Positions 1-64,000 of a DNA stretch of 64,000 nt are shown one piece after another; positions within the stretch are counted from its first letter, which is position 1, and every line of letters starts with the position of its first letter. The translations under genes and the position numbers were made by a program. Source of the stretch: Halobacillus massiliensis (lineage in GTDB: Bacteria > Bacillota > Bacilli > Bacillales > Halobacillaceae). Below the pieces are notes generated by a model that saw only the letters and a list, made by a program, of their open reading frames with translations, made no database searches and was not told the DNA's origin. The stretch spans positions 2,707,361 to 2,771,360 of the forward strand of contig NZ_LT800499.1 in NCBI RefSeq assembly GCF_900166625.1, written 5' to 3'.

Positions 1-54
1 GGAACATTGTGTAAGAGAAAACTATTTCCTTTAGAGGGTTACTGAAACTACAGC

Positions 55-217
55 GTTCCGTTTATACCATCAACAGTAAAGAGGCTGGGAAATGGCGAGA
101 CTCCTGCAGGGAAATAGAGCTAAGGTGAGATCCGCGAGTGCAACGAGCTAGCTCACCAGCTCCCCGCGGAAAGCGAGTTATTTCCCAGCCTCGTTCCTCT
201 TATACAGTAAACGGAAC
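55..217 (+). repeat. Type A palindromic repeat, copy 1 (complete, MITE-like)
   Basis: Complete copy of a dispersed imperfect palindrome. The core (81-192) begins GAGGCTGGGAAAT and ends ATTTCCCAGCCTC-like, so the ends pair. Inside are CTCCTGCAGGG, GGTGAGATCCGCGAG, CTAGCTCACC, CCCCGCGG and AAAGCGAG blocks. The core is bracketed by GTTCCGTTTA (55-64) and its exact inverse TAAACGGAAC (208-217), giving an element of about 163 bp with terminal inverted repeats. No target-site duplication is obvious. Confidence 0.85.
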
Positions 218-243
218 AGTTCATTCTCTTCATAAGTAAGAAA

Positions 244-380
244 GAGACACGGAAATGGTGAGACTCCTGCAGGGAGATAGAGCCAGGGTGAGATCCGCGA
301 GTTGAACGAGCTAGCTCACCGGCTCCCCGCGGAAAGCGAGCTATTTCCCAGCCTCGTTTCTCTTATACAGCAAACGGAAC
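244..380 (+). repeat. Type A palindromic repeat, copy 2
   Basis: Second tandem copy in the same orientation as copy 1. The core runs 244-355 and carries the CTGCAG, TCCGCGAG, CTAGCTCACC and CCGCGG blocks. It ends with AAACGGAAC at 372-380. It shares its left boundary with the right terminus of copy 1. Confidence 0.8.
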
Positions 381-404
381 AGCTCATTCTCTTCATAAGT
401 AAAA

Positions 405-484
405 AGAGACGCGGAAATGACGGGACTCCTGCAGAGAGATAAAGCCAGTATGAGATCTGCGAGTGTAATTAGCTGGCTCACCCA
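405..484 (+). repeat. Type A palindromic repeat, copy 3 (truncated)
   Basis: Third tandem copy. Only the left arm and apical part are present (GACTCCTGCAGAGAG, TGAGATCTGCGAG, AGCTGGCTCACC), and it breaks off before the CCGCGG/AAAGCGAG right arm. Several substitutions suggest it is the oldest of the three. Confidence 0.7.
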
Positions 485-570
485 AACTTAAAAACACCTC
501 AGCACAGTAGAAAATAAAGAGCCAAATCATGCTGTTAACACTGCCCCATAAGATCTCTTTTTAATAAACG

Positions 571-596
571 AAAAAGCAGCCTGGGCTGCTTTTTTT
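571..596 (+). terminator. Rho-independent terminator with no visible gene before it
   Basis: AAAAAGCAGC - CTGG loop - GCTGCTTTTTTT, a 10-bp stem followed by a T-run. No gene is seen on the plus strand in 1-570. It may end a transcript entering from outside the window, or mark the end of a gene displaced by the repeats. Confidence 0.7.
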
Positions 597-668
597 AATT
601 ACAATATTATCAATAGTTTCACAACATGTGAATTTTCTGTGAATTTAATTAAGCTGTATTAAAGCTTA

Positions 669-682
669 TGAAAACGCTTTAT
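669..682 (+). promoter_or_regulatory. Putative cre (CcpA) site upstream of the 2HCT symporter
   Basis: TGAAAACGCTTTAT matches the Bacillus cre consensus TGWAARCGYTWNCW at 13 of 14 positions. It ends 20 bp before the start codon at 703, a position suited to catabolite repression of a carboxylate transporter. Confidence 0.55.
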
Positions 683-702
683 TCATAAAAAGGAGTGAAA
701 AC

Positions 703-2025
703 ATGGCGAAAAGAGCTCAAGATTTAAAGGAACAACATCAGCATAATGTCAAGGAGATCCCGAACTCTAAGCAGGGAGTGAAGATTTTTGAACTGCCTGT
801 TCTCTGGTTTACTATTTTTGCAGCAATCACCGTCCTCTGCTTATACACCGGAAATCTGCCGGGTGGCATGATTGGAAGTCTACTGGTAATGATTGTTTTT
901 GGTGAACTGCTTGGTTGGATCGGTGACCGTACTCCAATCGTTAAAACATTTTTAGGCGGCGGGGCGATTATCGCTATTTTTGGTGCAGCTACTCTCGCTT
1001 ATGTCGGCTGGCTGCCAGAAGCTTCAATTACTTCCATGACAGAATTTATGAAAGACGGCGGATTTTTAAATTTCTATATTGCAGCACTTATAACCGGAAG
1101 TATTCTTGGTATGAACAAAGATATTTTGATTAAAGTAGGTTTACGTTATTTTGTGCCGATTTTTGGTGCGGTTATTGGTGCAGCTGCCATAGCAGCTCTC
1201 CTCGGTGCACTCGTTGGCTTTTCTTTGAGAGACGCGGTTTTAGTGATCACCATGCCAATTATGGGCGGAGGTATGGGCGCAGGTGCTGTCCCTATGAGCC
1301 AGCTTTATTCAGAATTAATGGGGAATGATCCATCCTACTATATTTCTATGCTCGTACCGGCTCTTGCCTTAGGTAACGTATTTGCCATCGTTCTTGCCAG
1401 TATGCTCAACTTGCTCGGCAACAAGTATCCTTCACTTACAGGTAATGGACAGCTTATCAGCGGCTTTCATTATAAAGAAACAAAACAGTCGTATGATATT
1501 CAAAAAATGGGCATTGGACTACTTGCAGCAATTACATTCTTTGCTTTAGGTTCACTGCTTGGTGACTTCATTCCACTTCACCCTTATGCTCTGATGATTA
1601 TTGCAGTAGCTGTAGCGAAAATTGCGAATATCATACCGCAAAGTATACTTGATGGCGCCAGTCAGTGGTATAAGTTCGTAGCGAGCAACTGGACATTTGC
1701 CTTGCTATTTGGAATTGGTATCGCCTATACGGATCTTGGGACTGTAATTGAAGCATTAACCCTTCAATATATTCTTACTGTCTTTGGGGTAGTACTTGGA
1801 GCCATTCTTGGCGCAGGTTTACTAGGAAAACTGGTTGGCTTTTATCCGATCGAGGCTGCGATTACAGCAGGTTTATGTATGGCAAACATGGGCGGTACTG
1901 GAGATGTTGCCGTTCTATCTGCTTCCAGGAGAATGGAGCTTATGCCATTTGCGCAAATATCCTCCCGACTTGGCGGTGCACTGATCTTACTGTTAGCGGG
2001 ATTAATCATCCCACTGTTTATGTAA
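703..2025 (+). CDS. 2-hydroxycarboxylate (malate/citrate) : Na+ symporter, 2HCT family
   Basis: Predicted 440-residue polytopic membrane protein that imports malate or citrate together with cations across the cytoplasmic membrane. Two family-typical glycine-rich re-entrant loop motifs are visible: PIMGGGMGAGAVPMSQ near residue 190 and ANMGGTGDVAVLSAS near residue 400. About 11 hydrophobic segments follow a hydrophilic N-terminus of about 30 residues. The start is an ATG with AAAAAGGAGTG seven bases upstream. A cre-like site lies just before the gene and a terminator just after, so it is probably monocistronic. Relatives are MaeN, CimH and CitS; the exact substrate cannot be told from sequence alone. 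Confidence 0.9.
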   Translation: MAKRAQDLKEQHQHNVKEIPNSKQGVKIFELPVLWFTIFAAITVLCLYTGNLPGGMIGSLLVMIVFGELLGWIGDRTPIVKTFLGGGAIIAIFGAATLAYVGWLPEASITSMTEFMKDGGFLNFYIAALITGSILGMNKDILIKVGLRYFVPIFGAVIGAAAIAALLGALVGFSLRDAVLVITMPIMGGGMGAGAVPMSQLYSELMGNDPSYYISMLVPALALGNVFAIVLASMLNLLGNKYPSLTGNGQLISGFHYKETKQSYDIQKMGIGLLAAITFFALGSLLGDFIPLHPYALMIIAVAVAKIANIIPQSILDGASQWYKFVASNWTFALLFGIGIAYTDLGTVIEALTLQYILTVFGVVLGAILGAGLLGKLVGFYPIEAAITAGLCMANMGGTGDVAVLSASRRMELMPFAQISSRLGGALILLLAGLIIPLFM

Positions 2026-2038
2026 AAATGAATATTTC

Positions 2039-2073
2039 AAAGAGAGCGTTGAATTTCAGCGCTCTCTTTTTTC
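2039..2073 (+). terminator. Terminator of the 2HCT symporter gene
   Basis: AAAGAGAGCG (2039-2048) pairs with CGCTCTCTTT (2060-2069) and continues into a T-run. It lies 14 bases after the stop codon. Confidence 0.85.
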
Positions 2074-2209
2074 TGTTCCTTCTAAGTTTCATAATTAACA
2101 GGAAGAAGAAGCGAGAGACGTTTCTTATGGATTTTAGAGTTACGGAACCTTAACGTAAGAGGACTAAATTATAGGATCTTCCTCCAACCGTATCCTTACG
2201 TTTCCACCA

Positions 2210-2278
2210 TCTCCACCTCCCCCGCTTAAAGGCGATTCATTTCCAAGCCTCTTCTCACTACACATGATAAACGGAACT
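2210..2278 (+). repeat. Type A repeat remnant (right arm only)
   Basis: A decayed right arm (CCCCCGCTTAAAGGCGATTC, then TTTCCAAGCCTC) followed at 2268-2277 by an intact TAAACGGAAC terminus. Otherwise the 500-bp gap 2026-2525 holds the terminator at 2039, a 23-nt segment (2144-2166) repeated inversely at 55914-55936, and the narK promoter region. Confidence 0.55.
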
Positions 2279-2455
2279 CCTTTTTCTTTATCACCAATGA
2301 GAAGAATTTTTAGTCATCTTTCATTATTTATTCCAAACAGATGATTTTTCCACATAATTTTTTCCATAAACTATGTAACCGCTTCACCTGGCATAAAGTC
2401 TAAATCACAAGCGTATCATCCAATTTGTAATTACTATAAGTTATGGAAGAAAACC

Positions 2456-2470
2456 TTACACAACTTGTGA
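2456..2470. promoter_or_regulatory. Weak palindrome upstream of narK
   Basis: TTACA-CAACT-TGTGA is an imperfect inverted repeat about 55 bp before the start of the nitrate/nitrite transporter. It could be an operator for an Fnr/Crp-like or redox regulator, but the match to any known consensus is poor. Confidence 0.25.
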
Positions 2471-2525
2471 CAGAGCTCTTAATATTTGAAATAATCAGCC
2501 TATTATAAAACATGGAGGACTGATT

Positions 2526-3995
2526 ATGGATAAAGAAGTGAGTCTGTATAAAGGAAATAAGAAAATTCTATTTATGACTACTTTTGCTTTTTTCTTAAGC
2601 TTTGTTGTTTGGTTCAATATGGCGCCTTTTGCCTCAACTATTCAAAAAGCATTACAGCTGTCAAATGAAGAAATTGCTGTGCTGCTTTCCATTAACGTAG
2701 CTCTTACAATTCCCGCAAGAATTATTATAGGTATGTTAGTGGATCGTTTTGGACCAAAACATGTTTATACCACCCTATTAATTTCTGTTAGTATTCCCTG
2801 CTTTTGGTTTGCTTTTGCCAATTCGTTCTGGCAGCTGTTTATGGCGCGTGCATTATTATCTGTGGTAGGTGCTGGTTTTGTTATTGGAATTCGTATGGTT
2901 TCTGAATGGTTTCCTGCCAAGCACATCGGGTTGGCAGAAGGAATTTATGGAGGCTGGGGAAATTTCGGGTCATCAGCCGCTGCATTTTCACTGCCGCTTC
3001 TAGCCTTATTGTTCGGTGGTGAAAGCGGTTGGCGCTATGCGATTGCTATAACCGGTATACTATGTATTGTCTATGCGGTTATTTATTTCAGATCCGTCGA
3101 AAATGCCCCTTCTGGAAAAGAATTTAAGAGACCGAAGCGAAGTGGTGCCATGGAAGTTACCAGCTACAAGGGCATGGCTGGATTGATTATTATGTCCATT
3201 CCCTTATATGCAGCCCTCGCATTAATCACATGGCAATTGAGCAACACTTCACTCATCTCTAATCAGATAGCTATCCTCATCTATGTTATCCTTGCTTCCG
3301 TTTATTTTTATAATGTTTATAAAATCTGGGCCGTCAATCGTGATCATTTAAGAAAAGGAGTTCCTAAAGAAGAGCAGTATTCTTTCAAACAAGTGGCTAT
3401 TTTGGATTTTGCCTATTTTATTACATTTGGATCTGAATTAGCCGTCATTTCAATGCTGCCTATGTTTTTTGAAGCTACCTTCAGCATGGGAGTAGCGGCT
3501 GCCGGCATGATTGCCAGCTCATTTGCTTTTATGAATCTTGTCGCAAGACCCGGGGGCGGATGGCTAAGCGACAAATTCGGAAGAAAGAAGACCCTTATCA
3601 TCTTACTTGGAGCTACTTCTGTGGCTTATCTGGGTATGGCTCAGATTGGATCTGACTGGTCTATTATTGCAGCTGTGCTGCTTACTATGACGTGTTCCTT
3701 TTTTGTACAAGCTGGAGAAGGTGCCGTCTTTTCTATGGTCCCTCTTGTAAAGAAACGAATGACCGGACAAATTGCCGGAATGGTAGGAGCTTATGGAAAT
3801 GTGGGATCGGTTCTTTTTCTAGCCATACTCGGGGTGCTTAATCCTTCTCTCTTCTTTCTAGGCATATCCATTATGGCTTTCTGCTGCTTTATCGCCTGTT
3901 TCTTCTTAAAGGAACCAGTAGTAGAACGAGCACCTGCTTTTCAGCCTGTGAAAGAACAGAATGCGAGAAAGTCCGGTGAAGAAGTGGCTATTTAA
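2526..3995 (+). CDS. narK: Nitrate/nitrite transporter, NNP family of MFS
   Basis: A 489-residue major facilitator with about 12 membrane spans that moves nitrate or nitrite across the cytoplasmic membrane. Both nitrate-signature loops of the family are visible: GGWGNFGSSAAA near residue 143 and MVGAYGNVGS near residue 420. The MFS motif DKFGRKK follows the loop near residue 350. The start is an ATG with TGGAGG eight bases upstream. No nitrate reductase or nitrite assimilation gene is in the window, so whether it imports nitrate or exports nitrite is open. The NarK assignment is to the family; a NasA-like role is equally possible. Confidence 0.85.
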   Translation: MDKEVSLYKGNKKILFMTTFAFFLSFVVWFNMAPFASTIQKALQLSNEEIAVLLSINVALTIPARIIIGMLVDRFGPKHVYTTLLISVSIPCFWFAFANSFWQLFMARALLSVVGAGFVIGIRMVSEWFPAKHIGLAEGIYGGWGNFGSSAAAFSLPLLALLFGGESGWRYAIAITGILCIVYAVIYFRSVENAPSGKEFKRPKRSGAMEVTSYKGMAGLIIMSIPLYAALALITWQLSNTSLISNQIAILIYVILASVYFYNVYKIWAVNRDHLRKGVPKEEQYSFKQVAILDFAYFITFGSELAVISMLPMFFEATFSMGVAAAGMIASSFAFMNLVARPGGGWLSDKFGRKKTLIILLGATSVAYLGMAQIGSDWSIIAAVLLTMTCSFFVQAGEGAVFSMVPLVKKRMTGQIAGMVGAYGNVGSVLFLAILGVLNPSLFFLGISIMAFCCFIACFFLKEPVVERAPAFQPVKEQNARKSGEEVAI

Positions 3996-4000
3996 TTTTA

Positions 4001-4035
4001 AAAAAGGTGATCTCTCAAAAAGAGATCACCTTTTT
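4001..4035. terminator. Bidirectional terminator between narK and the convergent Nmad3 gene
   Basis: AAAAAGGTGATCTCT (4001-4015) is perfectly complementary to AGAGATCACCTTTTT (4021-4035). The A- and T-rich ends allow termination on both strands of this convergent pair. Confidence 0.9.
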
Positions 4036-4961
4036 TAGTATGCTTTTTCAAACAGAGTAAGAAGCCAGTCAAACGACTTGGTTTCTAATTGTGAAATATA
4101 CTCCTGCCCCCTGCCTGTAGACTGAACATAACAGTATTCTTTATCATCCGGACAGTGAAACCAGCGCTCCTTTATCTTATCCTTGACATTTAAATAGGTC
4201 GGCCTGTATTTGTCTTCATGGAAAAAGGACGGAAGTTTCCATATGCTTGGCTTATTTTTATGTTCTTTGGAAGACAGCAGCAAATCACTAGTCAGTCTGG
4301 GAAAATAGCCGCACCCTGGAATATCCTTATCTTCAAACAGCTTTTCGGCGGCTAAATAGATCGTATTGTCTATCCGCTTCTCAAAATCTATTTCTGAACC
4401 ATGAGGATGAGTGCTTTTTACATGGACCGGCAGCTCTTTCTGGCTGTGTTTATCTATTACTTTCCCTACTTTAAGCCAACCATATATAAAGTAAGCCCCC
4501 TCTGTCCAGGCTCCTCTTGGATCCAATGGATGAACACGGTCTTTCATGGGCTTGAATCTACTAAAAAACAGGAACACGCTTCCTTTCTTTACTTCATGAT
4601 TACGAAGATGACTTGCCGCAGAATCAGCCTGTCCAAATGCTCCTAAGTTTGGACCATTTAAAAGCCATGGACTTTCCCCGAGCATCGGGTCATAGTGGGC
4701 ATAAGCCTGTTGAATAACTTCCCTGCTCTTACTGCTGTAACCCATGGCCGGATCATGAATCAGATCATATAAATTCTCTGCTTTCATACCTTCCAGATAA
4801 TTTTCTTTAAGCTTTAAATCTTTAAAAGATAACCCTTTCTCATGATATATATCACCAGGAATCGGCAGTACAATATATTTTCCTGTTTTTGGATCATATG
4901 GAGAATAACCATACCCGGCGGAGGAATCAAACCCTTTTCTACTGAAAATAAGCTTATTCAT
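4035..4961 (-). CDS. Nmad3-like protein (nucleotide modification associated domain 3), putative
   Basis: A 308-residue soluble protein of unproven function. The N-terminus KLIFSRKGFDSSAGYGYSP resembles the start of Nmad3-family proteins, which were proposed from genome context to be linked to modified nucleotides, in phages and elsewhere. Conserved-looking blocks include LNGPNLGAFGQAD near residue 102, FLFFSRF near residue 130, HPHGSE near residue 187 and GCGYFPRL near residue 218. It starts with ATG behind GAGGAGG and follows a DUF454 gene by one base, so the two are cotranscribed. No methyltransferase, glycosylase or restriction gene is adjacent. The family call rests on remembered motif similarity only. 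Confidence 0.5.
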   Translation of the reverse strand: MNKLIFSRKGFDSSAGYGYSPYDPKTGKYIVLPIPGDIYHEKGLSFKDLKLKENYLEGMKAENLYDLIHDPAMGYSSKSREVIQQAYAHYDPMLGESPWLLNGPNLGAFGQADSAASHLRNHEVKKGSVFLFFSRFKPMKDRVHPLDPRGAWTEGAYFIYGWLKVGKVIDKHSQKELPVHVKSTHPHGSEIDFEKRIDNTIYLAAEKLFEDKDIPGCGYFPRLTSDLLLSSKEHKNKPSIWKLPSFFHEDKYRPTYLNVKDKIKERWFHCPDDKEYCYVQSTGRGQEYISQLETKSFDWLLTLFEKAY

Positions 4962-4962
4962 T

Positions 4963-5349
4963 TTAACCTCCTCTTTTTTGATTAATGGTATTCAGTGATA
5001 ATATAAACCAAGTAAAATAGGCGGCAATACAAATCAAAAGTATTTTCACAAATAATAAAGGAACGACGAACAGTGCTGAATATAGAATGGAGACCCATAA
5101 AGCAGTGATCCCCATGATTTTTCCTTTAAGGGGAATCCCTTTATATTTACGGTAATTCTTAATATAGTGTCCAAAATATTTATTTTCCAGAAGCCACCAA
5201 TACATCCGGTCTGAACTGCGAAAGAAACAGGCTGCTGCTAGAAGCAGTAAAGGCGTTGTTGGAATAAGAGGCAGTACAATCCCTAATACCCCTATGGCTA
5301 AAGACAACCAGCCGATTATAATAAGCAGAAATCTCTTAATATTTTTCAT
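4963..5349 (-). CDS. DUF454 / YbaN-type small inner-membrane protein
   Basis: A 128-residue membrane protein. The family hallmark is clear: GVLGIVLPLIPTTPLLLLAA at residues 19-38, followed by a C-x-FRSSDRMYWWLLENKYFG segment. Two hydrophobic hairpins (residues 7-40 and 83-120) flank a basic cytoplasmic loop (KNYRKYKGIPLKGK). The family has no established biochemical role. It is the first gene of a two-gene unit with the Nmad3-like gene. The ribosome-binding site (GAGGG) is weak and the promoter must lie in the short gap shared with the divergent DUF4317 gene. Confidence 0.8.
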   Translation of the reverse strand: MKNIKRFLLIIIGWLSLAIGVLGIVLPLIPTTPLLLLAAACFFRSSDRMYWWLLENKYFGHYIKNYRKYKGIPLKGKIMGITALWVSILYSALFVVPLLFVKILLICIAAYFTWFILSLNTINQKRGG

Positions 5350-5484
5350 GGATGAACCCTCACAGTTTGGCTGTAACTTCTTTCTCTACTTACTGGCAGA
5401 TTCCCAGCCTTCTCTCCAAGTAAACCAAATCCTTCATATGTTAAAATAGAAGAATACTGGAATGTGTTTAGGAGTGGGAGATAG

Positions 5485-6651
5485 ATGGACAAAAAAGACA
5501 TTGCCGGCATCCGCCGACAGCTGAAAACAGATAATGATTTATTAAAGATTACAGATATTTTTAACGTGTACATTATGAAGGAAACAACGGATATATACCA
5601 TCACCAGAGCCAGCCGTTTGAGATGCTTGACCGTGATCAGCAGGAGCTTTTCATGAATAATTTCAAAAAAATACTAACCGGCCAGCTCGATGAAAAACTA
5701 TTTGAACTAAAATTCCAGCGTGATACAGAAAATCACACACAGCTTATTTTACATAAAGGGCTCCTGAGCAATGATGTGGAAGACTGGAAGGCACAAATGC
5801 TGCAAATGACAGAAAAAATTTTAAAAGATCATCCTTATGAAAAAGATGTAGTGCTCACCTATATCCGTGCGGAGTATAGGAAGCCGATGAAAGCCCGAAA
5901 CGAAGAAGCAGAGGAAAGTGAACGGGATGCCGTTTACTCTAACCCCTTTATCCTTTGCAGTTTGAACAAAACCGAAGAACCAAAAAAAGAAATTCAATTC
6001 GATTATATTGAGAAAGAATTTAAATACAAAATTGAAGTAGATCCTGTGATTGACTTAAAGAACCCGATGACAGGCTTTCTTTTCCCTACCATTACGGATG
6101 GGGCTTCAGATGTCAATCATATTCTTTATTCAGCATCAAAAGCCAATGAACCAGATTACCGTTTTATCGAAGAAGTATTAAACGGCGAAGAAATCATGAC
6201 AGCAAAGGAAGACAAGGCAGTATTTGAAGAGGTTATTAAGGATGTTGTCGGTGACCAGTTGAACACCTCCACCCTCTCAAAAGTTTATGGAGAAATTAAC
6301 CGGGTTGTCGAAGAAAATGAAGACGATGAACCACCTAAACTTGACTATAAAGACGTAGAGCGGGTATTAACTCAAAGTGGTGAGCAAGTGGAACCTGACA
6401 GAATTAAAACCGCCTTTGAGCGAATTACGGACGATGAAACTTATGAACTGAAAGCCAGCAGTATCGTACCGAGATATAAATCCAAATCTATTAAAATCAA
6501 TACAAAAATTGCCAACATCTCCATAAGCCCGCAGGATCTGGAATATGTACGCCAGGTAAACTATAAAGGAAAAAGATGCATAATGATTGAAATCGAAGAA
6601 GATGCAGAAATTGACGGATTTAAAATGCTTCCGGAAGCTTTTGGTGAATGA
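5485..6651 (+). CDS. DUF4317 family protein
   Basis: A 388-residue acidic, soluble protein matching the Firmicute DUF4317 family, whose function is unknown. The N-terminus MDKKDIAGIRRQLKTDND is typical of the family. There is no signal peptide or membrane segment. Charged helical stretches dominate, and the C-terminal third has alternating basic (SIVPRYKSKSIKINTKIAN) and acidic sections. The start is an ATG after GGAGTGGGAG. The gene is monocistronic, closed by an exceptionally long perfect hairpin. Confidence 0.75.
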   Translation: MDKKDIAGIRRQLKTDNDLLKITDIFNVYIMKETTDIYHHQSQPFEMLDRDQQELFMNNFKKILTGQLDEKLFELKFQRDTENHTQLILHKGLLSNDVEDWKAQMLQMTEKILKDHPYEKDVVLTYIRAEYRKPMKARNEEAEESERDAVYSNPFILCSLNKTEEPKKEIQFDYIEKEFKYKIEVDPVIDLKNPMTGFLFPTITDGASDVNHILYSASKANEPDYRFIEEVLNGEEIMTAKEDKAVFEEVIKDVVGDQLNTSTLSKVYGEINRVVEENEDDEPPKLDYKDVERVLTQSGEQVEPDRIKTAFERITDDETYELKASSIVPRYKSKSIKINTKIANISISPQDLEYVRQVNYKGKRCIMIEIEEDAEIDGFKMLPEAFGE

Positions 6652-6656
6652 CCACT

Positions 6657-6699
6657 TTTAAAATAAACTGATAGAGTATCTCTATCAGTTTATTTTAAA
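6657..6699 (+). terminator. Long perfect hairpin after the DUF4317 gene
   Basis: A 20-bp perfect stem (6657-6676 with 6680-6699) around a 3-base TAT loop, directly after the stop codon. It lacks a long T-run beyond the stem, but the right arm itself ends TTTATTTTAAA. Confidence 0.75.
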
Positions 6700-6875
6700 C
6701 ATTTCCCTCTGCGAATTCCCCCCTTTAAATGAGAATGATCTGAAAATTAATAAAGACCAATCTACCGCTTTTAAAAAACTAATTATATATAGTTCAATTC
6801 TCTTTGTAAGATCAGTAATTTCCTCTTTTGTTATCTAATAATTAAAAATCCCTGAAAATTTTCAGAAAATTTACA

Positions 6876-6889
6876 TAAAACGCTTTCAT
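6876..6889 (+). promoter_or_regulatory. Possible cre-like site upstream of katG
   Basis: TAAAACGCTTTCAT shares the AAACGCTTTCA core of cre sites with one or two mismatches to the consensus. It overlaps the expected -35 region of katG. CcpA control of katG would be unusual, so this is tentative. Confidence 0.3.
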
Positions 6890-6905
6890 TTTACTGTTCT
6901 TTTTA

Positions 6906-9205
<2,300 letters not shown>

Positions 9206-9212
9206 TTACCAC

Positions 9213-9285
9213 CACCTTGCCCGAAATCCTTAAGGGAAAAATTTATTTTTTCTTTTTAAGCAAAGGCAAGGTGTTTTTCTTTTTT
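9213..9285 (+). terminator. katG terminator
   Basis: CACCTTGCC (9213-9221) pairs with GGCAAGGTG (9265-9273), followed by TTTTTCTTTTTTC. The loop is unusually long (about 43 bases) and includes a second small T-rich section. Confidence 0.6.
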
Positions 9286-9430
9286 CTAGAGCAGCTTCCG
9301 GAATACGCGAGTATTGGATTCCCCCCTATCTTCCAGCAAAAATTGTTACTCTTCTACTCTTTTATTAAATATTAATCATTTATTGACAGCCTCCCTGCCT
9401 CATGCTAGGCTTGTAATCAATTAAATAAAT

Positions 9431-9540
9431 CTCTTATTCAGAGTGGTGGAGGGACTGGCCCTAAGAAACCCGGCAACCGATCAGAAGTGATTGTGGTGCT
9501 AATTCCAGCAGAGCAGCTTTAGTTCTGAAAAATAAGAGAG
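9431..9540 (+). promoter_or_regulatory. SAM-I (S-box) riboswitch aptamer
   Basis: The S-box signature AGAGTGGTGGAGGGACTGGC followed by CCTAAGAAACCCGGCAACC is intact. The P1 helix is closed by CTCTTATT (9431-9438) with AATAAGAG (9531-9538). The 3' P1 strand AATAAGAGAGGT (9531-9542) can alternatively pair with ACCTCTCTTATT (9555-9566), the expected antiterminator. S-adenosylmethionine binding should favour termination. It is the first of two riboswitches ahead of metE. Confidence 0.95.
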
Positions 9541-9553
9541 GTGCGTTTAGATA

Positions 9554-9580
9554 AACCTCTCTTATTTCGAGAGGTTTTTT
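9554..9580 (+). terminator. SAM-controlled terminator
   Basis: AACCTCTC (9554-9561) pairs with GAGAGGTT, then a run of T. It competes with the 12-bp antiterminator formed with the SAM aptamer P1 strand. Confidence 0.85.
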
Positions 9581-9605
9581 TAATGCCCAATAATTTAATA
9601 TCGTA

Positions 9606-9800
9606 GATCACTATGGTGCGGCCTTTAATTTTAAGGCTGCTTAAAAGGGAAGGCCGGTGAGAATCCGGCACGGTCCCGCCACTGTAATAGGGAGCATTCT
9701 GCTTTTGTGTCACTTTCTAAAATTTAGATGGGAAGGCGCAGGATGCAACGAACTTAAGTCAGGAGACCTGCCAAAGTGATTTCTCACTCAACCTACGGGA
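9606..9800 (+). promoter_or_regulatory. Cobalamin (AdoCbl) riboswitch aptamer
   Basis: Conserved B12-element blocks appear in order: AAAAGGGAA, GCCGGTGAGAATCCGGCAC, GGTCCCGCCACTGTAATAGG, and the B12 box AAGTCAGGAGACCTGCC near 9756-9772. It lies between the SAM-I expression platform and metE and is followed by its own terminator. When coenzyme B12 is plentiful it should switch off this B12-independent enzyme. Confidence 0.95.
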
Positions 9801-9864
9801 TATAGGGAGGTGTTACGCGCATTGCTCAGAAGCAGTTTGTCTTTTAAAGTATTTTGCGATATCC

Positions 9865-9893
9865 ATCTCTCTTAAACTAAGAGAGATTTTTTT
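9865..9893 (+). terminator. Cobalamin-controlled terminator before metE
   Basis: ATCTCTCTTA (9865-9874), AAC loop, TAAGAGAGAT (9878-9887), then TTTTTT. The stem is perfect and ends about 30 bases before the metE start codon. Confidence 0.9.
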
Positions 9894-9923
9894 ATTTCCT
9901 AAAAAAATTCAGGAGGCATGCAT

Positions 9924-12224
9924 ATGATCAAAAGTTCAAATATCGGTTACCCGCGAATTGGAGAAAAGCGTGAATGGAAAAAAGCTTTAGAACGATTCTG
10001 GAAAGGTAATACATCAGAAAAAGAGCTTTTTAGTGAATTACAAACATTAAGAATTAACGACCTGAAGAAACAGAAAGAAGCCGGACTCGATTTAATTCCC
10101 ATTGGAGATTACAGCCTGTATGATCACGTTCTTGACACAGCCGTAATGTTCGGATTTATTCCAGAGAGGTTCAGACACCAGGACTCTTCTTCTTTGAAAA
10201 CTTACTTCGATATTGCCCGTGGAAGCAAAGAAGCCGTCGCTTCAGAAATGACGAAATGGTTCAATACAAATTATCACTATATCGTACCGGAAATTAGTGA
10301 GAATGATGAGCCTCGACTTACAGAAAATCGTCTCCTCCATTATTTTTTAGAAGCTAAGGATAAGGCTGGCATTATTGGCAAACCTGTTATTTTAGGACCC
10401 GTCAGCTTTTTGAAATTATCAAAAGGCTTCGAAAAGGAAGCTTTACCAAGACTGGTTAATCGACTTGTCCCTTTATACATACAGGTCCTCAAAGAACTCT
10501 ATGAAGCGGGTGCTGAGTGGGTACAAATGGATGAACCTGTATTAACTACCCAGATGAGCGATGAGGAGTTCAAGTTATTAGAAAGCGTTTATGAGAGAAT
10601 TAATGATGAAACGGAAAGCCTCCATATCCTTCTGCAAACATACTTTGAGGGAGTTGACCGCTATGAACAGATTATTTCTCTGCCAGTAGATGGAATCGGT
10701 CTTGATTTTATTCATGATGGCGGCGCTAATTTAGAAGCTATGAAAAAGTATGGATTTCCGAACAATAAAACGTTAGCAGCTGGTATTATTAACGGCCGTA
10801 ACATTTGGAAAACCGATCTCACGGCCAAACTGACAAAGCTTGAGATGATAACAAACCTTGTCGACAAAAACAGACTGATCATACAGCCCTCCTGCAGTTT
10901 ACTGCATGTTCCAGTTACGGTGAAGTCAGAGCAAAATTTAAAGCCTTCTTTAAAGAATGCCCTGGCTTTTGCAGATGAAAAACTTACAGAAATAAAACTC
11001 TTAGCTGATGGAATACATCATGGAAAGGAGCCAATCGCTGACAAATTGGACGAGCAGGCTGAGTACCTTAACAGCTTCTGGCACTCTGAGGCACGCACCA
11101 ACCCTTTCGTTCGGCAGGAAGTGCAGTTATGGGAAGAAACGGATCCCAAAAGAAATGCACCTTACTCAGAACGTCAAAAAAACCAGCAGGAATTTTTCGA
11201 ACTGCCTCTGCTTCCAACGACGACAATAGGAAGTCTCCCCCAAACAAATGAAGTCCGTCTGGCTCGTAGAAAGTGGCGAAAAGGGGAATGGGCGGATGAA
11301 AAGTATGAAGCTTTTATTAAGGAAAGCATGAATGAATGGATCAAGCGCCAGGAAGAAATAGGCCTGGATGTACTCATTCACGGGGAGTTCGAGCGAAATG
11401 ATATGGTCGAATTTTTCGGTGAAAAATTGGCCGGCTTTGCATTTACACAGTATGCCTGGGTACAATCTTACGGTTCGCGCTGTGTTAAACCTCCTATTAT
11501 TCACGGTGATATCTCCTTAACAGAACCAATGACCGTTAAAGAAATTGCCTATGCTCAGTCATTGACTGACAAACCGGTCAAAGGAATGCTCACAGGTCCA
11601 ATTACCATTTTAAACTGGTCTTTCGTTCGCGACGACATTAGCAGATTTGCTGTTACAAAGCAAATTGCCTTAGCCTTACAAAAAGAAATAAGGTTTTTGG
11701 AAGAAGAAGGCATCCATATGATACAAGTCGATGAACCTGCCTTAAGGGAAGGACTGCCGCTTAAACCAGATAAACAGCAGGAATACCTTGATCAAGCTGT
11801 TTATGCATTTAAGCTCGCAACATCTGCAGTCCAGAATAAAACCCAGATCCATACACATATGTGTTACTCAGAGTTTGGAGAGATTATGGAGGCGATCGAT
11901 CGATTGGATGCAGATGTAATATCTATAGAAGCCGCACGCAGCCACGGAGAACTAATTACAGATTTTGAGAAAACAAACTACGAAAAAGAAATCGGACTTG
12001 GTGTCTATGATATCCATAGTCCGCGTGTGCCAGAGGCTTCAGAAATGGAAAGTTATATTCACCGGGCTTTAGCAGTCCTGCATCCCTCTCAGTTTTGGGT
12101 GAACCCGGATTGCGGACTGAAGACAAGGGGGACCAGTGAAACAGTAGAATCTTTAAGAAACATGGTAAGAGCCGCCCGTTATGTGCGCGAGAACATCAAA
12201 AAAGCTGGTGATCCTGTTCACTAA
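9924..12224 (+). CDS. metE: Cobalamin-independent methionine synthase
   Basis: A 766-residue cytoplasmic zinc enzyme that transfers a methyl group from 5-methyltetrahydropteroyltriglutamate to homocysteine, the last step of methionine synthesis. Visible landmarks are SSNIGYPRIGEKREWKKA at the N-terminus, LPTTTIGSLPQT starting the catalytic domain, the zinc ligands in THMCYSEF and NPDCGLKTRG, and VQMDEPVLTT/IQVDEPALRE repeats of the two barrel domains. ATG 9924 is chosen because AGGAGG lies seven bases upstream; the in-frame ATG at 9918 directly abuts that site. Expression is governed by tandem SAM-I and cobalamin riboswitches. Confidence 0.97.
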   Translation: MIKSSNIGYPRIGEKREWKKALERFWKGNTSEKELFSELQTLRINDLKKQKEAGLDLIPIGDYSLYDHVLDTAVMFGFIPERFRHQDSSSLKTYFDIARGSKEAVASEMTKWFNTNYHYIVPEISENDEPRLTENRLLHYFLEAKDKAGIIGKPVILGPVSFLKLSKGFEKEALPRLVNRLVPLYIQVLKELYEAGAEWVQMDEPVLTTQMSDEEFKLLESVYERINDETESLHILLQTYFEGVDRYEQIISLPVDGIGLDFIHDGGANLEAMKKYGFPNNKTLAAGIINGRNIWKTDLTAKLTKLEMITNLVDKNRLIIQPSCSLLHVPVTVKSEQNLKPSLKNALAFADEKLTEIKLLADGIHHGKEPIADKLDEQAEYLNSFWHSEARTNPFVRQEVQLWEETDPKRNAPYSERQKNQQEFFELPLLPTTTIGSLPQTNEVRLARRKWRKGEWADEKYEAFIKESMNEWIKRQEEIGLDVLIHGEFERNDMVEFFGEKLAGFAFTQYAWVQSYGSRCVKPPIIHGDISLTEPMTVKEIAYAQSLTDKPVKGMLTGPITILNWSFVRDDISRFAVTKQIALALQKEIRFLEEEGIHMIQVDEPALREGLPLKPDKQQEYLDQAVYAFKLATSAVQNKTQIHTHMCYSEFGEIMEAIDRLDADVISIEAARSHGELITDFEKTNYEKEIGLGVYDIHSPRVPEASEMESYIHRALAVLHPSQFWVNPDCGLKTRGTSETVESLRNMVRAARYVRENIKKAGDPVH

Positions 12225-12295
12225 CCCTTTTAATAATGGTTTTAAAAGTAATAATCTTCTAGTATAATAGAATTATTACTTTCAAAGGGGAGAGA

Positions 12296-12598
12296 ATGAT
12301 GAGAATATTTGGAATTTCAATTATGCTCTTATGTGTTCTCAGTTATTCCTTCTCACTACATGGGCATGAGTTTAATTCCCACTTTGTAAGTGATAGCCAG
12401 GAATTGGTTATATATGATAGTTCACAACCGCTGGATGCAAGTTCAGGTGACTCCTTTATTAAGGCAGCTCCTTTAATTCCAGGTGTGATCATTTTTCTTA
12501 TAGCCAGCTTAATTAGTGTTCACATTCCTATTTTTAAACGATTACAATATTTGACCCCCGTATTTTACCAGTCGAATTATGTGATCCATCACCTTTGA
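12296..12598 (+). CDS. Small exported or membrane-anchored protein, unknown
   Basis: A 100-residue protein that I do not recognise. Residues 1-21 look like an uncleaved signal or membrane anchor. The middle is polar and extracytoplasmic (HGHEFNSHFVSDSQELVIYD). A second hydrophobic segment covers residues 61-77 (IPGVIIFLIASLISVHI). The ATG follows AAAGGGGAG. It begins about 70 bases after metE without a clear terminator between, so readthrough is possible, and it is followed at a 38-base gap by another tiny membrane protein gene. Confidence 0.6.
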   Translation: MMRIFGISIMLLCVLSYSFSLHGHEFNSHFVSDSQELVIYDSSQPLDASSGDSFIKAAPLIPGVIIFLIASLISVHIPIFKRLQYLTPVFYQSNYVIHHL

Positions 12599-12636
12599 TT
12601 CCTAAAAAACTTCAGAATCAAAGGAGGAGATTACAA

Positions 12637-12750
12637 ATGATGTGGTTTCGTTTCATAATGATTGCGATGTTTTCACTGACAGCTCTTTCCCTGTTTACTT
12701 ATCAGGGTACAGAGATCTACCATGCATTTATGGATTTCTTTAAAAAATAG
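12637..12750 (+). CDS. 37-residue single-span membrane peptide
   Basis: A short open frame translating to MMWFRFIMIAMFSLTALSLF followed by a polar tail ending HAFMDFFKK. An excellent Shine-Dalgarno sequence AAAGGAGGAG lies eight bases before the ATG, which is the main support. It has one transmembrane helix and a C-terminal amphipathic end. Its position directly downstream of the 100-residue membrane protein gene and before a strong terminator suggests a two-gene unit. Function unknown. Confidence 0.6.
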   Translation: MMWFRFIMIAMFSLTALSLFTYQGTEIYHAFMDFFKK

Positions 12751-12756
12751 AGGAAA

Positions 12757-12786
12757 ATCCCCCTTAAGTTCAAGGGGGATTTTTTC
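12757..12786. terminator. Bidirectional terminator between convergent genes
   Basis: ATCCCCCTT (12757-12765), loop AAGTTC, AAGGGGGAT (12772-12780), then TTTTTT. It lies between the small membrane peptide gene and the convergent DUF2207 gene. Confidence 0.9.
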
Positions 12787-12795
12787 ATGAAAATT

Positions 12796-14433
12796 TTAAA
12801 ATGCTCCAGACCCTCCTCCGCCTCCTCCGACACCAGTTCCGCTTCCGGAAAAACCTCCAGAATTGGTCGAAGCTGAAACGTGATGGTTTGCAGAATCAAA
12901 GCTGTTGTTTAAGGTTCCGGCAAGGATGAGAAAAATAACCCAATCATTAGTATTCATGCCAGGTGAAGCAGCCAAGTCCCTTGTACCGAGTCCGATTTGG
13001 TATAGAAGGGCAGGAATTTGGTCTTCTTTTTCCCACGTCTTCCAATCGTCTCCTTTTTTAAGAGGCTTAAGATCTTTTTTAAGTCGATGTCCCAATATAG
13101 TCAGCGGCTGATAAGCAATCGCAAATCCTATTAAATAGATAAACAGAAGAAGAGAGAAGAACATCCAGGCCAGCTGCCCAAATATCGGAAAAATTATTAG
13201 GAAGGGCAAAAGAACTAAAGCAAGGACCAATGCACCCCATCTGGTTCTTGTAGATCTTTCAAAGAGAGACAGCTGTTTATATTCTTTCTTTACTTCTTCC
13301 TGCCACTTCTGAAAATTTTCCTGATAAGCTGTATGGTTTTCTTTATTCTTTGTATATTCCTCCAGGTCCTTTGTGCTGAACGTTTCTCCGTCCCCTATCT
13401 GATGAAAGAGCCAATCCATTAAGTGATCTTCATGGCTGTATTCTGTGTTGCGGCTGACTACTCGAAAACCTTGGTCAGAAATCTTTTCAATATAACCTTT
13501 TCGATATAAGTCAAGAAGCGCCGAGGTTAAAGCTTCGTTCGTTAAATAACCGCCCTTCATAAAGGCAATCATGGCAGGCAGACTCAGTTTCTCCTTAGGG
13601 AAATTCATTCCCCCGCTTTCCTGCCGTTGTGCTTCACGTCTGGTTTCCGTTCTTTTCCTCCAGCCGATAATGGTTAACAATAATGCAATGATCAGGAAGG
13701 TGCTAAAGATATACGGCGCCCAATTGCCCCAGCGCTCTTCCTGCTTGGCTTTCGCAGCCATATTTGCATCCAATTCAGCTTTATCTGATTGAATAGCAGA
13801 AAGCATGTCTTGATCATTTGTTAAGGCGGCTGCTGAAAAAAGATCGGAATCATAAGTTACACGAATGTTTCCATTTCTTCCATCCGGCACTTCTCCCATT
13901 GCAAAAACGACAAGTCCACCTGTCTGCACCTCTTCTGTGTTGTAAGCTTCTTCTTCTCCATAAGCCGCTTTAACTTCCGCCGGCGCCGGAGGTTCTACGA
14001 AAATTGTTAAATTCTCATACGTTGATTCATTGCTTTCATCAAAAAATGGCCAATAAAAATCAGCTACATCAGAATAAACATCGATTCCATTTTTAATGGT
14101 GTAAAAGAGCTGGATGGTTACTTCCTCATCTTCACCACTGCGATGGATTTTATAAATTTCATCCTCCAGTTCGACTTTAAGATCATTTCCGTTTTCAGAA
14201 GCATGGAAGTTAGTAATAGAGGTACCTTCTTTAGGGATCAGGCTTCGAGTAATGCCATTAAATTCACCTTCAAAGCTGTAAGTATGGGATTCGGATACTT
14301 TCACCTCTCCATTTTCCTGCAACTCAGCATGAATCTCCGTCTGGTCAATTTCAAAGTCTACCGCCAGTGCATAAGTTGGAGAGGCAGCTATAATTATGAT
14401 CATAAACAATCCAATCAGGATTTTTTTCATCAT
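12796..14433 (-). CDS. DUF2207 domain membrane protein
   Basis: A 545-residue exported membrane protein of unknown function. It has a signal peptide (residues 1-24) and an extracytoplasmic DUF2207 domain (about 25-200) with the FEGEFNGITRSLIP motif. A transmembrane helix lies near 238-258, a cytoplasmic domain follows, and two further helices lie near 400-440. The C-terminus is the family's flexible tail, rich in Gly and Ser (SGGFSGSGTGVGGGGGGSGAF-like). The ribosome-binding site GAGGGGG precedes a double ATG, and the second (14430) may be the true start. It may be cotranscribed with the upstream RDD gene. Confidence 0.85.
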   Translation of the reverse strand: MMKKILIGLFMIIIIAASPTYALAVDFEIDQTEIHAELQENGEVKVSESHTYSFEGEFNGITRSLIPKEGTSITNFHASENGNDLKVELEDEIYKIHRSGEDEEVTIQLFYTIKNGIDVYSDVADFYWPFFDESNESTYENLTIFVEPPAPAEVKAAYGEEEAYNTEEVQTGGLVVFAMGEVPDGRNGNIRVTYDSDLFSAAALTNDQDMLSAIQSDKAELDANMAAKAKQEERWGNWAPYIFSTFLIIALLLTIIGWRKRTETRREAQRQESGGMNFPKEKLSLPAMIAFMKGGYLTNEALTSALLDLYRKGYIEKISDQGFRVVSRNTEYSHEDHLMDWLFHQIGDGETFSTKDLEEYTKNKENHTAYQENFQKWQEEVKKEYKQLSLFERSTRTRWGALVLALVLLPFLIIFPIFGQLAWMFFSLLLFIYLIGFAIAYQPLTILGHRLKKDLKPLKKGDDWKTWEKEDQIPALLYQIGLGTRDLAASPGMNTNDWVIFLILAGTLNNSFDSANHHVSASTNSGGFSGSGTGVGGGGGGSGAF

Positions 14434-14514
14434 CTTCCCCCTCTTTCTTTCTCATATATACGATTTCGAAGAGTAAAAGAATTCATTACTCTTGGAATTT
14501 CATAAAATGAACTT

Positions 14515-15036
14515 TTAACGAGAACATCTAACGACGATTGTTTTTGCCGCAAAGTCGTAAATATTTTGCTTTTTCCTATTGGTAAGTGGAACAATCAAAA
14601 AAGCTATTATACAAATATTTACACTGATTAAAATTATATAAAGAATAGTCCCGGAAAAAACTGTCGGCAGCATGAGCCTCCAGATTACAAAGTGTGCCAG
14701 TTCCCATGGGGAAAATTTTATAATTGAACGTGCAAGAGAGCGGAAAAAGCTTATCCTCCCTCCCTTCTTATCCGTAACCATAAGACCCAGCTTTCTTTTC
14801 CCAAAGGTCCCCTGCCAATGAGACTGTTCACTGATAACAAAGTAAAGAACAACAGGCATAGTAATAAATAGAAACCCGGTGAGTTCAGCAGCAACAGGAG
14901 ATTCTGTGAATAATGGGGTGATTGACTGGCGAAAAATTATAGAGATTGAACCGATAACTACGGTTCCATACAGCGAGATGAGCAGATAATCTAATAAGAA
15001 CGCATAAATACGAAGTTTAAATGATGCGGGTGTCAT
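14515..15036 (-). CDS. RDD family membrane protein
   Basis: A 173-residue membrane protein. The family motif Arg-x5-Asp-Asp is represented near the N-terminus by LRIYAFLLDYLLI, where one of the Asp residues is replaced. GTFGKRKLGLMV near residue 93 and FFRSLARSIIKFSPWEL near 115 are the other conserved RDD blocks. Three to four membrane spans are visible. The ATG follows AAAGGGGGG. It lies 80 bases upstream of the DUF2207 gene on the same strand. RDD proteins are loosely linked to ion or compatible-solute transport, but no role is demonstrable here. Confidence 0.8.
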   Translation of the reverse strand: MTPASFKLRIYAFLLDYLLISLYGTVVIGSISIIFRQSITPLFTESPVAAELTGFLFITMPVVLYFVISEQSHWQGTFGKRKLGLMVTDKKGGRISFFRSLARSIIKFSPWELAHFVIWRLMLPTVFSGTILYIILISVNICIIAFLIVPLTNRKKQNIYDFAAKTIVVRCSR

Positions 15037-15351
15037 ATTGTTAGTCCCCCCTTTATTACGTAATGTAGTCTGCTTCCATACTTATTTGATTCATCCTTTT
15101 AAAAGACGGCGACCTGAAACTGCATGACGAGGGAATGAGGCAGGATGATGGGGAGAAAATTCTAAAAATTCTAAGGAGGCGTTCATGAGATTTCCTTCTT
15201 TCCACCTATTATATTTTATCGTCTATCCTTTTTCTCTCATTTTCTGCAAGTTAAAAAATGTACATATAATAAAAGTAGTTTTTTCTTGATCTTGTAATTG
15301 TCCTTTTTTAAGAACTTTTTTTACTATGTATTAATCAAAATCTTTTTAACC
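15037..15351. other. Gene-free stretch
   Basis: About 315 bases between the RDD gene start and the terminator of the dipeptidyl peptidase gene. It must hold the RDD promoter. I see no open frame with a ribosome-binding site, no repeat copy and no structured element beyond short A/T runs. Confidence 0.5.
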
Positions 15352-15382
15352 AAAAAAGCCCCCTGGTGTCCCAGAAGGCTTT
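15352..15382 (-). terminator. Terminator of the Xaa-Pro dipeptidyl peptidase gene
   Basis: On the minus strand AAAGCC...CTGG...CCAG...GGCTTT forms an interrupted stem followed by a T-run (15350-15356 complement). It ends six bases past the stop codon region. Confidence 0.7.
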
Positions 15383-15387
15383 GCAGG

Positions 15388-17223
15388 TTATTCTATAATT
15401 TTCTTACCACCGACAATAGGGAGAACTAATTTACTTCGTACTGGATCGACTGTAATTTTAGTCCCCGCTTCCGGACGAATGGTGTAATTATAATCAGACC
15501 CCATCACAACTACTCCAATCCTATGCTGTTTTTCAAAAATATAGTCATCCGGCTGCATGCCCCAATTGAATTTATATTCTTTACCTGGAGTCAATCTATG
15601 AGATTTTGAAACTGAATGGCGATTTTGCGGGTCAAGCCATCCTCTTGTGACAATTTCAAATGACCCATCCGGCGCATAATCCACCAGCAGTGCCGTTAAG
15701 TTTGCTGCAGGCTTATCAATGCTTGCTCGAATGGACATTTCAGGAGTGCCGCTCAATCTTGCAGGCATCATAAGCTCTTCTGTTTGAAAAGCAAGGCGAT
15801 TTTCATGCTCTGTTTCTGGGTTGGCGGCTAATTCACTGGCTTTTCGTAAAGGACTATCTATAAAAGAATTACCGCTTTTATTTTTTCCTTTCATTGGTTT
15901 AACTTGAAGAGCTCCATCTTTCTGAAAATAGAGAGATATATCTTTTGCATTCTTATCCGGCCAGGAATCATACGTTTTCCAGCTGCCGTCTTCCCGCTGA
16001 ATGTCCACCATTGGTTCATCCATAATGCCATTATTGATATTGTACAGCTCATGATCAAACCACCGGTTTAATGTGTTAAGCCATTCTTCATTACGGATCG
16101 AATATGGATTTCCATGTCCATACTGGTGAAGCCACAGCTTTCTATCAACATTCCCTTGCCCTAGAGCTTCCCACCACTGGGAAAGGTGCTGCATTTTTAC
16201 ATTCCAGTCATTTAACCCATGTACAGCAAAAACGCTGGCTTTCACATTTTGGGCATCTTTAACGTAATTACGCTCATCCCAGAAATTATTGTAATCCCCT
16301 GTTTCCCTGTCTTGTAAAAGCTCAATCTCCTGTAAAGTTTTATCGCACATCTCCGAGTTTTCCCGGGTAGTTACAGCTTTTGCAAGAACATCTGTGTCTT
16401 CCCCTTGATATCCTCCTGGAGCGACCACTGCACCATTTGCACGATAATAATCATACCAGCTGCTGATTGCAGCAATCGGAACAATCGTTTCCAGCCCATC
16501 AACTCCTGTAGCTGCCGCAGCATTAGGAAGAGTACCGTTATAAGATATTCCTATCATTCCAGTACTTCCAGTTGACCAGCTCGCCTCTACAATATTCCCA
16601 TCACTATCGTAAGCTTTTGCCCGGCCATTAAGCCAGTCAATTACAGCTTTTGTACCCAGCGTTTCATTCTCTCCGCCGGAAGTCGCACATCCATTAGAAA
16701 GGCCGCTTCCAAGGCTTTCAGCAAGCACTACCGCATAGCCACGCGGAACAAAGTAATCGTCATAATACCCCGGAAATGAAGGTTCACTCGGTCCAGCTGT
16801 ATTTGTCTCTTGGTTTTCCGTCAATCTCATTTTATTACTGGAGGATGCTTTTCTGTGATCGGCAGGATGTAAAGGAACATCGACATCATGAAAGTCAATG
16901 GGATTCAATCCGGCACGATATGGGCTCATTTCGTATATTACAGGAACCTTAAGCCCTTCCTCTGTTTCCTTTGGTCGAATAATGTCAGCATGGACCCTAT
17001 CAAGCTTACCGTCCCCATCACTGTCAATGGATGTTTCAATAAATACTTTTTCCTTAATCGCTTCATCATATGAAAAGACCGGCTGTGTCTTACCATCCTT
17101 CACTTCTATCTCTTGCACTTCATCGGAAATCGCTTTCTTCTCATCAGCCGAAATGTGAGTGGTAACACCTATAGATAGCAAAATTGATAAAGCAGCTGTA
17201 TAGAACATACTCCTCTTCCCCAA
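15388..17223 (-). CDS. Secreted Xaa-Pro dipeptidyl-peptidase (S15/CocE-NonD alpha/beta hydrolase)
   Basis: A 611-residue serine peptidase predicted to cleave X-Pro dipeptides from peptide N-termini outside the cell. A signal peptide spans residues 1-26 (ILLSIGVTTHISADE). The S15 domain carries the nucleophile Ser in MIGISYNGT, the acid in VHGLNDWNVK and the catalytic His in QYGHGNPYS. The C-terminal jelly-roll (about 440-611) has RLSGTPEMSIRASID and the HRIGVVVMGSD motif. The start is a TTG with AGGAGGG four to five bases upstream; no better start is in frame. It is monocistronic. A cocaine-esterase-like specificity cannot be excluded. Confidence 0.85.
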   Translation of the reverse strand: MGKRSMFYTAALSILLSIGVTTHISADEKKAISDEVQEIEVKDGKTQPVFSYDEAIKEKVFIETSIDSDGDGKLDRVHADIIRPKETEEGLKVPVIYEMSPYRAGLNPIDFHDVDVPLHPADHRKASSSNKMRLTENQETNTAGPSEPSFPGYYDDYFVPRGYAVVLAESLGSGLSNGCATSGGENETLGTKAVIDWLNGRAKAYDSDGNIVEASWSTGSTGMIGISYNGTLPNAAAATGVDGLETIVPIAAISSWYDYYRANGAVVAPGGYQGEDTDVLAKAVTTRENSEMCDKTLQEIELLQDRETGDYNNFWDERNYVKDAQNVKASVFAVHGLNDWNVKMQHLSQWWEALGQGNVDRKLWLHQYGHGNPYSIRNEEWLNTLNRWFDHELYNINNGIMDEPMVDIQREDGSWKTYDSWPDKNAKDISLYFQKDGALQVKPMKGKNKSGNSFIDSPLRKASELAANPETEHENRLAFQTEELMMPARLSGTPEMSIRASIDKPAANLTALLVDYAPDGSFEIVTRGWLDPQNRHSVSKSHRLTPGKEYKFNWGMQPDDYIFEKQHRIGVVVMGSDYNYTIRPEAGTKITVDPVRSKLVLPIVGGKKIIE

Positions 17224-17468
17224 AAAATCCCTCCTTAATTATTTTCATAATATTTACATTCAATGAAAATATAAGAAATCCTTTCCTTTTTTGGTGAAAA
17301 AAGAGAAAACAGTCGGAAGAGCTCAGGGCAATGGCCCCATTAAAGGTGATTTTATTTACTACCGAGCCCGGCTATAGTGTCAGCGACAAAATGGTGTGGA
17401 AAAGCAAATAAATGGTATATAAAACTTCTAAGTTGGCAGAACTATATTTTGAAAGGAGGAGATGAGCT

Positions 17469-17654
17469 ATGAATAAAGAACGTGCAAAGGAAATATTCAA
17501 TTCTTCAGAAATGATTGATGTTACTCACGAGGAACGTCCCGTTTATATTGAGGAAGTCATTGAAAGAAATGAAACCGCACGGATTCATCCTGTAGACCAG
17601 CCAAACGTCTACCAGGAAGTACCACTTCATGAACTAAAAGAGACAGGAAAGTAA
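17469..17654 (+). CDS. sspH: Small acid-soluble spore protein, H type
   Basis: A 61-residue protein with the SASP-H pattern: MNKERAKEIFNSSEMIDVT at the start, PVYIEEV in the middle, NETARIHPVDQPN near residue 35 and an EVPLHEL end. SASP-H proteins are minor DNA-protecting proteins of the spore core, expressed in the forespore. The ATG follows AAAGGAGGAG. Monocistronic. It supports an endospore-forming host. Confidence 0.85.
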   Translation: MNKERAKEIFNSSEMIDVTHEERPVYIEEVIERNETARIHPVDQPNVYQEVPLHELKETGK

Positions 17655-17665
17655 AAGGTCTCTTT
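17637..17665 (+). terminator. Possible terminator overlapping the sspH stop codon
   Basis: AAAGAGAC (17637-17644) pairs with GTCTCTTT (17658-17665). The stop codon sits in the loop and only a weak T-run follows. Confidence 0.4.
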
Positions 17666-17719
17666 ATTCTTATTAAGTAAAGAAATGGTGTTTCTTTTAA
17701 TATGTGTGAGGAGTAAAAC

Positions 17720-17842
17720 AGCTGGGAAACTTCCCGCGGGGTCGTTAAGCTATCGCTTCACTCGCGTATTTCACCATGCCTCTGTTTTTCCTGCAGGAGT
17801 CTCTCAATTTCCCAGCTTCTTTATTAATAGTGGAAACGGAAC
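17720..17842 (-). repeat. Type A palindromic repeat, copy 4 (divergent)
   Basis: Minus-orientation copy. The core 17720-17818 begins GCTGGGAAAC and ends TTTCCCAGC, with CCGCGGGG and CCTGCAGGAGTCTC preserved. The apical stem GGTGAG/CTCACC is decayed. AAACGGAAC follows at 17834-17842. It lies just after sspH. Confidence 0.7.
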
Positions 17843-17909
17843 ACGGGAGTCCATGGGGTTTCTATCAAGAAACAATGGTCAGGAACATAAATAAGGTTTC
17901 AAAATAAAA

Positions 17910-17944
17910 AAAGAGCAAGTACCTGTTTAGAGTACTTGCTCTTT
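17910..17944 (-). terminator. Terminator of the LysM-SleB gene
   Basis: AAAGAGCAAGTAC (17910-17922) pairs perfectly with GTACTTGCTCTTT (17932-17944). On the minus strand it runs into T-rich sequence (17901-17910). Confidence 0.85.
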
Positions 17945-17948
17945 AATC

Positions 17949-18530
17949 TTATTTCATAAATACGTGATTACCGATAACGGTTATTACTTCTTTGCTTTCC
18001 AGGTAGTCACTTTGAGCTTTGTCTGGATTGTAAAAGAAAAGTGACCCATTGTCCAAACCTTGATAAGCAAGGGCTTCATTTACAGCACGTTTTGATTCTT
18101 CACTGGCTGGATTATTAATTGAACCATTTAATACAGGCGAGAATTGAATACCGTCATTGATTACGTTGTGAATTGTATCAGGGAAAATATCGCTGTCCAC
18201 ACGATTTAGAACAACTGTAGCCACAGCTACTTTTCCTGAGTAGTTTTCACCTTGAGCTTCAGCTTCAACAAGACGGGCAAGAAGATCTTTTTCATACTCG
18301 CTTACCCCTTCAGGAAGCTTTAGCTGTTCTCCAGCATTAATACTGAAATCACTTTTATCATTAATGGCTTGAATCTGCTTTGCAGATACACCATTTTCCA
18401 TCGCAATTTTATAGATTGAATCGCCTTCTTGGACGGTATAAGCGTTTGAACTAGCGAAGCTCTGTGCAGGAAAAGTAAAAGCTAATGCACAGAAAGCTGC
18501 TAATCCAGCCATCCACATTTTTTTAAACAC
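17949..18530 (-). CDS. Secreted LysM - SleB/CwlJ-type cell-wall hydrolase
   Basis: A 193-residue exported protein. Residues 1-27 are a signal peptide ending SFASS. A single LysM peptidoglycan-binding domain follows (YTVQEGDSIYKIAMENGV, about 31-75). The Hydrolase_2 domain of SleB/CwlJ occupies the rest, with LARLVEAEAQGENYSGKVAV around residue 85 (Glu92 or Glu94 as likely catalytic acid) and TVVLNRVDSDIFP. It probably cuts peptidoglycan during sporulation, germination or growth, like YkvT/SleB. The start is a GTG with AGGAGGT ten bases upstream. Monocistronic. Confidence 0.85.
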   Translation of the reverse strand: MFKKMWMAGLAAFCALAFTFPAQSFASSNAYTVQEGDSIYKIAMENGVSAKQIQAINDKSDFSINAGEQLKLPEGVSEYEKDLLARLVEAEAQGENYSGKVAVATVVLNRVDSDIFPDTIHNVINDGIQFSPVLNGSINNPASEESKRAVNEALAYQGLDNGSLFFYNPDKAQSDYLESKEVITVIGNHVFMK

Positions 18531-18622
18531 TTGAAATCTACCTCCTAGATTTTGATCTATTATAAGTTAACATAAGAGGCAAATCTCTTTCATTATTAAT
18601 TATTTCCAGTCTTTCCAATCCT

Positions 18623-19477
18623 TCAAAGAGTTATTTTTATCATATTTTCCGAAGGATCGTGGATAACAAAGCTTTCTCCATCCACTTTTGGTTCATAACC
18701 TAATTCCTTTAATCGCTTTATGGCAAGGTCCCTTGTCGCTATATCAGGATATACAATTGAAAAAAACTTTAAGCCTGCATTATTCTCAGCAGAAGGCTGC
18801 GCCCCTACTCCAACCCATGTATTTAAACCGATATGATGATGATATTTACCTGAAGAAATAAATACGGCGCGTCCGCCTAAACGGCTGACCGTCTCAAACC
18901 CAAGAGCCCTGTAGAAAGCTTCTGTATTTGTAAGTTCCGATACGTGAAGATGGATATGACCTATTACACTTTTTTCCGGGAGAGCTTTCCATGCTGAATC
19001 ACCCGCAAGTTGAAGCAGTCCTTGAGTGTCTAAGGGATCGATACCCATAATCACCTGGGAATCCTGCCATTTCCATTCAGTTGAAGGTCTGTCTGAATAA
19101 ATCTCTATTCCATTTCCATCAGGATCTTCTAAATAAAGCGCTTCACTGACAAAATGGTCGGAGGAACCGATAGGAATACGATTCTCTCTTAAATGTTTCA
19201 AAACTTTTGCTAATGATAAACGGTCAGGAAGTAAAATCGCGAAATGATAAAGGCCGGTCGTTTGTTCCTGCTTTGGCTGAATATTATTCGGCTGTAAAAT
19301 AGTTAAAAGAGGTGTTCTTCCATTAGCAGTGAGAACAGCTTCTTTATGGGATCGTCTAAGCACATGAAAGCCGATCGTTTCCTTATAAAACTTTAGTGAG
19401 CGTTCTAAATCCACCACTTTGAGCTCCACATGACCAATAAATAGATTTGGATATTTAAAAAATTGCTGTTCCACCAT
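18623..19477 (-). CDS. Extradiol ring-cleavage / glyoxalase-family protein, CatE-like
   Basis: A 284-residue protein with two vicinal-oxygen-chelate modules (about 8-125 and 155-280). Candidate metal ligands are His in IGHVELKVVD and GLYHFAIL of module one, and His in IGHIHLHVSE plus KYHHHIGLNTW and the DPDGNGIEIYSD Glu. The overall pattern matches Bacillus CatE/YfiE-type catechol 2,3-dioxygenases. The start ATG 19477 is chosen because GGAGG lies five bases upstream; the GTG four codons earlier overlaps that site. It is not in the hpa island and its substrate is unknown. Confidence 0.75.
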   Translation of the reverse strand: MVEQQFFKYPNLFIGHVELKVVDLERSLKFYKETIGFHVLRRSHKEAVLTANGRTPLLTILQPNNIQPKQEQTTGLYHFAILLPDRLSLAKVLKHLRENRIPIGSSDHFVSEALYLEDPDGNGIEIYSDRPSTEWKWQDSQVIMGIDPLDTQGLLQLAGDSAWKALPEKSVIGHIHLHVSELTNTEAFYRALGFETVSRLGGRAVFISSGKYHHHIGLNTWVGVGAQPSAENNAGLKFFSIVYPDIATRDLAIKRLKELGYEPKVDGESFVIHDPSENMIKITL

Positions 19478-19608
19478 CTTTACCTCCACTAGTTACTTTA
19501 TGTAAGTTACTATATCAGTACATTGGCTAAAGTAAAGCTATTTGTTCTATTAAGCTAGTATGTCTAATATAATTTATATAAAAATCTATGGAAAAGGCAG
19601 GGAAAAAT

Positions 19609-20808
19609 ATGTATAAGTTCTATTGTCGAACATATCAGTTCACTTTAAAAATGGTTTCCCAGTTGTCTCCCCTTCGAAAACCGGCCCTGTTAGAAGGCCA
19701 TAACAGCTTAAGAGAGCTTCCGAAAGTTATTAAAGAAAAAGGGATAGAAAACATACTGATCGTAACAGATCAGGGAATTAAGAACTTAGGGTTAATGGAT
19801 GAGTTGATAAAGGAGTTAGAAAATCAATCAATAGATTGTGCTATTTATGATCAAACGGTAGCAAATCCAACAATTGAAAATATTGAAGAAGCCATGATGG
19901 TTTACAACGCGCACTACTGTCAGGGCATAATAGCTTTTGGAGGCGGTTCTTCTATCGATTGTGCAAAGGCTGCCGGGGCCCGCATCGCTCGTCCGGAGAA
20001 AAGCATTCCTCAAATGAAAGGCGAACTTAAAATAAGAAAAGATATACCTTTTCTCGCAGCCGTTCCTACTACTTCAGGAACAGGGAGTGAGGCTACTCTT
20101 GCCGCTGTGATCACAAATAGTGAAACACATGAAAAGTATGCAATTAATGACCCCGTCCTTGTTCCCGACTATGCTGTCTTAGATCCCCTGCTTATCATTA
20201 AGCTGCCTCCTTCATTTACAGCTTCTACAGGCATGGACGCTCTCACCCACGCTGTTGAGGCTTATATTGGCAGGAGTAATACTCAAGAAACAGAAGACTT
20301 CAGCAGAGAAGCGGTCAAGCTCATTTTCGAAAACCTATTAAAAGCATACTCTAATGGAGAAAACGTAGCGGCTCGAGAAAATATGCACAAAGCCTCTCAT
20401 TTAGCTGGAATGGCTTTTACTAGAGCTTATGTTGGTTATGTACATGCTATCGCGCATACGCTGGGAGGTTTTTATTCAATTCCACATGGTCTGGCTAATG
20501 CAATTATACTCCCATATGTCTTGCGATATTATGGAGAAGCAGTGTATAACCCTCTTGCTGACCTGGCGGAGGCAGCAGGCCTTAGTGAGCCAGAAGAAAC
20601 TGTTGACCAAAAAGCGGTGAAATTTATCGATGCTATTGAAAAAATGAATGAGGATATGAACATACCGAAGAAGATACCTGAGATCGAGGAGAGGGATATC
20701 CCGTTAATGGCAAGTCGAGCTTTTCATGAGGCAAATCCTCTTTACCCTGTGCCGAAAATTTTGACTAAGGAAGACCTTAGAATGCTTTACCAAATGATTA
20801 AACAATAA
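19609..20808 (+). CDS. Iron-containing alcohol dehydrogenase
   Basis: A 399-residue NAD(P)-dependent dehydrogenase of the group III (Fe-ADH) family, reducing aldehydes or oxidising alcohols in the cytoplasm. The nucleotide-binding GGGSSIDCAKAAG is near residue 110, PTTSGTGSEAT near 152, and the metal ligands lie in TASTGMDALTHAVEAY and VHAIAHTLGGFYSIPHGLANA. ATG 19609 is preferred, with AAGGCAGGG upstream; an in-frame ATG at 19588 has no ribosome-binding site. The substrate cannot be inferred from context. It is followed by a repeat copy rather than a classical terminator. Confidence 0.85.
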   Translation: MYKFYCRTYQFTLKMVSQLSPLRKPALLEGHNSLRELPKVIKEKGIENILIVTDQGIKNLGLMDELIKELENQSIDCAIYDQTVANPTIENIEEAMMVYNAHYCQGIIAFGGGSSIDCAKAAGARIARPEKSIPQMKGELKIRKDIPFLAAVPTTSGTGSEATLAAVITNSETHEKYAINDPVLVPDYAVLDPLLIIKLPPSFTASTGMDALTHAVEAYIGRSNTQETEDFSREAVKLIFENLLKAYSNGENVAARENMHKASHLAGMAFTRAYVGYVHAIAHTLGGFYSIPHGLANAIILPYVLRYYGEAVYNPLADLAEAAGLSEPEETVDQKAVKFIDAIEKMNEDMNIPKKIPEIEERDIPLMASRAFHEANPLYPVPKILTKEDLRMLYQMIKQ

Positions 20809-20844
20809 CTGTAAGATTTGTTTCATTTACTTTAATAGTGTAAA

Positions 20845-20979
20845 GAGGAAGGGAGATAACTTGCTTTTTAGCGGGGAGCCGGTGAGCTAGCTCGTTCCAC
20901 TCGCGGATCTCACCATGGCTCTATCTCCCTGCAGGAGTCTCGCCATTTCCCAGCCTCTTTAAATTAAATGGGGAAAACG
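20845..20979 (-). repeat. Type A palindromic repeat, copy 5
   Basis: Minus-orientation copy. The core 20845-20957 contains GCGGGGAGCCGGTGAGCTAG, CTCGCGGATCTCACC, CTCCCTGCAGGAGTCTCGCC and TTTCCCAGCCTC. AAAACGGAAC follows. A degenerate left terminus GTTTCATTTAC precedes it near 20820. It starts 37 bases after the alcohol dehydrogenase gene. Confidence 0.8.
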
Positions 20980-21059
20980 GAACGCTGTAATCTCAGTAAG
21001 CTCTCTAATGGGAACGATCCTATTTTCTTAAATATTTCCGTTACTCCAAAAAACATAAA

Positions 21060-21204
21060 GGGCCGGGGGAAACGGCGAGACTCCTATGGGAGGGTAGAAC
21101 AAGGTGAGATCCCGGAGGGCTAAAAGCCCGAGGAAGCTCACCGTTCGCCCATGGAAAGCGAGTTGTTTCCCCAGGCCCGATTCTCTTTATCAAGAAAAAC
21201 GGAA
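21060..21204 (+). repeat. Type B palindromic repeat, copy 1
   Basis: First copy of the related family. It starts GGGCCGGGGGAAACGGCGAG and continues CTCCTATGGGAGG, GGTGAGATCCCGGAGGGC, then AAAAGCCCGAGG, GCTCACCG, CCCATGGAAAGCGAG, and ends GTTTCCCCAGGCCC. AAAACGGAAC follows at about 21195-21204. TTTCCGTTAC at 21036 may be its left terminus. Confidence 0.8.
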
Positions 21205-21279
21205 CAAAGGAATTCCCTTCAACTTTCTATCGAATTTATCCTCACTATTCCATTGTTTCTTTACTTCAATAAACATAAA

Positions 21280-21383
21280 GGGCCAGAGGAAACGGCGAGA
21301 CTTCTATGGGAGGATAGAACAGGGTGAGCCCATGGAAAGCGAGTCTTTCCCCAGGCCCGGTTTTCTATTAAGGTAAACGGAAC
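21280..21383 (+). repeat. Type B palindromic repeat, copy 2 (apical stem deleted)
   Basis: Same ends as copy 1 (GGGCCAGAGGAAACGGCGAG to TTTCCCCAGGCCC), but the stretch from GATCCCGGAGG to the GTTCGCC just before CCCATGG is missing. The whole GGGC-AAAA-GCCC apical hairpin is therefore lost. TAAACGGAAC ends it at 21374-21383. Confidence 0.75.
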
Positions 21384-21452
21384 CAGTGTGCCCAACTGCT
21401 TCCAAATCAGTAAGCTAGAAATGTTATTTCGACAGAAAAGCTCTTTCAAAAG

Positions 21453-21485
21453 AATAAAACCCGGCACAGAGTACCGGATTTTATT
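21453..21485 (-). terminator. Terminator of the 51-residue peptide gene
   Basis: AATAAAAcCCGGcAC and GTaCCGGaTTTTATT are near-perfect inverted arms around CAGA/AGAG. The right arm includes the stop codon of the small gene. Confidence 0.7.
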
Positions 21486-21639
21486 ACTTATAAATGTCAT
21501 CGGCATGGTCGTATCTCATTTTTTCTGACTGAGTTTTTTCTTCCTGTTTTTTCACCTGAGATGTTTTGCTATGGCTGGATGACGTCATTTTTTCATTAAT
21601 TTTACTTTGATTCTTATAGTCTTCTTCGTTTAGCTGCAT
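21484..21639 (-). CDS. 51-residue hydrophilic protein, unknown
   Basis: A short frame beginning MQLNEEDYKNQSKINEKM and ending RYDHADDIYK. It is highly charged, with no membrane segment, Cys or recognised domain. Support comes from an excellent ribosome-binding site (AGGAGG, eight bases before the ATG) and a terminator at its 3' end. Such small, polar, Ser/Lys/Gln-rich proteins are common among sporulation-time products of Bacillaceae, but that is only a guess here. Confidence 0.6.
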   Translation of the reverse strand: MQLNEEDYKNQSKINEKMTSSSHSKTSQVKKQEEKTQSEKMRYDHADDIYK

Positions 21640-21738
21640 ATTTCTTTCCTCCTGAGAATTTTGAGTAAAATTAGTTTACCCTAATCGTCAGGTTTCATGA
21701 AAAATGATTTACCCGTTCCTCAAATATAAAGAAAATTC

Positions 21739-22920
21739 TTATTCTCCTTCCACTACATTAATTTGGGAAGCTGCCGCCTTCACGCGTTCACAGGCACTCT
21801 CTACAGTTTCTCCTTTGCTTAGCGCTACAGCCATACGACGGCCGACATTTGCGGAAGGCTTTCCAAAAAGTCGGACCTGGGTATTTGGTACAGTTAACGC
21901 TTCTTCTACACCCGATATTTGATAATGATTGGTTTCAATAGTTGACTTCACAGCGTGACTGGCTCCAGGTGCGATAAGCTGAATTTCTTCTAACGGAAAT
22001 CCTAATATGGCCCGAACATGAAGAGCAAATTCTGATAGTTCCTGTGTGACTAGTGTTACCATACCTGTGTCATGGGGGCGAGGAGACACTTCACTAAAAT
22101 ATACTTCTTCTGAGGTAATGAATAGCTCTACTCCAAAAACCCCATAACCGCCAATCCTATCCGTCACTTTTTTTGCAATTGCCTCTGCCTGTCTTATCTG
22201 TTCTGTACTCATCTCATGCGGCTGCCAGGATAATATGTAATCACCGTCTTGCTGAAGGTGGCCTATAGGCTTACAGTAAAACGTTCCTGAAGCAGACCGG
22301 ACGGTTAACAATGTAATTTCAGAATCGAAATGGACAAATTCTTCCACAATAACTCGCGTACTTTTCCCCCGCCCGCTGTTAATGGCTTCTTCCCAGGACT
22401 TCTCGATATCTTCTTCTGTTCGGCAAAGGCTCTGTCCCTTACCTGAAGAACTCATAATTGGTTTGATTACACATGGAGTCCCAATTTTAGCTACCGCATC
22501 TTTCAACTCTTCCAAGGAGTTGGCAAACTCATACTGAGCAGTCGGTATTTTGAGCTCTTCGCTTGCGAGGCGGCGAATACCTTCACGATCCATCGTCAAC
22601 TGGGTAGCATAGGCTGTTGGGACAACATTATATCCTTCCTCCTCCAGTTGAAGAAGAATATCTGTCGCAATTGCCTCTATTTCCGGAACAATCAAATCTG
22701 GTTTCTCTTGTTCAATTACTTCTCGTAATTGCCTGCCGTCAAGCATATCAATAACGTGGAAACGATGAGCCGTCTGCATAGCGGGTGCGCCTTCATATCG
22801 ATCGACTGCAATAGTTTCTATCCCTAGCCTCTGAGCCTCTATTATCACTTCTTTCCCTAACTCGCCTGATCCAAGGAGCATCATTTTTTTTGAATAGCTT
22901 TGATTTGGTGATCCATACAT
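21739..22920 (-). CDS. purT: Formate-dependent phosphoribosylglycinamide formyltransferase
   Basis: A 393-residue ATP-grasp enzyme that uses formate and ATP to formylate GAR in purine synthesis, an alternative to folate-dependent PurN. The N-terminal preATP-grasp has [19 protein letters not shown]. The ATP-grasp core shows [13 protein letters not shown] (about residue 150) and [20 protein letters not shown], with [12 protein letters not shown] containing the Mg2+ site. The length is normal. The ATG follows CGGAGG. The gene is alone, with a pair of PurBox-like operators about 76-119 bases upstream, so purine-regulated PurR repression is likely. Confidence 0.95.
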
Positions 22921-22995
22921 AGTAAAACCTCCGAATGTTTAGAATTACAGCTATTTTAACGTTAATCAACTAATGTTTTCAATAGTATCATCATA

Positions 22996-23039
22996 ATTTA
23001 CGAACAATAATTAAAAATTAACTAGTAATGTTCACTATT
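22996..23039 (-). promoter_or_regulatory. Paired PurBoxes (PurR operator) of purT
   Basis: ATTTACGAACAAT (22996-23008) matches AWWWCCGAACWWT at 12 of 13 positions. AATGTTCACTATT (23027-23039) matches the inverse consensus at 11 of 13. The CGAA and inverted cores are 26 bases apart, the spacing expected for Bacillus PurR operators. It lies in the purT promoter region. Confidence 0.65.
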
Positions 23040-23083
23040 AACACATTAAGATTGGAGGCTCAGTTTACATTCTTTTCATCTCT

Positions 23084-23773
23084 TTATTCATTTAATAAGT
23101 CGGATTCTTCCTGTACCCACATTTTTTTCTGATAAGCCATTTCCCAAAATAAATACTCCAATTTGCTTGTATGGACAAAAATTTCTACTAGATGAGCCTT
23201 CTCTCGTTCCGGCTTATCATCAGCTAGCTCATTCATAAGCTGTTTCATTTTTTTAGCAAGCTCTGTAAATTCATCTGAAGCATACATCTGAACCCAATCT
23301 CCGTAGAATTCATGATTACTTGCTCCCTCTACTCGATTTAAAGCTAAGCCGATTTCATTGTAGCTCCACGTACAGGCCAGCACACATGCTACGACCTCAG
23401 CTTCTGAACCCTGATGAGCCTTATTAAGCATGTAGCTCGTATAAGCCAGCAATGTTGATGAAGGTGCTGTACTTTCTAATTCTTCTCTGCTTATACCAAT
23501 CTTTTCCGCATATTTTAAATGGAGTGCCATTTCCTCGTTTAAAGTGGAGTGCAATAAATCAGCAAACAGAGTCATCGTTTCTAAAGTTACTGCTTTTACA
23601 CTTCCTAAGGCAAATACCCGGCAATAGTCGATCAAATATAAATAATCCTGTTCCATAAAAAACTTGAATTTGTCAATTTCTAAACTGCCATCTCCAATTC
23701 CCTTTACAAATGGGTGTTCCAAGTATTTGTCCCAAATAGCTTTACTGCTATCATAAAGTCGATCTGTAAACAT
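23084..23773 (-). CDS. tenA: Aminopyrimidine aminohydrolase (thiaminase II)
   Basis: A 229-residue all-helical TenA protein that hydrolyses aminopyrimidine (a base-degraded thiamine product) to HMP for thiamine salvage. Active-site features are the catalytic Cys in VLACTWSYNEIG (about residue 135), Asp/Tyr in FMEQDYLYLIDYCR (about 44) and the Glu in YLFWEMAYQ (about 205). The ATG follows AAGGAAGGAG. It sits five bases after ylmB in a TPP-riboswitch operon. No ThiXYZ transporter gene accompanies it. Confidence 0.95.
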   Translation of the reverse strand: MFTDRLYDSSKAIWDKYLEHPFVKGIGDGSLEIDKFKFFMEQDYLYLIDYCRVFALGSVKAVTLETMTLFADLLHSTLNEEMALHLKYAEKIGISREELESTAPSSTLLAYTSYMLNKAHQGSEAEVVACVLACTWSYNEIGLALNRVEGASNHEFYGDWVQMYASDEFTELAKKMKQLMNELADDKPEREKAHLVEIFVHTSKLEYLFWEMAYQKKMWVQEESDLLNE

Positions 23774-23778
23774 TAGAC

Positions 23779-25062
23779 TTACTCCTTCCTTGCTGAATTG
23801 TTAAACCACTCATAGAAAAAAACGACCATAGTTTTTGTAAACTGCAAAAGTTCCTCTCTTTTCAGTGATTCATTGACAGCATGTGCCTGGTCAAGAGTTC
23901 CGGGTCCATATAAAACAGTAGGAATACCAGCTTCTGCCAGCCAGCCACCGTCGGTGACGGTAAGAGACATTAAATACTCTGCATCAGTCTGGTGGATGAG
24001 CTTGTGTGCATTTGAAAGCATTTGTACTCCCTTATAATTTGCATCCACTGAAAAGGCTGGAAAAATTTCTCCTCTATCTTCAATCATAGATGTACCACCC
24101 CATGAAAATTGAGGCGGGTGCAGCTTTAACCATGGGTCAGCCTGTGCTGCACGCTGAAGATGTTCTTCCACCTCTGTTATCACCTCTTCATAGTGTTCTT
24201 CAGGATAATAATGCACAGTAACCCAAAGGGAGCAGCTATCTGCAATGAAGGCGGGATGCCTTCCTCCTTCAATGACTGCAGGATTAATAGTATTTGAGCC
24301 TGGAGGAAAGCCAGGGCTTGACTTTGTTACGGCCCAGTAACGCTCGAGCTCTTGTAAAGCATTTACCATTATCATCATTTTTTCTATAGCACTGGCCCCA
24401 TGAACACCTCCTCCGGCGTGAACAAAGGACCGCCTGCTGGCATCATGAAAGGTTTCAGAACTTTGTATTGTTATCCAGCCTGTAATAACACCTCCCTGAC
24501 CTTGTATCGTGCAATTGCTCGTATCCACTACTAATGCCAAATCTGCACTATATCCTCTTTCACAGCAGGACTTCGTGCCAGCTTCACCAACCTCTTCGCC
24601 TACTACTGACTCAAAATATATATTTCCTTCTGGTTCAATTCCTGCTTCATCAAGGATCCTCAGTGCAAAAAGCGCCCCCGCTAAACCACCTTTCATATCG
24701 GCAGTTCCTCTGCCGATTATCTTATTTTCTGTCACCATACATTTGAATGGATCGCTCACCCATTGCTCATTCTCATCAATTGCTGCCACGTCCACATGCC
24801 CATTAATAATAAGGCTCTTTGCTTGATTCTCTAATGTGCCCTCTTTTGTTCCTACTACAACAGGATCACCAGGATACAAATCCCAGGAATCAATCGAAAA
24901 ATTTAATGCTTTCAGCTGATCAGCAATAAATTTTTGAATGTCTTCACAATTACGAGCAGGCGGACTCACTGTTGGATAAGCTACTAATTTTGACAATAAC
25001 TCAGTTACTTCGTCTTCTCTTTCTTCTACTTCTTTAAGAAGCTGGGATAACTTATTCTCCAT
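23779..25062 (-). CDS. ylmB: N-formyl-4-amino-5-aminomethyl-2-methylpyrimidine deformylase (YlmB-type)
   Basis: A 427-residue M20/ArgE-DapE-like metallohydrolase. Visible metal-site motifs are LIINGHVDVA (about residue 87), GRGTADMKGGLAGA (about 118) and the SVVGEEVGEAGT Glu pair (about 152). A C-terminal His lies in GPGTLDQAHAVNE. The sequence alone fits many deacylases. The YlmB assignment comes from the TPP riboswitch upstream and tenA immediately downstream, the classical formylaminopyrimidine salvage pair. The ATG follows AAAGGAG. Confidence 0.85.
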   Translation of the reverse strand: MENKLSQLLKEVEEREDEVTELLSKLVAYPTVSPPARNCEDIQKFIADQLKALNFSIDSWDLYPGDPVVVGTKEGTLENQAKSLIINGHVDVAAIDENEQWVSDPFKCMVTENKIIGRGTADMKGGLAGALFALRILDEAGIEPEGNIYFESVVGEEVGEAGTKSCCERGYSADLALVVDTSNCTIQGQGGVITGWITIQSSETFHDASRRSFVHAGGGVHGASAIEKMMIMVNALQELERYWAVTKSSPGFPPGSNTINPAVIEGGRHPAFIADSCSLWVTVHYYPEEHYEEVITEVEEHLQRAAQADPWLKLHPPQFSWGGTSMIEDRGEIFPAFSVDANYKGVQMLSNAHKLIHQTDAEYLMSLTVTDGGWLAEAGIPTVLYGPGTLDQAHAVNESLKREELLQFTKTMVVFFYEWFNNSARKE

Positions 25063-25087
25063 CTAAATTTTGACTCCTTTCCATAAC

Positions 25088-25125
25088 AAAAAACTCGCTC
25101 CTTTTAGAGAAGGAGCGAGTTTTTT
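25088..25125 (-). terminator. Terminator of the TPP riboswitch expression platform
   Basis: AAAAAACTCGCTCCTT (25088-25103) pairs perfectly with AAGGAGCGAGTTTTTT (25110-25125). It lies between the TPP aptamer and the ylmB start, so it is the likely TPP-controlled terminator. Confidence 0.85.
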
Positions 25126-25161
25126 CTGTCAGTATTGAAATCACTGAAGCAATATCCCGCT

Positions 25162-25250
25162 TCACTTCCCTACGCTAGTATAATCTAGATCAGGTTATGA
25201 GGGTCAAAGCTAAAAAAGCTTCTCTCAGCCGTTCACGGCTCCCCTAGTGA
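25162..25250 (-). promoter_or_regulatory. TPP riboswitch (THI element)
   Basis: On the minus strand: TCACTAGGGGAGCCGTGAAC, GGCTGAGAGAAGC, GACCCTCATAACCTGATCTA, GATTATACTAGCGTAGGGA. All conserved TPP aptamer blocks are in order. It controls ylmB-tenA and should terminate transcription when TPP is abundant. Confidence 0.95.
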
Positions 25251-25537
25251 ATGTCTTATTTTACTATTAGTCCTAATTAGAACATAAATACCTTAAATCA
25301 ACAATAGGGACATTATGAAGGCACCTGGTTGCCTCTAAAATTCTTACTAACTCTAACGGTAATTTCACCTTTTAAGTTCCTATATGTCGTGTTCCTAAAG
25401 CTTGAATCCTCCTTATTTTTCCTGTACTTTTAAAAAATAAGCAGAATGACCACATCTGGAAGATTGGCTGCTTATATTTTTCACAAAAGTTATAAACGAT
25501 CATATATGATAGAAATATCCCCCGAGGAGGATATCTA

Positions 25538-26188
25538 ATGAATAACATCTCCGTTTCAGCAATGATTGAATCTTTTAAAGAACTTTTTCCAAAAGAAGCT
25601 TCGATTGCCGTCTCTGATGAAAGACAATTTATTTACTACAAACCAAGCAGGCAAGTCGATTTAAAAATTAAACCCGGCGACAAAATTAATGAAAATACCG
25701 TTACCTTTGAAGCGTTAACAGGAAAAAAGAAAACATCCAAACATATGAACGCTCAGGTATTTGGAACCCCTTATTTTGGAACAAGCGTGCCTACCATTGA
25801 TGCAGACGGACACATAGGTTGTGTGACAGCTATCCTTCCATCAAAGCAGCAGCGTTTTTTGTCAACCTTCTTAACACTTCTAATGGAAAATCACTGGCTT
25901 CCCGTCCCATATAGAGAAATCATGTATTTGGAAGCACGCAATCGAAAAACATGGGTACAGTCAGAACGGGGAATGGGAACACATAAGTATAGCTTAAGCG
26001 AGTTAGAATTGTATTTACCAGACGACGGTTTTCTCCGCTGTCATCGATCTTATATTGTGAATGTAAACTATATTGAGGAGATCCAGCCGGATTCTCATTC
26101 TACTTTTCTATTGATTATGAAGGATGGATCCAAAATTCCAGTCAGCCAGACGTATGCCAGCCTGTTTCGAAAGATTCTCTCCTTCTAA
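25538..26188 (+). CDS. LytTR-type transcriptional regulator with N-terminal sensor region
   Basis: A 216-residue DNA-binding protein. The C-terminal LytTR domain (about 118-216) has the YREIMYLEARNRKTWV start, SLSELELYLPDDGFLRCHRS and IVNVNYIEEI blocks. The N-terminal 115 residues look like a PAS/Cache-like ligand-binding fold, with GTPYFGTSVPTIDADGHIG near residue 75. This is not a response-regulator receiver domain. The ATG follows GAGGAGG. It lies 122 bases upstream of a CoA-transferase gene in the same direction, and the pair probably forms a sensor-target unit. Motif AACGAT(T/C)AT occurs before both genes. Confidence 0.75.
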   Translation: MNNISVSAMIESFKELFPKEASIAVSDERQFIYYKPSRQVDLKIKPGDKINENTVTFEALTGKKKTSKHMNAQVFGTPYFGTSVPTIDADGHIGCVTAILPSKQQRFLSTFLTLLMENHWLPVPYREIMYLEARNRKTWVQSERGMGTHKYSLSELELYLPDDGFLRCHRSYIVNVNYIEEIQPDSHSTFLLIMKDGSKIPVSQTYASLFRKILSF

Positions 26189-26259
26189 TTCTGCTTTATG
26201 CTGACATTTAGCTGGTTCGTACTAAATATAAGCCTTTTCATCCATATAGCCGTGACCAT

Positions 26260-26276
26260 TAACGATTATGTCGTTA
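26260..26276. promoter_or_regulatory. Inverted repeat before the CoA-transferase gene, candidate LytTR operator
   Basis: TAACG-ATTATGT-CGTTA, a 5-bp perfect inverted repeat with 7-base spacer, 34 bases before the start codon. A related AACGATCAT precedes the regulator gene at 25495-25503. Confidence 0.35.
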
Positions 26277-26310
26277 GAATAGTAAGAAAATTGCTATTAA
26301 GGAGGCAGCT

Positions 26311-27831
26311 ATGAAACAGCAAATCTATCAGCGAATTCGCAATAATAAGCTTCTAAACCGTGTAGTTACAGAGGAAACAGCATCTTCATGGATTAAAGAT
26401 GGAATGACGTTAGGATTAAGCGGCTTCACCCGTGCCGGTGATGCGAAAGCTGTTCCGTCAGCATTAGTAGAAAGAGCAAAAAACGAAGAAATTAAAGTTA
26501 ATGTTTATACAGGAGCATCTTTGGGCTCGGATATCGATCGTTTAATGGCAGAGGCCGGCATTGTTCATAAAAGACTCCCTTTCCAGGCAGATAAAACGAT
26601 GCGAAAGGAAATAAACCAAGGGGACATGCTGTTTGTCGACCAGCACCTTTCCCATACAGCAGAGGCCATCAGGCAGGATACATTAAGTCCTATCGATTAC
26701 GCGATATTGGAAGCGGTATCAATTACGGAGGATGGCCACATTATTTCCTCTACTTCGGTAGGAAATTCTTCCATATTCGCTGAGAAAGCTGAATCTGTCA
26801 TCATTGAATTAAACCTTGCTCAGTCCCTGGCTTTTGAAGGGATGCACGATATTTATGAACTTTCACAGCAAGGAAAACGTCAACCGATCCCGCTGACAGA
26901 AGTAGATGACCGAATAGGCACAAAAGGGATAAAGATAAATCCCAAAAAAATTAAAGGAATTGTAGTTACGAATCAGCCGGATTCACCCTCAACAATTGTA
27001 CCGCCTGATGAAGAAACAGCTGTAATGGCCAGCCATTTAATCGATTTTTTACGCGAGGAGAAGGAAATTGGCAGACTGCCGGAAAATCTCGCCCCTTTGC
27101 AGTCAGGTATCGGCTCAGTAGCCAACGCCGTCTTTCACGGTTTATTAGAGTCGGAATTTACCAATCTTGAAGTTTATTCCGAAGTCCTGCAGGATGCTGT
27201 ATTTGACCTTATGGATGCCGGTAAAGTAAGGTTTGCTTCAGGCTGTTCGATTACGCTGTCAGAGTCTAAAATTAATCAAGTCTACGGGGAAATCGAAAAA
27301 TATAAGGACAAGCTTGTACTTAGACCTCAGGAAATTTCCAACCATCCGGAGATCATTCGAAGGCTTGGCTTGATTTCTATAAATACTCCACTGGAATTTG
27401 ATATCTATGGAAACATTAATTCGACACATGTACTTGGAACAAATATGATGAATGGAATTGGCGGTTCCGGTGACTTTACTCGTAACTCCCGTCTGTCTAT
27501 TTTTGTTACGAAATCGATTGCGAAAGAAGGTAATATATCAAGCGTCGTACCTTTCGTTTCTCATGTAGACCATACGGAACATGATGTGGATGTTATTGTA
27601 ACAGAACAAGGTTGTGCGGATTTAAGAGGCTTAGCACCAAAAGAACGCGCATCAAAAATTATTGAGAACTGTGCCCATCCGATGTATCGAAAACAGCTCT
27701 ACAATTACTTTCAAGAGGCTTGTGAAAATAGAGGCGGTCAAACACCACACATTTTAGAAAATGCTTTTTCATGGCATCAGCGCTTCAGAGAAAGCGGTAC
27801 GATGCTTGAACCATCGCTGCAGCCTTCCTAA
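26311..27831 (+). CDS. Acetyl-CoA hydrolase / succinyl-CoA:acetate CoA-transferase
   Basis: A 506-residue class I CoA-transferase that moves CoA between acyl-CoA (succinyl-CoA or acetyl-CoA) and acetate. The N-terminal half has TLGLSGFTRAGDAKAVP. The catalytic glutamate is in TNLEVYSEVLQDAVFD (about residue 290). The C-terminal part shows NINSTHVLGTNMMNGIGGSG and VTEQGCADLRGLAP. The ATG follows AAGGAGG. It is downstream of the LytTR regulator. It may handle acetate overflow or recover CoA; true acetyl-CoA hydrolase activity is less likely in this family. Confidence 0.85.
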   Translation: MKQQIYQRIRNNKLLNRVVTEETASSWIKDGMTLGLSGFTRAGDAKAVPSALVERAKNEEIKVNVYTGASLGSDIDRLMAEAGIVHKRLPFQADKTMRKEINQGDMLFVDQHLSHTAEAIRQDTLSPIDYAILEAVSITEDGHIISSTSVGNSSIFAEKAESVIIELNLAQSLAFEGMHDIYELSQQGKRQPIPLTEVDDRIGTKGIKINPKKIKGIVVTNQPDSPSTIVPPDEETAVMASHLIDFLREEKEIGRLPENLAPLQSGIGSVANAVFHGLLESEFTNLEVYSEVLQDAVFDLMDAGKVRFASGCSITLSESKINQVYGEIEKYKDKLVLRPQEISNHPEIIRRLGLISINTPLEFDIYGNINSTHVLGTNMMNGIGGSGDFTRNSRLSIFVTKSIAKEGNISSVVPFVSHVDHTEHDVDVIVTEQGCADLRGLAPKERASKIIENCAHPMYRKQLYNYFQEACENRGGQTPHILENAFSWHQRFRESGTMLEPSLQPS

Positions 27832-27835
27832 AAAA

Positions 27836-27868
27836 AAGCCCGGGTCTCTTTCTTGAGGACCCGGACTT
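27836..27868 (-). terminator. Terminator between convergent genes
   Basis: CCGGGTC (27840-27846) pairs with GACCCGG (27858-27864), extended by AAG/CTT. The T-run lies on the minus strand, so it mainly ends the 27871-28335 gene. Confidence 0.75.
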
Positions 27869-27870
27869 CC

Positions 27871-28335
27871 TTATGAAGGCTGAGTAGCCCAAAAAATATG
27901 AACGAGACTGGCAAGCAGCACAGAGTCCATATCATGAGCCATATCAATGTGTATCTTCGGGAACCAAATCCCTTTCATTATTGTTGTTCCTTCTTTATCA
28001 ATCCTGCCTGTCTTTTTCCACGTACTTTCTATTAGAAAGGGTGAATGTTCCTCCAGGGTGACGAGAAGCCTGTGTTTCTTTCCTTCCTGTATTAAAATTG
28101 AACCAATCGGTTTGTCTTTTCGAAATACCGTCCATATTTTTTTTCCCGTTTCCTGCTGTATCGTATACGTTTCCTTCGTTTCCTCACTGACTACTTCTAG
28201 ACTGACCTCTTGTTCCTTATTTCTTTCAGGGAGAGCGTGAAAAAACCGGTTCATCCAGCCGATAATATATTTTCCTTTATGGATTGCAATATCATCAGTA
28301 ATCCCAAGTTTGGCTGGAGAGTATTTAATTTTCAT
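27871..28335 (-). CDS. Tubby C-terminal-domain-like protein, putative
   Basis: A 154-residue soluble protein without signal peptide. It is beta-rich, with repeated strand-like blocks such as KIWTVFRKDKPIGSILIQE, HRLLVTLEEHSPFLIES and GTTIMKGIWFPKIHIDM, and ends in a short hydrophobic helix (SVLLASLVHIFWATQ). This layout resembles the tubby/LURP-one scramblase-like folds found in Bacillus small proteins, but I am not certain. The ATG follows GGAGG. It has no functional partners nearby apart from the PAS-STAS gene upstream on the same strand. Confidence 0.4.
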   Translation of the reverse strand: MKIKYSPAKLGITDDIAIHKGKYIIGWMNRFFHALPERNKEQEVSLEVVSEETKETYTIQQETGKKIWTVFRKDKPIGSILIQEGKKHRLLVTLEEHSPFLIESTWKKTGRIDKEGTTIMKGIWFPKIHIDMAHDMDSVLLASLVHIFWATQPS

Positions 28336-28452
28336 TGTGGTTAGGCCTCCATATCAACAATATAAATCAGATATCTTCATCATAATGAGGAATACGATAA
28401 GAATCAATAACATGACCATATGAAAAGCCCAGCTAAAACCTTTGAAACCCCC

Positions 28453-29238
28453 TTATTTCTTAAACCGGTTAATACATTGAATAGCCTGCTTTACCGTACC
28501 AAGAGTGTGCATATCAGAAAGGTCTTTACCTATTAAAACGGCTTTCCTGGCAAGCTCAGGACGGATTCCGGTAAAAATTGGATGAATGCCAAGAAGCTTA
28601 ATAATATCATGGATATTAAATAAAAAACTGACGACAAGCTCATCTAATTTATAAACACCCGAAAAGTCAATGATGAGGTAATCGAGATCCTCATCCTTCA
28701 GCTTTAAGGGAATTGTATCAAGCAGCTGATCCACCCTCTCATCACTAAGCCGGCCTCCCAGAGGAATAATGGAAACCCCCTCAGAAACAGGGACTACAGC
28801 AGTGGAAATTTCATAAATCTCTTTGCGGCTTTCCAGCAATTCACTCGCCGTTAATTTATTTTCAGTAATATCTCTTAATACTGTCTGAATAGCCTGCTGA
28901 TTGCCAAATCTGACAGGAATACAGGTTAACTCAACATCAACTGGACTTCCATCCACTTTTAGAATGGTAAGCTCCATTTTTTCCGGGACCCGGCCTTTAG
29001 ACATTATTTCCGAAATTCGCTCGGAAACTAAATTGGCATCCCCTTCTTTAACCATGGACCAGATATTCTGACCGATCAGGAATTCTTTTTTTGCTTCAAA
29101 AAACTCCTCTGCCGCCTGATTCGCGTACAAAATATCATGCTCAGAATGAATGATCGTTACATCAAATGAGTATTCAATAACCTGCTTGTATATTTCTTCT
29201 CTTTCACTAACCGTGAGGCTGCTGTTTAATCGTTCCAT
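28453..29238 (-). CDS. PAS-STAS protein, RsbR-type
   Basis: A 261-residue cytoplasmic protein. A PAS domain (about 12-125, with ILYANQAAEEFFEAKKEFLI and IQTVLRDITENK) is followed by a STAS domain (about 140-258). STAS blocks are SIIPLGGRLSDERVDQLLD, YLIIDFSGVYKLDELVV and GIRPELARKAVLIG. It resembles RsbR stressosome subunits or PAS-STAS anti-anti-sigma proteins. At the usual phosphorylated Thr/Ser after Asp in the second block there is Glu200, while Ser165 lies near the first site. The PAS domain lacks the LOV cysteine motif NCRFLQ. The ATG follows AGGGGAGAGG. Confidence 0.75.
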   Translation of the reverse strand: MERLNSSLTVSEREEIYKQVIEYSFDVTIIHSEHDILYANQAAEEFFEAKKEFLIGQNIWSMVKEGDANLVSERISEIMSKGRVPEKMELTILKVDGSPVDVELTCIPVRFGNQQAIQTVLRDITENKLTASELLESRKEIYEISTAVVPVSEGVSIIPLGGRLSDERVDQLLDTIPLKLKDEDLDYLIIDFSGVYKLDELVVSFLFNIHDIIKLLGIHPIFTGIRPELARKAVLIGKDLSDMHTLGTVKQAIQCINRFKK

Positions 29239-29413
29239 ATGTACCTCTCCCCTATGAAGTCAGCTGAATTTTATATCTTACTATTAATTCTCTATCAATA
29301 TAATTATCCCTGCCTTTTTTTAAATATTTTCCAATTACCTTTTCCGTTCATTTGTAGGATTGTCGAATACGCTCTAAAGAGATAGAATAATATACCAAAA
29401 TGGGAGGGGTAAA

Positions 29414-30634
29414 ATGGAAAACAGCTTAATTCATTCAGAAGATATATGGTTACTATGGGCCTTTCTTGCAGGGTGGGCAGCCATCAGCATTTATTTAGAG
29501 CAGCATTTTAAGTGGGCATCTAAAGTATCCGGAGCCATTATTGCCCTTGTTGGTGCGATGCTGCTTTCAAACGTAGGGATTATACCTTTAGAGTCCCCTG
29601 CCTATGATACGGTATGGAATTACGTCGTGCCTTTGGCCATTCCCCTGCTCTTATTTCAAGCGAATATTAAAAAAATCTGGAATGAAAGCGGGCGGCTGCT
29701 GCTTCTGTTCTTATTAAGTGCAGCCGGAACTGTTGCCGGTTCTATTATCGGCTTTACTTTATTAAAAGACCTCGTACCTGGACTGGACAAAGTCGCTGCC
29801 ATGATGACAGAGTCCTATATTGGAGGAGGAGTTAACTTTGCCGCTTTATCTACTAAGTTTGAGGCACCGGGGGAACTCGTATCCTCTGCCGTAGTCGCTG
29901 ATAACTTAATGATGGCTCTTTACTTCTTTGTTCTCATCGCTATTCCTGCCATCAATTTTTTCACGAACAGGTTCTCTACTCCTTACATTGATGAACGACT
30001 TCAAAAAACGAAGGAGTCAGAAGGTACAGAAGCCGCATCCTACTGGGGGAGAAAGGAAATATCTCTACAGGATATCGGCCTTGCATCCGGTACCGCTTTT
30101 GTATTAGTGGCCGTATCGTTTCAGCTAGCTGGATGGTTCAATACATGGATACCTTCAGGAGAAGGAGTTTCTGTTTGGCTTAATATTCTGCATGGGATCT
30201 TCGGAGATAATTACTTAATGCTGACTACTCTTACCATGATATCTGTCACCTTGTTTCCTAAGTACTTTGAAAACATCCGCGGTTCTCAGGAGATAGGAAC
30301 TTACTTAATTTACATCTTTTTCGTCGTTATCGGGGTTCCTGCATCTATTCCGCTCATCATTCAAAATGCCCCGCTATTACTTGTCTTTGTTTTCATAGTA
30401 GTGTCACTTAATATGCTCTTTTCTTTTGTCTTAGGAAAAATATTCAAGTTCAGTTTAGAAGAAATTATTCTCGCTTCAAATGCTAATATAGGCGGCCCGA
30501 CAACTGCCGCTGCTATGGCGATTGCCCGGGGATGGACAAAATTGATTGTCCCTATATTGCTCGTAGGAACTCTCGGATATATTATTGGGAACTATATTGG
30601 AACAGGAATTGGTGTCTGGTTCAGTAATTTTTAA
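29414..30634 (+). CDS. DUF819 (YjcL-type) membrane protein
   Basis: A 406-residue polytopic membrane protein with about ten to eleven spans. Family features are YTVQ-like absent loops, MMTESYIGGGVNFAALSTKF near residue 140, and the C-terminal NANIGGPTTAAAMAIARGW near 360. The two glycine-rich, partly hydrophobic loops resemble re-entrant transporter elements, so a solute or ion carrier role is plausible but unproven. The ATG follows GGGAGGGG. Monocistronic, divergent from the PAS-STAS gene. Confidence 0.8.
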   Translation: MENSLIHSEDIWLLWAFLAGWAAISIYLEQHFKWASKVSGAIIALVGAMLLSNVGIIPLESPAYDTVWNYVVPLAIPLLLFQANIKKIWNESGRLLLLFLLSAAGTVAGSIIGFTLLKDLVPGLDKVAAMMTESYIGGGVNFAALSTKFEAPGELVSSAVVADNLMMALYFFVLIAIPAINFFTNRFSTPYIDERLQKTKESEGTEAASYWGRKEISLQDIGLASGTAFVLVAVSFQLAGWFNTWIPSGEGVSVWLNILHGIFGDNYLMLTTLTMISVTLFPKYFENIRGSQEIGTYLIYIFFVVIGVPASIPLIIQNAPLLLVFVFIVVSLNMLFSFVLGKIFKFSLEEIILASNANIGGPTTAAAMAIARGWTKLIVPILLVGTLGYIIGNYIGTGIGVWFSNF

Positions 30635-30637
30635 ATA

Positions 30638-30670
30638 AAAAATCTCAGAGGCATGTGCTCTGAGATTTTT
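30638..30670. terminator. Bidirectional terminator
   Basis: AAAAATCTCAGAG (30638-30650), loop GCATGTG, CTCTGAGATTTTT (30658-30670): a 13-bp perfect stem between the DUF819 gene and a convergent acetyltransferase gene. Confidence 0.9.
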
Positions 30671-30679
30671 GCTCATTTT

Positions 30680-31450
30680 TTATTTAGGAGATAAACATCC
30701 GTACATATAAGCCATACATTCAAAACCGGCATTTTCTAAAATAGGACGGCTCATTTCTCCCGCATCCACTGTAAGGAAACGGCGCCCTTCTTCTTTGGCT
30801 TTCTGCGCTCTCTTCGCCAGCATTGATGTATAGAGACCTTTCTTTCGATACTCCGGGCGAGTAGCTCCGCCCCACAGAGTGGCAAAAGAGGAGTTTTTTT
30901 CAAAATACATCCATGAAGCACTCACAAGCTTTTCCTCTTCATAAATACCGTAAAGTTGAAGGCTTTCCGGATTGTTACGCTTATCACTCCAAAGCCTTTT
31001 TCCAAGTTCGGCGTGTGAGTTCCCCCACGTATCATTAAGAAGGCTGACGATGTCAACGATTTCTTGTTCTGTAGTTATTTCGATAAGGTTATTTGATGGC
31101 TTTTTTTGAATTAATGGCTCATCCTCAGTCAATTCAAGAACCATTAAAGCTTCTTCTTCTCCCCGTTCAAAACCTTTCTGTATTAACAAGTCCATTAGAT
31201 TGTCTGGTCGGTCATAACTATGTACCTTCCATTCAAACCGCTGGTTCAGCTTTTCAAAATAACGTACTTCTCCTTCGATAACTTCTGCCGCATTTTCAGC
31301 TGTTAAATCGGAATAAAGGATATATCCTTCATCACCCATAAGGGAAACGTGCCGGACTACATGGTCGGTAAGTTCCCGTCTATAGCCGCTTGACTGTGAA
31401 TTAACCCTTAACTCTTGATTATAAAGCTGTAAAACTTCTTCCCTCTTCAC
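30680..31450 (-). CDS. GNAT family N-acetyltransferase
   Basis: About 256 residues with a C-terminal GNAT fold. The acetyl-CoA-binding stretch is ATRPEYRKKGLYTSMLAKRA near residue 200 (R/Q-x-x-G-x-G/A variant), followed by FLTVDAGEMSRPILENAGF. The N-terminal half is a second, degenerate GNAT-like module. The preferred start is a GTG at 31450 with GAGGAGAG upstream; an in-frame ATG at 31492 has no Shine-Dalgarno. Substrate unknown. Monocistronic. Confidence 0.75.
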   Translation of the reverse strand: MKREEVLQLYNQELRVNSQSSGYRRELTDHVVRHVSLMGDEGYILYSDLTAENAAEVIEGEVRYFEKLNQRFEWKVHSYDRPDNLMDLLIQKGFERGEEEALMVLELTEDEPLIQKKPSNNLIEITTEQEIVDIVSLLNDTWGNSHAELGKRLWSDKRNNPESLQLYGIYEEEKLVSASWMYFEKNSSFATLWGGATRPEYRKKGLYTSMLAKRAQKAKEEGRRFLTVDAGEMSRPILENAGFECMAYMYGCLSPK

Positions 31451-31593
31451 TTTTCTTCTCTCCTCTTTTTTATAAAAACATTCTTTTCTCACCTTTATTT
31501 AAACCCACAACAAAATTAATAACCTTAGCCGATGCAAGTTAAACCTGATTTTATATATTTAACGAAAAATTCACAAACGATTTTGCCAAAATA

Positions 31594-31623
31594 AAAAAGC
31601 TGATTCGCATTTCAATCAGCTTT
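31594..31623 (-). terminator. Terminator overlapping the end of the 60-residue gene
   Basis: AAAGCTGATT (31596-31605) pairs with AATCAGCTTT (31614-31623), with a T-run on the minus strand. The stop codon of the small gene lies in the stem. Confidence 0.75.
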
Positions 31624-31798
31624 CATCGTCGTCCATAATTACCGTGAAATTATAGTTTTCAAACCATTGACTGGTCTCTTGAACCTGCTGAGCAAATTGC
31701 TCAGCTTCTTCAAACGTAGGAAAGACCAGTTCTTTCTTATTTATGGCAAACTCTACAGAAACATTACTACCGTTACTGGCAATCACTTTATAATTCAA
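31616..31798 (-). CDS. Small 60-residue protein, unknown
   Basis: The translation runs NYKVIASNGSNVSVEFAINK and ends FTVIMDDDES. It is alpha-beta in character, acidic at the C-terminus, with no Cys and no membrane segment. The only start is TTG at 31798, behind a GAGAGG that is closer than usual (two bases). Support is coding-like composition plus the terminator exactly at its end. I do not recognise the family. Confidence 0.45.
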   Translation of the reverse strand: MNYKVIASNGSNVSVEFAINKKELVFPTFEEAEQFAQQVQETSQWFENYNFTVIMDDDES

Positions 31799-31845
31799 AG
31801 CCTCTCGCCCATCCTTTATTATTATTTATGTTCCCGGAGTAAATG

Positions 31846-31879
31846 AAAAGCTGAAAAGATCCTTGCCTTTTCAGCTTTT
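31846..31879 (-). terminator. Terminator of the DUF2294 gene
   Basis: AAAAGCTGAAAAG (31846-31858) is perfectly complementary to CTTTTCAGCTTTT (31867-31879), just past the stop codon of the gene at 31885. Confidence 0.8.
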
Positions 31880-31884
31880 AATCA

Positions 31885-32580
31885 CTATCTTGGTTTTATG
31901 ATGAGAACAATGTAGCTTTTATCCTCTTCAAAATCCCAATCTACAAATAAATCCTGAATATGGGTTCCTAAGATTTCTCCAAACTTTTCTGGGTCAAACA
32001 AGCCTTTCTCCAGTTTCCTTTTAGTGAGTCTAAGCTCTTCAGAATAACCAGATTTTATCAGTTCTTTCTCGATTCTTACGAGAATGCCTTCCCGCAGGAT
32101 TAATAAGGTCCGATCATTCAAGTAAACGGAGTCCACAACCTCCGGCACTTTTTCCGCAATTTCACTTACCCGGATAACTTCTCTAGTCACCTCTTTTTTA
32201 TGAGGCGCATCAGTGGAAGCAGATATTTCATCTAATTCTGATTTATCGCTTTTCAATTTACCGATAATTAACCCGGAACGATTAGGAAGGGACCAGTCAT
32301 AATATAGATTTTGGACTTCCAAATCGGTTTTGATTCTGAAGGCAGCTTTAATATCAGGCAGCAGTTCTCTCATCAAAAGATCTCGTGTTTCTTCCACCTT
32401 CGAATAGTTTTCTTGGCCTACCAGCACCCTCTCCATTGGTGCTAAGAAATCACTTAGATAAATTGTAAAATAAGGCTGGCGAATAGACACATATACAGAA
32501 GAAGGTCCCTTCCCAAAATTATCTCTAAATAACTTCCCAATAAAACTTGCCATCTCTGCTTGAATAGATTTGTTATCCAT
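31885..32580 (-). CDS. DUF2294 (two-repeat) protein
   Basis: A 231-residue soluble protein with two tandem copies of the DUF2294 module. Repeat one contains FGKGPSSVYVSIRQPYFTIY and LAPMERVLVG; repeat two contains PEVVDSVYLNDRTLLILREG and a similar helix pattern. Each ends in an LYYDW / LFVDWDF block. The family is widespread in Bacilli and is sometimes labelled a Na+-translocating decarboxylase-related protein, without evidence for that activity. ATG 32580 is preferred, with AAAGGA eight bases upstream; the earlier ATG at 32589 overlaps that site. Monocistronic. Confidence 0.7.
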   Translation of the reverse strand: MDNKSIQAEMASFIGKLFRDNFGKGPSSVYVSIRQPYFTIYLSDFLAPMERVLVGQENYSKVEETRDLLMRELLPDIKAAFRIKTDLEVQNLYYDWSLPNRSGLIIGKLKSDKSELDEISASTDAPHKKEVTREVIRVSEIAEKVPEVVDSVYLNDRTLLILREGILVRIEKELIKSGYSEELRLTKRKLEKGLFDPEKFGEILGTHIQDLFVDWDFEEDKSYIVLIIKPR

Positions 32581-32666
32581 AAGAATCATCCTTTAAGAAA
32601 CCGTATTTAAAACATAACGTCTTCTTGTAGATTCCACTAATAAAATTTTTTTAAACAGAGACTCTG

Positions 32667-32945
32667 CTACACATTTGCTTTATTGCATAACTCCTCACAC
32701 AAAATTGCATGTGCGATACAAATGGAGATCATTTCCTCCACTCCATCTGTTTTCATATTACGTAAGGCTTCCGCACACTGTCTGCATAGGTCCGCACAAG
32801 CTATACAAATTTCCTCCTCAACAGGGGAGCCATTCTCAACGGTCTCTTGGGCGTGTTGATAAGCAGCGATGCTTTTCTTCGTTAATTGCATACTGGATAA
32901 TAAATGTAGAGACTCAATATAAGTAAGTTTAATGTTTTGATCCAT
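32667..32945 (-). CDS. Small Cys-rich helical protein (four-helix, DUF326-like?)
   Basis: A 92-residue acidic, helical protein with seven cysteines in its second half. They are arranged C-x2-C-x3-C-x2-C in ICIACADLCRQCAEA and C-x6-C-x3-C in ISICIAHAILCEELC. Small four-helix Cys proteins of the DUF326/copper-storage type have similar Cys spacings on helices, so a thiol metal (Cu+) site is possible. The N-terminal half lacks Cys, unlike canonical members. The ATG follows AGGAGGATCTTGG-like sequence. No copper efflux genes are adjacent. Confidence 0.5.
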   Translation of the reverse strand: MDQNIKLTYIESLHLLSSMQLTKKSIAAYQHAQETVENGSPVEEEICIACADLCRQCAEALRNMKTDGVEEMISICIAHAILCEELCNKANV

Positions 32946-32980
32946 CGTTCCAAGATCCTCCTAATTTTTACCAATAAAAA

Positions 32981-33016
32981 AAGCCAAAAAAGGTATGAGG
33001 TGTCCTTTTTTGGCTT
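32981..33016 (-). terminator. Terminator of the 33184-35233 gene group
   Basis: AAGCCAAAAAAGG (32981-32993) pairs perfectly with CCTTTTTTGGCTT (33004-33016). The T-run is on the minus strand. It also separates the Cys-rich gene from the hydrolase operon. Confidence 0.8.
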
Positions 33017-33183
33017 ATGTCCGGCTCTAATTGTCCAGTCCACTTCCACCAATATCTATTAGCTTTTCATATCATTCCAGGTAAACACGATAAAGGAAAA
33101 AGTACTTTTGCCTTTTTGCCTATATAATATTTTACCGTTAATTCTCTATTATTTAAAGGTTTTTTTATTATTTTTTAAAAGTG

Positions 33184-34053
33184 TTATGATCTTGTAACTG
33201 TGTGGGCCTCCAAGAACTTTCTAATATCTGTTAGTAAACCCCAGTCACTCCAGTGGACATAATGCCCGCCTCTGACTGGACGATAGGTTATAGGCAATCT
33301 TTCTTCTTTAAGCTGCTGAATATGATATTCGGTTCTTTTTTGTTCTTCATTCTCGATTCCTTCAAATGTACCGTAAGCCAGCAGTGTTGGCACCTTCAGC
33401 TGTTTAATCAGCGGCCTCATCTTCAAATTGTAGAAGGAAAACATCAGGTTCAAAGCACTCACTGAAAAATCGGCCTGATTCATATAGGCATGTCTAATAA
33501 AAGGATCTTCTTTGATCCCTGTTTTTTTACAGAAGGCTGAGAATTTCTCCTCCAGGCCACCCGGCTTTTCCTTATTCGCAAACAGAGGAGCAGCTAATTT
33601 TAAGGATGACTGGCCAATAATCCTCGCCCCTAAATTTAATATAGGAAACGCATAGGCAAAGCTCTCAAACTCAGTTTTTGGGATGCGCGGGAATGGTTTA
33701 TGACCTTGATCGAGAAGAATGAGACGGTTAACTTTTTCAGGAAAATGAACAGCGAAAGATAGAGCTACTGCTCCACCTAGCGAATGTCCGATGACATCTG
33801 CTTTTTCGAGGTCCTTCTGATCCATATATTCACTAACCCATTCCCCCAGAAGCCTGTCCGTCCATCGTTTATCAATCCCGGCACTCCTTCCATATCCCGG
33901 CAGATCAATGAGGTGTGTTTCGAAGCGGTCTTCAAGGTATTTGGCAATATTTAATCCTTCACTTCCGGTAAATCCTGCCGCCGGAAAAAACAGAACAGGT
34001 GAACCCGTACCTATTCTTTCTGCGTAATAGTCATAAAGCAACTCCTGAGCCAT
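33184..34053 (-). CDS. Alpha/beta hydrolase
   Basis: A 289-residue hydrolase. The oxyanion region is LFFPAAGFTGSEG, the nucleophile elbow VIGHSLGGAVAL (Ser about residue 93), the likely acid in LLAYGTFEG (a Glu or Asp variant near 238), and the catalytic His in VRGGHYVHWSDW near 266. Fold and length fit the large esterase/haloperoxidase-like group. Substrate unknown. The ATG follows GAGGAGG. It is the last gene of a probable operon with the small membrane protein, GNAT and NTF2-like genes. Confidence 0.8.
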   Translation of the reverse strand: MAQELLYDYYAERIGTGSPVLFFPAAGFTGSEGLNIAKYLEDRFETHLIDLPGYGRSAGIDKRWTDRLLGEWVSEYMDQKDLEKADVIGHSLGGAVALSFAVHFPEKVNRLILLDQGHKPFPRIPKTEFESFAYAFPILNLGARIIGQSSLKLAAPLFANKEKPGGLEEKFSAFCKKTGIKEDPFIRHAYMNQADFSVSALNLMFSFYNLKMRPLIKQLKVPTLLAYGTFEGIENEEQKRTEYHIQQLKEERLPITYRPVRGGHYVHWSDWGLLTDIRKFLEAHTVTRS

Positions 34054-34067
34054 TCAACCACCTCCTC

Positions 34068-34322
34068 TTAAAATACCATAGAAGAAACAATTACATATGT
34101 GACTGCAAACAAGATAAGAAGGAAAGAAAAGGCAGCATAAAATAAAAGCGTAGGTTTAGGGTCTTGAGGGGTTAAATCTTGGATATAGGGAGAAAAGCTG
34201 AGCAAAAGCCCGCCTAAAATCGTTAACAGGCCAAATAATATATGCACAACTACTCCGAGTACGATTCCGCTGATAAATAAAATAACAGCTATTGTATGAT
34301 TAAATAATATACGAAGTATCAT
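34068..34322 (-). CDS. Small membrane protein, unknown
   Basis: An 84-residue protein with three predicted spans (about 8-28, 30-46 and 60-82) and a short polar loop YIQDLTPQDPKPT. The start is an ATG with GGAAGAGAAG upstream. It lies 14 bases before the hydrolase gene and 30 bases after the GNAT gene, in one transcription unit. No recognisable family motif. Confidence 0.65.
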   Translation of the reverse strand: MILRILFNHTIAVILFISGIVLGVVVHILFGLLTILGGLLLSFSPYIQDLTPQDPKPTLLFYAAFSFLLILFAVTYVIVSSMVF

Positions 34323-34352
34323 GAGTTCTTCTCTTCCTTACCTTTATTTTCT

Positions 34353-34859
34353 TTAGATCATCCGCTTATACCTTAGCGAAATATATTCTTCATCTTCCTT
34401 TGTACCAAAACCCTTCTCTTCTTTATCAAATGAAAACCCTCTTGCTTCATAGAATGGAATACCTTTGTCATTCCCTTTTTGGACGGAAACCCATTGTGTT
34501 TCAGCTCCCCATTCCTTCTGCTGCCTGGTCACTGCTTCTAAAAGCAAAGTGCCGATCCCTTCATTTCTTCTGTTAGGATTTAAATAAAGTACATAAAGCT
34601 CACTATCTATACTTCCTGTCATCCCGCCTCCAGCAGCGCCCACCACATCCTCCCCATCCAGAGCGACAAAATAACCGCCCCAGTCTCTGCTTAACTCGGT
34701 TGTTTCTTTAAGAATTCTATCTTTATTGTAATATTCCTTGATTACACGGTTTAAATATTCCGGTTGATAAATGTGCTGATATGTTTCTTTATTACCTTCA
34801 ATACAAACTTTCCTAATCCCCTCTATATGACTTGCCACAGCCGTAATAACTGAGATCAT
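34353..34859 (-). CDS. GNAT family N-acetyltransferase
   Basis: A 168-residue single-domain acetyltransferase. The acetyl-CoA signature is LYLNPNRRNEGIGTLLLEAV near residue 92 (canonical R-x-x-G-x-G), and the C-terminal V-GIPFYEARGFSFDKEEKG motif is clear. The ATG overlaps the stop of the upstream NTF2-like gene (ATGA), indicating translational coupling. Substrate unknown. Confidence 0.85.
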   Translation of the reverse strand: MISVITAVASHIEGIRKVCIEGNKETYQHIYQPEYLNRVIKEYYNKDRILKETTELSRDWGGYFVALDGEDVVGAAGGGMTGSIDSELYVLYLNPNRRNEGIGTLLLEAVTRQQKEWGAETQWVSVQKGNDKGIPFYEARGFSFDKEEKGFGTKEDEEYISLRYKRMI

Positions 34860-35233
34860 GTTCTTTCTCCGCCATTCTTTTTCTCCACTGTATAGGAGAT
34901 AAGCTCTTTAATTTTTCCATCCTTAAACTTATGAAATTTATAGATATCGCAAAATTCATAAGTCTTACGTTTACCGTCTTCTTCTACTAAATCTATCGTT
35001 CCGTTTACGGCTGCATTTAATCCATGGGTGATAATGGTTGAAAGAGTAAGTTTTTCGTGAAGTCCGCTTTTCATTGACTGAACAGCTTCTTTTACATCTT
35101 TTTTTCCTTCAATTGTAGTTTCTCCTGCTATTCTCCAAATAATGTTATCGGTTACATTTTCAAGGATAAAATCAGTATCATTATTCACAAAGGCTTCATT
35201 AAATTTCCGTAAAAGCTCTTCTTTTTGGGTCAT
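34856..35233 (-). CDS. NTF2/SnoaL-like small protein
   Basis: About 125 residues beginning MTQKEELLRKFNEAFVNN. The alpha+beta cone-barrel pattern of NTF2-like proteins is suggested by NVTDNIIWRIAGETTIEGKK and YEFCDIYKFHKFKDGKIKE. The start ATG 35233 is chosen because GAGGGGAGC lies upstream; the in-frame upstream extension to 35296 has no ribosome-binding site. It is the first gene of the unit running to 33184. Possible polyketide-cyclase-like or binding role; function not determinable. Confidence 0.65.
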   Translation of the reverse strand: MTQKEELLRKFNEAFVNNDTDFILENVTDNIIWRIAGETTIEGKKDVKEAVQSMKSGLHEKLTLSTIITHGLNAAVNGTIDLVEEDGKRKTYEFCDIYKFHKFKDGKIKELISYTVEKKNGGERT

Positions 35234-35371
35234 TTCAAAAGCTCCCCTCGATCTCGATATTGTTGATTTAATTTTAGCATATATTCCGAATTCCAACCGT
35301 GAAAAGAAAGTTAGTTTACCAGAAAAAGATGATAGCTGCTTCTCTCATTGTCCCCTGATCATCTACATAAT

Positions 35372-35399
35372 AAAACACGGACTTCTAAGTCCGTGTTTT
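35372..35399 (-). terminator. Terminator of the DHA2 transporter gene
   Basis: AAAACACGGACT (35372-35383), four-base loop, AGTCCGTGTTTT (35388-35399). A perfect stem six bases past the stop codon of the gene at 35405. Confidence 0.85.
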
Positions 35400-35404
35400 C
35401 CCGT

Positions 35405-36853
35405 TTATCTGGAGGCTGCAGCCTGTTTATTTCTCGATGGACGAGCTGTTTCTTCCATTTGTCTTTTCGGTTTAATAAAAAAGGCTAATATTAAAGCAAC
35501 CACAGCTGTAATGCCAGCTACCACAAATGAAACATTCACACCGTGTATCATCCCGCTTACTCCTTCAGTGGGCCTGGCGCTATTGGTCATAACAGTTACC
35601 AGCATTGCTGTTCCTACTGCACCAGAAACCTGGCGCATTGTATTATTCATTGCTGTACCATGGGGAATTCGCTTCTCAGTTAATGTGTTTAATCCTGCAG
35701 TCGTTACCGGCATCATAACCATCGCGACACCCAGCATACGAACAGCATTGACTACGGCCAGATAGAAGAAAGTAGTTTCACTAGTTAGATTAGTGAACAT
35801 AAAGGTGGTGACACTAAGGATGACCAGTCCTGAGATGGCAAGCCATCTTGCACCAAACTTATCAAATAACCGGCCGGTTATAGGATTCATAAAGCCCATG
35901 ATAAGAGCACCTGGCAGAAGCATTAATCCAGACTCAAAGGCAGTGAATCCTAACATGTTCTGCATAAAAATCGGCAGGATTGTGGCTCCGCCAATTAAAG
36001 CAATAAATACAACCATTCCTAAGACGGTCGTTAAAGTGAAGACTTTGTTTTGAAACACCCTGAATTCTAAGATCGGCTGTGCCAGCTTAAACTGTCTTAG
36101 TATAAAAATAGTCAAAGCTACCGCGCCAGCTGCCATAGAGATGATCACCTGCTCATCTCCCCAGCCGGCACTACCTGCCGTACTAAATCCATACAGTAGA
36201 CCCCCAAACCCAATCGAGGATAATAAAATCGATAGTATATCAACTTTTGGAAATGTTCGTTTCGTAACATTTTTAAGAATAAAGTATGCCACTATAAAAT
36301 CGATAATGACGACCGGCAAGATGACATAGAATAAGCTCCTCCACGGAAACTGTTCCACAAGCCAGCCGGAAAGCGTGGGTCCAATAGCGGGGGCAAAGGA
36401 AATGACTAAACCAAACATTCCCATAGCTGCTCCCCTTTTTTCAATAGGATACACAAGCATTAATATCGTCTGCATTAAAGGCATAATAATTCCAGCACCT
36501 GATGCCTGAACAACTCTTCCCACCATCAGCACCCCGAAATTAGGAGCTATAGCGCAAATTATCGTCCCTGCACCGAATAATCCCATAGCTGACAAGAATA
36601 AAAACCTCGTGGTAAAACGTTCAATTAAAAAAGCGGTAATCGGAATCATGATCCCGTTCACCAGCATAAAAATTGATGTCAGCCACTGAGCTGTACTTGC
36701 ATCCAAATCCAAATCCTTCATGATATGAGGCAGTGCCGTCGCTAAAAGCGTCTGGTTTAAAATAGCGGCAAAAGCCCCGGAGATCAAGACTAACATTAAA
36801 GGACCTCGATTAATCTTCGTGTTAGTACTTGAAGCTTTATAATCGTCAGCCAT
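35405..36853 (-). CDS. MFS multidrug exporter, DHA2 (EmrB/QacA) family
   Basis: A 482-residue drug:H+ antiporter with about 14 membrane spans. Motif A-like ERFTTRFLFLSAMGLFG, motif B-like GRVVQASGAGIIMPLMQ (arginine in helix 4) and motif C-like GLVISFAPAIGPTLSG (helix 5) are all visible. It starts with ATG behind AAAGGAG. It is monocistronic; no TetR-type regulator gene is adjacent. Closest named relatives would be LmrB/MdtP-type pumps, but the substrate cannot be assigned. Confidence 0.9.
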   Translation of the reverse strand: MADDYKASSTNTKINRGPLMLVLISGAFAAILNQTLLATALPHIMKDLDLDASTAQWLTSIFMLVNGIMIPITAFLIERFTTRFLFLSAMGLFGAGTIICAIAPNFGVLMVGRVVQASGAGIIMPLMQTILMLVYPIEKRGAAMGMFGLVISFAPAIGPTLSGWLVEQFPWRSLFYVILPVVIIDFIVAYFILKNVTKRTFPKVDILSILLSSIGFGGLLYGFSTAGSAGWGDEQVIISMAAGAVALTIFILRQFKLAQPILEFRVFQNKVFTLTTVLGMVVFIALIGGATILPIFMQNMLGFTAFESGLMLLPGALIMGFMNPITGRLFDKFGARWLAISGLVILSVTTFMFTNLTSETTFFYLAVVNAVRMLGVAMVMMPVTTAGLNTLTEKRIPHGTAMNNTMRQVSGAVGTAMLVTVMTNSARPTEGVSGMIHGVNVSFVVAGITAVVALILAFFIKPKRQMEETARPSRNKQAAASR

Positions 36854-37051
36854 ATTACTCCTTCTTTCTATTACTTAATAGTTCAATTAATTAATATTTC
36901 GTCCACCGAAATATAATAACACATAAGGAAAAGAAGCGAAAGAAAGAAGTTCAGTTATCCACCCTTAAAAAGAAAAGCAGAATGTTGGGAATCAAGAACG
37001 GTTCCCTTTACACTTAAATGTAATAACTTTGATTAAGAAAGGAAGAGAAAA

Positions 37052-37774
37052 ATGGGACAATCATTAAAAGATAAAGTTGCTTATATTACTGGAGCGGGCA
37101 GAGGAATTGGAAAAGCAACAGCCCTTGAACTCGCCCGTGAAGGAGTTCACCTAGGATTAATGGCTCGAACAGAAAGCAGGCTGAAGAAAACAGTAGAAGA
37201 AGTAGAAGCTTTTGGTGTAAAAGCAAGCTATGCCGTTGTCGATATCTCAAATCAGGAAGAAGTTAACCAGGCAGTTTCTAAATTGAAAGAAAATATAGGG
37301 AAAGCGGATATTCTCATTAATAATGCAGCCATTTCCTCTCGTGGTCAGTTCCTCGAAATCGACCCGCAGGATTGGAAGAAGACAATAGAAGTAAATGTTT
37401 TTGGAACCTATCATGTGACAAGAGCGGTTCTTCCGCAGTTAATTGAGAAAAATCAAGGGGACATCATTAATATATCTTCAAGCAATGGGCTTAAAGGAAC
37501 AGCTGGATCTACAGCTTACAGTGCTTCTAAATTTGCCGTGCAAGGGATGACCGAAGCTCTTATGCAGGAAGTACGACGAAACAATATCCGTGTCAGCACT
37601 TTAAATCCGAGCCTTGTTGCTACAGAGTTGGCTTTTGGTAATAAAGTTGACGAACAAGATAAGGAAAAGTACATGCAGCCTGAAGACATTGCCGAATATA
37701 TGGTCTCTCAGCTCAAACTTAACCAGCGAATCTTTATTAAAACCTCTCTTCAATGGGCAACCAATCCATTCTAG
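37052..37774 (+). CDS. Short-chain dehydrogenase/reductase (FabG-like)
   Basis: A 240-residue classical SDR. The cofactor loop is ITGAGRGIGKATA (residues 13-25), NNAAIS lies at about 91, the catalytic Ser in INISSSNG, and the YxxxK pair in TAYSASKFAVQG (Tyr/Lys about 155/159). The arginine in the MARTESR loop suggests NADP preference. The ATG follows AAGGAAGAG. It resembles YmfI/FabG-like 3-oxoacyl reductases, though substrate is unknown. Two hairpins and a type B repeat follow. Confidence 0.85.
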   Translation: MGQSLKDKVAYITGAGRGIGKATALELAREGVHLGLMARTESRLKKTVEEVEAFGVKASYAVVDISNQEEVNQAVSKLKENIGKADILINNAAISSRGQFLEIDPQDWKKTIEVNVFGTYHVTRAVLPQLIEKNQGDIINISSSNGLKGTAGSTAYSASKFAVQGMTEALMQEVRRNNIRVSTLNPSLVATELAFGNKVDEQDKEKYMQPEDIAEYMVSQLKLNQRIFIKTSLQWATNPF

Positions 37775-37796
37775 GAATTTGAATCCAGACTCAATA

Positions 37797-37831
37797 AAAA
37801 GGCTTAGAGAAATAAATGTTTTAAGCCTTTT
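37797..37831 (+). terminator. First terminator after the SDR gene
   Basis: AAAAGGCTTA (37797-37806) pairs with TAAGCCTTTT (37822-37831) around a 15-base loop. Confidence 0.65.
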
Positions 37832-37840
37832 ATTGCAAAG

Positions 37841-37875
37841 GAACTCGACCATTTATAAATGGTCGAGTTCTTTTT
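37841..37875 (+). terminator. Second terminator after the SDR gene
   Basis: GAACTCGACCATTTA followed directly by TAAATGGTCGAGTTC: a 30-nt perfect palindrome, then TTTTTC. It gives a tandem pair of terminators. Confidence 0.8.
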
Positions 37876-37922
37876 CTAAGAAGTATGGGAAGCGGGATCA
37901 CTTCGCTTTTAATAGAGAAGCA

Positions 37923-38040
37923 GGCCGGGGGAAACGACTCGCTTTCCATAGGCGAACGGTGAGCTTCCTCGGGCTTTTAGCCCTCCGGGATCTCACCCTG
38001 TTCTATCCTCCCATAGGAGTCTCGCCGTTTCCCCCGGCCC
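37923..38040 (-). repeat. Type B palindromic repeat, copy 3
   Basis: Minus-orientation copy. It starts AGGCCGGGGGAAACGACTCG, carries CGGTGAGCTTCCTCGGGC, TTTTAGCCCTCCGGGATC and CCTCCCATAGGAGTCTCGCC, and ends TTTCCCCCGGCCC. CGGAAC follows at about 38060, in a decayed terminus. Confidence 0.8.
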
Positions 38041-38161
38041 TTTTTGAAAATAAGTATGATCGGAACTTGAAGTTCTTCTTGTGCTATTCAATAACTAATA
38101 ATAGATTTCACAGTAAAGAGAACAACCTTATACCTTATCAAAAGTGAGAGTGAGTAAGCAT

Positions 38162-38680
38162 TTAGTCTGTGTTTAAAATCCCAAGATAAGCTTTCCAGGG
38201 ACCTACATCATCACAATACCTATGAGCCATCACCCGAACGATTTGGGAGATATGTGTTAAGTCGTGGACAGCCCATGTAGCCAATAGCTCTCTTACTCGA
38301 ACTGTACCAAGGGCTGGATGATGCCCTTTCCTCTCTAACTGATCCTTTACTTGGTTTAACTGCAGAACATTATTTTTGCGAAGCTCTTTAAAATACTCAA
38401 TTCTTTCTCGAATGGTATGGTTTGTTGTCTTTCCCAAATGAGAATGACGGTCAAATGCCGGAAAGGATTCACTTTCTCCCTTTTCAAGAATATGTGATAA
38501 ACGAGGAATCCAATTGTACTTTTCCGCCTCTATGAGATGGTCGACTACTTCGGAGACATTCCATGTACCTTCTCCTTCATTGCAAGTAAGCCATCCATCT
38601 GAGACACCTGAAAGAAAAAAATTCAAGGTCTGAGGGGTACGCTCCAAAATTTCTATATTTTCCTGAAGATTAAAATTCAT
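38162..38680 (-). CDS. DinB-family (DinB_2) metal-dependent protein
   Basis: A 172-residue four-helix-bundle protein of the DinB/YfiT superfamily. The three-histidine metal site is suggested by [13 protein letters not shown] (about residue 46) and [16 protein letters not shown] (about 137 and 141). Such proteins include thiol-dependent transferases and many of unknown role. The ATG overlaps the stop of the upstream lysozyme-like gene by one base (TAATG), so translation is coupled. Confidence 0.8.
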
Positions 38681-39354
38681 CAGTTCCCACCTCCACTGAT
38701 TGAGCTTAATCGCACTTCATCATTTTCCTGTTCATAATAGGACAGGACAGCTTCCACATAATATATATCCCCATAACAGGCATCATACTGAACAGCTTCT
38801 TCACGAACACAGCTATAATCTCCGGTATGTGCCAGTTCATCATACTTTTCTGCAGAAAATTCAATCGCTAGCTCCTGCGTATATTTCCCACCATTTTGCC
38901 TTACATAGTCTATAAATCCCGCTCCAAAATTATAAGCCTGGAGAGCGAGTTTAATATCATTATCTGCCTGATTTAATGTATTAGCAAAATAGGAAACTCC
39001 CTGTCTGATAGAAAGCTCGGGATCGTCAATACATCCTACCGAACCGCACAGAGACTCCGAAGCCTGCATGGGATCTGACCCTCTGCCGCCGGATTCCTGC
39101 ATCATTAATGCAAGGATGAGATCTGTATACTCGCCAATCCCTTCCTCTTCTGCATACTTTTGAACTTCATCTTCATATTGTAATACCTGGGGGGAGATGT
39201 TTTTTTCCTTATTTGTAAAAGTAGTAAAACCTTCTCCAATATCACTTGCGTTGATCCAATGCATAAAACCAATGAATAAGAGAATAGGGAGAACGAACTT
39301 TATAATACCCTCCGTAAATACTTTACTTACAGACTTGGACTTTTTCTTAGGCAT
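38680..39354 (-). CDS. Membrane-anchored lysozyme-like (transglycosylase) protein
   Basis: About 224 residues. A basic N-terminus ([11 protein letters not shown]) and one transmembrane helix (about 15-35) anchor an extracytoplasmic lysozyme-like domain. The likely catalytic Glu is in [20 protein letters not shown], and [15 protein letters not shown] matches the family's substrate-binding motif. Two Cys pairs ([25 protein letters not shown]) may form disulfides. Start ATG 39354 is preferred because GGAGGG lies upstream. It is similar to the bacterial lysozyme domain of CwlT/YocA-type proteins. Confidence 0.8.
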
Positions 39355-39673
39355 GTTCTCCCCTCCCTCCATAATAAATACCCTAACTATTCTATCATTA
39401 AATGTCTCGCCATACTTTTGGGAAGTTTTAAGAATGAAAGACTACTTTTTAGAAAGACAGAAAAATATACGGAGCAGCTTATCGAAATTCTCAATCTTGT
39501 AATCTTTCCCATTATGTTTCCCTTCCATAAACCGCTTTTCCTATTTACTGATAATACTATTAAGCTGTGAGGTGCCGATAATATTAGGGTTACCTGATGC
39601 AAGAGATACAAAAGCACCTGTCACCCTCGTTCTTCTTTTTACGGATTACCTGCTGACTTTGTTTCATAAAAAA
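39355..39673. other. Gene-free stretch
   Basis: About 320 bases between the lysozyme-like gene and the ectD terminator. A plus-strand stretch near 39450-39545 reads like a broken frame (TEQLIEILNLVIFPIMF, then stops) and may be a gene fragment, but it lacks a start and ribosome-binding site. I see no repeat copy here. Confidence 0.3.
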
Positions 39674-39701
39674 ATCCAGAACTGTTCAAACAGTTCTGGA
39701 T
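39674..39701 (-). terminator. ectD terminator
   Basis: ATCCAGAACTGTT (39674-39686) and AACAGTTCTGGAT (39689-39701) pair perfectly, with a minus-strand T-run (complement of 39667-39674). Confidence 0.85.
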
Positions 39702-39738
39702 CCTATATGCCAGCCTATAATGAGAGAATCTCCTTCAC

Positions 39739-40638
39739 TTAGTTATAACTTAATGGTCGTACACCGTCACGTACCGCAATAAATTCCGGACGCTCTTTCC
39801 CGCCGGAGAATGGCTCTACGAGTTGATTCTCCACGCTGTTAAAGACCATAAATAAGTTATTTCTATCATACGGTGTAATGTTACCATTAGATCCGTGCAT
39901 CGTGTTGCTTTCAAAGATTGTAATAGAACCAGCTTTTCCAGTCGGTACAGAAATACCGTCACCTTTTTCAGCCAGCCATCTTAAGCTTTCATGATCCGGC
40001 ACTCCAAGTTTCTGCTTCTGAAGGGATTCCTTGTAATTGTCATCAGGTGTTTCACCTATACAGCTGACATAATAGTTATGGGACCCTGGTATAAGCATCA
40101 ATGGCCCGTTGAATGTATAGTTATCAGAAAGTGCGATTGATACACTTAATGCTCTCATACGCGGCATTCCATCTTCTACATGCCATGTTTCAAAATCAGA
40201 ATGCCAGTCGAATTCTTTTCCAGTAAAACCAGGCTTATAATTGATTCGGGATTGGTGAATATAAACGTCGCTTCCTAGTAAATAGTTTACTATGTCTAAT
40301 AAACGTTGATCATTAGTTACATCTTTAAAATAGTTGTCATCTTTATGGACATGAAAGATTGAGCGGATCTCATCACTCTCTGGTTCACGGATAACTTTAT
40401 CTGACTTCACATCACTACTGTCATCCTTTAGTTCAAAAATCCCTTTTTGCATGTCAGATACTTCTTCATCTGTAAAAAGATTATTAACTTGAAGGAAACC
40501 ATTTTTTTCATAGAAATCGAGCTGCTCTTTTGAAAGAGGAGCATTATGATCATTGGAACGGTCAGTATGAATAACTGGATCCTTTCTTTCCAAGATCTCC
40601 GGCTTGTTATTTTGTCTTGAAGGATAAAGATCTTTCAT
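39739..40638 (-). CDS. ectD: Ectoine hydroxylase
   Basis: A 299-residue Fe(II)/2-oxoglutarate-dependent dioxygenase that converts ectoine to 5-hydroxyectoine, a compatible solute. The family signature [17 protein letters not shown] is intact. The iron ligands count to His146, Asp148 and His248 ([10 protein letters not shown]), identical to the positions established for the Virgibacillus salexigens enzyme. The ATG follows AAGGAGAG. It is alone, with a long upstream region; ectABC is not in the window, so hydroxylation depends on an ectoine pathway encoded elsewhere or on uptake. Confidence 0.97.
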
Positions 40639-41064
40639 GACTACACTCTCCTTATATTAATAAAAGATTTTCACACATTGAAGCCGATTCTAATGATGTC
40701 GAATAATGCTGGCATATAGCGAGAAACTCTCCCACGTACGGGACACTTTCCCACATGAAAATGAATTAAACTACTATTTTAAGAAAATTTAGATAAAAGC
40801 AGGAATAAGTCGAAAAAGCGCAAAATATTAAGATAATTGCCTTTGTATTCTCTCAGAAGGCTAATTTCCGAACACATCACTCCTCACCGCCCTGTTTGCT
40901 ATCTGATTTCTGGACATTTTGCTGTTATTTTTATCTCTGTAAAATAGAGATAACCGTTACTGTATAAACATTTCTTTAAGAATTACCTTCTGACTTTCTC
41001 AATTGTTTGGTTGCTTTATTGCTTTTTACTATTTTTCACTAGCATAAAAATATATTAAAATAAT
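40639..41064. other. Gene-free stretch upstream of ectD
   Basis: About 425 A/T-rich bases that must contain the ectD promoter, probably osmotically controlled. I see short inverted motifs (for example TATCTCTG/CAGAGATA-like near 40930-40952) but no open frame with a ribosome-binding site and no repeat copy. Confidence 0.4.
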
Positions 41065-41092
41065 AAAACCCAGAGCCTGGACTCTGGGTTTT
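41065..41092 (-). terminator. Terminator of the subtilase gene
   Basis: AAAACCCAGAG (41065-41075) pairs with CTCTGGGTTTT (41082-41092), just past the stop codon of the protease gene. Confidence 0.85.
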
Positions 41093-41105
41093 CCATAATA
41101 GAAGT

Positions 41106-42308
41106 TTAATAGTTTACAGCAGCCTGAGAATTAATTCTTCCATACTTGAAATAGCTTCCTGTTCCATTAATTCTGTCAGCTGTATTTTGAATAGCTGCAC
41201 GGATTTGCGTATTACTCCTTCCCTGTCCAGCGAGCAGTCCAGCAAGTCCGGCAACATGCGGAGAGGCCATCGAGGTACCGGACATATAGGCATACCCATT
41301 ATTTGGAACCGTTGAGGCAATATCAACTCCTGGGGCCGTTACATCTACCCACGTTCCATAGTTTGAAAAAGAAGCTCTTCGATCATAGCGGTCGACCGCA
41401 CCTACTGCAATAACGTTTGCGTAAGACGCTGGTTCAAAGGTTGTAGATACCCCATCATTTCCTGCAGCAGCCACTACAACTGATCCTTTGCTCCATGCAT
41501 AATCTACAGCGTTTTTTAAAGTCTGAGTGTCACAATCACATCCTAAAGACAGGTTGATGACCTCAGCTCCTTGATCGGCAGAGTAGCGGATAGCGTCAGA
41601 TATGGCCGTAAGCGATCCACTTCCATCAGCCCCCAGCGCACGGACAGCTAAAACACGAGTGTTCGGAGCCATTCCAGCAACACCTTGAGCATTATTGGTT
41701 TCAGCTGCTGCCGTACCGGCGACATGAGTCCCATGTCCATTTAAATCCATTGGATAATAATCATAATCAACAAAATCATATCCGCGAATCGTTTTATCAT
41801 TTAAATCGGGATGATTATAATCTACACCAGAATCGATAACCGCTATCGTCTGATTGCTGTTTCCTCTAGCAACATCCCACGCAACTGGTGTTTTAGTCAA
41901 CTGAGGACCATATTGAGCGCTGCTATAATAAGTATCATTTGGTGTCCAATCAGCGGAAAATTCATAGTTTGGTTCCGCGTATTCTATGTTAGGATTTTTA
42001 TTTAAAGCTTTAACTGTTTTTTCTACATTTTTAACTTTAAGCACTTTATATTCTGAGTCTACAACGTCCTTATCCGGAACTTCGTCAGCAGCCAGTTCTT
42101 TTAATGCTGAGGCTTGTGCCGCTTTACCTTTACTTTCTTTAAATTTAACGACTACCTCCCCTTTAACATATTCGTCTTTCTCCACCTGCTTGCCCAGTTG
42201 CACTTTCGGCAGCTCAGCTGTCTTCTCGGCAGCGGATGTCTCGCCGACGCTTGGCAGCAGTGCCATAGAAACAGCCATCGATAATACGGCTAATCGTTTA
42301 AACTTCAT
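41106..42308 (-). CDS. Secreted subtilisin-family serine protease (thermitase/Ak.1-like)
   Basis: A 400-residue preproprotease (S8). It has a signal peptide (1-27), an inhibitor-like propeptide (about 45-118, GEVVVKFKESKGK to IEYAEPNYEF) and a mature domain from about residue 120. The catalytic triad is Asp159 (VAVIDSGVDYNHPDL), His192 (GHGTHVAGTAAA) and Ser346 (SGTSMASPHVAG). The oxyanion Asn is in AAAGNDGVST. A Cys-Asp-Cys motif (C257, C259; LGCDCD) matches the unusual disulfide near the active site of Bacillus Ak.1 protease. The ATG follows AAGGAGGA. Monocistronic. Confidence 0.95.
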   Translation of the reverse strand: MKFKRLAVLSMAVSMALLPSVGETSAAEKTAELPKVQLGKQVEKDEYVKGEVVVKFKESKGKAAQASALKELAADEVPDKDVVDSEYKVLKVKNVEKTVKALNKNPNIEYAEPNYEFSADWTPNDTYYSSAQYGPQLTKTPVAWDVARGNSNQTIAVIDSGVDYNHPDLNDKTIRGYDFVDYDYYPMDLNGHGTHVAGTAAAETNNAQGVAGMAPNTRVLAVRALGADGSGSLTAISDAIRYSADQGAEVINLSLGCDCDTQTLKNAVDYAWSKGSVVVAAAGNDGVSTTFEPASYANVIAVGAVDRYDRRASFSNYGTWVDVTAPGVDIASTVPNNGYAYMSGTSMASPHVAGLAGLLAGQGRSNTQIRAAIQNTADRINGTGSYFKYGRINSQAAVNY

Positions 42309-42439
42309 AAAAATTCCTCCTTATCTTGGGATAATAATACATTCACCAAAATAAGGAGGAATTCCTTCTGTTTTAACTTGGGAAAGAAAGCCCACTATAT
42401 GGGGCTTTACTCATCAATTTGTCTTATCATTTGGGAAAC

Positions 42440-42697
42440 TTATTCCTTTCCTAAAATCAAAAGACCGTGTACTTTCTTCATTACATAGGGTCCGGCCAAC
42501 TCTTTTGGCGGCACACCATAATACGATTTCACAGCTACTTTATCAGCTTTTTTCTGCTCTGCTACAAATTGATCAATTTTAGCTTCAGGTATACTGCGTG
42601 GTTCAATCACAACCGTTTGATCTATTCTAACACTATAATTTCCAGTAATTTTAAGTTTCTTTTTACCGAAGTAGAGTTCTTTTATCGGTTCGATCAT
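42440..42697 (-). CDS. Small 85-residue protein, unknown
   Basis: A basic protein reading MIEPIKELYFGKKKLKITGN at the start, then KSYYGVPPKELAGPYVMKK and a GLLILGKE end. No signal peptide or Cys is present; it may be a small beta/alpha fold. The ATG has AAAGGG about eight bases upstream. Monocistronic, no informative neighbours. I do not recognise the family. Confidence 0.55.
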   Translation of the reverse strand: MIEPIKELYFGKKKLKITGNYSVRIDQTVVIEPRSIPEAKIDQFVAEQKKADKVAVKSYYGVPPKELAGPYVMKKVHGLLILGKE

Positions 42698-42803
42698 TCA
42701 AATACCCTTTCCTATGCAATCTTTATAATGAATTTTTTTATTGGCAGCGGCTTTTTTTTTTTTATGTACCTGCTGCCTTTTTTTATGATTCCCTCTAAAA
42801 AAT

Positions 42804-42840
42804 AATGAATGATTCCCTGCAATGCAGGAAATGATTCATT
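42804..42840 (-). terminator. Terminator-like hairpin
   Basis: AATGAATGATTCCCTGC and GCAGGAAATGATTCATT are near-complementary. On the minus strand it is followed by ATTATTTTTTAG. It could end the transcript of the 42992 gene. Confidence 0.5.
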
Positions 42841-42991
42841 TACTTCCCTCCTTTAGTCACCATCATCCTAATTCCTATACCCTATAACCAATATTTCGAC
42901 AAAAAAATACATAATCCTTCCTTTACATGAAAATATTATATGAAATATTAGGACCTTGTACCAATAAAAAATAGACACCCCAGGAGGTGCC

Positions 42992-43189
42992 TTATGGTTT
43001 ATTAATTTCTTTTATTAACGTAATAAGCGTAGGTGACACAGTATTCATATCGATAAGACCATCTTCACACTCTTTTACTTTATCCAGCTGCTGCAGAAAG
43101 TAATCATCCCTGCATTTAAACCTGAGTGTTCCTGAACAAATCTTTCCCTTTACATTTTTCACTTGTTGATGAAGCCACTCTCTCTCCAA
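42992..43189 (-). CDS. Small 65-residue protein, unknown
   Basis: The translation runs EREWLHQQVKNVKGKICSGT and ends SPTLITLIKEINKP. It is soluble, with three Cys residues (ICSG, FKCRDD, KECEDG). The start is a TTG at 43189 with GGAGAGG about seven bases upstream, a convincing site. An imperfect hairpin just past the stop (42972-42990) may be its terminator. No family recognised. Confidence 0.55.
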   Translation of the reverse strand: MEREWLHQQVKNVKGKICSGTLRFKCRDDYFLQQLDKVKECEDGLIDMNTVSPTLITLIKEINKP

Positions 43190-43266
43190 TACTTTCCTCT
43201 CCTTTTTTCCAAGGTCTATTTGACAGTATAGGAGAGCAACTGTAAAAATATACGTACTATTTTTGT

Positions 43267-43419
43267 TTATTCATTGTCCTTATTATTCAGATATTCATTG
43301 AGCTCCCCGTCACTATTACTATGGTTTTTCATTTGGCTTAATCGGCCATTACGGTGCTCCCCATTATTTTTATTTTCCTTAAATTGATTGTCCTTTTTCT
43401 TTCCTTTATTCTGACTCAT
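43267..43419 (-). CDS. Small 50-residue Asn/Lys-rich hydrophilic protein
   Basis: The translation starts MSQNKGKKKDNQFKENKNNG and ends NEYLNNKDNE. It is extremely polar, with no hydrophobic core, so probably disordered. ATG 43419 is chosen because AAAAGGAAGTG lies upstream; an in-frame upstream extension (to 43470) lacks a site. It looks like the small spore-associated or stress proteins of Bacilli, but I cannot name it. Confidence 0.5.
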   Translation of the reverse strand: MSQNKGKKKDNQFKENKNNGEHRNGRLSQMKNHSNSDGELNEYLNNKDNE

Positions 43420-43682
43420 TGAAAACACTTCCTTTTCATTTAACTTTTTCTTAGTTTCAGCGAAAACCATTAAATTATACAGCTTGTTCTTTCTCCTTAA
43501 GCCATTCCCCGGGAAATATGTTTTTCCTAAATTAAGATATTGGCGGTCTTTTCATTGACCATCCGCGTCCACTCTATTTAAAAGTTTTTTACAATTTTTA
43601 TACATATGGAAAAATTGGGTTGTCGATGGATTTAGCTTTATTTTATACTTATATATATATTGATAAAAGCGGAGGTTGTAAA

Positions 43683-43868
43683 ATGGTTATTCGCTTAGTT
43701 ACATTTTTTTTAATTGGAATTATATTATTTACCGTTTTTTCTATCTTCCTGACCGACCTTTTAGGATATCTTTGGACAGTATTAGCTGTACTTCTCGTAC
43801 TGGGAGTGGCTTATTTAACCTACCACTATATAAAGAAGATACTGCTGCTTTTAAAGGATGAACATTAA
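43683..43868 (+). CDS. Small two-span membrane protein, unknown
   Basis: A 61-residue protein with two hydrophobic segments (VTFFLIGIILFTVFSIFL and WTVLAVLLVLGVAYLTY) and a lysine-rich end. The start ATG 43683 follows CGGAGG by seven bases; an upstream ATG at 43620 in frame has no ribosome-binding site. Monocistronic, convergent with the hpa island. Confidence 0.6.
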   Translation: MVIRLVTFFLIGIILFTVFSIFLTDLLGYLWTVLAVLLVLGVAYLTYHYIKKILLLLKDEH

Positions 43869-43903
43869 GAGAAAAGGATAAGAGGACCGTTTTCATAAAA
43901 TCA

Positions 43904-43931
43904 AAAAAACATCCGGAGACGGATGTTTTTT
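43904..43931. terminator. Bidirectional terminator at the end of the hpa operon
   Basis: AAAAAACATCCG (43904-43915), GAGA loop, CGGATGTTTTTT (43920-43931). It separates the small membrane protein gene from the convergent DapA-family gene that ends the hpa operon. Confidence 0.9.
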
Positions 43932-43939
43932 ATTTGGAT

Positions 43940-44869
43940 TTATGCATTTGACAATGTACCTGCCTCTATTCCGTATTTCCTTAATGTTTCTCGTATTTCT
44001 TTCTGAAGTTCTTCTGAAGGGATGTCCATTGGCAGTCTTAAATAGGGGTCAATTTTCCCCATCATTCCTAAAGCAGCTTTTACAGGCGCAGGGTTTGTAT
44101 CTTTAAAAAGCACATCATTTAACTCCATCAGTTCATAGTGAAGCTTTTGTGCTCTTTTCACATCTCCTTCAAACCAGGCGTCATGCATTTCAGCCACTTT
44201 GCCAGGAAGAACATTTGCTGTTGCGCTTACAGATCCTGCTCCGCCAATTGCAAGCATTGGGTAGCAGAGAAGCTCAATCCCCGAGAATAGTAAAAAGTCT
44301 CTGCCGCATCGTTCAAGAACTCTATTTACATGTTCAAAGTCTTTGTTTGACTCTTTGACTCCAACAATATTCGGACAGTCTTTAGACAACTGAGCGAGAG
44401 TATCCACATGGAGATTCTGTGCCGTACGGCCCGGGATATTATAAATAATGATCGGGATCTCCACAGAATCTGCGACTGTTTTAAAATGCTTGTAAAGCGC
44501 GTGCTGACTTGGTTTATTGTAATATGGCACGATAACCATAGCGGCATCAGCACCGATTTCTTCTGCTTTTTTCGTCAGCCTTAACGTCTCCTCATGGTTT
44601 GTTGATCCTGTGCCGGGTACAAAGGGGACACGGCCATTGATGGTATTATAAGAGTTTTCCATCACTTGCTCACGTTCCTCCAGTGTAAGTGAGCTCGGTT
44701 CTCCTGATGTCCCTGTTACAGAAATACCATGTGTTCCATTGGCCAATTGAAACTCAATCAGCTCGCTCATTTTTTCAAAGTCAATGGAACCATCTTCACG
44801 AAAAGGGGTAATGACTGGCGTGATTGATCCTCTTAATTTTGATTTAATTTCTCTATAGTCTATTGGCAT
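43940..44869 (-). CDS. DapA-family class I lyase/aldolase of the hpa operon
   Basis: A 309-residue (beta/alpha)8 lyase of the dihydrodipicolinate synthase / N-acetylneuraminate lyase superfamily. The Schiff-base Lys172 is in NIVGVKESNKDF, the conserved Tyr143 in IIIYNIPGRT, and the carboxylate-binding GTSGEPSSL loop lies near residue 53. The gene is the last of hpaE-B-D-C-(FAD synthetase)-this gene, so it most likely acts in 4-hydroxyphenylacetate breakdown rather than lysine synthesis. It could release pyruvate and succinic semialdehyde from the C7 diacid, and perhaps also hydrate it, since no HpaH or HpaI is present. The ATG follows AAGGAGAGG. Confidence 0.8.
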   Translation of the reverse strand: MPIDYREIKSKLRGSITPVITPFREDGSIDFEKMSELIEFQLANGTHGISVTGTSGEPSSLTLEEREQVMENSYNTINGRVPFVPGTGSTNHEETLRLTKKAEEIGADAAMVIVPYYNKPSQHALYKHFKTVADSVEIPIIIYNIPGRTAQNLHVDTLAQLSKDCPNIVGVKESNKDFEHVNRVLERCGRDFLLFSGIELLCYPMLAIGGAGSVSATANVLPGKVAEMHDAWFEGDVKRAQKLHYELMELNDVLFKDTNPAPVKAALGMMGKIDPYLRLPMDIPSEELQKEIRETLRKYGIEAGTLSNA

Positions 44870-44887
44870 AGTTTTTCCTCTCCTTCC

Positions 44888-45757
44888 TTATAATCCTGCT
44901 TCCATTATATTTGTCTGGGCATGAAATTCTTTGGCTGTAAAGTCAGCAATAAAATTGTTCCACTCAAGTACGACAGCCTCCCCATAGCCAATTAGAAACT
45001 CCCTGAACAGCTGGACATGCAGTTCACCAGGGGGATTCGCTGAATGAACTTCGCACATTCCTTTTGCTTTTATTCCTTGAAAATAAACGGTCACCTCATA
45101 TGTTCCTGAACATGGAAGAAAGCATTCGTCATTATACTTAATATGGACAGATTTCCCTTGACCGTCCATACATCCATAAATCTGATAATTTCTGCCCAGG
45201 TATTCGCTCATCTGTTCTACTTTACCTTCTGTTAAAAGCCCTCTCAGTAGAGTAGAGCCTATTTTTTGCTCGTTTTTAGAAAGCTTAGAAACCGTTGTAA
45301 CTTCAAATCGGCCTTTACTGTCGATTTTGAGCTGCTCCATATCGCCTTTTCCTCTATGGCCATATTTGTAGTCAAAGCCTGCTATGGCATGCTTTACTCC
45401 AAGGCCGCACAAATAGTCATTCACAAATTGATCGTGAGGAATTGCGGCCACCTGCTTGTTAAATTCCACGACATACATTAAATCTACACCAAGGTTTTCA
45501 AAGATCCTTGCTTTAGTTTCCAGCGTTGTCAAATAGTGAGTAACTTTAGTTCCTTTCGGAATGACAGAGGAGGGGTGCGGAAAAAAAGTCATGACCGCGA
45601 GCTTCAATTTTTTTCGAGCGGCAATCTGTCTCGCTTCCTTAATAATTTCTCTATGCCCCAGATGAACCCCATCAAAAAATCCCATTGCCATAACGCAAGT
45701 CTCACTCTTGTCCTTAATCTCCTGTTTTATAGGAAAATCAATGAAAATTTGTTTCAT
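44888..45757 (-). CDS. FAD synthetase-like protein (RibF FMN-adenylyltransferase paralogue)
   Basis: A 289-residue protein resembling RibF. The N-terminal nucleotidyltransferase domain is intact: GFFDGVHLGHREI (residues 26-38), GFDYKYGHRGKGD (127-139) and the KIGSTLLRGLL motif (about 166). The C-terminal half aligns with riboflavin kinase up to LGRNYQIYG, but the kinase PTAN motif is absent, so riboflavin kinase activity is unlikely. Position between hpaC and the lyase gene suggests it boosts FAD supply for the HpaBC monooxygenase. ATG 45757 follows GAGGGGGTGG; an upstream GTG overlaps that site. Confidence 0.8.
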   Translation of the reverse strand: MKQIFIDFPIKQEIKDKSETCVMAMGFFDGVHLGHREIIKEARQIAARKKLKLAVMTFFPHPSSVIPKGTKVTHYLTTLETKARIFENLGVDLMYVVEFNKQVAAIPHDQFVNDYLCGLGVKHAIAGFDYKYGHRGKGDMEQLKIDSKGRFEVTTVSKLSKNEQKIGSTLLRGLLTEGKVEQMSEYLGRNYQIYGCMDGQGKSVHIKYNDECFLPCSGTYEVTVYFQGIKAKGMCEVHSANPPGELHVQLFREFLIGYGEAVVLEWNNFIADFTAKEFHAQTNIMEAGL

Positions 45758-45779
45758 TTGCACCACCCCCTCTTTTCAG

Positions 45780-46238
45780 TTATGAACTCACAAGATTGTA
45801 TTTTCCTTCAAAGAACGTCAATGGCTCTCCATCCTGAAGACTGAGGTTTATCACTTCACCGACGTATAAAATATGATCTCCGGCTTCATGGGTGTTATAA
45901 ACGTTACAAGCGAGGCTTACCAAAGAATTTTCCAAAACAGGCATGCCCTCAAAAGAGTCAAATACAACCTGTCGATCTTTCAGCTGTCCTGCAAAAATCA
46001 TAGACAATTCCTGCTGGGCATCCGACAAAATGTTGACGGTAAACTTTTGGGATTTCTCTATCACCTGCTTCATTTTCGCCTGCTTCCCGACGGATATAAG
46101 AACAAGCTTCGGGTCAAGAGAAACTGACATAAAAGCATTGGCCGTCATGCCGTGTACTTCACCTTCTGCTTCAGAAGCGATAACAGTGACCCCTGTTGCA
46201 AATTTTCCCATTGCCGTTCTGAACATACGATCATCCAT
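45780..46238 (-). CDS. hpaC: 4-hydroxyphenylacetate 3-monooxygenase, flavin reductase component
   Basis: A 152-residue NAD(P)H:flavin oxidoreductase. It supplies reduced FAD to HpaB for ortho-hydroxylation of 4-hydroxyphenylacetate. The flavin-reductase signature is visible: FRTAMGKFATGVTVIAS, MTANAFMSVSLDPKLVLIS (flavin-binding loop) and HILYVGEVINL at the C-terminus. ATG 46238 is preferred because AGAGGTGA lies upstream; the GTG three codons earlier lies within that site. It sits between hpaD and the FAD synthetase-like gene. Confidence 0.92.
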   Translation of the reverse strand: MDDRMFRTAMGKFATGVTVIASEAEGEVHGMTANAFMSVSLDPKLVLISVGKQAKMKQVIEKSQKFTVNILSDAQQELSMIFAGQLKDRQVVFDSFEGMPVLENSLVSLACNVYNTHEAGDHILYVGEVINLSLQDGEPLTFFEGKYNLVSS

Positions 46239-46260
46239 ATTTATCACCTCTTTACAAATT

Positions 46261-47235
46261 TTATATCACAAATGTCGGTTTGCGTTTCTTAAGCTTGGCA
46301 GGTTTCTTATCAACTTTCTCTCCGCTGTGTACATCAAGGACTTCAGTCGCTTCCTCAAACCAGCAGTCAGGAGCAGCATGCCCCCAGAATGTCTGGCGCA
46401 TCGGATCGTCCAGATCCCAGCGAATCGGCTTAAAGTCCGGATCACTCGTTAAATAATCGCCGTTATAGAGTTCAATCCGGTGTCCATCCGGGTCTCTTAA
46501 ATATAAAAAGAATGCGTTGGACAATCCATGGCGTCCTGGTCCGCGTTCAATATTTGGGCCGTATCCCATTGATGCGAGCACATCACAGCCGTCAATTAAG
46601 CTCATGGGATCCTTCAGCCAAAAACCTATGTGATGAAGACGCGGTCCCTCGCCATTCATAAATGCCACATCATGAACACTTGGTTTGCGGTGAAGCCAGG
46701 CAGCCCAAACTTTCTCCTCTTCTCCCGCGGTATATTCAGAACAAGAAAAGCCAAGTTCCTTCATATAATAATCCTGAGTTGCTTCAACATCTGAAACCAT
46801 ACAGTTAAAGTGGTCGATTCTCTGAACTTTCGCCCCTTTATATATGTCGTATTGCTGAAGCTTCCGTTCTACCGAATCCATCCGGGCATAAAATTCGACC
46901 GGCAGCCCAGCAATATCCTGATAACGAAAAGAGCGGCCCATGGCATGCTGTTGATCCATCCACTTCACTTTATAGCCATCCTGTTCCAATTTGGCAGCCA
47001 GCTTATCTAAATCTTCTTCTGACCTGACTTTATAACTGATAACTTCAAGAAACGGCGTATCCTTTTTCTTCAGGAGCAGGCTGTGGTGGTTATGCTCTTC
47101 TAGTCCTCTGAAATAAATTTCCTGTTCGTTAGCTTCTGTCTCTACAAAGCCCAGGGCATCATAAAATTTCCTGGATTTTTCAAGATCCGTTACATGTAAA
47201 ACCGCCCGCCCTGATCGGATAATATCGAAACTCAT
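46261..47235 (-). CDS. hpaD: 3,4-dihydroxyphenylacetate 2,3-dioxygenase (extradiol)
   Basis: A 324-residue VOC-fold ring-cleaving enzyme that opens homoprotocatechuate to 5-carboxymethyl-2-hydroxymuconate semialdehyde. Metal ligands fit the Brevibacterium-type pattern: His142 (RIDHFNCMV), His201 (LHHIGFWL, 59 residues later) and Glu255 (GHRIELYNGD). The acid-base His188 is in SVHDVAF. The C-terminal lysine-rich tail is typical. The ATG follows GGAGTGAG. The gap to hpaB is 11 bases. The metal (Fe or Mn) cannot be told from sequence. Confidence 0.95.
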   Translation of the reverse strand: MSFDIIRSGRAVLHVTDLEKSRKFYDALGFVETEANEQEIYFRGLEEHNHHSLLLKKKDTPFLEVISYKVRSEEDLDKLAAKLEQDGYKVKWMDQQHAMGRSFRYQDIAGLPVEFYARMDSVERKLQQYDIYKGAKVQRIDHFNCMVSDVEATQDYYMKELGFSCSEYTAGEEEKVWAAWLHRKPSVHDVAFMNGEGPRLHHIGFWLKDPMSLIDGCDVLASMGYGPNIERGPGRHGLSNAFFLYLRDPDGHRIELYNGDYLTSDPDFKPIRWDLDDPMRQTFWGHAAPDCWFEEATEVLDVHSGEKVDKKPAKLKKRKPTFVI

Positions 47236-47246
47236 AGTCTCACTCC

Positions 47247-48722
47247 TTATACTTTTGTAAAATCAGGTTTCGTTGATTTAATATTTTTTAAGAAATCGTT
47301 GATATAGGCTTTATATGGTTCTTTATTAAACTGGTCAAAATAGGTCATGCCCATTTTCACAGGATCACCAAAGAAGTAATACTCATAATGAGTCTGTCTG
47401 CTTCCGAAAGCACTCATTGTCACATCCCAGGCTAAACGGAACAACTTCACACGGTCATAACCCTGAAGATTCTTTGACTGCATCGCACGGTCAAGCAGCG
47501 GGCCGATTTCTTCATGGTGGAAATCTTCTTCTGACGGAATTCCCATAAGACCAGATGCTCCAAGGATACGAAGAATTTCAGTAATTCTAGGATAGACACG
47601 CGGGTACCAGTTTCGAGCAGCATTTAATGCTTCAAAGTCAGGGGTCATTGTCCCCCACTTATCGAGCTTGGCATTATGCTCTGCCTTATAAAGATGGGAT
47701 TTCATATTTTCCAAAATCAGCATAACTTCCGTTCCTTTATCCATCACGTGCTGGAACTTATCGATTCCAATCGAATCCATAATGCTTAAAATAATCCCCA
47801 GTACAAATTCTGTCTTAACAATGTTTTTCGCAAGGACTTGGTGGGACATATGGACAACAGCATTCGTTTCAAGGAAGGTACGATTGCAAATCGATGAATT
47901 GCCGCAAACAAAAACTTTCTCCCATGGAACAAAGACGTTGTCGAAGTAAACAATGGCATCTCCTTCTTCAAATCGGCTGCTGAGCGGATGGTCCCATTCT
48001 GTTTTTCCATAATCAAAGGACTCACGGCTAAGGAATTTCAGGCCTGGCGTATTGTTTGGTACTACAAAAGCCAGAGAATATGGATCATCGAGTTCGCCGG
48101 CTTTTTTAACAGTAGACGGAAAGACAAGAATTTCATCCGTAATCCCGCCCTGTGTGGCAAGCAGGCGGACACCATCTACTACAATACCGTCCCTTCGTTT
48201 CTCTACTAAGTGAAGAGCCACATTCGCATCTTTCTGTTCATGCTGGGCTTTCTGGCGGTTCACTTGTGGATGGATCAGTGTATGTGTTAAGCTCACATCA
48301 TTTTCACTGGCGTATTCATAGTAGTTTTTTGCGTTTTCTGCAAACATGGGGTCAGCTTCAGCAAATAAGTCGCTGGCCACCCCCATCGCCATGACTTCTG
48401 CATTTAAATAGTCAGGAGAGCGTCCCATCATACCGCCCGATAAGCGGGCCCATTCCTGCGTAGCTTCTCTTCGTTTGATTAAATCCTCAATCGTTTCCGG
48501 GCGGTAAAAGGTCATTCCCACCTTGTCACCGGTCTTAGAAGAAGTGTAAAGCATTTTTTCTGGCTTTTCGTACTGAAGATCATATAGTTTAGCCATCGAT
48601 TGAATGACATTTTTAAATGCCGGATGTGTGGTCGGATCTTGGACTCTTTCTCCCCCGATATATACATTGTTGCCTGCCTTTTTAATCCGATCTATATATT
48701 GAGCACCTGTTTTTGCTGGCAT
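47247..48722 (-). CDS. hpaB: 4-hydroxyphenylacetate 3-monooxygenase, oxygenase component
   Basis: A 491-residue FADH2-dependent hydroxylase of the acyl-CoA dehydrogenase-like fold. It converts 4-hydroxyphenylacetate to 3,4-dihydroxyphenylacetate. Residues matching the Thermus HpaB active site are Arg101 and Tyr105 in MGRSPDYLNA and His147 in SLTHTLIHPQ. The HPLSSRFEEGDAIVYFDNVF and VPWEKVFVCGN blocks are family-typical. The ATG follows AAGGAGGG. It lies 14 bases after hpaE in the same operon. Confidence 0.95.
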   Translation of the reverse strand: MPAKTGAQYIDRIKKAGNNVYIGGERVQDPTTHPAFKNVIQSMAKLYDLQYEKPEKMLYTSSKTGDKVGMTFYRPETIEDLIKRREATQEWARLSGGMMGRSPDYLNAEVMAMGVASDLFAEADPMFAENAKNYYEYASENDVSLTHTLIHPQVNRQKAQHEQKDANVALHLVEKRRDGIVVDGVRLLATQGGITDEILVFPSTVKKAGELDDPYSLAFVVPNNTPGLKFLSRESFDYGKTEWDHPLSSRFEEGDAIVYFDNVFVPWEKVFVCGNSSICNRTFLETNAVVHMSHQVLAKNIVKTEFVLGIILSIMDSIGIDKFQHVMDKGTEVMLILENMKSHLYKAEHNAKLDKWGTMTPDFEALNAARNWYPRVYPRITEILRILGASGLMGIPSEEDFHHEEIGPLLDRAMQSKNLQGYDRVKLFRLAWDVTMSAFGSRQTHYEYYFFGDPVKMGMTYFDQFNKEPYKAYINDFLKNIKSTKPDFTKV

Positions 48723-48736
48723 AGTAAAAACCCTCC

Positions 48737-50254
48737 TTATTTTTTACCAAACTGGGGAATGCGGTGATCACCTAACGCTACGTGTATAACCTGCATTTCT
48801 GTATAAAACTCGAAGGCATAATAGCCGCCCTCACGTCCAATGCCGCTATGCTTAGCCCCCCCAAAAGGTGTTCTTAAATCACGTACATTCTGGGAGTTTA
48901 TCCAAAGCATTCCTGCATCTACAGCCTGGGCCACGCGGTGTCCCCGCTGAATATCTTTTGTCCATACATAACCAGCCAGGCCGTAGCGGACATCATTGGC
49001 AAGCTCAATAACTTCTTCCTCATCCTTAAAGGTCATGACCGCTAACACAGGTCCAAATATTTCTTCCTGTACAACACGCATTGAATTATCGGCATTAAGT
49101 AAAAGTGTCGGTGGAACAAAATTTCCTTGCTTGAACTCTTCCGGCACGTCTCCCCTGTAAACATCGCAGCCTTCTTGTTTTGCCAGTTTTAAATAAGAGG
49201 TCACGTTGTCATAATGGTTCTTATGAATTAAAGGACCAACCTGTGTACGATCATCAAGAGGATCACCGACACGAATGTTATCTACACGTTCTTTTAAGGC
49301 AGCGATGAAGGAGTCTGCTATATCTTCATGGATGTATAAACGGGAATTCGCTGTACAGCGTTCACCATTAAAAGAGAAAATCCCCCAGGTACAAGCATCA
49401 ATAGCTCGTTCAAAGTCGGCATCTTCAAAAACAATGATCGGTGATTTACCTCCAAGCTCCATAGAAAAACGCTTCAGAGCGTCTGCACCATTTTTCATAA
49501 TTTCAGAACCTGTAGCCGTTTCACCTGTGAAAGAAATTAAGTTCACATCTTCATGAGCAACAAGGGATGCCCCAGCACTTTCCCCAAAACCATGGACGAC
49601 ATTGAAGACCCCATCAGGAAGTCCGGCCTGATCAATAATCTCTGCCAACTTATTAGCTGTCAGCGGCGACCATTCAGCTGGTTTCAAAATAACTGTATTG
49701 CCTGTGGCAAGCGCCGGAGCTATTTTCCAAGTTTCCAGCATAAAGGGAGCATTCCAAGGTGTTATCAGTCCGGCTACACCGACAGGCTTATGGATCGTGT
49801 AATTTAAAAATTCGTCATCTACTTGATACGCTTTACCGACCATGCGGCTTGATACCATCTCGGCATAAAAACGGAAATTTTGGGAAGCGCGGCTGACCAT
49901 TTTTTTCGTAATACTTAAAGGCAGCCCTGTATCATAAGATTCAAGTGGTGCCAGCTCCTCAGTATGTTCATCAATTAGATCAGCTATCTTATAAACATAT
50001 TGAAGCCGCTCGCTTTGCTTCATTTTTCCCCATTCACCTTTAAAAGCTTTTTTTGCAGCTAAGGCGGCTTTATGTATATCTTCTTCTCCGCCTGAAGCAA
50101 CACGATTTATTTTTTCCCTTGTAAAAGGGCTGATATTTTCAAATTGCTCACCGGATTCCGCTTCCATAAACTGTCCCCCAATATAGAGCTGCACATCGTG
50201 TACTCCAGCAATCGTTTTTCTTTTCAGTTCTGATGCCGTCTGACTGTTACTCAT
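48737..50254 (-). CDS. hpaE: 5-carboxymethyl-2-hydroxymuconate semialdehyde dehydrogenase
   Basis: A 505-residue NAD+-dependent aldehyde dehydrogenase that oxidises the ring-cleavage product to the triacid. Catalytic residues are the Cys in FSFNGERCTANSRLY (about 300) and the Glu in SMELGGKSPIIVFED (about 266). LITPWNAPFMLETWKIAPAL and GETATGSEIM are the cofactor-site blocks. ATG 50254 is preferred, with GAGGAGG seven bases upstream; ATG 50260 directly abuts that site. It is the first gene of the hpaE-B-D-C operon, divergent from a LysR gene, with a cre site just upstream. Confidence 0.93.
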   Translation of the reverse strand: MSNSQTASELKRKTIAGVHDVQLYIGGQFMEAESGEQFENISPFTREKINRVASGGEEDIHKAALAAKKAFKGEWGKMKQSERLQYVYKIADLIDEHTEELAPLESYDTGLPLSITKKMVSRASQNFRFYAEMVSSRMVGKAYQVDDEFLNYTIHKPVGVAGLITPWNAPFMLETWKIAPALATGNTVILKPAEWSPLTANKLAEIIDQAGLPDGVFNVVHGFGESAGASLVAHEDVNLISFTGETATGSEIMKNGADALKRFSMELGGKSPIIVFEDADFERAIDACTWGIFSFNGERCTANSRLYIHEDIADSFIAALKERVDNIRVGDPLDDRTQVGPLIHKNHYDNVTSYLKLAKQEGCDVYRGDVPEEFKQGNFVPPTLLLNADNSMRVVQEEIFGPVLAVMTFKDEEEVIELANDVRYGLAGYVWTKDIQRGHRVAQAVDAGMLWINSQNVRDLRTPFGGAKHSGIGREGGYYAFEFYTEMQVIHVALGDHRIPQFGKK

Positions 50255-50273
50255 TCTCATCCTCCTCTATATT

Positions 50274-50287
50274 TGATAGCGCTTTCT
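50274..50287 (-). promoter_or_regulatory. cre (CcpA) site before hpaE
   Basis: TGATAGCGCTTTCT (plus) or AGAAAGCGCTATCA (minus) matches the cre consensus at 13 of 14 positions in either direction. It lies 20 bases before the hpaE start, well placed to block the operon when preferred sugars are present. Confidence 0.6.
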
Positions 50288-50431
50288 TTATCGTCAAATA
50301 AAGGTTTGCAAATATTTACTAAACTCTGTATATTCAAATTATCATAGCGGTAAATATATTAAAAATATCTATAATATTTACTTTTCATATTAAAAAAGTA
50401 TTCATAAACACATACAGAAGGGAGTCATTAC

Positions 50432-51331
50432 ATGGATTTAAAACAATTGCGTTATTTTAGAGCAGTTGCTGAGGAACAACAGGTAACCAAAGCAGCTAAA
50501 AGACTTCATATGGCACAGCCTCCTCTCAGCCAGCAAATAAAATTAATGGAGGAAGAATTAAACCTGAAGCTGTTCGATCGTAACGGCAGAAAACTAGAGC
50601 TCACAAAAGCTGGTGAAATTCTTTTTGAAAAATCCGGAAGACTCCTCCTTGATTTTAGTGAAGCTCTTGTGGAAGTAAGAGAAACAAATGAAGGTATCCG
50701 AGGCAAAGTTCATATCGGGTCTACAAAATCATGTTTTTCATATTTAAGCAGAGCTCTCCAGCTTTTCAAAAACCAGCATCCAAGTATTACCTACCAGCTC
50801 AGGGAAGGAGACACTTATTTCCTGGAGGAATGTATAAAAAAACGTGAAATAGAGCTTGCAATCGTTCGTCTTCCTATGCATTCAGACGAATTTAACATCA
50901 TATCCCTTCCTTCAGAACCATACATACTCGTTACTCCTGATAACTGGAAAATTGAAAATCAAAACGGCTCTATTGATTTTAAAGAGCTGCGAGATCTTCC
51001 TCTAATGCTCCTTCACCGTATTAGTGGGGTAGGACAATTTGAGCTGGTGGTAGAAGAGTGCCGCAGAAATGGGATAGACCCCCATGTCATCTGCGAATGT
51101 CCAGATGCCGCAATGCTCCTGTCACTCGTAGCTAATGGAGTTGGTGCTACCATTGTCCCTGAATCCACACTGCACGCGTTTGCTTTTAAAAATGTAAAAA
51201 GTTATCAACTTAAAGGGACAGAAATTCAGTCGGAAGCAGCTGTTATCTGGCATAAAGAACGCTATTTAACTAGAGCATCTCAACGTCTGATTCAAGTTCT
51301 CGAAGATCAGGCAAGTTATGTAGAAGCATAA
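50432..51331 (+). CDS. LysR-family regulator of the hpa island
   Basis: A 299-residue LysR-type regulator. The N-terminal winged helix-turn-helix reads LKQLRYFRAVAEEQQVTKAA, then HMAQPPLSQQIKLMEEELN. The C-terminal periplasmic-binding-like inducer domain begins about residue 90 (GKVHIGSTKSCFSYL). The ATG follows AAGGGAG. The gene is divergently oriented from hpaE across a 171-base A/T-rich gap and precedes the convergent symporter gene. It is probably an activator responding to 4-hydroxyphenylacetate or a pathway intermediate. Confidence 0.9.
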   Translation: MDLKQLRYFRAVAEEQQVTKAAKRLHMAQPPLSQQIKLMEEELNLKLFDRNGRKLELTKAGEILFEKSGRLLLDFSEALVEVRETNEGIRGKVHIGSTKSCFSYLSRALQLFKNQHPSITYQLREGDTYFLEECIKKREIELAIVRLPMHSDEFNIISLPSEPYILVTPDNWKIENQNGSIDFKELRDLPLMLLHRISGVGQFELVVEECRRNGIDPHVICECPDAAMLLSLVANGVGATIVPESTLHAFAFKNVKSYQLKGTEIQSEAAVIWHKERYLTRASQRLIQVLEDQASYVEA

Positions 51332-51343
51332 TTCCAAACAAAA

Positions 51344-51371
51344 AAGCTGTCTCGCTCGTCGGAGACAGCTT
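51344..51371. terminator. Terminator between LysR and symporter genes
   Basis: AAGCTGTCTC (51344-51353) pairs with GAGACAGCTT (51362-51371). The A-run at 51337-51345 gives a T-run on the minus strand for the symporter transcript. Confidence 0.8.
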
Positions 51372-51435
51372 ACTCTTTTCATCCTATCGAAAATCCTTTT
51401 TTGAGCTGGATTCCCTTATGGTGACTTACTTTTTT

Positions 51436-53025
51436 TCATTGAGCCGCATCAACATTCTCTTTCTTCCATGCTTCTTTTTGCTTTTCACGCGTCAGAAGGC
51501 TGACGCTTACGAAAATAATTGTTGAAATAGGCAGAGAGTATAATAAAGGATCTATATGTGTCCAAGGATATGGAAGTAAAAAATCGCGGCCGAACAAAGC
51601 CTGTGAAAGACCAAATGCTGCAGACTGAGAACTTTTCAGAAATAAAAAACCAAATACACTTATTAGGAATCCGGCAATAATACTGGCAGCTGCCCTTTGT
51701 TTTGTAGCTCCCTTCCAAAATAATGCTCCTGTTAAAGCCGGCAAGAAACCTGCTGCACAGATACCAAACCAGAAGGCTGTCGCCTGAGCAATAATTCCGC
51801 CTGGAAGCAAATAAGCCAAAATTACTGCGAGCACCATTCCGACAATAACCCCAAAGCGATTTGGACTGATTTTCCCTCCGAAAATCCTTCTCACACCAAG
51901 GGTATGAAGGATATCTTCTCCAAAGGAAGATGCCTGAACATGGATGAGGGAGCTGACTGTTGAAATCGTTGCAGAAAGAAGGGTAAGCGTAAACAGGTAA
52001 ACAAACCAATTCGGCATAATATCATTAATCAGCCGGGGGATGATAAGGTCTGTATTTCCTTCAGCTGCCTGAATGGCAAGCTGGCTGGACGTTTCCATAA
52101 AATAAACATTACTGAGGGGACCAATCATATAAGCGGCACCAGCCATAAAAAATATAAAAATTCCACCAACGATCACTGACCTGTAAAGAGAGCGGTCACT
52201 TGATACCGTCATGCTTCTCATGACAAGCTGCGGCTGTGCAAGAACCCCAATTCCTACACCTAATATCATAGTACTGACAAGTGTCCACCACATGGGAGAC
52301 CAGAGGTCGGGCATGCTCATCCAGCCATTATGTCCATCTGCTGCAAGATTGTCAGGCACCATACTTCCTAATGTGTTTAAAGCCTTGTGACCATCGAACA
52401 GGCCCCCCACTGCCTGATAAGTTACAAATAGAAATAGCACCATGCCTAAAAGCATAATGACGGCTCCAAAGGCATCTGTATACATCACCGCTTTAATCCC
52501 GCCAGTGATTACATAAACGGCTACAATTACCGCAAGCAGCAGGAGTGCCGCGTTAAAATTCATCGCCAGCGATTCCTGCAGAAACCTTCCTCCTCCAATA
52601 AGTACTATACTCGTATAAGCGGGCATAAATATAAAAATCATCGAACCGGCAAATATAGTGATAAATTTCGAGTCATAATACTTCCCTAAAAAAGTTGGAA
52701 ACGTAGAAGCATTGATTTTTAAAGACATTTGCCGGATTCTTTTCCCAAACACAGCGAACGCCACGAATATTCCTAATACGATATTTAAAAAAGCGAGCCA
52801 TAAGAGTCCCATTCCATAAACTGCGGCAACGCCGCCGAAGCCTACTAGCGCTGATGTACTGATAAAAGTAGCTCCATAGGAAAGTGCCATAATAATAGAG
52901 TTTGTATTACGTCCCCCGACAAGATAATCTTCAGCTGTGACTGTTTTCTTATAGCCATAATAGGCAAGAATAGTCATGACACCGATATAGACCGCAACGA
53001 GTGGAAGCAATATCGCAAGATTCAT
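51436..53025 (-). CDS. Sodium:solute symporter (SSS family), probable 4-hydroxyphenylacetate carrier
   Basis: A 529-residue Na+-coupled importer with about 13 membrane spans. SSS motifs include the DYLVGGRNTNSI region (residues 33-44), ALSYGATFISTSALVGFGG, TDAFGAVIMLLGM and LSATISTVSSLIHVQASSF near residue 350 (sodium-site serines). Its start overlaps the stop of a 38-residue accessory gene (ATGA). Substrate is inferred only from its position between the hpa operon regulator and hpaF. Urea, proline or acetate transport are alternatives in this family. A perfect cre site lies upstream. Confidence 0.85.
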   Translation of the reverse strand: MNLAILLPLVAVYIGVMTILAYYGYKKTVTAEDYLVGGRNTNSIIMALSYGATFISTSALVGFGGVAAVYGMGLLWLAFLNIVLGIFVAFAVFGKRIRQMSLKINASTFPTFLGKYYDSKFITIFAGSMIFIFMPAYTSIVLIGGGRFLQESLAMNFNAALLLLAVIVAVYVITGGIKAVMYTDAFGAVIMLLGMVLFLFVTYQAVGGLFDGHKALNTLGSMVPDNLAADGHNGWMSMPDLWSPMWWTLVSTMILGVGIGVLAQPQLVMRSMTVSSDRSLYRSVIVGGIFIFFMAGAAYMIGPLSNVYFMETSSQLAIQAAEGNTDLIIPRLINDIMPNWFVYLFTLTLLSATISTVSSLIHVQASSFGEDILHTLGVRRIFGGKISPNRFGVIVGMVLAVILAYLLPGGIIAQATAFWFGICAAGFLPALTGALFWKGATKQRAAASIIAGFLISVFGFLFLKSSQSAAFGLSQALFGRDFLLPYPWTHIDPLLYSLPISTIIFVSVSLLTREKQKEAWKKENVDAAQ

Positions 53026-53138
53026 CCCTCTCCCCCTCCTTTATTCCACATCACGGCACCGTACACGATACAAACGATTGGAGCTGCTATTGTACCAAAC
53101 CACGCAAAGCCCACCCAAAAATCATCAAAACCGAGCAT
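53022..53138 (-). CDS. Symporter small accessory protein
   Basis: A 38-residue peptide beginning MLGFDDFWVGFAWF and ending VYGAVMWNKGGGEG, with one transmembrane helix. It has the characteristic M-L-G-x-D-D-x-W-V start and W-N-K-G end of the tiny subunits found immediately upstream of SSS symporters. It is too short for most ORF finders. The ATG follows AGGAGGAA by eight bases. The stop overlaps the symporter ATG by four bases, so the two proteins are translationally coupled. Confidence 0.8.
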   Translation of the reverse strand: MLGFDDFWVGFAWFGTIAAPIVCIVYGAVMWNKGGGEG

Positions 53139-53204
53139 ATAAATTCCTCCTTTTGGCTTGTTTAATAATAGAGGGATAGTGTTTTAAAACAAAATCCACC
53201 TACA

Positions 53205-53218
53205 AGTAAACGCTTACA
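53205..53218 (-). promoter_or_regulatory. Perfect cre (CcpA) site before the symporter unit
   Basis: Minus strand TGTAAGCGTTTACT matches TGWAARCGYTWNCW at all 14 positions. It lies 67 bases upstream of the accessory-protein start, so CcpA repression of substrate uptake is likely. Confidence 0.75.
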
Positions 53219-53319
53219 AATTATTCTGAAATATGAAACAATTTCAGATTACCACTTGCTTTTTTATTTGATAAATACAATATTTGTAGCCTTAAGGGAC
53301 GAAATTTATATACTTATAA

Positions 53320-53345
53320 AAAAACAGGCCCTGTGGCCTGTTTTT
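53320..53345 (-). terminator. Terminator of hpaG1-hpaG2-hpaF
   Basis: AAAAACAGGCC (53320-53330), loop CTGT, GGCCTGTTTTT (53335-53345). It lies 35 bases past the hpaF stop codon and separates it from the symporter promoter. Confidence 0.85.
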
Positions 53346-53379
53346 AGTAATGCTGAAAAAAAATTCTCTTGTCCAGCCA

Positions 53380-53760
53380 TTATTTAAACCTTTCATGGAT
53401 ATTATTCATTTTATAGGTAGCATGCTGAAACTCGGCAAGTTCGAGGGATAATGCGAAAAAGTGGTCTTTTGCATAGGGTCCCGTATGCTTTTTTAATACA
53501 GAAAAGATACGCTCACACACTTCTTTTTTATCCTCTTCCTTTCGTCCGCTCCCTATTTTTACAATAGCATGAAGAAATGCATCATCTTCTTTTCCATCCG
53601 CAATTTGATAGTAATTGACTTCGTGAGCTCTAGAACGAATACCGCCGGTTGGAAACATGTCCTTACGCTCGATGAGTACATCATTGATACTTTTAAGAAT
53701 CTCCTGGATGTCGACATGTTTTAAAAGGTTATCGGTATATTCCAAAATAACATGAGGCAT
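53380..53760 (-). CDS. hpaF: 5-carboxymethyl-2-hydroxymuconate delta-isomerase
   Basis: A 126-residue tautomerase-superfamily enzyme that shifts the double bond of 5-carboxymethyl-2-hydroxymuconate. Pro2 (MPHVILEYTDNL), exposed after removal of Met1, is the expected catalytic base. GGIRSRAHEVNYYQIADG and AIVKIGSGRKEEDKK are family blocks. The ATG follows AAGGAGGGG. It is the third gene of the hpaG1-G2-F unit; the gap to hpaG2 is 11 bases. Confidence 0.93.
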   Translation of the reverse strand: MPHVILEYTDNLLKHVDIQEILKSINDVLIERKDMFPTGGIRSRAHEVNYYQIADGKEDDAFLHAIVKIGSGRKEEDKKEVCERIFSVLKKHTGPYAKDHFFALSLELAEFQHATYKMNNIHERFK

Positions 53761-53771
53761 GTTTCCCCTCC

Positions 53772-54506
53772 TTAATAAACCGTATTTTGCAGCCGGCCGA
53801 TTCCTTCTATTTCGGTGATTACTTCATCCCCGGCTTTCGTGTCAATCGTTCCTTTAGGAGTTCCCGTTAAAATAACATCACCTGGATTAAGAGTCATAAA
53901 GCTGCTCAAGTATTCAATGAGGGCGGGAATACTGAAAATCATATCCTTTGTGGATCCCTCTTGCACTTTGCTGCCATTAACATATGTTCTTAATTGCAGA
54001 TTCATCGGGTCCTCTATATCTTCACAGTTGACCAGCCACGGACCAATCGGAGTGCTGGCGTCTCTATTTTTCACTCTTAAATTAGGACGGTAGTAGTTTT
54101 CCAGGTAATCTCTAAAGGCATAATCATTGGCAATGGTGTATCCTGAAATAAAATGATAAGCCTCAGCTTCACTAACTTGTTTCGCTTGATGCCCGATAAC
54201 AACCGCCAGTTCACATTCGTAATGCATATTTGTGACATCTTCCGGCCTTTTTGTAAAACCTCTGTGCCCGATAAAGGTATTCGGACCTTTAAGAAAAACT
54301 AGAGGCTCTTCTGGTGCATTAAATTCCAGTTCACTGGCATGGTCGAAGTAATTAAGCCCTAATGCAAAGCATGTTCTCGCTTCTAATGGCGGCAGCCAGA
54401 CAACTTGCTGTTCACTGACAATTTGCCCATTAGACAGTTTAATCCCTTCTTCTGTATAGAACGCCTCAAAAATTTTCCCCTCGTACGCTACGCGCGCCTT
54501 TTTCAT
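53772..54506 (-). CDS. hpaG2: OPET decarboxylase / HHDD isomerase subunit 2 (HpaG C-half homologue)
   Basis: A 244-residue fumarylacetoacetate-hydrolase-fold enzyme corresponding to the C-terminal half of E. coli HpaG. Diagnostic blocks are CFALGLNYFDHASELEF, EEPLVFLKGPNT, the metal-site MHYECELAVVIGHQA and the FRDYLENYYRPNLRVKNRD segment. FMTLNPGDVILTGTPKGT closes the fold. The ATG follows GAGGAGGG and overlaps the hpaG1 stop by four bases. With hpaG1 it decarboxylates and isomerises the C8 triacid to the C7 diacid. Confidence 0.9.
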   Translation of the reverse strand: MKKARVAYEGKIFEAFYTEEGIKLSNGQIVSEQQVVWLPPLEARTCFALGLNYFDHASELEFNAPEEPLVFLKGPNTFIGHRGFTKRPEDVTNMHYECELAVVIGHQAKQVSEAEAYHFISGYTIANDYAFRDYLENYYRPNLRVKNRDASTPIGPWLVNCEDIEDPMNLQLRTYVNGSKVQEGSTKDMIFSIPALIEYLSSFMTLNPGDVILTGTPKGTIDTKAGDEVITEIEGIGRLQNTVY

Positions 54507-55249
54507 AGCCGGTCCCTCCTCACGCTGTTTTCCAGACGACCCACCTCATCGATTTCTATAGTGATTAAGTCACCGTCTCCAGCTAATGGAGGATGTGCTC
54601 CAGTTCCTGCAATTAAAAGGTCTCCTGCATTAAGCGTCATAAATTCAGTTACATCACGAAGCAGTTCAGGAATAGTACGTACCAGGCGGCTCGTGTGAAA
54701 ATCCTGCATTAGTTCGTTATTTATAAAAACTTTTATGCCTAAGTTATGCGGGTCGCTGACTGCTGCTGCCGGTACAATCCACGGCCCCACCGGACAGAAT
54801 CCGTCTCTTGCCTTTTCTTTAACAGCCGGACGAAACAGACTGTTATGCGGAAGGCTTACATCATTCACAATAGTAAACCCTTCGATATAATCAAATGCGT
54901 CTTTAGCTGAAACTTTTTCAGCTTTTATTCCTATTACGATACCAAGTCCGGCGGATATTTGAATTTGATTTGAATTTAAAGGAAGCGGAATGGCTGACTG
55001 GTGTCCAGTTAATGTATTAATTGGTTTAATGTAAAGAACCGGGGCCTTAGGCGGCTGGTTATAAGGGGCTTCTTTAAATCTCTCCTTCATAATCTCTACT
55101 TCAAAACGGTCGTTAAGGAGAGTTCCATACACTGTTCCATTAACGGGTGAGGCCCAGGAATGAATAAAATTATTATGAGTATTTAGAAGCTGAGCATCAA
55201 TTTCTTCTAAAAAGTGGTGTCCATTGATTCGCGCTTTTACTTTTGTCAT
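54503..55249 (-). CDS. hpaG1: OPET decarboxylase / HHDD isomerase subunit 1 (HpaG N-half homologue)
   Basis: A 248-residue FAH-fold protein corresponding to the N-terminal half of E. coli HpaG. Matching blocks are APYNQPPKAPVLYIKPINTL, SAGLGIVIGIKAEKVSAKDA, FTIVNDVSLPHNSLFRPAVK and KARDGFCPVGPWIV. The metal ligand motif HYE-x-E of hpaG2 is replaced here, as in the N-half of HpaG. The ATG follows AAGGAGGCG. It is the first gene of hpaG1-G2-F, which has its own promoter region upstream of 55249. Confidence 0.88.
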   Translation of the reverse strand: MTKVKARINGHHFLEEIDAQLLNTHNNFIHSWASPVNGTVYGTLLNDRFEVEIMKERFKEAPYNQPPKAPVLYIKPINTLTGHQSAIPLPLNSNQIQISAGLGIVIGIKAEKVSAKDAFDYIEGFTIVNDVSLPHNSLFRPAVKEKARDGFCPVGPWIVPAAAVSDPHNLGIKVFINNELMQDFHTSRLVRTIPELLRDVTEFMTLNAGDLLIAGTGAHPPLAGDGDLITIEIDEVGRLENSVRRDRL

Positions 55250-55432
55250 TAAATTTCGCCTCCTTTGTTTTTTAAATATTCAATAATTATAAAATATCAT
55301 TTGCTTATTTATATTAGAAATATGTATAACCTTTATATTCTATATGATTAAAGTATTATGAGTTAAAGAGTTAATATTTTCTGTTGAGAAGATTCTTTTT
55401 AATGGGCGGGTATTAATTATAAGGAGAGAAAA

Positions 55433-55542
55433 GAGCTGGGAAATGACTCGCTTTCCGCGGGGAGCCGGTGAGCTAGCTCGTTGCACTCGCGGATCTCACT
55501 CTGGCTCTATCTCCCTGCAGGAGTCTTGCCATTTCCCTTCCT
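55433..55542 (-). repeat. Type A palindromic repeat, copy 6
   Basis: First of three tandem minus-orientation copies. GAGCTGGGAAATGACTCGCT begins it, and CTGCAGGAGTCTTGCC and ATTTCCCTTCC end it. It has the full apical part with CTAGCTCGTTGCACTCGCGG. The right neighbour unit repeats almost exactly after about 160 bases. Confidence 0.85.
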
Positions 55543-55567
55543 TTTCTCTGAGAAGGGAAAAAAGACG

Positions 55568-55703
55568 GTTCCGTTTCCGGTAGTAAGAGAAACGCGGCTG
55601 GGAAATAACTCGCTTTCCGCGGGGAGCCGGTGAGCTAGCTCGTTGCACTCGCGGATCTCACCCTGGCTCTATCTCCCTGCAGGAGTCTCGTCATTTCCCT
55701 TCC
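55568..55703 (-). repeat. Type A palindromic repeat, copy 7
   Basis: Second tandem copy. The left terminus GTTCCGTTTCC lies at 55568-55579; the core is 55595-55703. The spacer carrying AAAAAAGACGGTTCCGTTTC is the same as that after this copy, showing that whole units were duplicated. Confidence 0.85.
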
Positions 55704-55729
55704 TTTTCTCTAAGAAGGGAAAAAAGACG

Positions 55730-55893
55730 GTTCCGTTTCCGGTAGTAAGAGAAACGCGGCTTGGAAACAACTCGCTTTCCGCGGGGAGCCGGTGAGCTAG
55801 CTCGTTGCACTCGCGGATCTCACCATGGCTCTATCTCCCTGCAGGAGTCTCGCCATTTCCCAGCCTCTTTAACGTTGATGGTGTAAACGGAAC
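55730..55893 (-). repeat. Type A palindromic repeat, copy 8 (complete, MITE-like)
   Basis: Third tandem copy. GTTCCGTTTCC (55730-55740) and GTAAACGGAAC (55883-55893) form terminal inverted repeats around the core 55757-55867. Total length is 164 bp, the same as copy 1 at the other end of the window and in opposite orientation. Confidence 0.85.
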
Positions 55894-55956
55894 ACTATAT
55901 TTGGACTCTCCCTTAGTCCTCTTACGTTAAGGTTCCCTTAATCAATTAATCATAAA

Positions 55957-56075
55957 GGGCCGGGGGAAACAACGAGACTCCTATGGGAGAAAAGAACAGG
56001 GTAAGATCCCGGAGGGCGAAAAGCCCGAGGAAGCTTACCGTTCGCCCATGGAAAGCGAGTTGTTTCCCCTGGCCC
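55957..56075 (+). repeat. Type B palindromic repeat, copy 4
   Basis: GGGCCGGGGGAAACAACGAG to TTTCCCCTGGCCC, with apical GGGC-GAAAA-GCCC and CCCATGGAAAGCGAG intact. The right terminus is altered (GTAAACGAAAA). Confidence 0.85.
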
Positions 56076-56149
56076 TGTTCTCTTTATCAAGGTAAACGAA
56101 AAATCGGTATTTCTTTCAACTTTCTATCAAATTTATTGTCACTATTCCA

Positions 56150-56322
56150 TGTTTCTTTACTTTAATAAACATAAAGGGCCGGGGGAAACGGCGAGACTCC
56201 TATGGGAGGATAGAACAGGGTGAGATCCCGGAGGGCGAAAAGCCCGAGGAAGCTCACCGTTCTCCCATGGAAAGCGAGTTGTTTCCCCTGGCCCGGTTCT
56301 CTTTATCCAAGGTAAACGGAAC
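56150..56322 (+). repeat. Type B palindromic repeat, copy 5 (complete)
   Basis: The core 56176-56295 has all type B blocks. TAAACGGAAC ends it at 56313-56322. GTTTCTTTAC just upstream is the likely degenerate left terminus. The region 55250-56376 thus consists almost entirely of repeat copies plus the hpaG1 promoter. Confidence 0.85.
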
Positions 56323-56376
56323 TCCTTTTCATAAATCTTAAGATAAAATCCTCAGATAATTCCCTATAGAATCCAG

Positions 56377-57237
56377 TCAAATAAGTTTACTAAATTGAGA
56401 TTTAAAGAAATTCCAAATTAGTTCTGTCGCATCAAGCTGTTCACAAACTGCGCCTGCCCCCATCTTTTTTTGAAATGCAGGACCTCCTGGCCATGTATGG
56501 CCCGACTCGCTCATAGCATAAAAGACTACCTCGTTATTTTGAGATTTGTAAGTTACTTTCGTCACTTCCCCTGTTTTTTCCTTATGTTCTTCTACAGGAA
56601 AAGGAAGGGACTTTGCAAACTCATAAACGGTCTGCTCTGCTGATAATAGCTGATCAATTTCATAATCAGAGGTATAGTTTCCATCAAAAGGAACGACGGG
56701 ATCTTTTTCCCCCATGAAGAAAATCAATGGCATAGGCTGCTTCCAGTGCGTTTTTTCTGCTATTTCTTTAACGACTGGTCCTCCCACGCCTCCTACCCCT
56801 GCAAACTTTTCCGGATATTCAATTGCTAATTTAAGAGAAAAAGCTGAACCATTTGAGAAACCGTTCAAAAATATTTTTTCTTCATCAATAACCTTCTTCT
56901 TACTAAAAACATCAATTATATTCAAAATAAAGCCAGCATCATTGATCTCATTTTGACAGGAAAGGTTTTTATTCCTTCCTTCGTTCCATTGTCTTGTCAT
57001 TGGTTTATTCTGCTCTACCATGAGAGCTTCTGGAAAAACAAAGCAGGCCTCTTCTATCCATTGCCTTTCATACCATGTCGTAAGCGCCATATGATGCTTT
57101 GCGCTGCTTCCAGCTCCATGAAAGCAGAATACAAGGGGCACTGGCCCCTTGTTACTTTCCGGCAGGGTATAGTAATATACTCTTTCTCCATCCTTCGATG
57201 GCATTGTTTCTTTTATTACTTGGATTTGTGATTTCAT
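56377..57237 (-). CDS. PHB-depolymerase / esterase-like alpha/beta hydrolase
   Basis: A 286-residue cytoplasmic esterase of the LpqC/polyhydroxybutyrate depolymerase family. The fold shows LVFCFHGAGSSAKHH (oxyanion), the nucleophile Ser in IFLNGFSNGSAFSLK, the acid Asp in FFMGEKDPVVPFDG and the catalytic His in MSESGHTWPGG. There is no signal peptide. ATG 57237 is preferred, with AAAGGA upstream; an ATG at 57255 overlaps the nhaC-type stop codon but has no site. It is the last gene of the aminotransferase-dehydrogenase operon and might hydrolyse a CoA or other ester formed there. Confidence 0.75.
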   Translation of the reverse strand: MKSQIQVIKETMPSKDGERVYYYTLPESNKGPVPLVFCFHGAGSSAKHHMALTTWYERQWIEEACFVFPEALMVEQNKPMTRQWNEGRNKNLSCQNEINDAGFILNIIDVFSKKKVIDEEKIFLNGFSNGSAFSLKLAIEYPEKFAGVGGVGGPVVKEIAEKTHWKQPMPLIFFMGEKDPVVPFDGNYTSDYEIDQLLSAEQTVYEFAKSLPFPVEEHKEKTGEVTKVTYKSQNNEVVFYAMSESGHTWPGGPAFQKKMGAGAVCEQLDATELIWNFFKSQFSKLI

Positions 57238-57251
57238 TGTTATCCTTTCTA

Positions 57252-58670
57252 TCATGCGTCTTTTTCTATTAATTTTCCCTCATAGTCTACCACTTCTTTA
57301 TTTAATGGTGTCAGAGAAAAGCCAGTATATCCATATATAATCGCAATCAATGGAGTAATAAAACATAGAAAAGAATATGGAATATAACCCATCCCTATGT
57401 TAAGGGTAGACATTATGAAAACGCCTGTTACTCCCCATGGGATTAAGGGATGAATAATAGTTCCAGCATCCTCTAAAGTGCGTGATAAGTTTTTTGGATG
57501 GAGATTTGCATTTTTGTAACTCTCCTCAAGCATCTGTCCTGGAAGTATGATAGATAAGTACTGCTCCCCTATCGTTACATTGACACCAAGGCAGGATAAT
57601 ACGGTAGCAAGCACCACGTTTCCGCGGTTTTTCAGGAAATCTCTGATTCCGTTAATTGCCGCATGGGCAATCCCGATTTCTTTAACAATCCCGCCAAATG
57701 AAAGAGCAATTAGTATGAGCGATACTCCAAACAACATGCTGTCTAAGCCACCGATGGACAGAAGACTGTCAATGGCTTCATCTCCTGTCTCAGCTGTATA
57801 TCCAAAATGAGAGGTATTCATTATTTCGCCAATCGTTACACCAGGTACGGTATAGAACGTAGTCAAAGCTGCAGCCGCAATCCCCATAATTAAAGCAGGG
57901 ATCGAACTGACCCGAATAAAAGCCAAAATAATAATGAGAAGCGGTGAAATTAAGGTTACGGGAGTAATTGGGAATTCAGCTTCAAGGATCGTTATCATAC
58001 TGTTTACATTCGACGTATTGGCTGCCTCTTGTGTTGACATAAAGCTGAGGAGTCCAAAGATCATCAGTGTAATTATAAGACTTGGCACCGTCGTCCACAT
58101 CATATGTCTGATATGTTCAAAGATATCCACTTTGCCCGTTGCCGAAGCCAAGTTCGTTGTATCAGAGAGCGGCGACATTTTATCCCCAAACATAGCACCA
58201 CAGACGATAGCCCCAGCTGTCATTGCAGGTGAAATTTCCATTCCATAAGCGACTCCCATTAAAGCGATTCCTATTGTACTTAAGGCACTCCAGGAACTTC
58301 CGGTCATCGTTGCAACTACTGCCGTAATTATTACGGCTGATACTAGAAAAATCGATGGTGACAAAACGTGCAGGCCGTAGTACGTTATGGTTTGGACGGT
58401 ACCATTTAATACCCATATGCCTACAAGAACTCCGATAAGACTTAGTATCAAGATTGCAGGCACCCCATGGGAAACTCCCTTAGTCACGGCCTTTTCTAAA
58501 TCCTTCCACGTATAGCCAAGTTTCAACCCGTAAAGGGCCACAATAACGGCAGCTCCAATAATGGGAATATGGGGAGCAGCACCAAATTCCAAAATACTTA
58601 CACCAAGAACGGCTACAACGACGGCAAATATAACAAGCGACATGCTAAAGGACGGAATTCTTTTTTCCAC
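57252..58670 (-). CDS. NhaC-family Na+/H+ (or Na+/carboxylate) antiporter
   Basis: A 472-residue membrane protein with 11-12 spans. NhaC-family blocks are MTGSSWSALSTIGIALMGVA near residue 125, GAMFGDKMSPLSDTTNLAS near 160 and the C-terminal DAGTIIHPLIPWGVTG. The GTG start follows AAAGGAGG by six bases. Members move Na+ against H+ or exchange malate and lactate. Placement inside a keto-acid dehydrogenase operon favours an organic-acid role, but this is inference. Confidence 0.85.
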   Translation of the reverse strand: MEKRIPSFSMSLVIFAVVVAVLGVSILEFGAAPHIPIIGAAVIVALYGLKLGYTWKDLEKAVTKGVSHGVPAILILSLIGVLVGIWVLNGTVQTITYYGLHVLSPSIFLVSAVIITAVVATMTGSSWSALSTIGIALMGVAYGMEISPAMTAGAIVCGAMFGDKMSPLSDTTNLASATGKVDIFEHIRHMMWTTVPSLIITLMIFGLLSFMSTQEAANTSNVNSMITILEAEFPITPVTLISPLLIIILAFIRVSSIPALIMGIAAAALTTFYTVPGVTIGEIMNTSHFGYTAETGDEAIDSLLSIGGLDSMLFGVSLILIALSFGGIVKEIGIAHAAINGIRDFLKNRGNVVLATVLSCLGVNVTIGEQYLSIILPGQMLEESYKNANLHPKNLSRTLEDAGTIIHPLIPWGVTGVFIMSTLNIGMGYIPYSFLCFITPLIAIIYGYTGFSLTPLNKEVVDYEGKLIEKDA

Positions 58671-58682
58671 AGTAGGCCTCCT

Positions 58683-59888
58683 TTAAATGAGCTTTAACAT
58701 CATCTGACCAGGATTTTGAATAAAACCTATAAAACGGTTGATAAAAGCTGCCGCCTGGGCTCCGTCAGCTACTCGATGATCAAAGGTAAAGGAAACATTC
58801 ATTACATCTCGTATAACAATTTCATCATTAATAACTACAGGAGTTCGTTTTGTTTTATGAAAAGCGATTAGTCCTGTTTCTGGATAATTTAAAATCGGTG
58901 TTGCTCCTGTACTTCCAAGTGGGCCTACGTTACTCATCGTAAACGTCCCGCCAGTAAGGTCACTTGAAGATAGCTCATTGTTTTTTGCTTTTTTCGTGAG
59001 TTCCTTCATTTCCGCATGAATGATCTCTATTGATTTATGTTCCACATTCTTAATCACTGGAACAATCAATCCCTCTTCTGTATCGGTAGCTAAGCCAATG
59101 TTATAAACTTCCTCCAGCTTAATCCGTCCTTCTTCTTCTTCAAGTTTAGCATTGAAAATCCGGTATTCTTTTAAAGATTGCTGAAGAGCTTTAATAAAGA
59201 ATGCAGCGACAGATATCCCTATTCCCTGACTCTTTAAGCTCTGCTTTAAGGCAAGTAAGTCTGTCATCATCACCTCATCAAAATGTGTTACGTGTGGAGC
59301 TGTGTAAAGAGACTGTGTCATTTTCTTGGCGATTTGTTTTCTTCTTCCGCGAAAAGGTAAGTAATTCTCCTCTTTCACATCCTGACCATGCTCAGTACTT
59401 TCCTCCCGTATCCCTTTAGTTTTTGTATGCGCTTTCATAAAGTTAAACACGTCATGATCCATGATTCTTCCTGATGGGCCCGTACCTTGTACTTCTTCAA
59501 GTTTGACACCATTTTCTCTTGCTATTCGACGAGTATGAGGAGATGCCTGAACCCGCTGGCTCGGATTTTCCAATTGAAAAGGCTTTGTGCTTAACGTGCT
59601 CGGGCCATCTGACCTTGTATCCCTGCTTACGAGCATCGTCTTTGTTTCTTCCTGATCTTGCGTGCGAATCGATAGAATAGTGGACCCTACTTCTACAATA
59701 TCTCCGATTCCTGCACAAATTTCTTCGACTACCCCCGCTGAAGGGGCTGTAAGCTCAGCTGTCATTTTGTCTGTCTGAATTTCTACCAACGGCTCATCAT
59801 TCTTTACTCTCTGTCCAGCTTTTACGAAATAGTGAACAATTTCTGCCTCGTGCATTCCTTCACCGATATCATGCAGTTTGACCTCCAT
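58683..59888 (-). CDS. 2-oxoacid dehydrogenase E2 (dihydrolipoamide acyltransferase)
   Basis: A 401-residue E2 core protein. One lipoyl domain lies at 1-75, with the lipoyl Lys41 in EIQTDKMTAELTAP. The peripheral-subunit-binding domain (about 114-150) contains ASPHTRRIARENGVKLEEV and GTGPSGRIM. The acyltransferase domain (about 170-401) has the catalytic SFTFDHRVADGAQAA. Substrate class (branched-chain, aromatic or acetoin) is not fixed by sequence. The ATG follows AAGGAGG. Order E1a-E1b-E2 with no E3 means E3 comes from elsewhere. Confidence 0.9.
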   Translation of the reverse strand: MEVKLHDIGEGMHEAEIVHYFVKAGQRVKNDEPLVEIQTDKMTAELTAPSAGVVEEICAGIGDIVEVGSTILSIRTQDQEETKTMLVSRDTRSDGPSTLSTKPFQLENPSQRVQASPHTRRIARENGVKLEEVQGTGPSGRIMDHDVFNFMKAHTKTKGIREESTEHGQDVKEENYLPFRGRRKQIAKKMTQSLYTAPHVTHFDEVMMTDLLALKQSLKSQGIGISVAAFFIKALQQSLKEYRIFNAKLEEEEGRIKLEEVYNIGLATDTEEGLIVPVIKNVEHKSIEIIHAEMKELTKKAKNNELSSSDLTGGTFTMSNVGPLGSTGATPILNYPETGLIAFHKTKRTPVVINDEIVIRDVMNVSFTFDHRVADGAQAAAFINRFIGFIQNPGQMMLKLI

Positions 59889-59904
59889 AAGCTTTTTTGC
59901 CTCC

Positions 59905-60906
59905 TTAGTCGCGCAATACTTCTTTTACACTTGAAATAATTTTATTCATACTCGGAAGGTAGTCCTGTTCCAAAGAATAAACAGGAACAGAAGTATCAAA
60001 ACCAGTTACTTTTTGTACAGGTGCCTTTAAATAATAGAAACAAACATCGTTAATAACGGAGATAATATCCGCACATACTCCACCTGTTTCAGGAGCTTCC
60101 TGCACGACAACCACCCTCCCTGTTTTCTCTACAGAAGCTTTTATCGAATCTTTATCGAGGGGATAAAGAGTTCTAAGATCGATAATTTCACACGTCTGGT
60201 GATTGTCCGCTTCCCACTTTTTCACAGCTTCCGCCGTATCTGAAACCATAGCTCCCCAAGTAAAAATCGTTACATCTTTACCTTCTTTAACTACGGCAGC
60301 CTTTCCAAGCTCCAATGAGTATTTATTATCCGGGACGTCCAGGCGTCCTGACCGGTAACAGCGCATCGGCTCTAAAAACAAAACAGGGTCTGGATCTTCA
60401 ATGCTTGCAATGAGTAAACCTTTCGCATCGTAACTGTTAGAGGGAACAACCACTTTTAACCCGGGAATGTGGGTAAACAATGCTTCTACGCTATCTGAAT
60501 GAATTTCCGGGGCTTTCACTCCTGCGCCATATGGAGCACGGATGACAATAGGAACCGTATACCTTCCTAAAGTACGCTGGCGCAGCCTGGTTGCGTGTGT
60601 CATGATTTGATTAAAGGCCGGATAAATGAAACCAAAAAACTGCATCTCACAGATCGGTTTAAAGCCGTTTACCGCAAGACCTATTGATGTTCCTATGATA
60701 CCTGATTCAGCTAATGGTGTATCAATGACCCGCTCTTCTCCAAACTCCTTGTACAGTCCATCAGTAGCGCGAAATACTCCTCCGTTAACTCCGACATCTT
60801 CCCCTAAGACAATGATTGAATCATCTTCTTTCATCATGGTCCTCATTCCATCTGTAAGGGCCTGCACCATTGTCAGCTTCTTCACTTCTGCTGCTATCGT
60901 CGTCAT
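59905..60906 (-). CDS. 2-oxoacid dehydrogenase E1 component, beta subunit
   Basis: A 333-residue transketolase-like beta subunit that binds the pyrimidine end of TPP and the lipoyl arm. Visible motifs are VLGEDVGVNGGVFRATDGL, DTPLAESGIIGTSIGLAVNG (Glu for TPP activation), and VVVVQEAPETGGVCADI. It resembles branched-chain BkdAB and the PdhB family. Its ATG overlaps the E1-alpha stop by one base, with GGAGG upstream. The substrate is inferred from context only. Confidence 0.9.
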   Translation of the reverse strand: MTTIAAEVKKLTMVQALTDGMRTMMKEDDSIIVLGEDVGVNGGVFRATDGLYKEFGEERVIDTPLAESGIIGTSIGLAVNGFKPICEMQFFGFIYPAFNQIMTHATRLRQRTLGRYTVPIVIRAPYGAGVKAPEIHSDSVEALFTHIPGLKVVVPSNSYDAKGLLIASIEDPDPVLFLEPMRCYRSGRLDVPDNKYSLELGKAAVVKEGKDVTIFTWGAMVSDTAEAVKKWEADNHQTCEIIDLRTLYPLDKDSIKASVEKTGRVVVVQEAPETGGVCADIISVINDVCFYYLKAPVQKVTGFDTSVPVYSLEQDYLPSMNKIISSVKEVLRD

Positions 60907-61967
60907 TAGTGAGCCTCCTTTATTATTTGATGGTGACGCTCACGTTGTTTCTCAATCGTCCATGTCGGTTTCTCAAATACATGTTGGAAAACTTGATCTA
61001 TATGAGCAGGCTCAACGCTTTCCGCTTCTTTAAGAGCTTTGTTTATTTCATCTGAAAATTGCTCTTCCAGCTGTACTTTCCAAGTTTCGTCCCACCAATC
61101 TTTGTTCTTAAGAAGCCGCTCAATTCGAAGTAAAGGATCAGTTGTTAATCTTCTATGTTCGCTTTCCTGCTGGTCACGGTATTTTGCCGGATCATCTGCG
61201 GTAGTATGGGCTCCGTATCTCCAAGTGACAGCTTCAATTAACGTCGGCCCTTCACCTCTTCGTGCTCGATTTACAGCTTTTTTCGTTTCCTGATAGACGG
61301 CTAGCACATCATTGCCATCCACTCGCAGGCTTGGTATGTCATATGCCAGGCCTTTTTGAGCGATTGTTTTGGAATTCATCTGTTTTTCTACGGGCACACT
61401 AATAGCAAATCCGTTGTTCTGATTAAAAAATACAGCCGGCACCTGGAAGACGCTGGCGAAGTTTAGGCCTTCATGAAAATCTCCTTCTGATGTTGCGCCA
61501 TCTCCGAAATAAACAATAGATACACGATCTGTATGTTTTTTCTTTTCTGCCCAGGCGGCTCCCGCGGCATGCAGAAGCTGGGAGGCAATCGGTACGGCTG
61601 GTGGAAAAATATGTTTATCCTCTGGAGGTATGCCTCCTTCTACCCGGCCTTTCCAATAAAGAAATTGGGTTTTAAGAGATTGGCCAAATGTCATCGTTGC
61701 TGCATGATCTCTGTATGTTGGAAACATCCAGTCGCCTTCCGATACAGCCAGTGCGCTGCCCACCTGTGCTGCCTCCTGCCCTTCATACTGTACATATGTT
61801 CCAATCCTTCCCTGCCGCTGCAGATTCAGACATTTCTTATCCATTAACCGCACTCGAAGCATATGTCGATAAAAATGTTTTATCTCTTCTTCGTTCACTT
61901 CTTTCTGCTCATTTACAAGCTCTCCATTACCATTGATGTACTGAATAATTGGAAATTCCTTTTTCAA
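60906..61967 (-). CDS. 2-oxoacid dehydrogenase E1 component, alpha subunit
   Basis: A 353-residue thiamine-diphosphate-binding alpha subunit. The TPP motif is IVYFGDGATSEGDFHEGLNF, ending in FFNQNNGFAIS (GDG...NN). RLMDKKCLNLQRQGRIGTY and HIFPPAVPIASQ are family blocks, and the loop YRYGAHT-like WRYGAHTTADDP bears the lipoyl-contact residues. It starts at TTG with AAGGAGAG upstream. It lies 15 bases after the aminotransferase gene. It could oxidise branched-chain or aryl 2-oxoacids. Confidence 0.9.
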   Translation of the reverse strand: MKKEFPIIQYINGNGELVNEQKEVNEEEIKHFYRHMLRVRLMDKKCLNLQRQGRIGTYVQYEGQEAAQVGSALAVSEGDWMFPTYRDHAATMTFGQSLKTQFLYWKGRVEGGIPPEDKHIFPPAVPIASQLLHAAGAAWAEKKKHTDRVSIVYFGDGATSEGDFHEGLNFASVFQVPAVFFNQNNGFAISVPVEKQMNSKTIAQKGLAYDIPSLRVDGNDVLAVYQETKKAVNRARRGEGPTLIEAVTWRYGAHTTADDPAKYRDQQESEHRRLTTDPLLRIERLLKNKDWWDETWKVQLEEQFSDEINKALKEAESVEPAHIDQVFQHVFEKPTWTIEKQRERHHQIIKEAH

Positions 61968-61981
61968 AAATCATCTCTCCT

Positions 61982-63088
61982 TTATGTGGCAGATTGAGGG
62001 GTCTCTTGTGTGAATGTTTTTAATGCCTCTAAAAATAGCTGGTTTTCCTCTTCAAGACCGATGGTGATTCGAAGCATTGTCGGATACCCCATTAAGTGGC
62101 CTGGCCGCACGATAATTCCTTTGCTTAACAGTCCTTCAAAAACTTCTTCCGCCGGCCTTTTAACATCTGCCATAATGAAGTTGGTTTGTGTAGGAAAATA
62201 AGATAGACCTAGTTCATTAAATCCTTGAATCAGCTGCTTCCTCCCCTTTTTATTTTTCTTGATCGTATTCTGGAGAAATTCTTCATCTTCCAGTGAAGCA
62301 GCAGCGGCTGCGACTGCCAATCTGTTAAGGTTAAATGGATCTTTTACTTTCATAAGTTCCTGTACGATAGCTGGAGCCATTATCCCATAGCCAATCCTTA
62401 AACCGGCCAGGCCGTAAATTTTTGAAAATGTTCTTAGAATAATCATATTAGGATAATCATTCAGTAAAGGCAGTGTTTCAAGGTATTCATCACTATCTGC
62501 ATATTCATAGTATGCTTCATCAATGATTAGCAGAATGTGGGAAGGGACCTCGTCAATAAACCGTGCAAGCTCAGCCTTCCTGACAATTGTTCCTGTAGGA
62601 TTATTTGGATTACAGACAAACATCATTTTTGTTTTGTCTGTAATTGCTTTAAGCATGGCCGAGAGATTATGTGTACCATCCGTCATCTCAACTTCTACAG
62701 GCTTGCCGCCTTCAATGAGAACATTCGTTTTATAACGCGGGAATGTAACACTAGCCATTACAGCCTCATCCCCTTCATTTATGTATGATCTGGTAAGAAG
62801 TCGAATGATCTCGTCCGATCCATTTCCAAAAATAAGCTGATTTGTGTTTACTTTGAGACGCCTGGCCAGCTTAAAACCTAACGTCGGTGAAGTGATTTCA
62901 GGATATCTTGTAAGCTCACGCATTTCCTCTTGTACGGCTTGATCAACATAAATAGAATAACCAAACGGATTCTCATTAGAAGCCATTTTAATAACACGAT
63001 TCAGTCCTTTTTCACGTCTTAATTCTTCAATGGGCTTGCCGGGCGAGTACATAGAGACTTTCTGCAGCTGAGGGCGGGGCGGAATCAT
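61982..63088 (-). CDS. HisC-like aminotransferase (histidinol-phosphate/aromatic)
   Basis: A 368-residue class I/II PLP aminotransferase of the HisC subgroup. The PLP lysine lies in RTFSKIYGLAGLRIGYG. SNENPFGYS and CNPNNPTGT are the substrate/cofactor blocks, and IDEAYYEYAD carries the PLP-contact Asp/Tyr. ATG 63088 is preferred because GAGGAGG lies upstream; the frame extends to 63163 without a site. Being the first gene of an operon with E1a, E1b and E2, and not near other his genes, it more likely transaminates aromatic or branched amino acids. Confidence 0.85.
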   Translation of the reverse strand: MIPPRPQLQKVSMYSPGKPIEELRREKGLNRVIKMASNENPFGYSIYVDQAVQEEMRELTRYPEITSPTLGFKLARRLKVNTNQLIFGNGSDEIIRLLTRSYINEGDEAVMASVTFPRYKTNVLIEGGKPVEVEMTDGTHNLSAMLKAITDKTKMMFVCNPNNPTGTIVRKAELARFIDEVPSHILLIIDEAYYEYADSDEYLETLPLLNDYPNMIILRTFSKIYGLAGLRIGYGIMAPAIVQELMKVKDPFNLNRLAVAAAAASLEDEEFLQNTIKKNKKGRKQLIQGFNELGLSYFPTQTNFIMADVKRPAEEVFEGLLSKGIIVRPGHLMGYPTMLRITIGLEEENQLFLEALKTFTQETPQSAT

Positions 63089-63328
63089 CACAAAACCTCC
63101 TCTAAAGTTAATGTAAAAATAAGGTACCAAAACCAGTTTAGAGTTATCTAAATTTTCTATCAAGAACGTTATTTAAAGTGCTGTTGCTTTCACGCACTAA
63201 ATGATGGGTAAATCCGTTAAAGTAATCCTTATACGACAGCGTCAGATTTTTTTCAATAGCTTGAGAGTATAAGAATTATACTAAATTCATATCTCAACCG
63301 TTTATTTCATGTGATTTTATAGAATCAG

Positions 63329-63363
63329 AAAAAGGCTGACGAGTTAATCCCGTCAGCCTTTTT
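63329..63363. terminator. Orphan bidirectional terminator between divergent genes
   Basis: AAAAAGGCTGACG (63329-63341), loop AGTTAATCC, CGTCAGCCTTTTT (63351-63363). The flanking genes diverge, so it has no obvious gene to terminate. It could be an attenuator in the leader of the aminotransferase operon or the end of a small RNA. Confidence 0.75.
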
Positions 63364-63470
63364 CTGCACGCGTATAATTATTGTGAAAAACACTCAGCAT
63401 ACTGGTTCAAAAGTATAAATTTCCCTAGAAAGCAGAAGCTACCATTACTACTTACAAAGGAATGATTAAT

Positions 63471-63914
63471 TTGAAGAAACTGGCTTTTTTATTATTGATG
63501 ATTTTTCTAGCTGCTTGTAATAATAACAACAATGAAGAAGTTAACAATCCTCCAGAAAACGCTCCTGCTGAAAATGAAGATCAATTGGCCGGACAGACAG
63601 ATGAAAGCTTTAACTTTATAGCTTTTGAACTGGATGTGGAGTATCCGGATGATAAGTTAGTGGATGTAGAGTATGAAAATGAGAAGGAAGGAATGGATGC
63701 TAAATACTTTGATGAAATGAAGGATCTAGATTTAAGAAGTGATGAAGCATTAGAAAAGCTTTCTCCTTTGTTTGAGAGCTTCACTTTCGATCAAAATACT
63801 TCTGATAAAGAAGTGATCAAAGAAGTAAAGAAGGCATTTGAGGTTGAAGATAATTACGATAAATTTGAACTCGAAATTGAATTTGAAGATGGAACAGATA
63901 AAAAGTACAAATAA
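63471..63914 (+). CDS. YusW-like lipoprotein
   Basis: About 147 residues with a lipoprotein signal: basic start, hydrophobic LAFLLLMIFLAAC with the lipobox Cys, then an Asn-rich linker. The mature part is very acidic and contains FNFIAFELDVEYPDDKLVDV and ALEKLSPLFESFTFDQNTSD, which resembles the YusW family of Bacillus. TTG 63471 is the likely start because AAAGG lies about 10 bases upstream; ATG 63462 directly abuts it. Monocistronic with a strong terminator. Confidence 0.7.
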   Translation: MKKLAFLLLMIFLAACNNNNNEEVNNPPENAPAENEDQLAGQTDESFNFIAFELDVEYPDDKLVDVEYENEKEGMDAKYFDEMKDLDLRSDEALEKLSPLFESFTFDQNTSDKEVIKEVKKAFEVEDNYDKFELEIEFEDGTDKKYK

Positions 63915-63950
63915 ACATGCGGGCTGCATTAACCCGCATGTTTCATTTTT
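63913..63950 (+). terminator. Terminator of the YusW-like gene
   Basis: AAACATGCGGG (63913-63923) pairs with CCCGCATGTTT (63933-63943), followed by CATTTTTTTATT. The last 50 bases of the window show no further gene. Confidence 0.85.
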
Positions 63951-64000
63951 TTATTCTGGATTTTTATATAAAATGGTAATCATAAGGATGATAACAGCAA

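Follow-up and report, generated by a model that had tools for sequence, protein, structure and literature searches.

The long imperfect palindromes that recur in the genome of Halobacillus massiliensis probably belong to a gene-less MITE family of Bacillus relatives that carries an old, covarying hairpin and is moved in trans by an IS1595-type transposase. As a rule, MITEs are decayed insertion sequences whose interior tells little. The present element is of a known kind in being a MITE; unlike an ordinary one, it has an old covarying core, its interior covaries and has unpaired motifs that hardly vary across the families of an order, and the larger form has been seen as a divergent pair only. 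In the mechanism proposed here, the palindromes would form the core of the MITE, a DNA transposon without genes whose ends are recognised by an IS1595-family DDE transposase supplied in trans, and insertion would take place into AT-rich intergenic DNA.

Copies in the window and their paired architecture

The initial annotation of the window (the whole 64-kb stretch of DNA that was analysed) had listed 13 palindromes of two types, A and B, built on a common plan, together with a remnant of type A. Profile models built for A and B recovered all 13, each no more than a few bases from the noted place, and each model also matched units of the other type, which upholds the common plan. The remnant near 2210 is confirmed in part: 2125-2167 matches the spacer at 55913-55955 at 81% and an A-type end can be followed by eye to about 2275, but no model hit was obtained there at E 0.001. 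Intact units fold as a single long imperfect hairpin, and an Rfam search of the window at gathering score returned three riboswitches only, with no match to the palindromes. The features are listed below, all hairpins having been placed by profile search.

1-78, plus strand: spacer of a composite (35-202 matches 55746-55913)
79-198, plus strand: A hairpin
242-361, plus strand: A hairpin, outer tandem copy
404-482, plus strand: A hairpin, truncated outer copy
2125-2275, minus strand: remnant, spacer piece and A-type end (sequence match and eye; no model hit)
17715-17821, minus strand: A hairpin, decayed, alone, 53 bits
20842-20959, minus strand: A hairpin, core
20960-21053, no strand: inner spacer of a composite, between core A and core B
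21054-21186, plus strand: B hairpin, core
21274-21366, plus strand: B hairpin, outer copy with the apex deleted (two hits)
37914-38046, minus strand: B hairpin, alone
55429-55545, minus strand: A hairpin, outer copy
55588-55707, minus strand: A hairpin, outer copy
55750-55869, minus strand: A hairpin, core
55870-55950, no strand: inner spacer of a composite, between core A and core B
55951-56083, plus strand: B hairpin, core
56170-56302, plus strand: B hairpin, outer copy

The B half of the composite whose spacer lies at 1-78 would be found upstream, in an N run of the genome record (C2:2705114-2707360). Across 1,231,360 bases of the window's genome, the two models detected 277 units (140 A and 137 B) in 90 clusters, in a sample biased in that nearly all stretches were picked for BLAST hits and the copies in exactly repeated segments were counted each time; six arbitrary 20-kb tiles of the same genome contained no unit. 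In 80 of the 90 clusters, A and B each form half of a divergent composite, with B reading leftward, A reading rightward and a spacer between them that measures 87-94 bp in 69 of the 80 when extended to the model ends. Extra units sit outside this core pair in the same orientation as their core neighbour and show more decay, the median bits being 128 in core units vs 84 in the others for A and 140 vs 68 for B. Among the 187 neighbouring pairs within clusters of the window's genome, 80 are divergent, 107 tandem and none convergent. The 94 loci from relatives have 66 neighbouring pairs, every one of them divergent and none convergent, and 57 single hairpins; in two 400-kb stretches of Thalassobacillus, 13 of 17 clusters and 15 of 19, respectively, are divergent pairs and the remaining ones single. 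Promoter-like signals in the spacers showed no excess over shuffles.

Some hairpins mark the start of exact or near-exact tandem duplications of 3.1-3.4 kb. Their interpretation as a transposon flanked by hairpins was rejected; since the readable intervals carry differing chromosomal genes and the others are N runs, assembly trouble at the palindromes seems likelier.

Similar elements in other Bacillaceae, which the initial annotation had mentioned, were found by both BLAST and pattern searches of relatives. A BLAST search with one composite gave matches in 42 of 61 genomes, which comprised the window's own and others of its genus, family and order, and among the matches listed, those beyond the nearest species fall mainly within the B hairpin. 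A pattern of 34 bases taken from the 3′ half is present at no fewer than 74 loci, the named genomes being Halobacillus, Thalassobacillus and one Bacillus. No match was obtained when phages and plasmids were searched with a B unit.

A covarying fold and its favoured strand

A count of compensatory changes bears out the covarying structure claimed at the outset: a consensus of 23 pairs was drawn over 65 sequences, and both sides have changed in 19 of the 23. The alignment was derived from 373 hits, which gave 272 cores and were thinned to 78, of which 15 irregular sequences were excluded by hand and the remaining 63 were aligned together with two more copies from the window. Pairing cells amount to 93.2% and the covariation score to 0.499, compared with 30-48% and 0.041-0.112, respectively, when partners are slid by 1-3 columns, and none of 500 shuffles reached the observed value on any measure, in a comparison where the structure is favoured over its slid versions by having been drawn from the same alignment and where related sequences are not independent. 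Few columns of the alignment are as constant as those of the unpaired AGACTCC and GGAAAG motifs.

Template switching between the arms readily occurs in long palindromes, and such copying of arm onto arm could yield covariation by mutation with no selection on the fold. This source of the covariation appears quite unlikely, as the unpaired motifs are nearly invariant whereas arm-to-arm copying would tend to remove mismatches, and a wobble bias confined to one strand is not an obvious outcome of it. Such a bias is present: on the strand as drawn, non-Watson-Crick pairs comprise 84 G-T and 19 A-C, one column giving 33 of the 84, and the fold therefore seems important on the outward-reading strand. 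The palindromy and intergenic location of the copies would also suit a DNA-level site comparable to BIMEs, for instance a cruciform or a binding site for gyrase or a nucleoid protein; with a one-strand bias that is unexpected if the two strands of a cruciform matter equally, this seems highly improbable.

In the window's genome, G-T pairs exceed A-C pairs in core copies (88 vs 47 in A, 58 vs 26 in B), while the other copies have no such bias (154 vs 179 in A, 121 vs 136 in B). When rare variants only are counted, the bias is gone in core A (36 vs 36) and weak in core B (37 vs 21). A bias that is limited to core copies and weak or absent in rare variants fits selection on spreading lineages better than selection on every resident copy. 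The covarying structure read by the initial annotation is supported, but selection acting on individual resident copies is not, as neither the non-core copies nor the rare variants of core A show a strand bias of mismatches. Overall, the sequence comparisons suggest that the hairpin shape has been kept over deep evolution and may have a job, perhaps in RNA.

Inverted ends, target duplications and the candidate transposase

The initial reading as a structured repeat was right as to structure, but the mobile nature that the elements display in relatives, with ends and duplications, had gone unseen. Two Thalassobacillus genomes (G016 and G011) are 90-96% identical and collinear across approximately 326 of 400 kb, and a minimum of four hairpin pairs occur in one but not in the other, where the counterpart site contains little or nothing. 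At other sites one of the two genomes has a partial copy, which indicates that internal deletion occurs too. One copy of 619 bp starts with GGCTCTGTTAAA, ends with TTTAACAGAGCC and has ATTTTTTA on either side, and the site in the sister genome is empty. Full copies in relatives have 28-bp inverted repeats beginning GGCTCTGTTAAA and an AT-rich target duplication of 8 bp.

Most hairpin copies in relatives are without recognisable ends. The 28-base end GGCTCTGTTAAACTTTGTTGTTGATTTT was found with up to two mismatches in 6 of 41 genomes, all from outside Halobacillus, and across the order a 27-base form with up to one mismatch was found in 12 of 397 genomes; at up to six mismatches, ends accompany 18 of 94 hairpin loci, Halobacillus among them. 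The two 400-kb stretches of Thalassobacillus contain 3 and 5 end matches vs 17 and 19 hairpin clusters. Conversely, a hairpin match lies near close end matches at 26 of 30 loci (E up to 1, the weakest at 12 bits) and at 25 of 30 loci of a second set (E up to 0.1), three places being common to both sets.

Duplications were counted in the 48 distinct elements, from 61 loci, in which both ends could be recognised at up to nine mismatches per end. The 8-bp duplication is exact in 25, has one mismatch in 13 and more mismatches in 10, so that 38 of the 48 have at most one mismatch, compared with 0.87 expected when the left flank of one element is paired with the right flank of another. Element lengths fall at 166-192 bp in 25 of the 48 and at 546-687 bp in 11, the size clusters near 183 bp and 620 bp corresponding to one hairpin and to the divergent pair, respectively. 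No IS-type ORF of at least 150 aa was located wholly inside paired ends in the 30 loci with the hairpin search at E up to 1. The elements of relatives thus have the inverted ends, fixed-length duplication, filled and empty sites and lack of an own transposase gene by which MITEs are recognised.

In their inverted palindrome doublets, many copies, intergenic sites and compensatory changes, these elements resemble the REPINs and BIMEs of proteobacteria, and on that reading would be moved by a Y1 tyrosine transposase (RAYT); they differ from those systems as described in PMC3116915 in that their hairpins are approximately 100 nt long, that the elements of relatives have inverted ends and 8-bp duplications and that no RAYT lies beside them. 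A Y1_Tnp match is present in 48 of 61 genomes, as a single gene in most Halobacillus. However, long inverted ends and 8-bp duplications fit a DDE enzyme, 6 of 42 hairpin-bearing genomes have no Y1 match, and 24 of 26 Y1 loci have no hairpin model hit, the other two having one at 1.6 and 3.6 kb (the models are those of the window species, which distant copies could escape). Failing on flanking, dependence and insertion signature, RAYT was rejected as the mobiliser, and a REPIN-like origin is very unlikely. The sole Y1_Tnp match in the window's genome is interrupted by two stops.

ISL3 elements make an 8-bp duplication. ISL3 was rejected as the mobiliser, its PF01610 domain being found in 2 of 10 genomes at loci without paired ends of the MITE type. 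The IS1595 family offers a better candidate for the enzyme acting in trans on the MITE. Among seven IS1595 loci, two (L298 and L335) have both similar ends and exact 8-bp duplications: L298, of the Halobacillus group, measures 1999 bp, with 23 and 24 of 28 end positions identical and the duplication AATTCTTT, and L335 measures 1571 bp, with 20 and 21 of 28 identical and the duplication ATTCCATT. The genome of L335 also carries the MITE (L299). A third locus (L297) has one such end, a fourth (L334) a different candidate end only, and the remaining three (L333, L336 and L337) no end of the MITE type. IS1595 members usually generate 8-bp duplications and have a single transposase gene, according to the excerpted text of PMC8101967, and A/T-rich 8-bp repeats are given for one member in the excerpt of PMC12561309; the GG tip of their ends and their AT-rich 8-bp duplications, as so described, resemble those of the MITE. 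The differences are that the MITE has no transposase gene and that its conserved hairpin interior was not found in IS loci, a hairpin search of L297 and L298 giving no match. The IS1595 gene (PF12762) was detected in 1 of 11 genomes in one search and 4 of 13 in another, and since most genomes searched now lack the gene, its source may be transient or elsewhere.

Around the window's own copies, no such inverted ends or target duplications were found, and the sample of the window's genome (less one 20-kb tile) had no ends at up to six mismatches. GTTCCGTTT and AAACGGAAC were rejected as true ends of the elements of this species, their flanks having no target duplication. In another genome (G004), 70 kb collinear with the window (68-82% identical) gave no model hit, and at the slot of the 55429-56302 cluster a decayed hairpin is discernible by eye. 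Outside those 70 kb, two intergenic slots hold composites in both genomes with reversed orientation, and one composite is present in G004 and absent from the window's genome. We infer that the A/B composites of the window represent an older branch of the MITE family, the ends of which have been eroded or replaced.

Gene context, possible role and significance

None of the 90 clusters lies mostly within an ORF. By simple ORF calls, with ORFs more than 40% inside an element removed, convergent genes flank 33 of the 81 occupied gaps vs 101 of the 545 others, and divergent genes flank 3 of the 81 vs 143 of the 545. Copies may be tolerated 3′ of genes and lost from promoters. The preference for convergent gaps, the covariation of the fold and the one-strand excess of G-T over A-C, core copies included, would also agree with an RNA or terminator-like element whose copies are kept by the host for their effect on adjacent genes, mobility being incidental. 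Nevertheless, copies come and go between close genomes, none is hit by the models in the collinear stretch of G004, and the bias disappears in non-core copies and in the rare variants of core A and is weak in those of core B, which makes such host selection an unlikely explanation.

Under the preferred account of a MITE moved in trans, spreading lineages would have retained the outward-strand fold and the unpaired AGACTCC and GGAAAG motifs. With its two hairpins diverging, the pair would let a transcript from either side exit through one hairpin in its favoured sense, and we therefore prefer, as the least certain step, a role in which this orientation-independent 3′ structure may end or protect read-through RNA. 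A more far-reaching view, tentative and somewhat doubtful, is that the MITE serves as the vehicle of an ancient, order-wide structured RNA (or single-strand DNA), a hairpin whose unpaired motifs hardly vary and that is recognised by a host factor shared among Bacillus relatives, divergently paired, orientation-independent in RNA and open to optional inserted modules.

Two repeats of Bacillus were compared by description only: bcr1 of the Bacillus cereus group, an intergenic mobile repeat listed among bacterial MITEs in the excerpt of PMC3733652, and Bhal-1 of Bacillus halodurans, a stem-loop repeat family of 74 bp and 36 copies in that of PMC2267715. Bhal-1 could be part of the hairpin MITE family. 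A search of open-licence literature retrieved no recognised description of the hairpin MITE, and the family is apparently so far undescribed. The ends, the target duplications and the two candidate parent elements make direct tests of mobility and of hairpin function possible, and they give an identity to an intergenic repeat that is very numerous in Halobacillus and Thalassobacillus.

Inserts within the hairpin

An insert of 58-62 nt occupies a single fixed position in the hairpin, the long imperfect palindrome of A and B units, with GAGACTCC on one side and TGYGGGA on the other, and was seen at nine places in Thalassobacillus and in genomes of two other families. All seven of its strong profile matches in 800 kb of Thalassobacillus (two 400-kb stretches) lie within or adjoining hairpins, and no strong profile match was found across 1.23 Mb of the Halobacillus massiliensis genome. 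This insert may be an optional structural module or else a site-specific parasite. A palindromic insert of 124 nt, with three strong profile matches within the same 800 kb, interrupts the hairpin at the nearly invariant GGAAAG, and a second GGAAAG closes it (four places).

Inserts in hairpins of relatives (locus, with position in the locus after the colon)
58-62 nt insert: L171, L236, L244, L253, L266, L273, L281, L282, L322
124-nt palindromic insert: L177:92, L201:4819, L253:11619, L273:2035

A palindrome resembling the 124-nt insert forms tandem repeats in a relative partly collinear with the window (L146, about 5700-6100).

Composite orientation and the Y1_Tnp gene

Composites, divergent B and A pairs around a spacer, are present in the same intergenic slots of two species in opposite orientation, which may mean either that the element inverted where it stood or that one slot took insertions more than once.

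Slots with oppositely turned composites (H. massiliensis contig C2, compared with L146 and L147)
25740-26203
about 88700-89240

The sole match of this genome to the transposase domain Y1_Tnp (L028:9840-10470; C2:941872) is interrupted by two stops; matches also occur in ten further genomes of the Halobacillus group, most of which have it as one open gene.

Duplications and gaps at hairpins

Hairpins mark the start of tandem duplications of 3.1-3.4 kb whose copies are 99.97-100% identical, and repeated hairpin sequence flanks several N runs; both probably reflect assembly trouble at palindromes.

Tandem duplications (C2; examples among others)
1752795-1759433
2507004-2513282
2566985-2573731

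Repeats that are 98-100% identical form an extended tandem array at C2:1135839-1137709 (period 63 bp, length divisible by three), which perhaps lies inside a gene.

Tandem riboswitches in the window

At window 9431-9789, upstream of an ORF at 9918-12224, a SAM riboswitch is arranged in tandem with one for cobalamin, which suggests that one gene may be controlled by both ligands.
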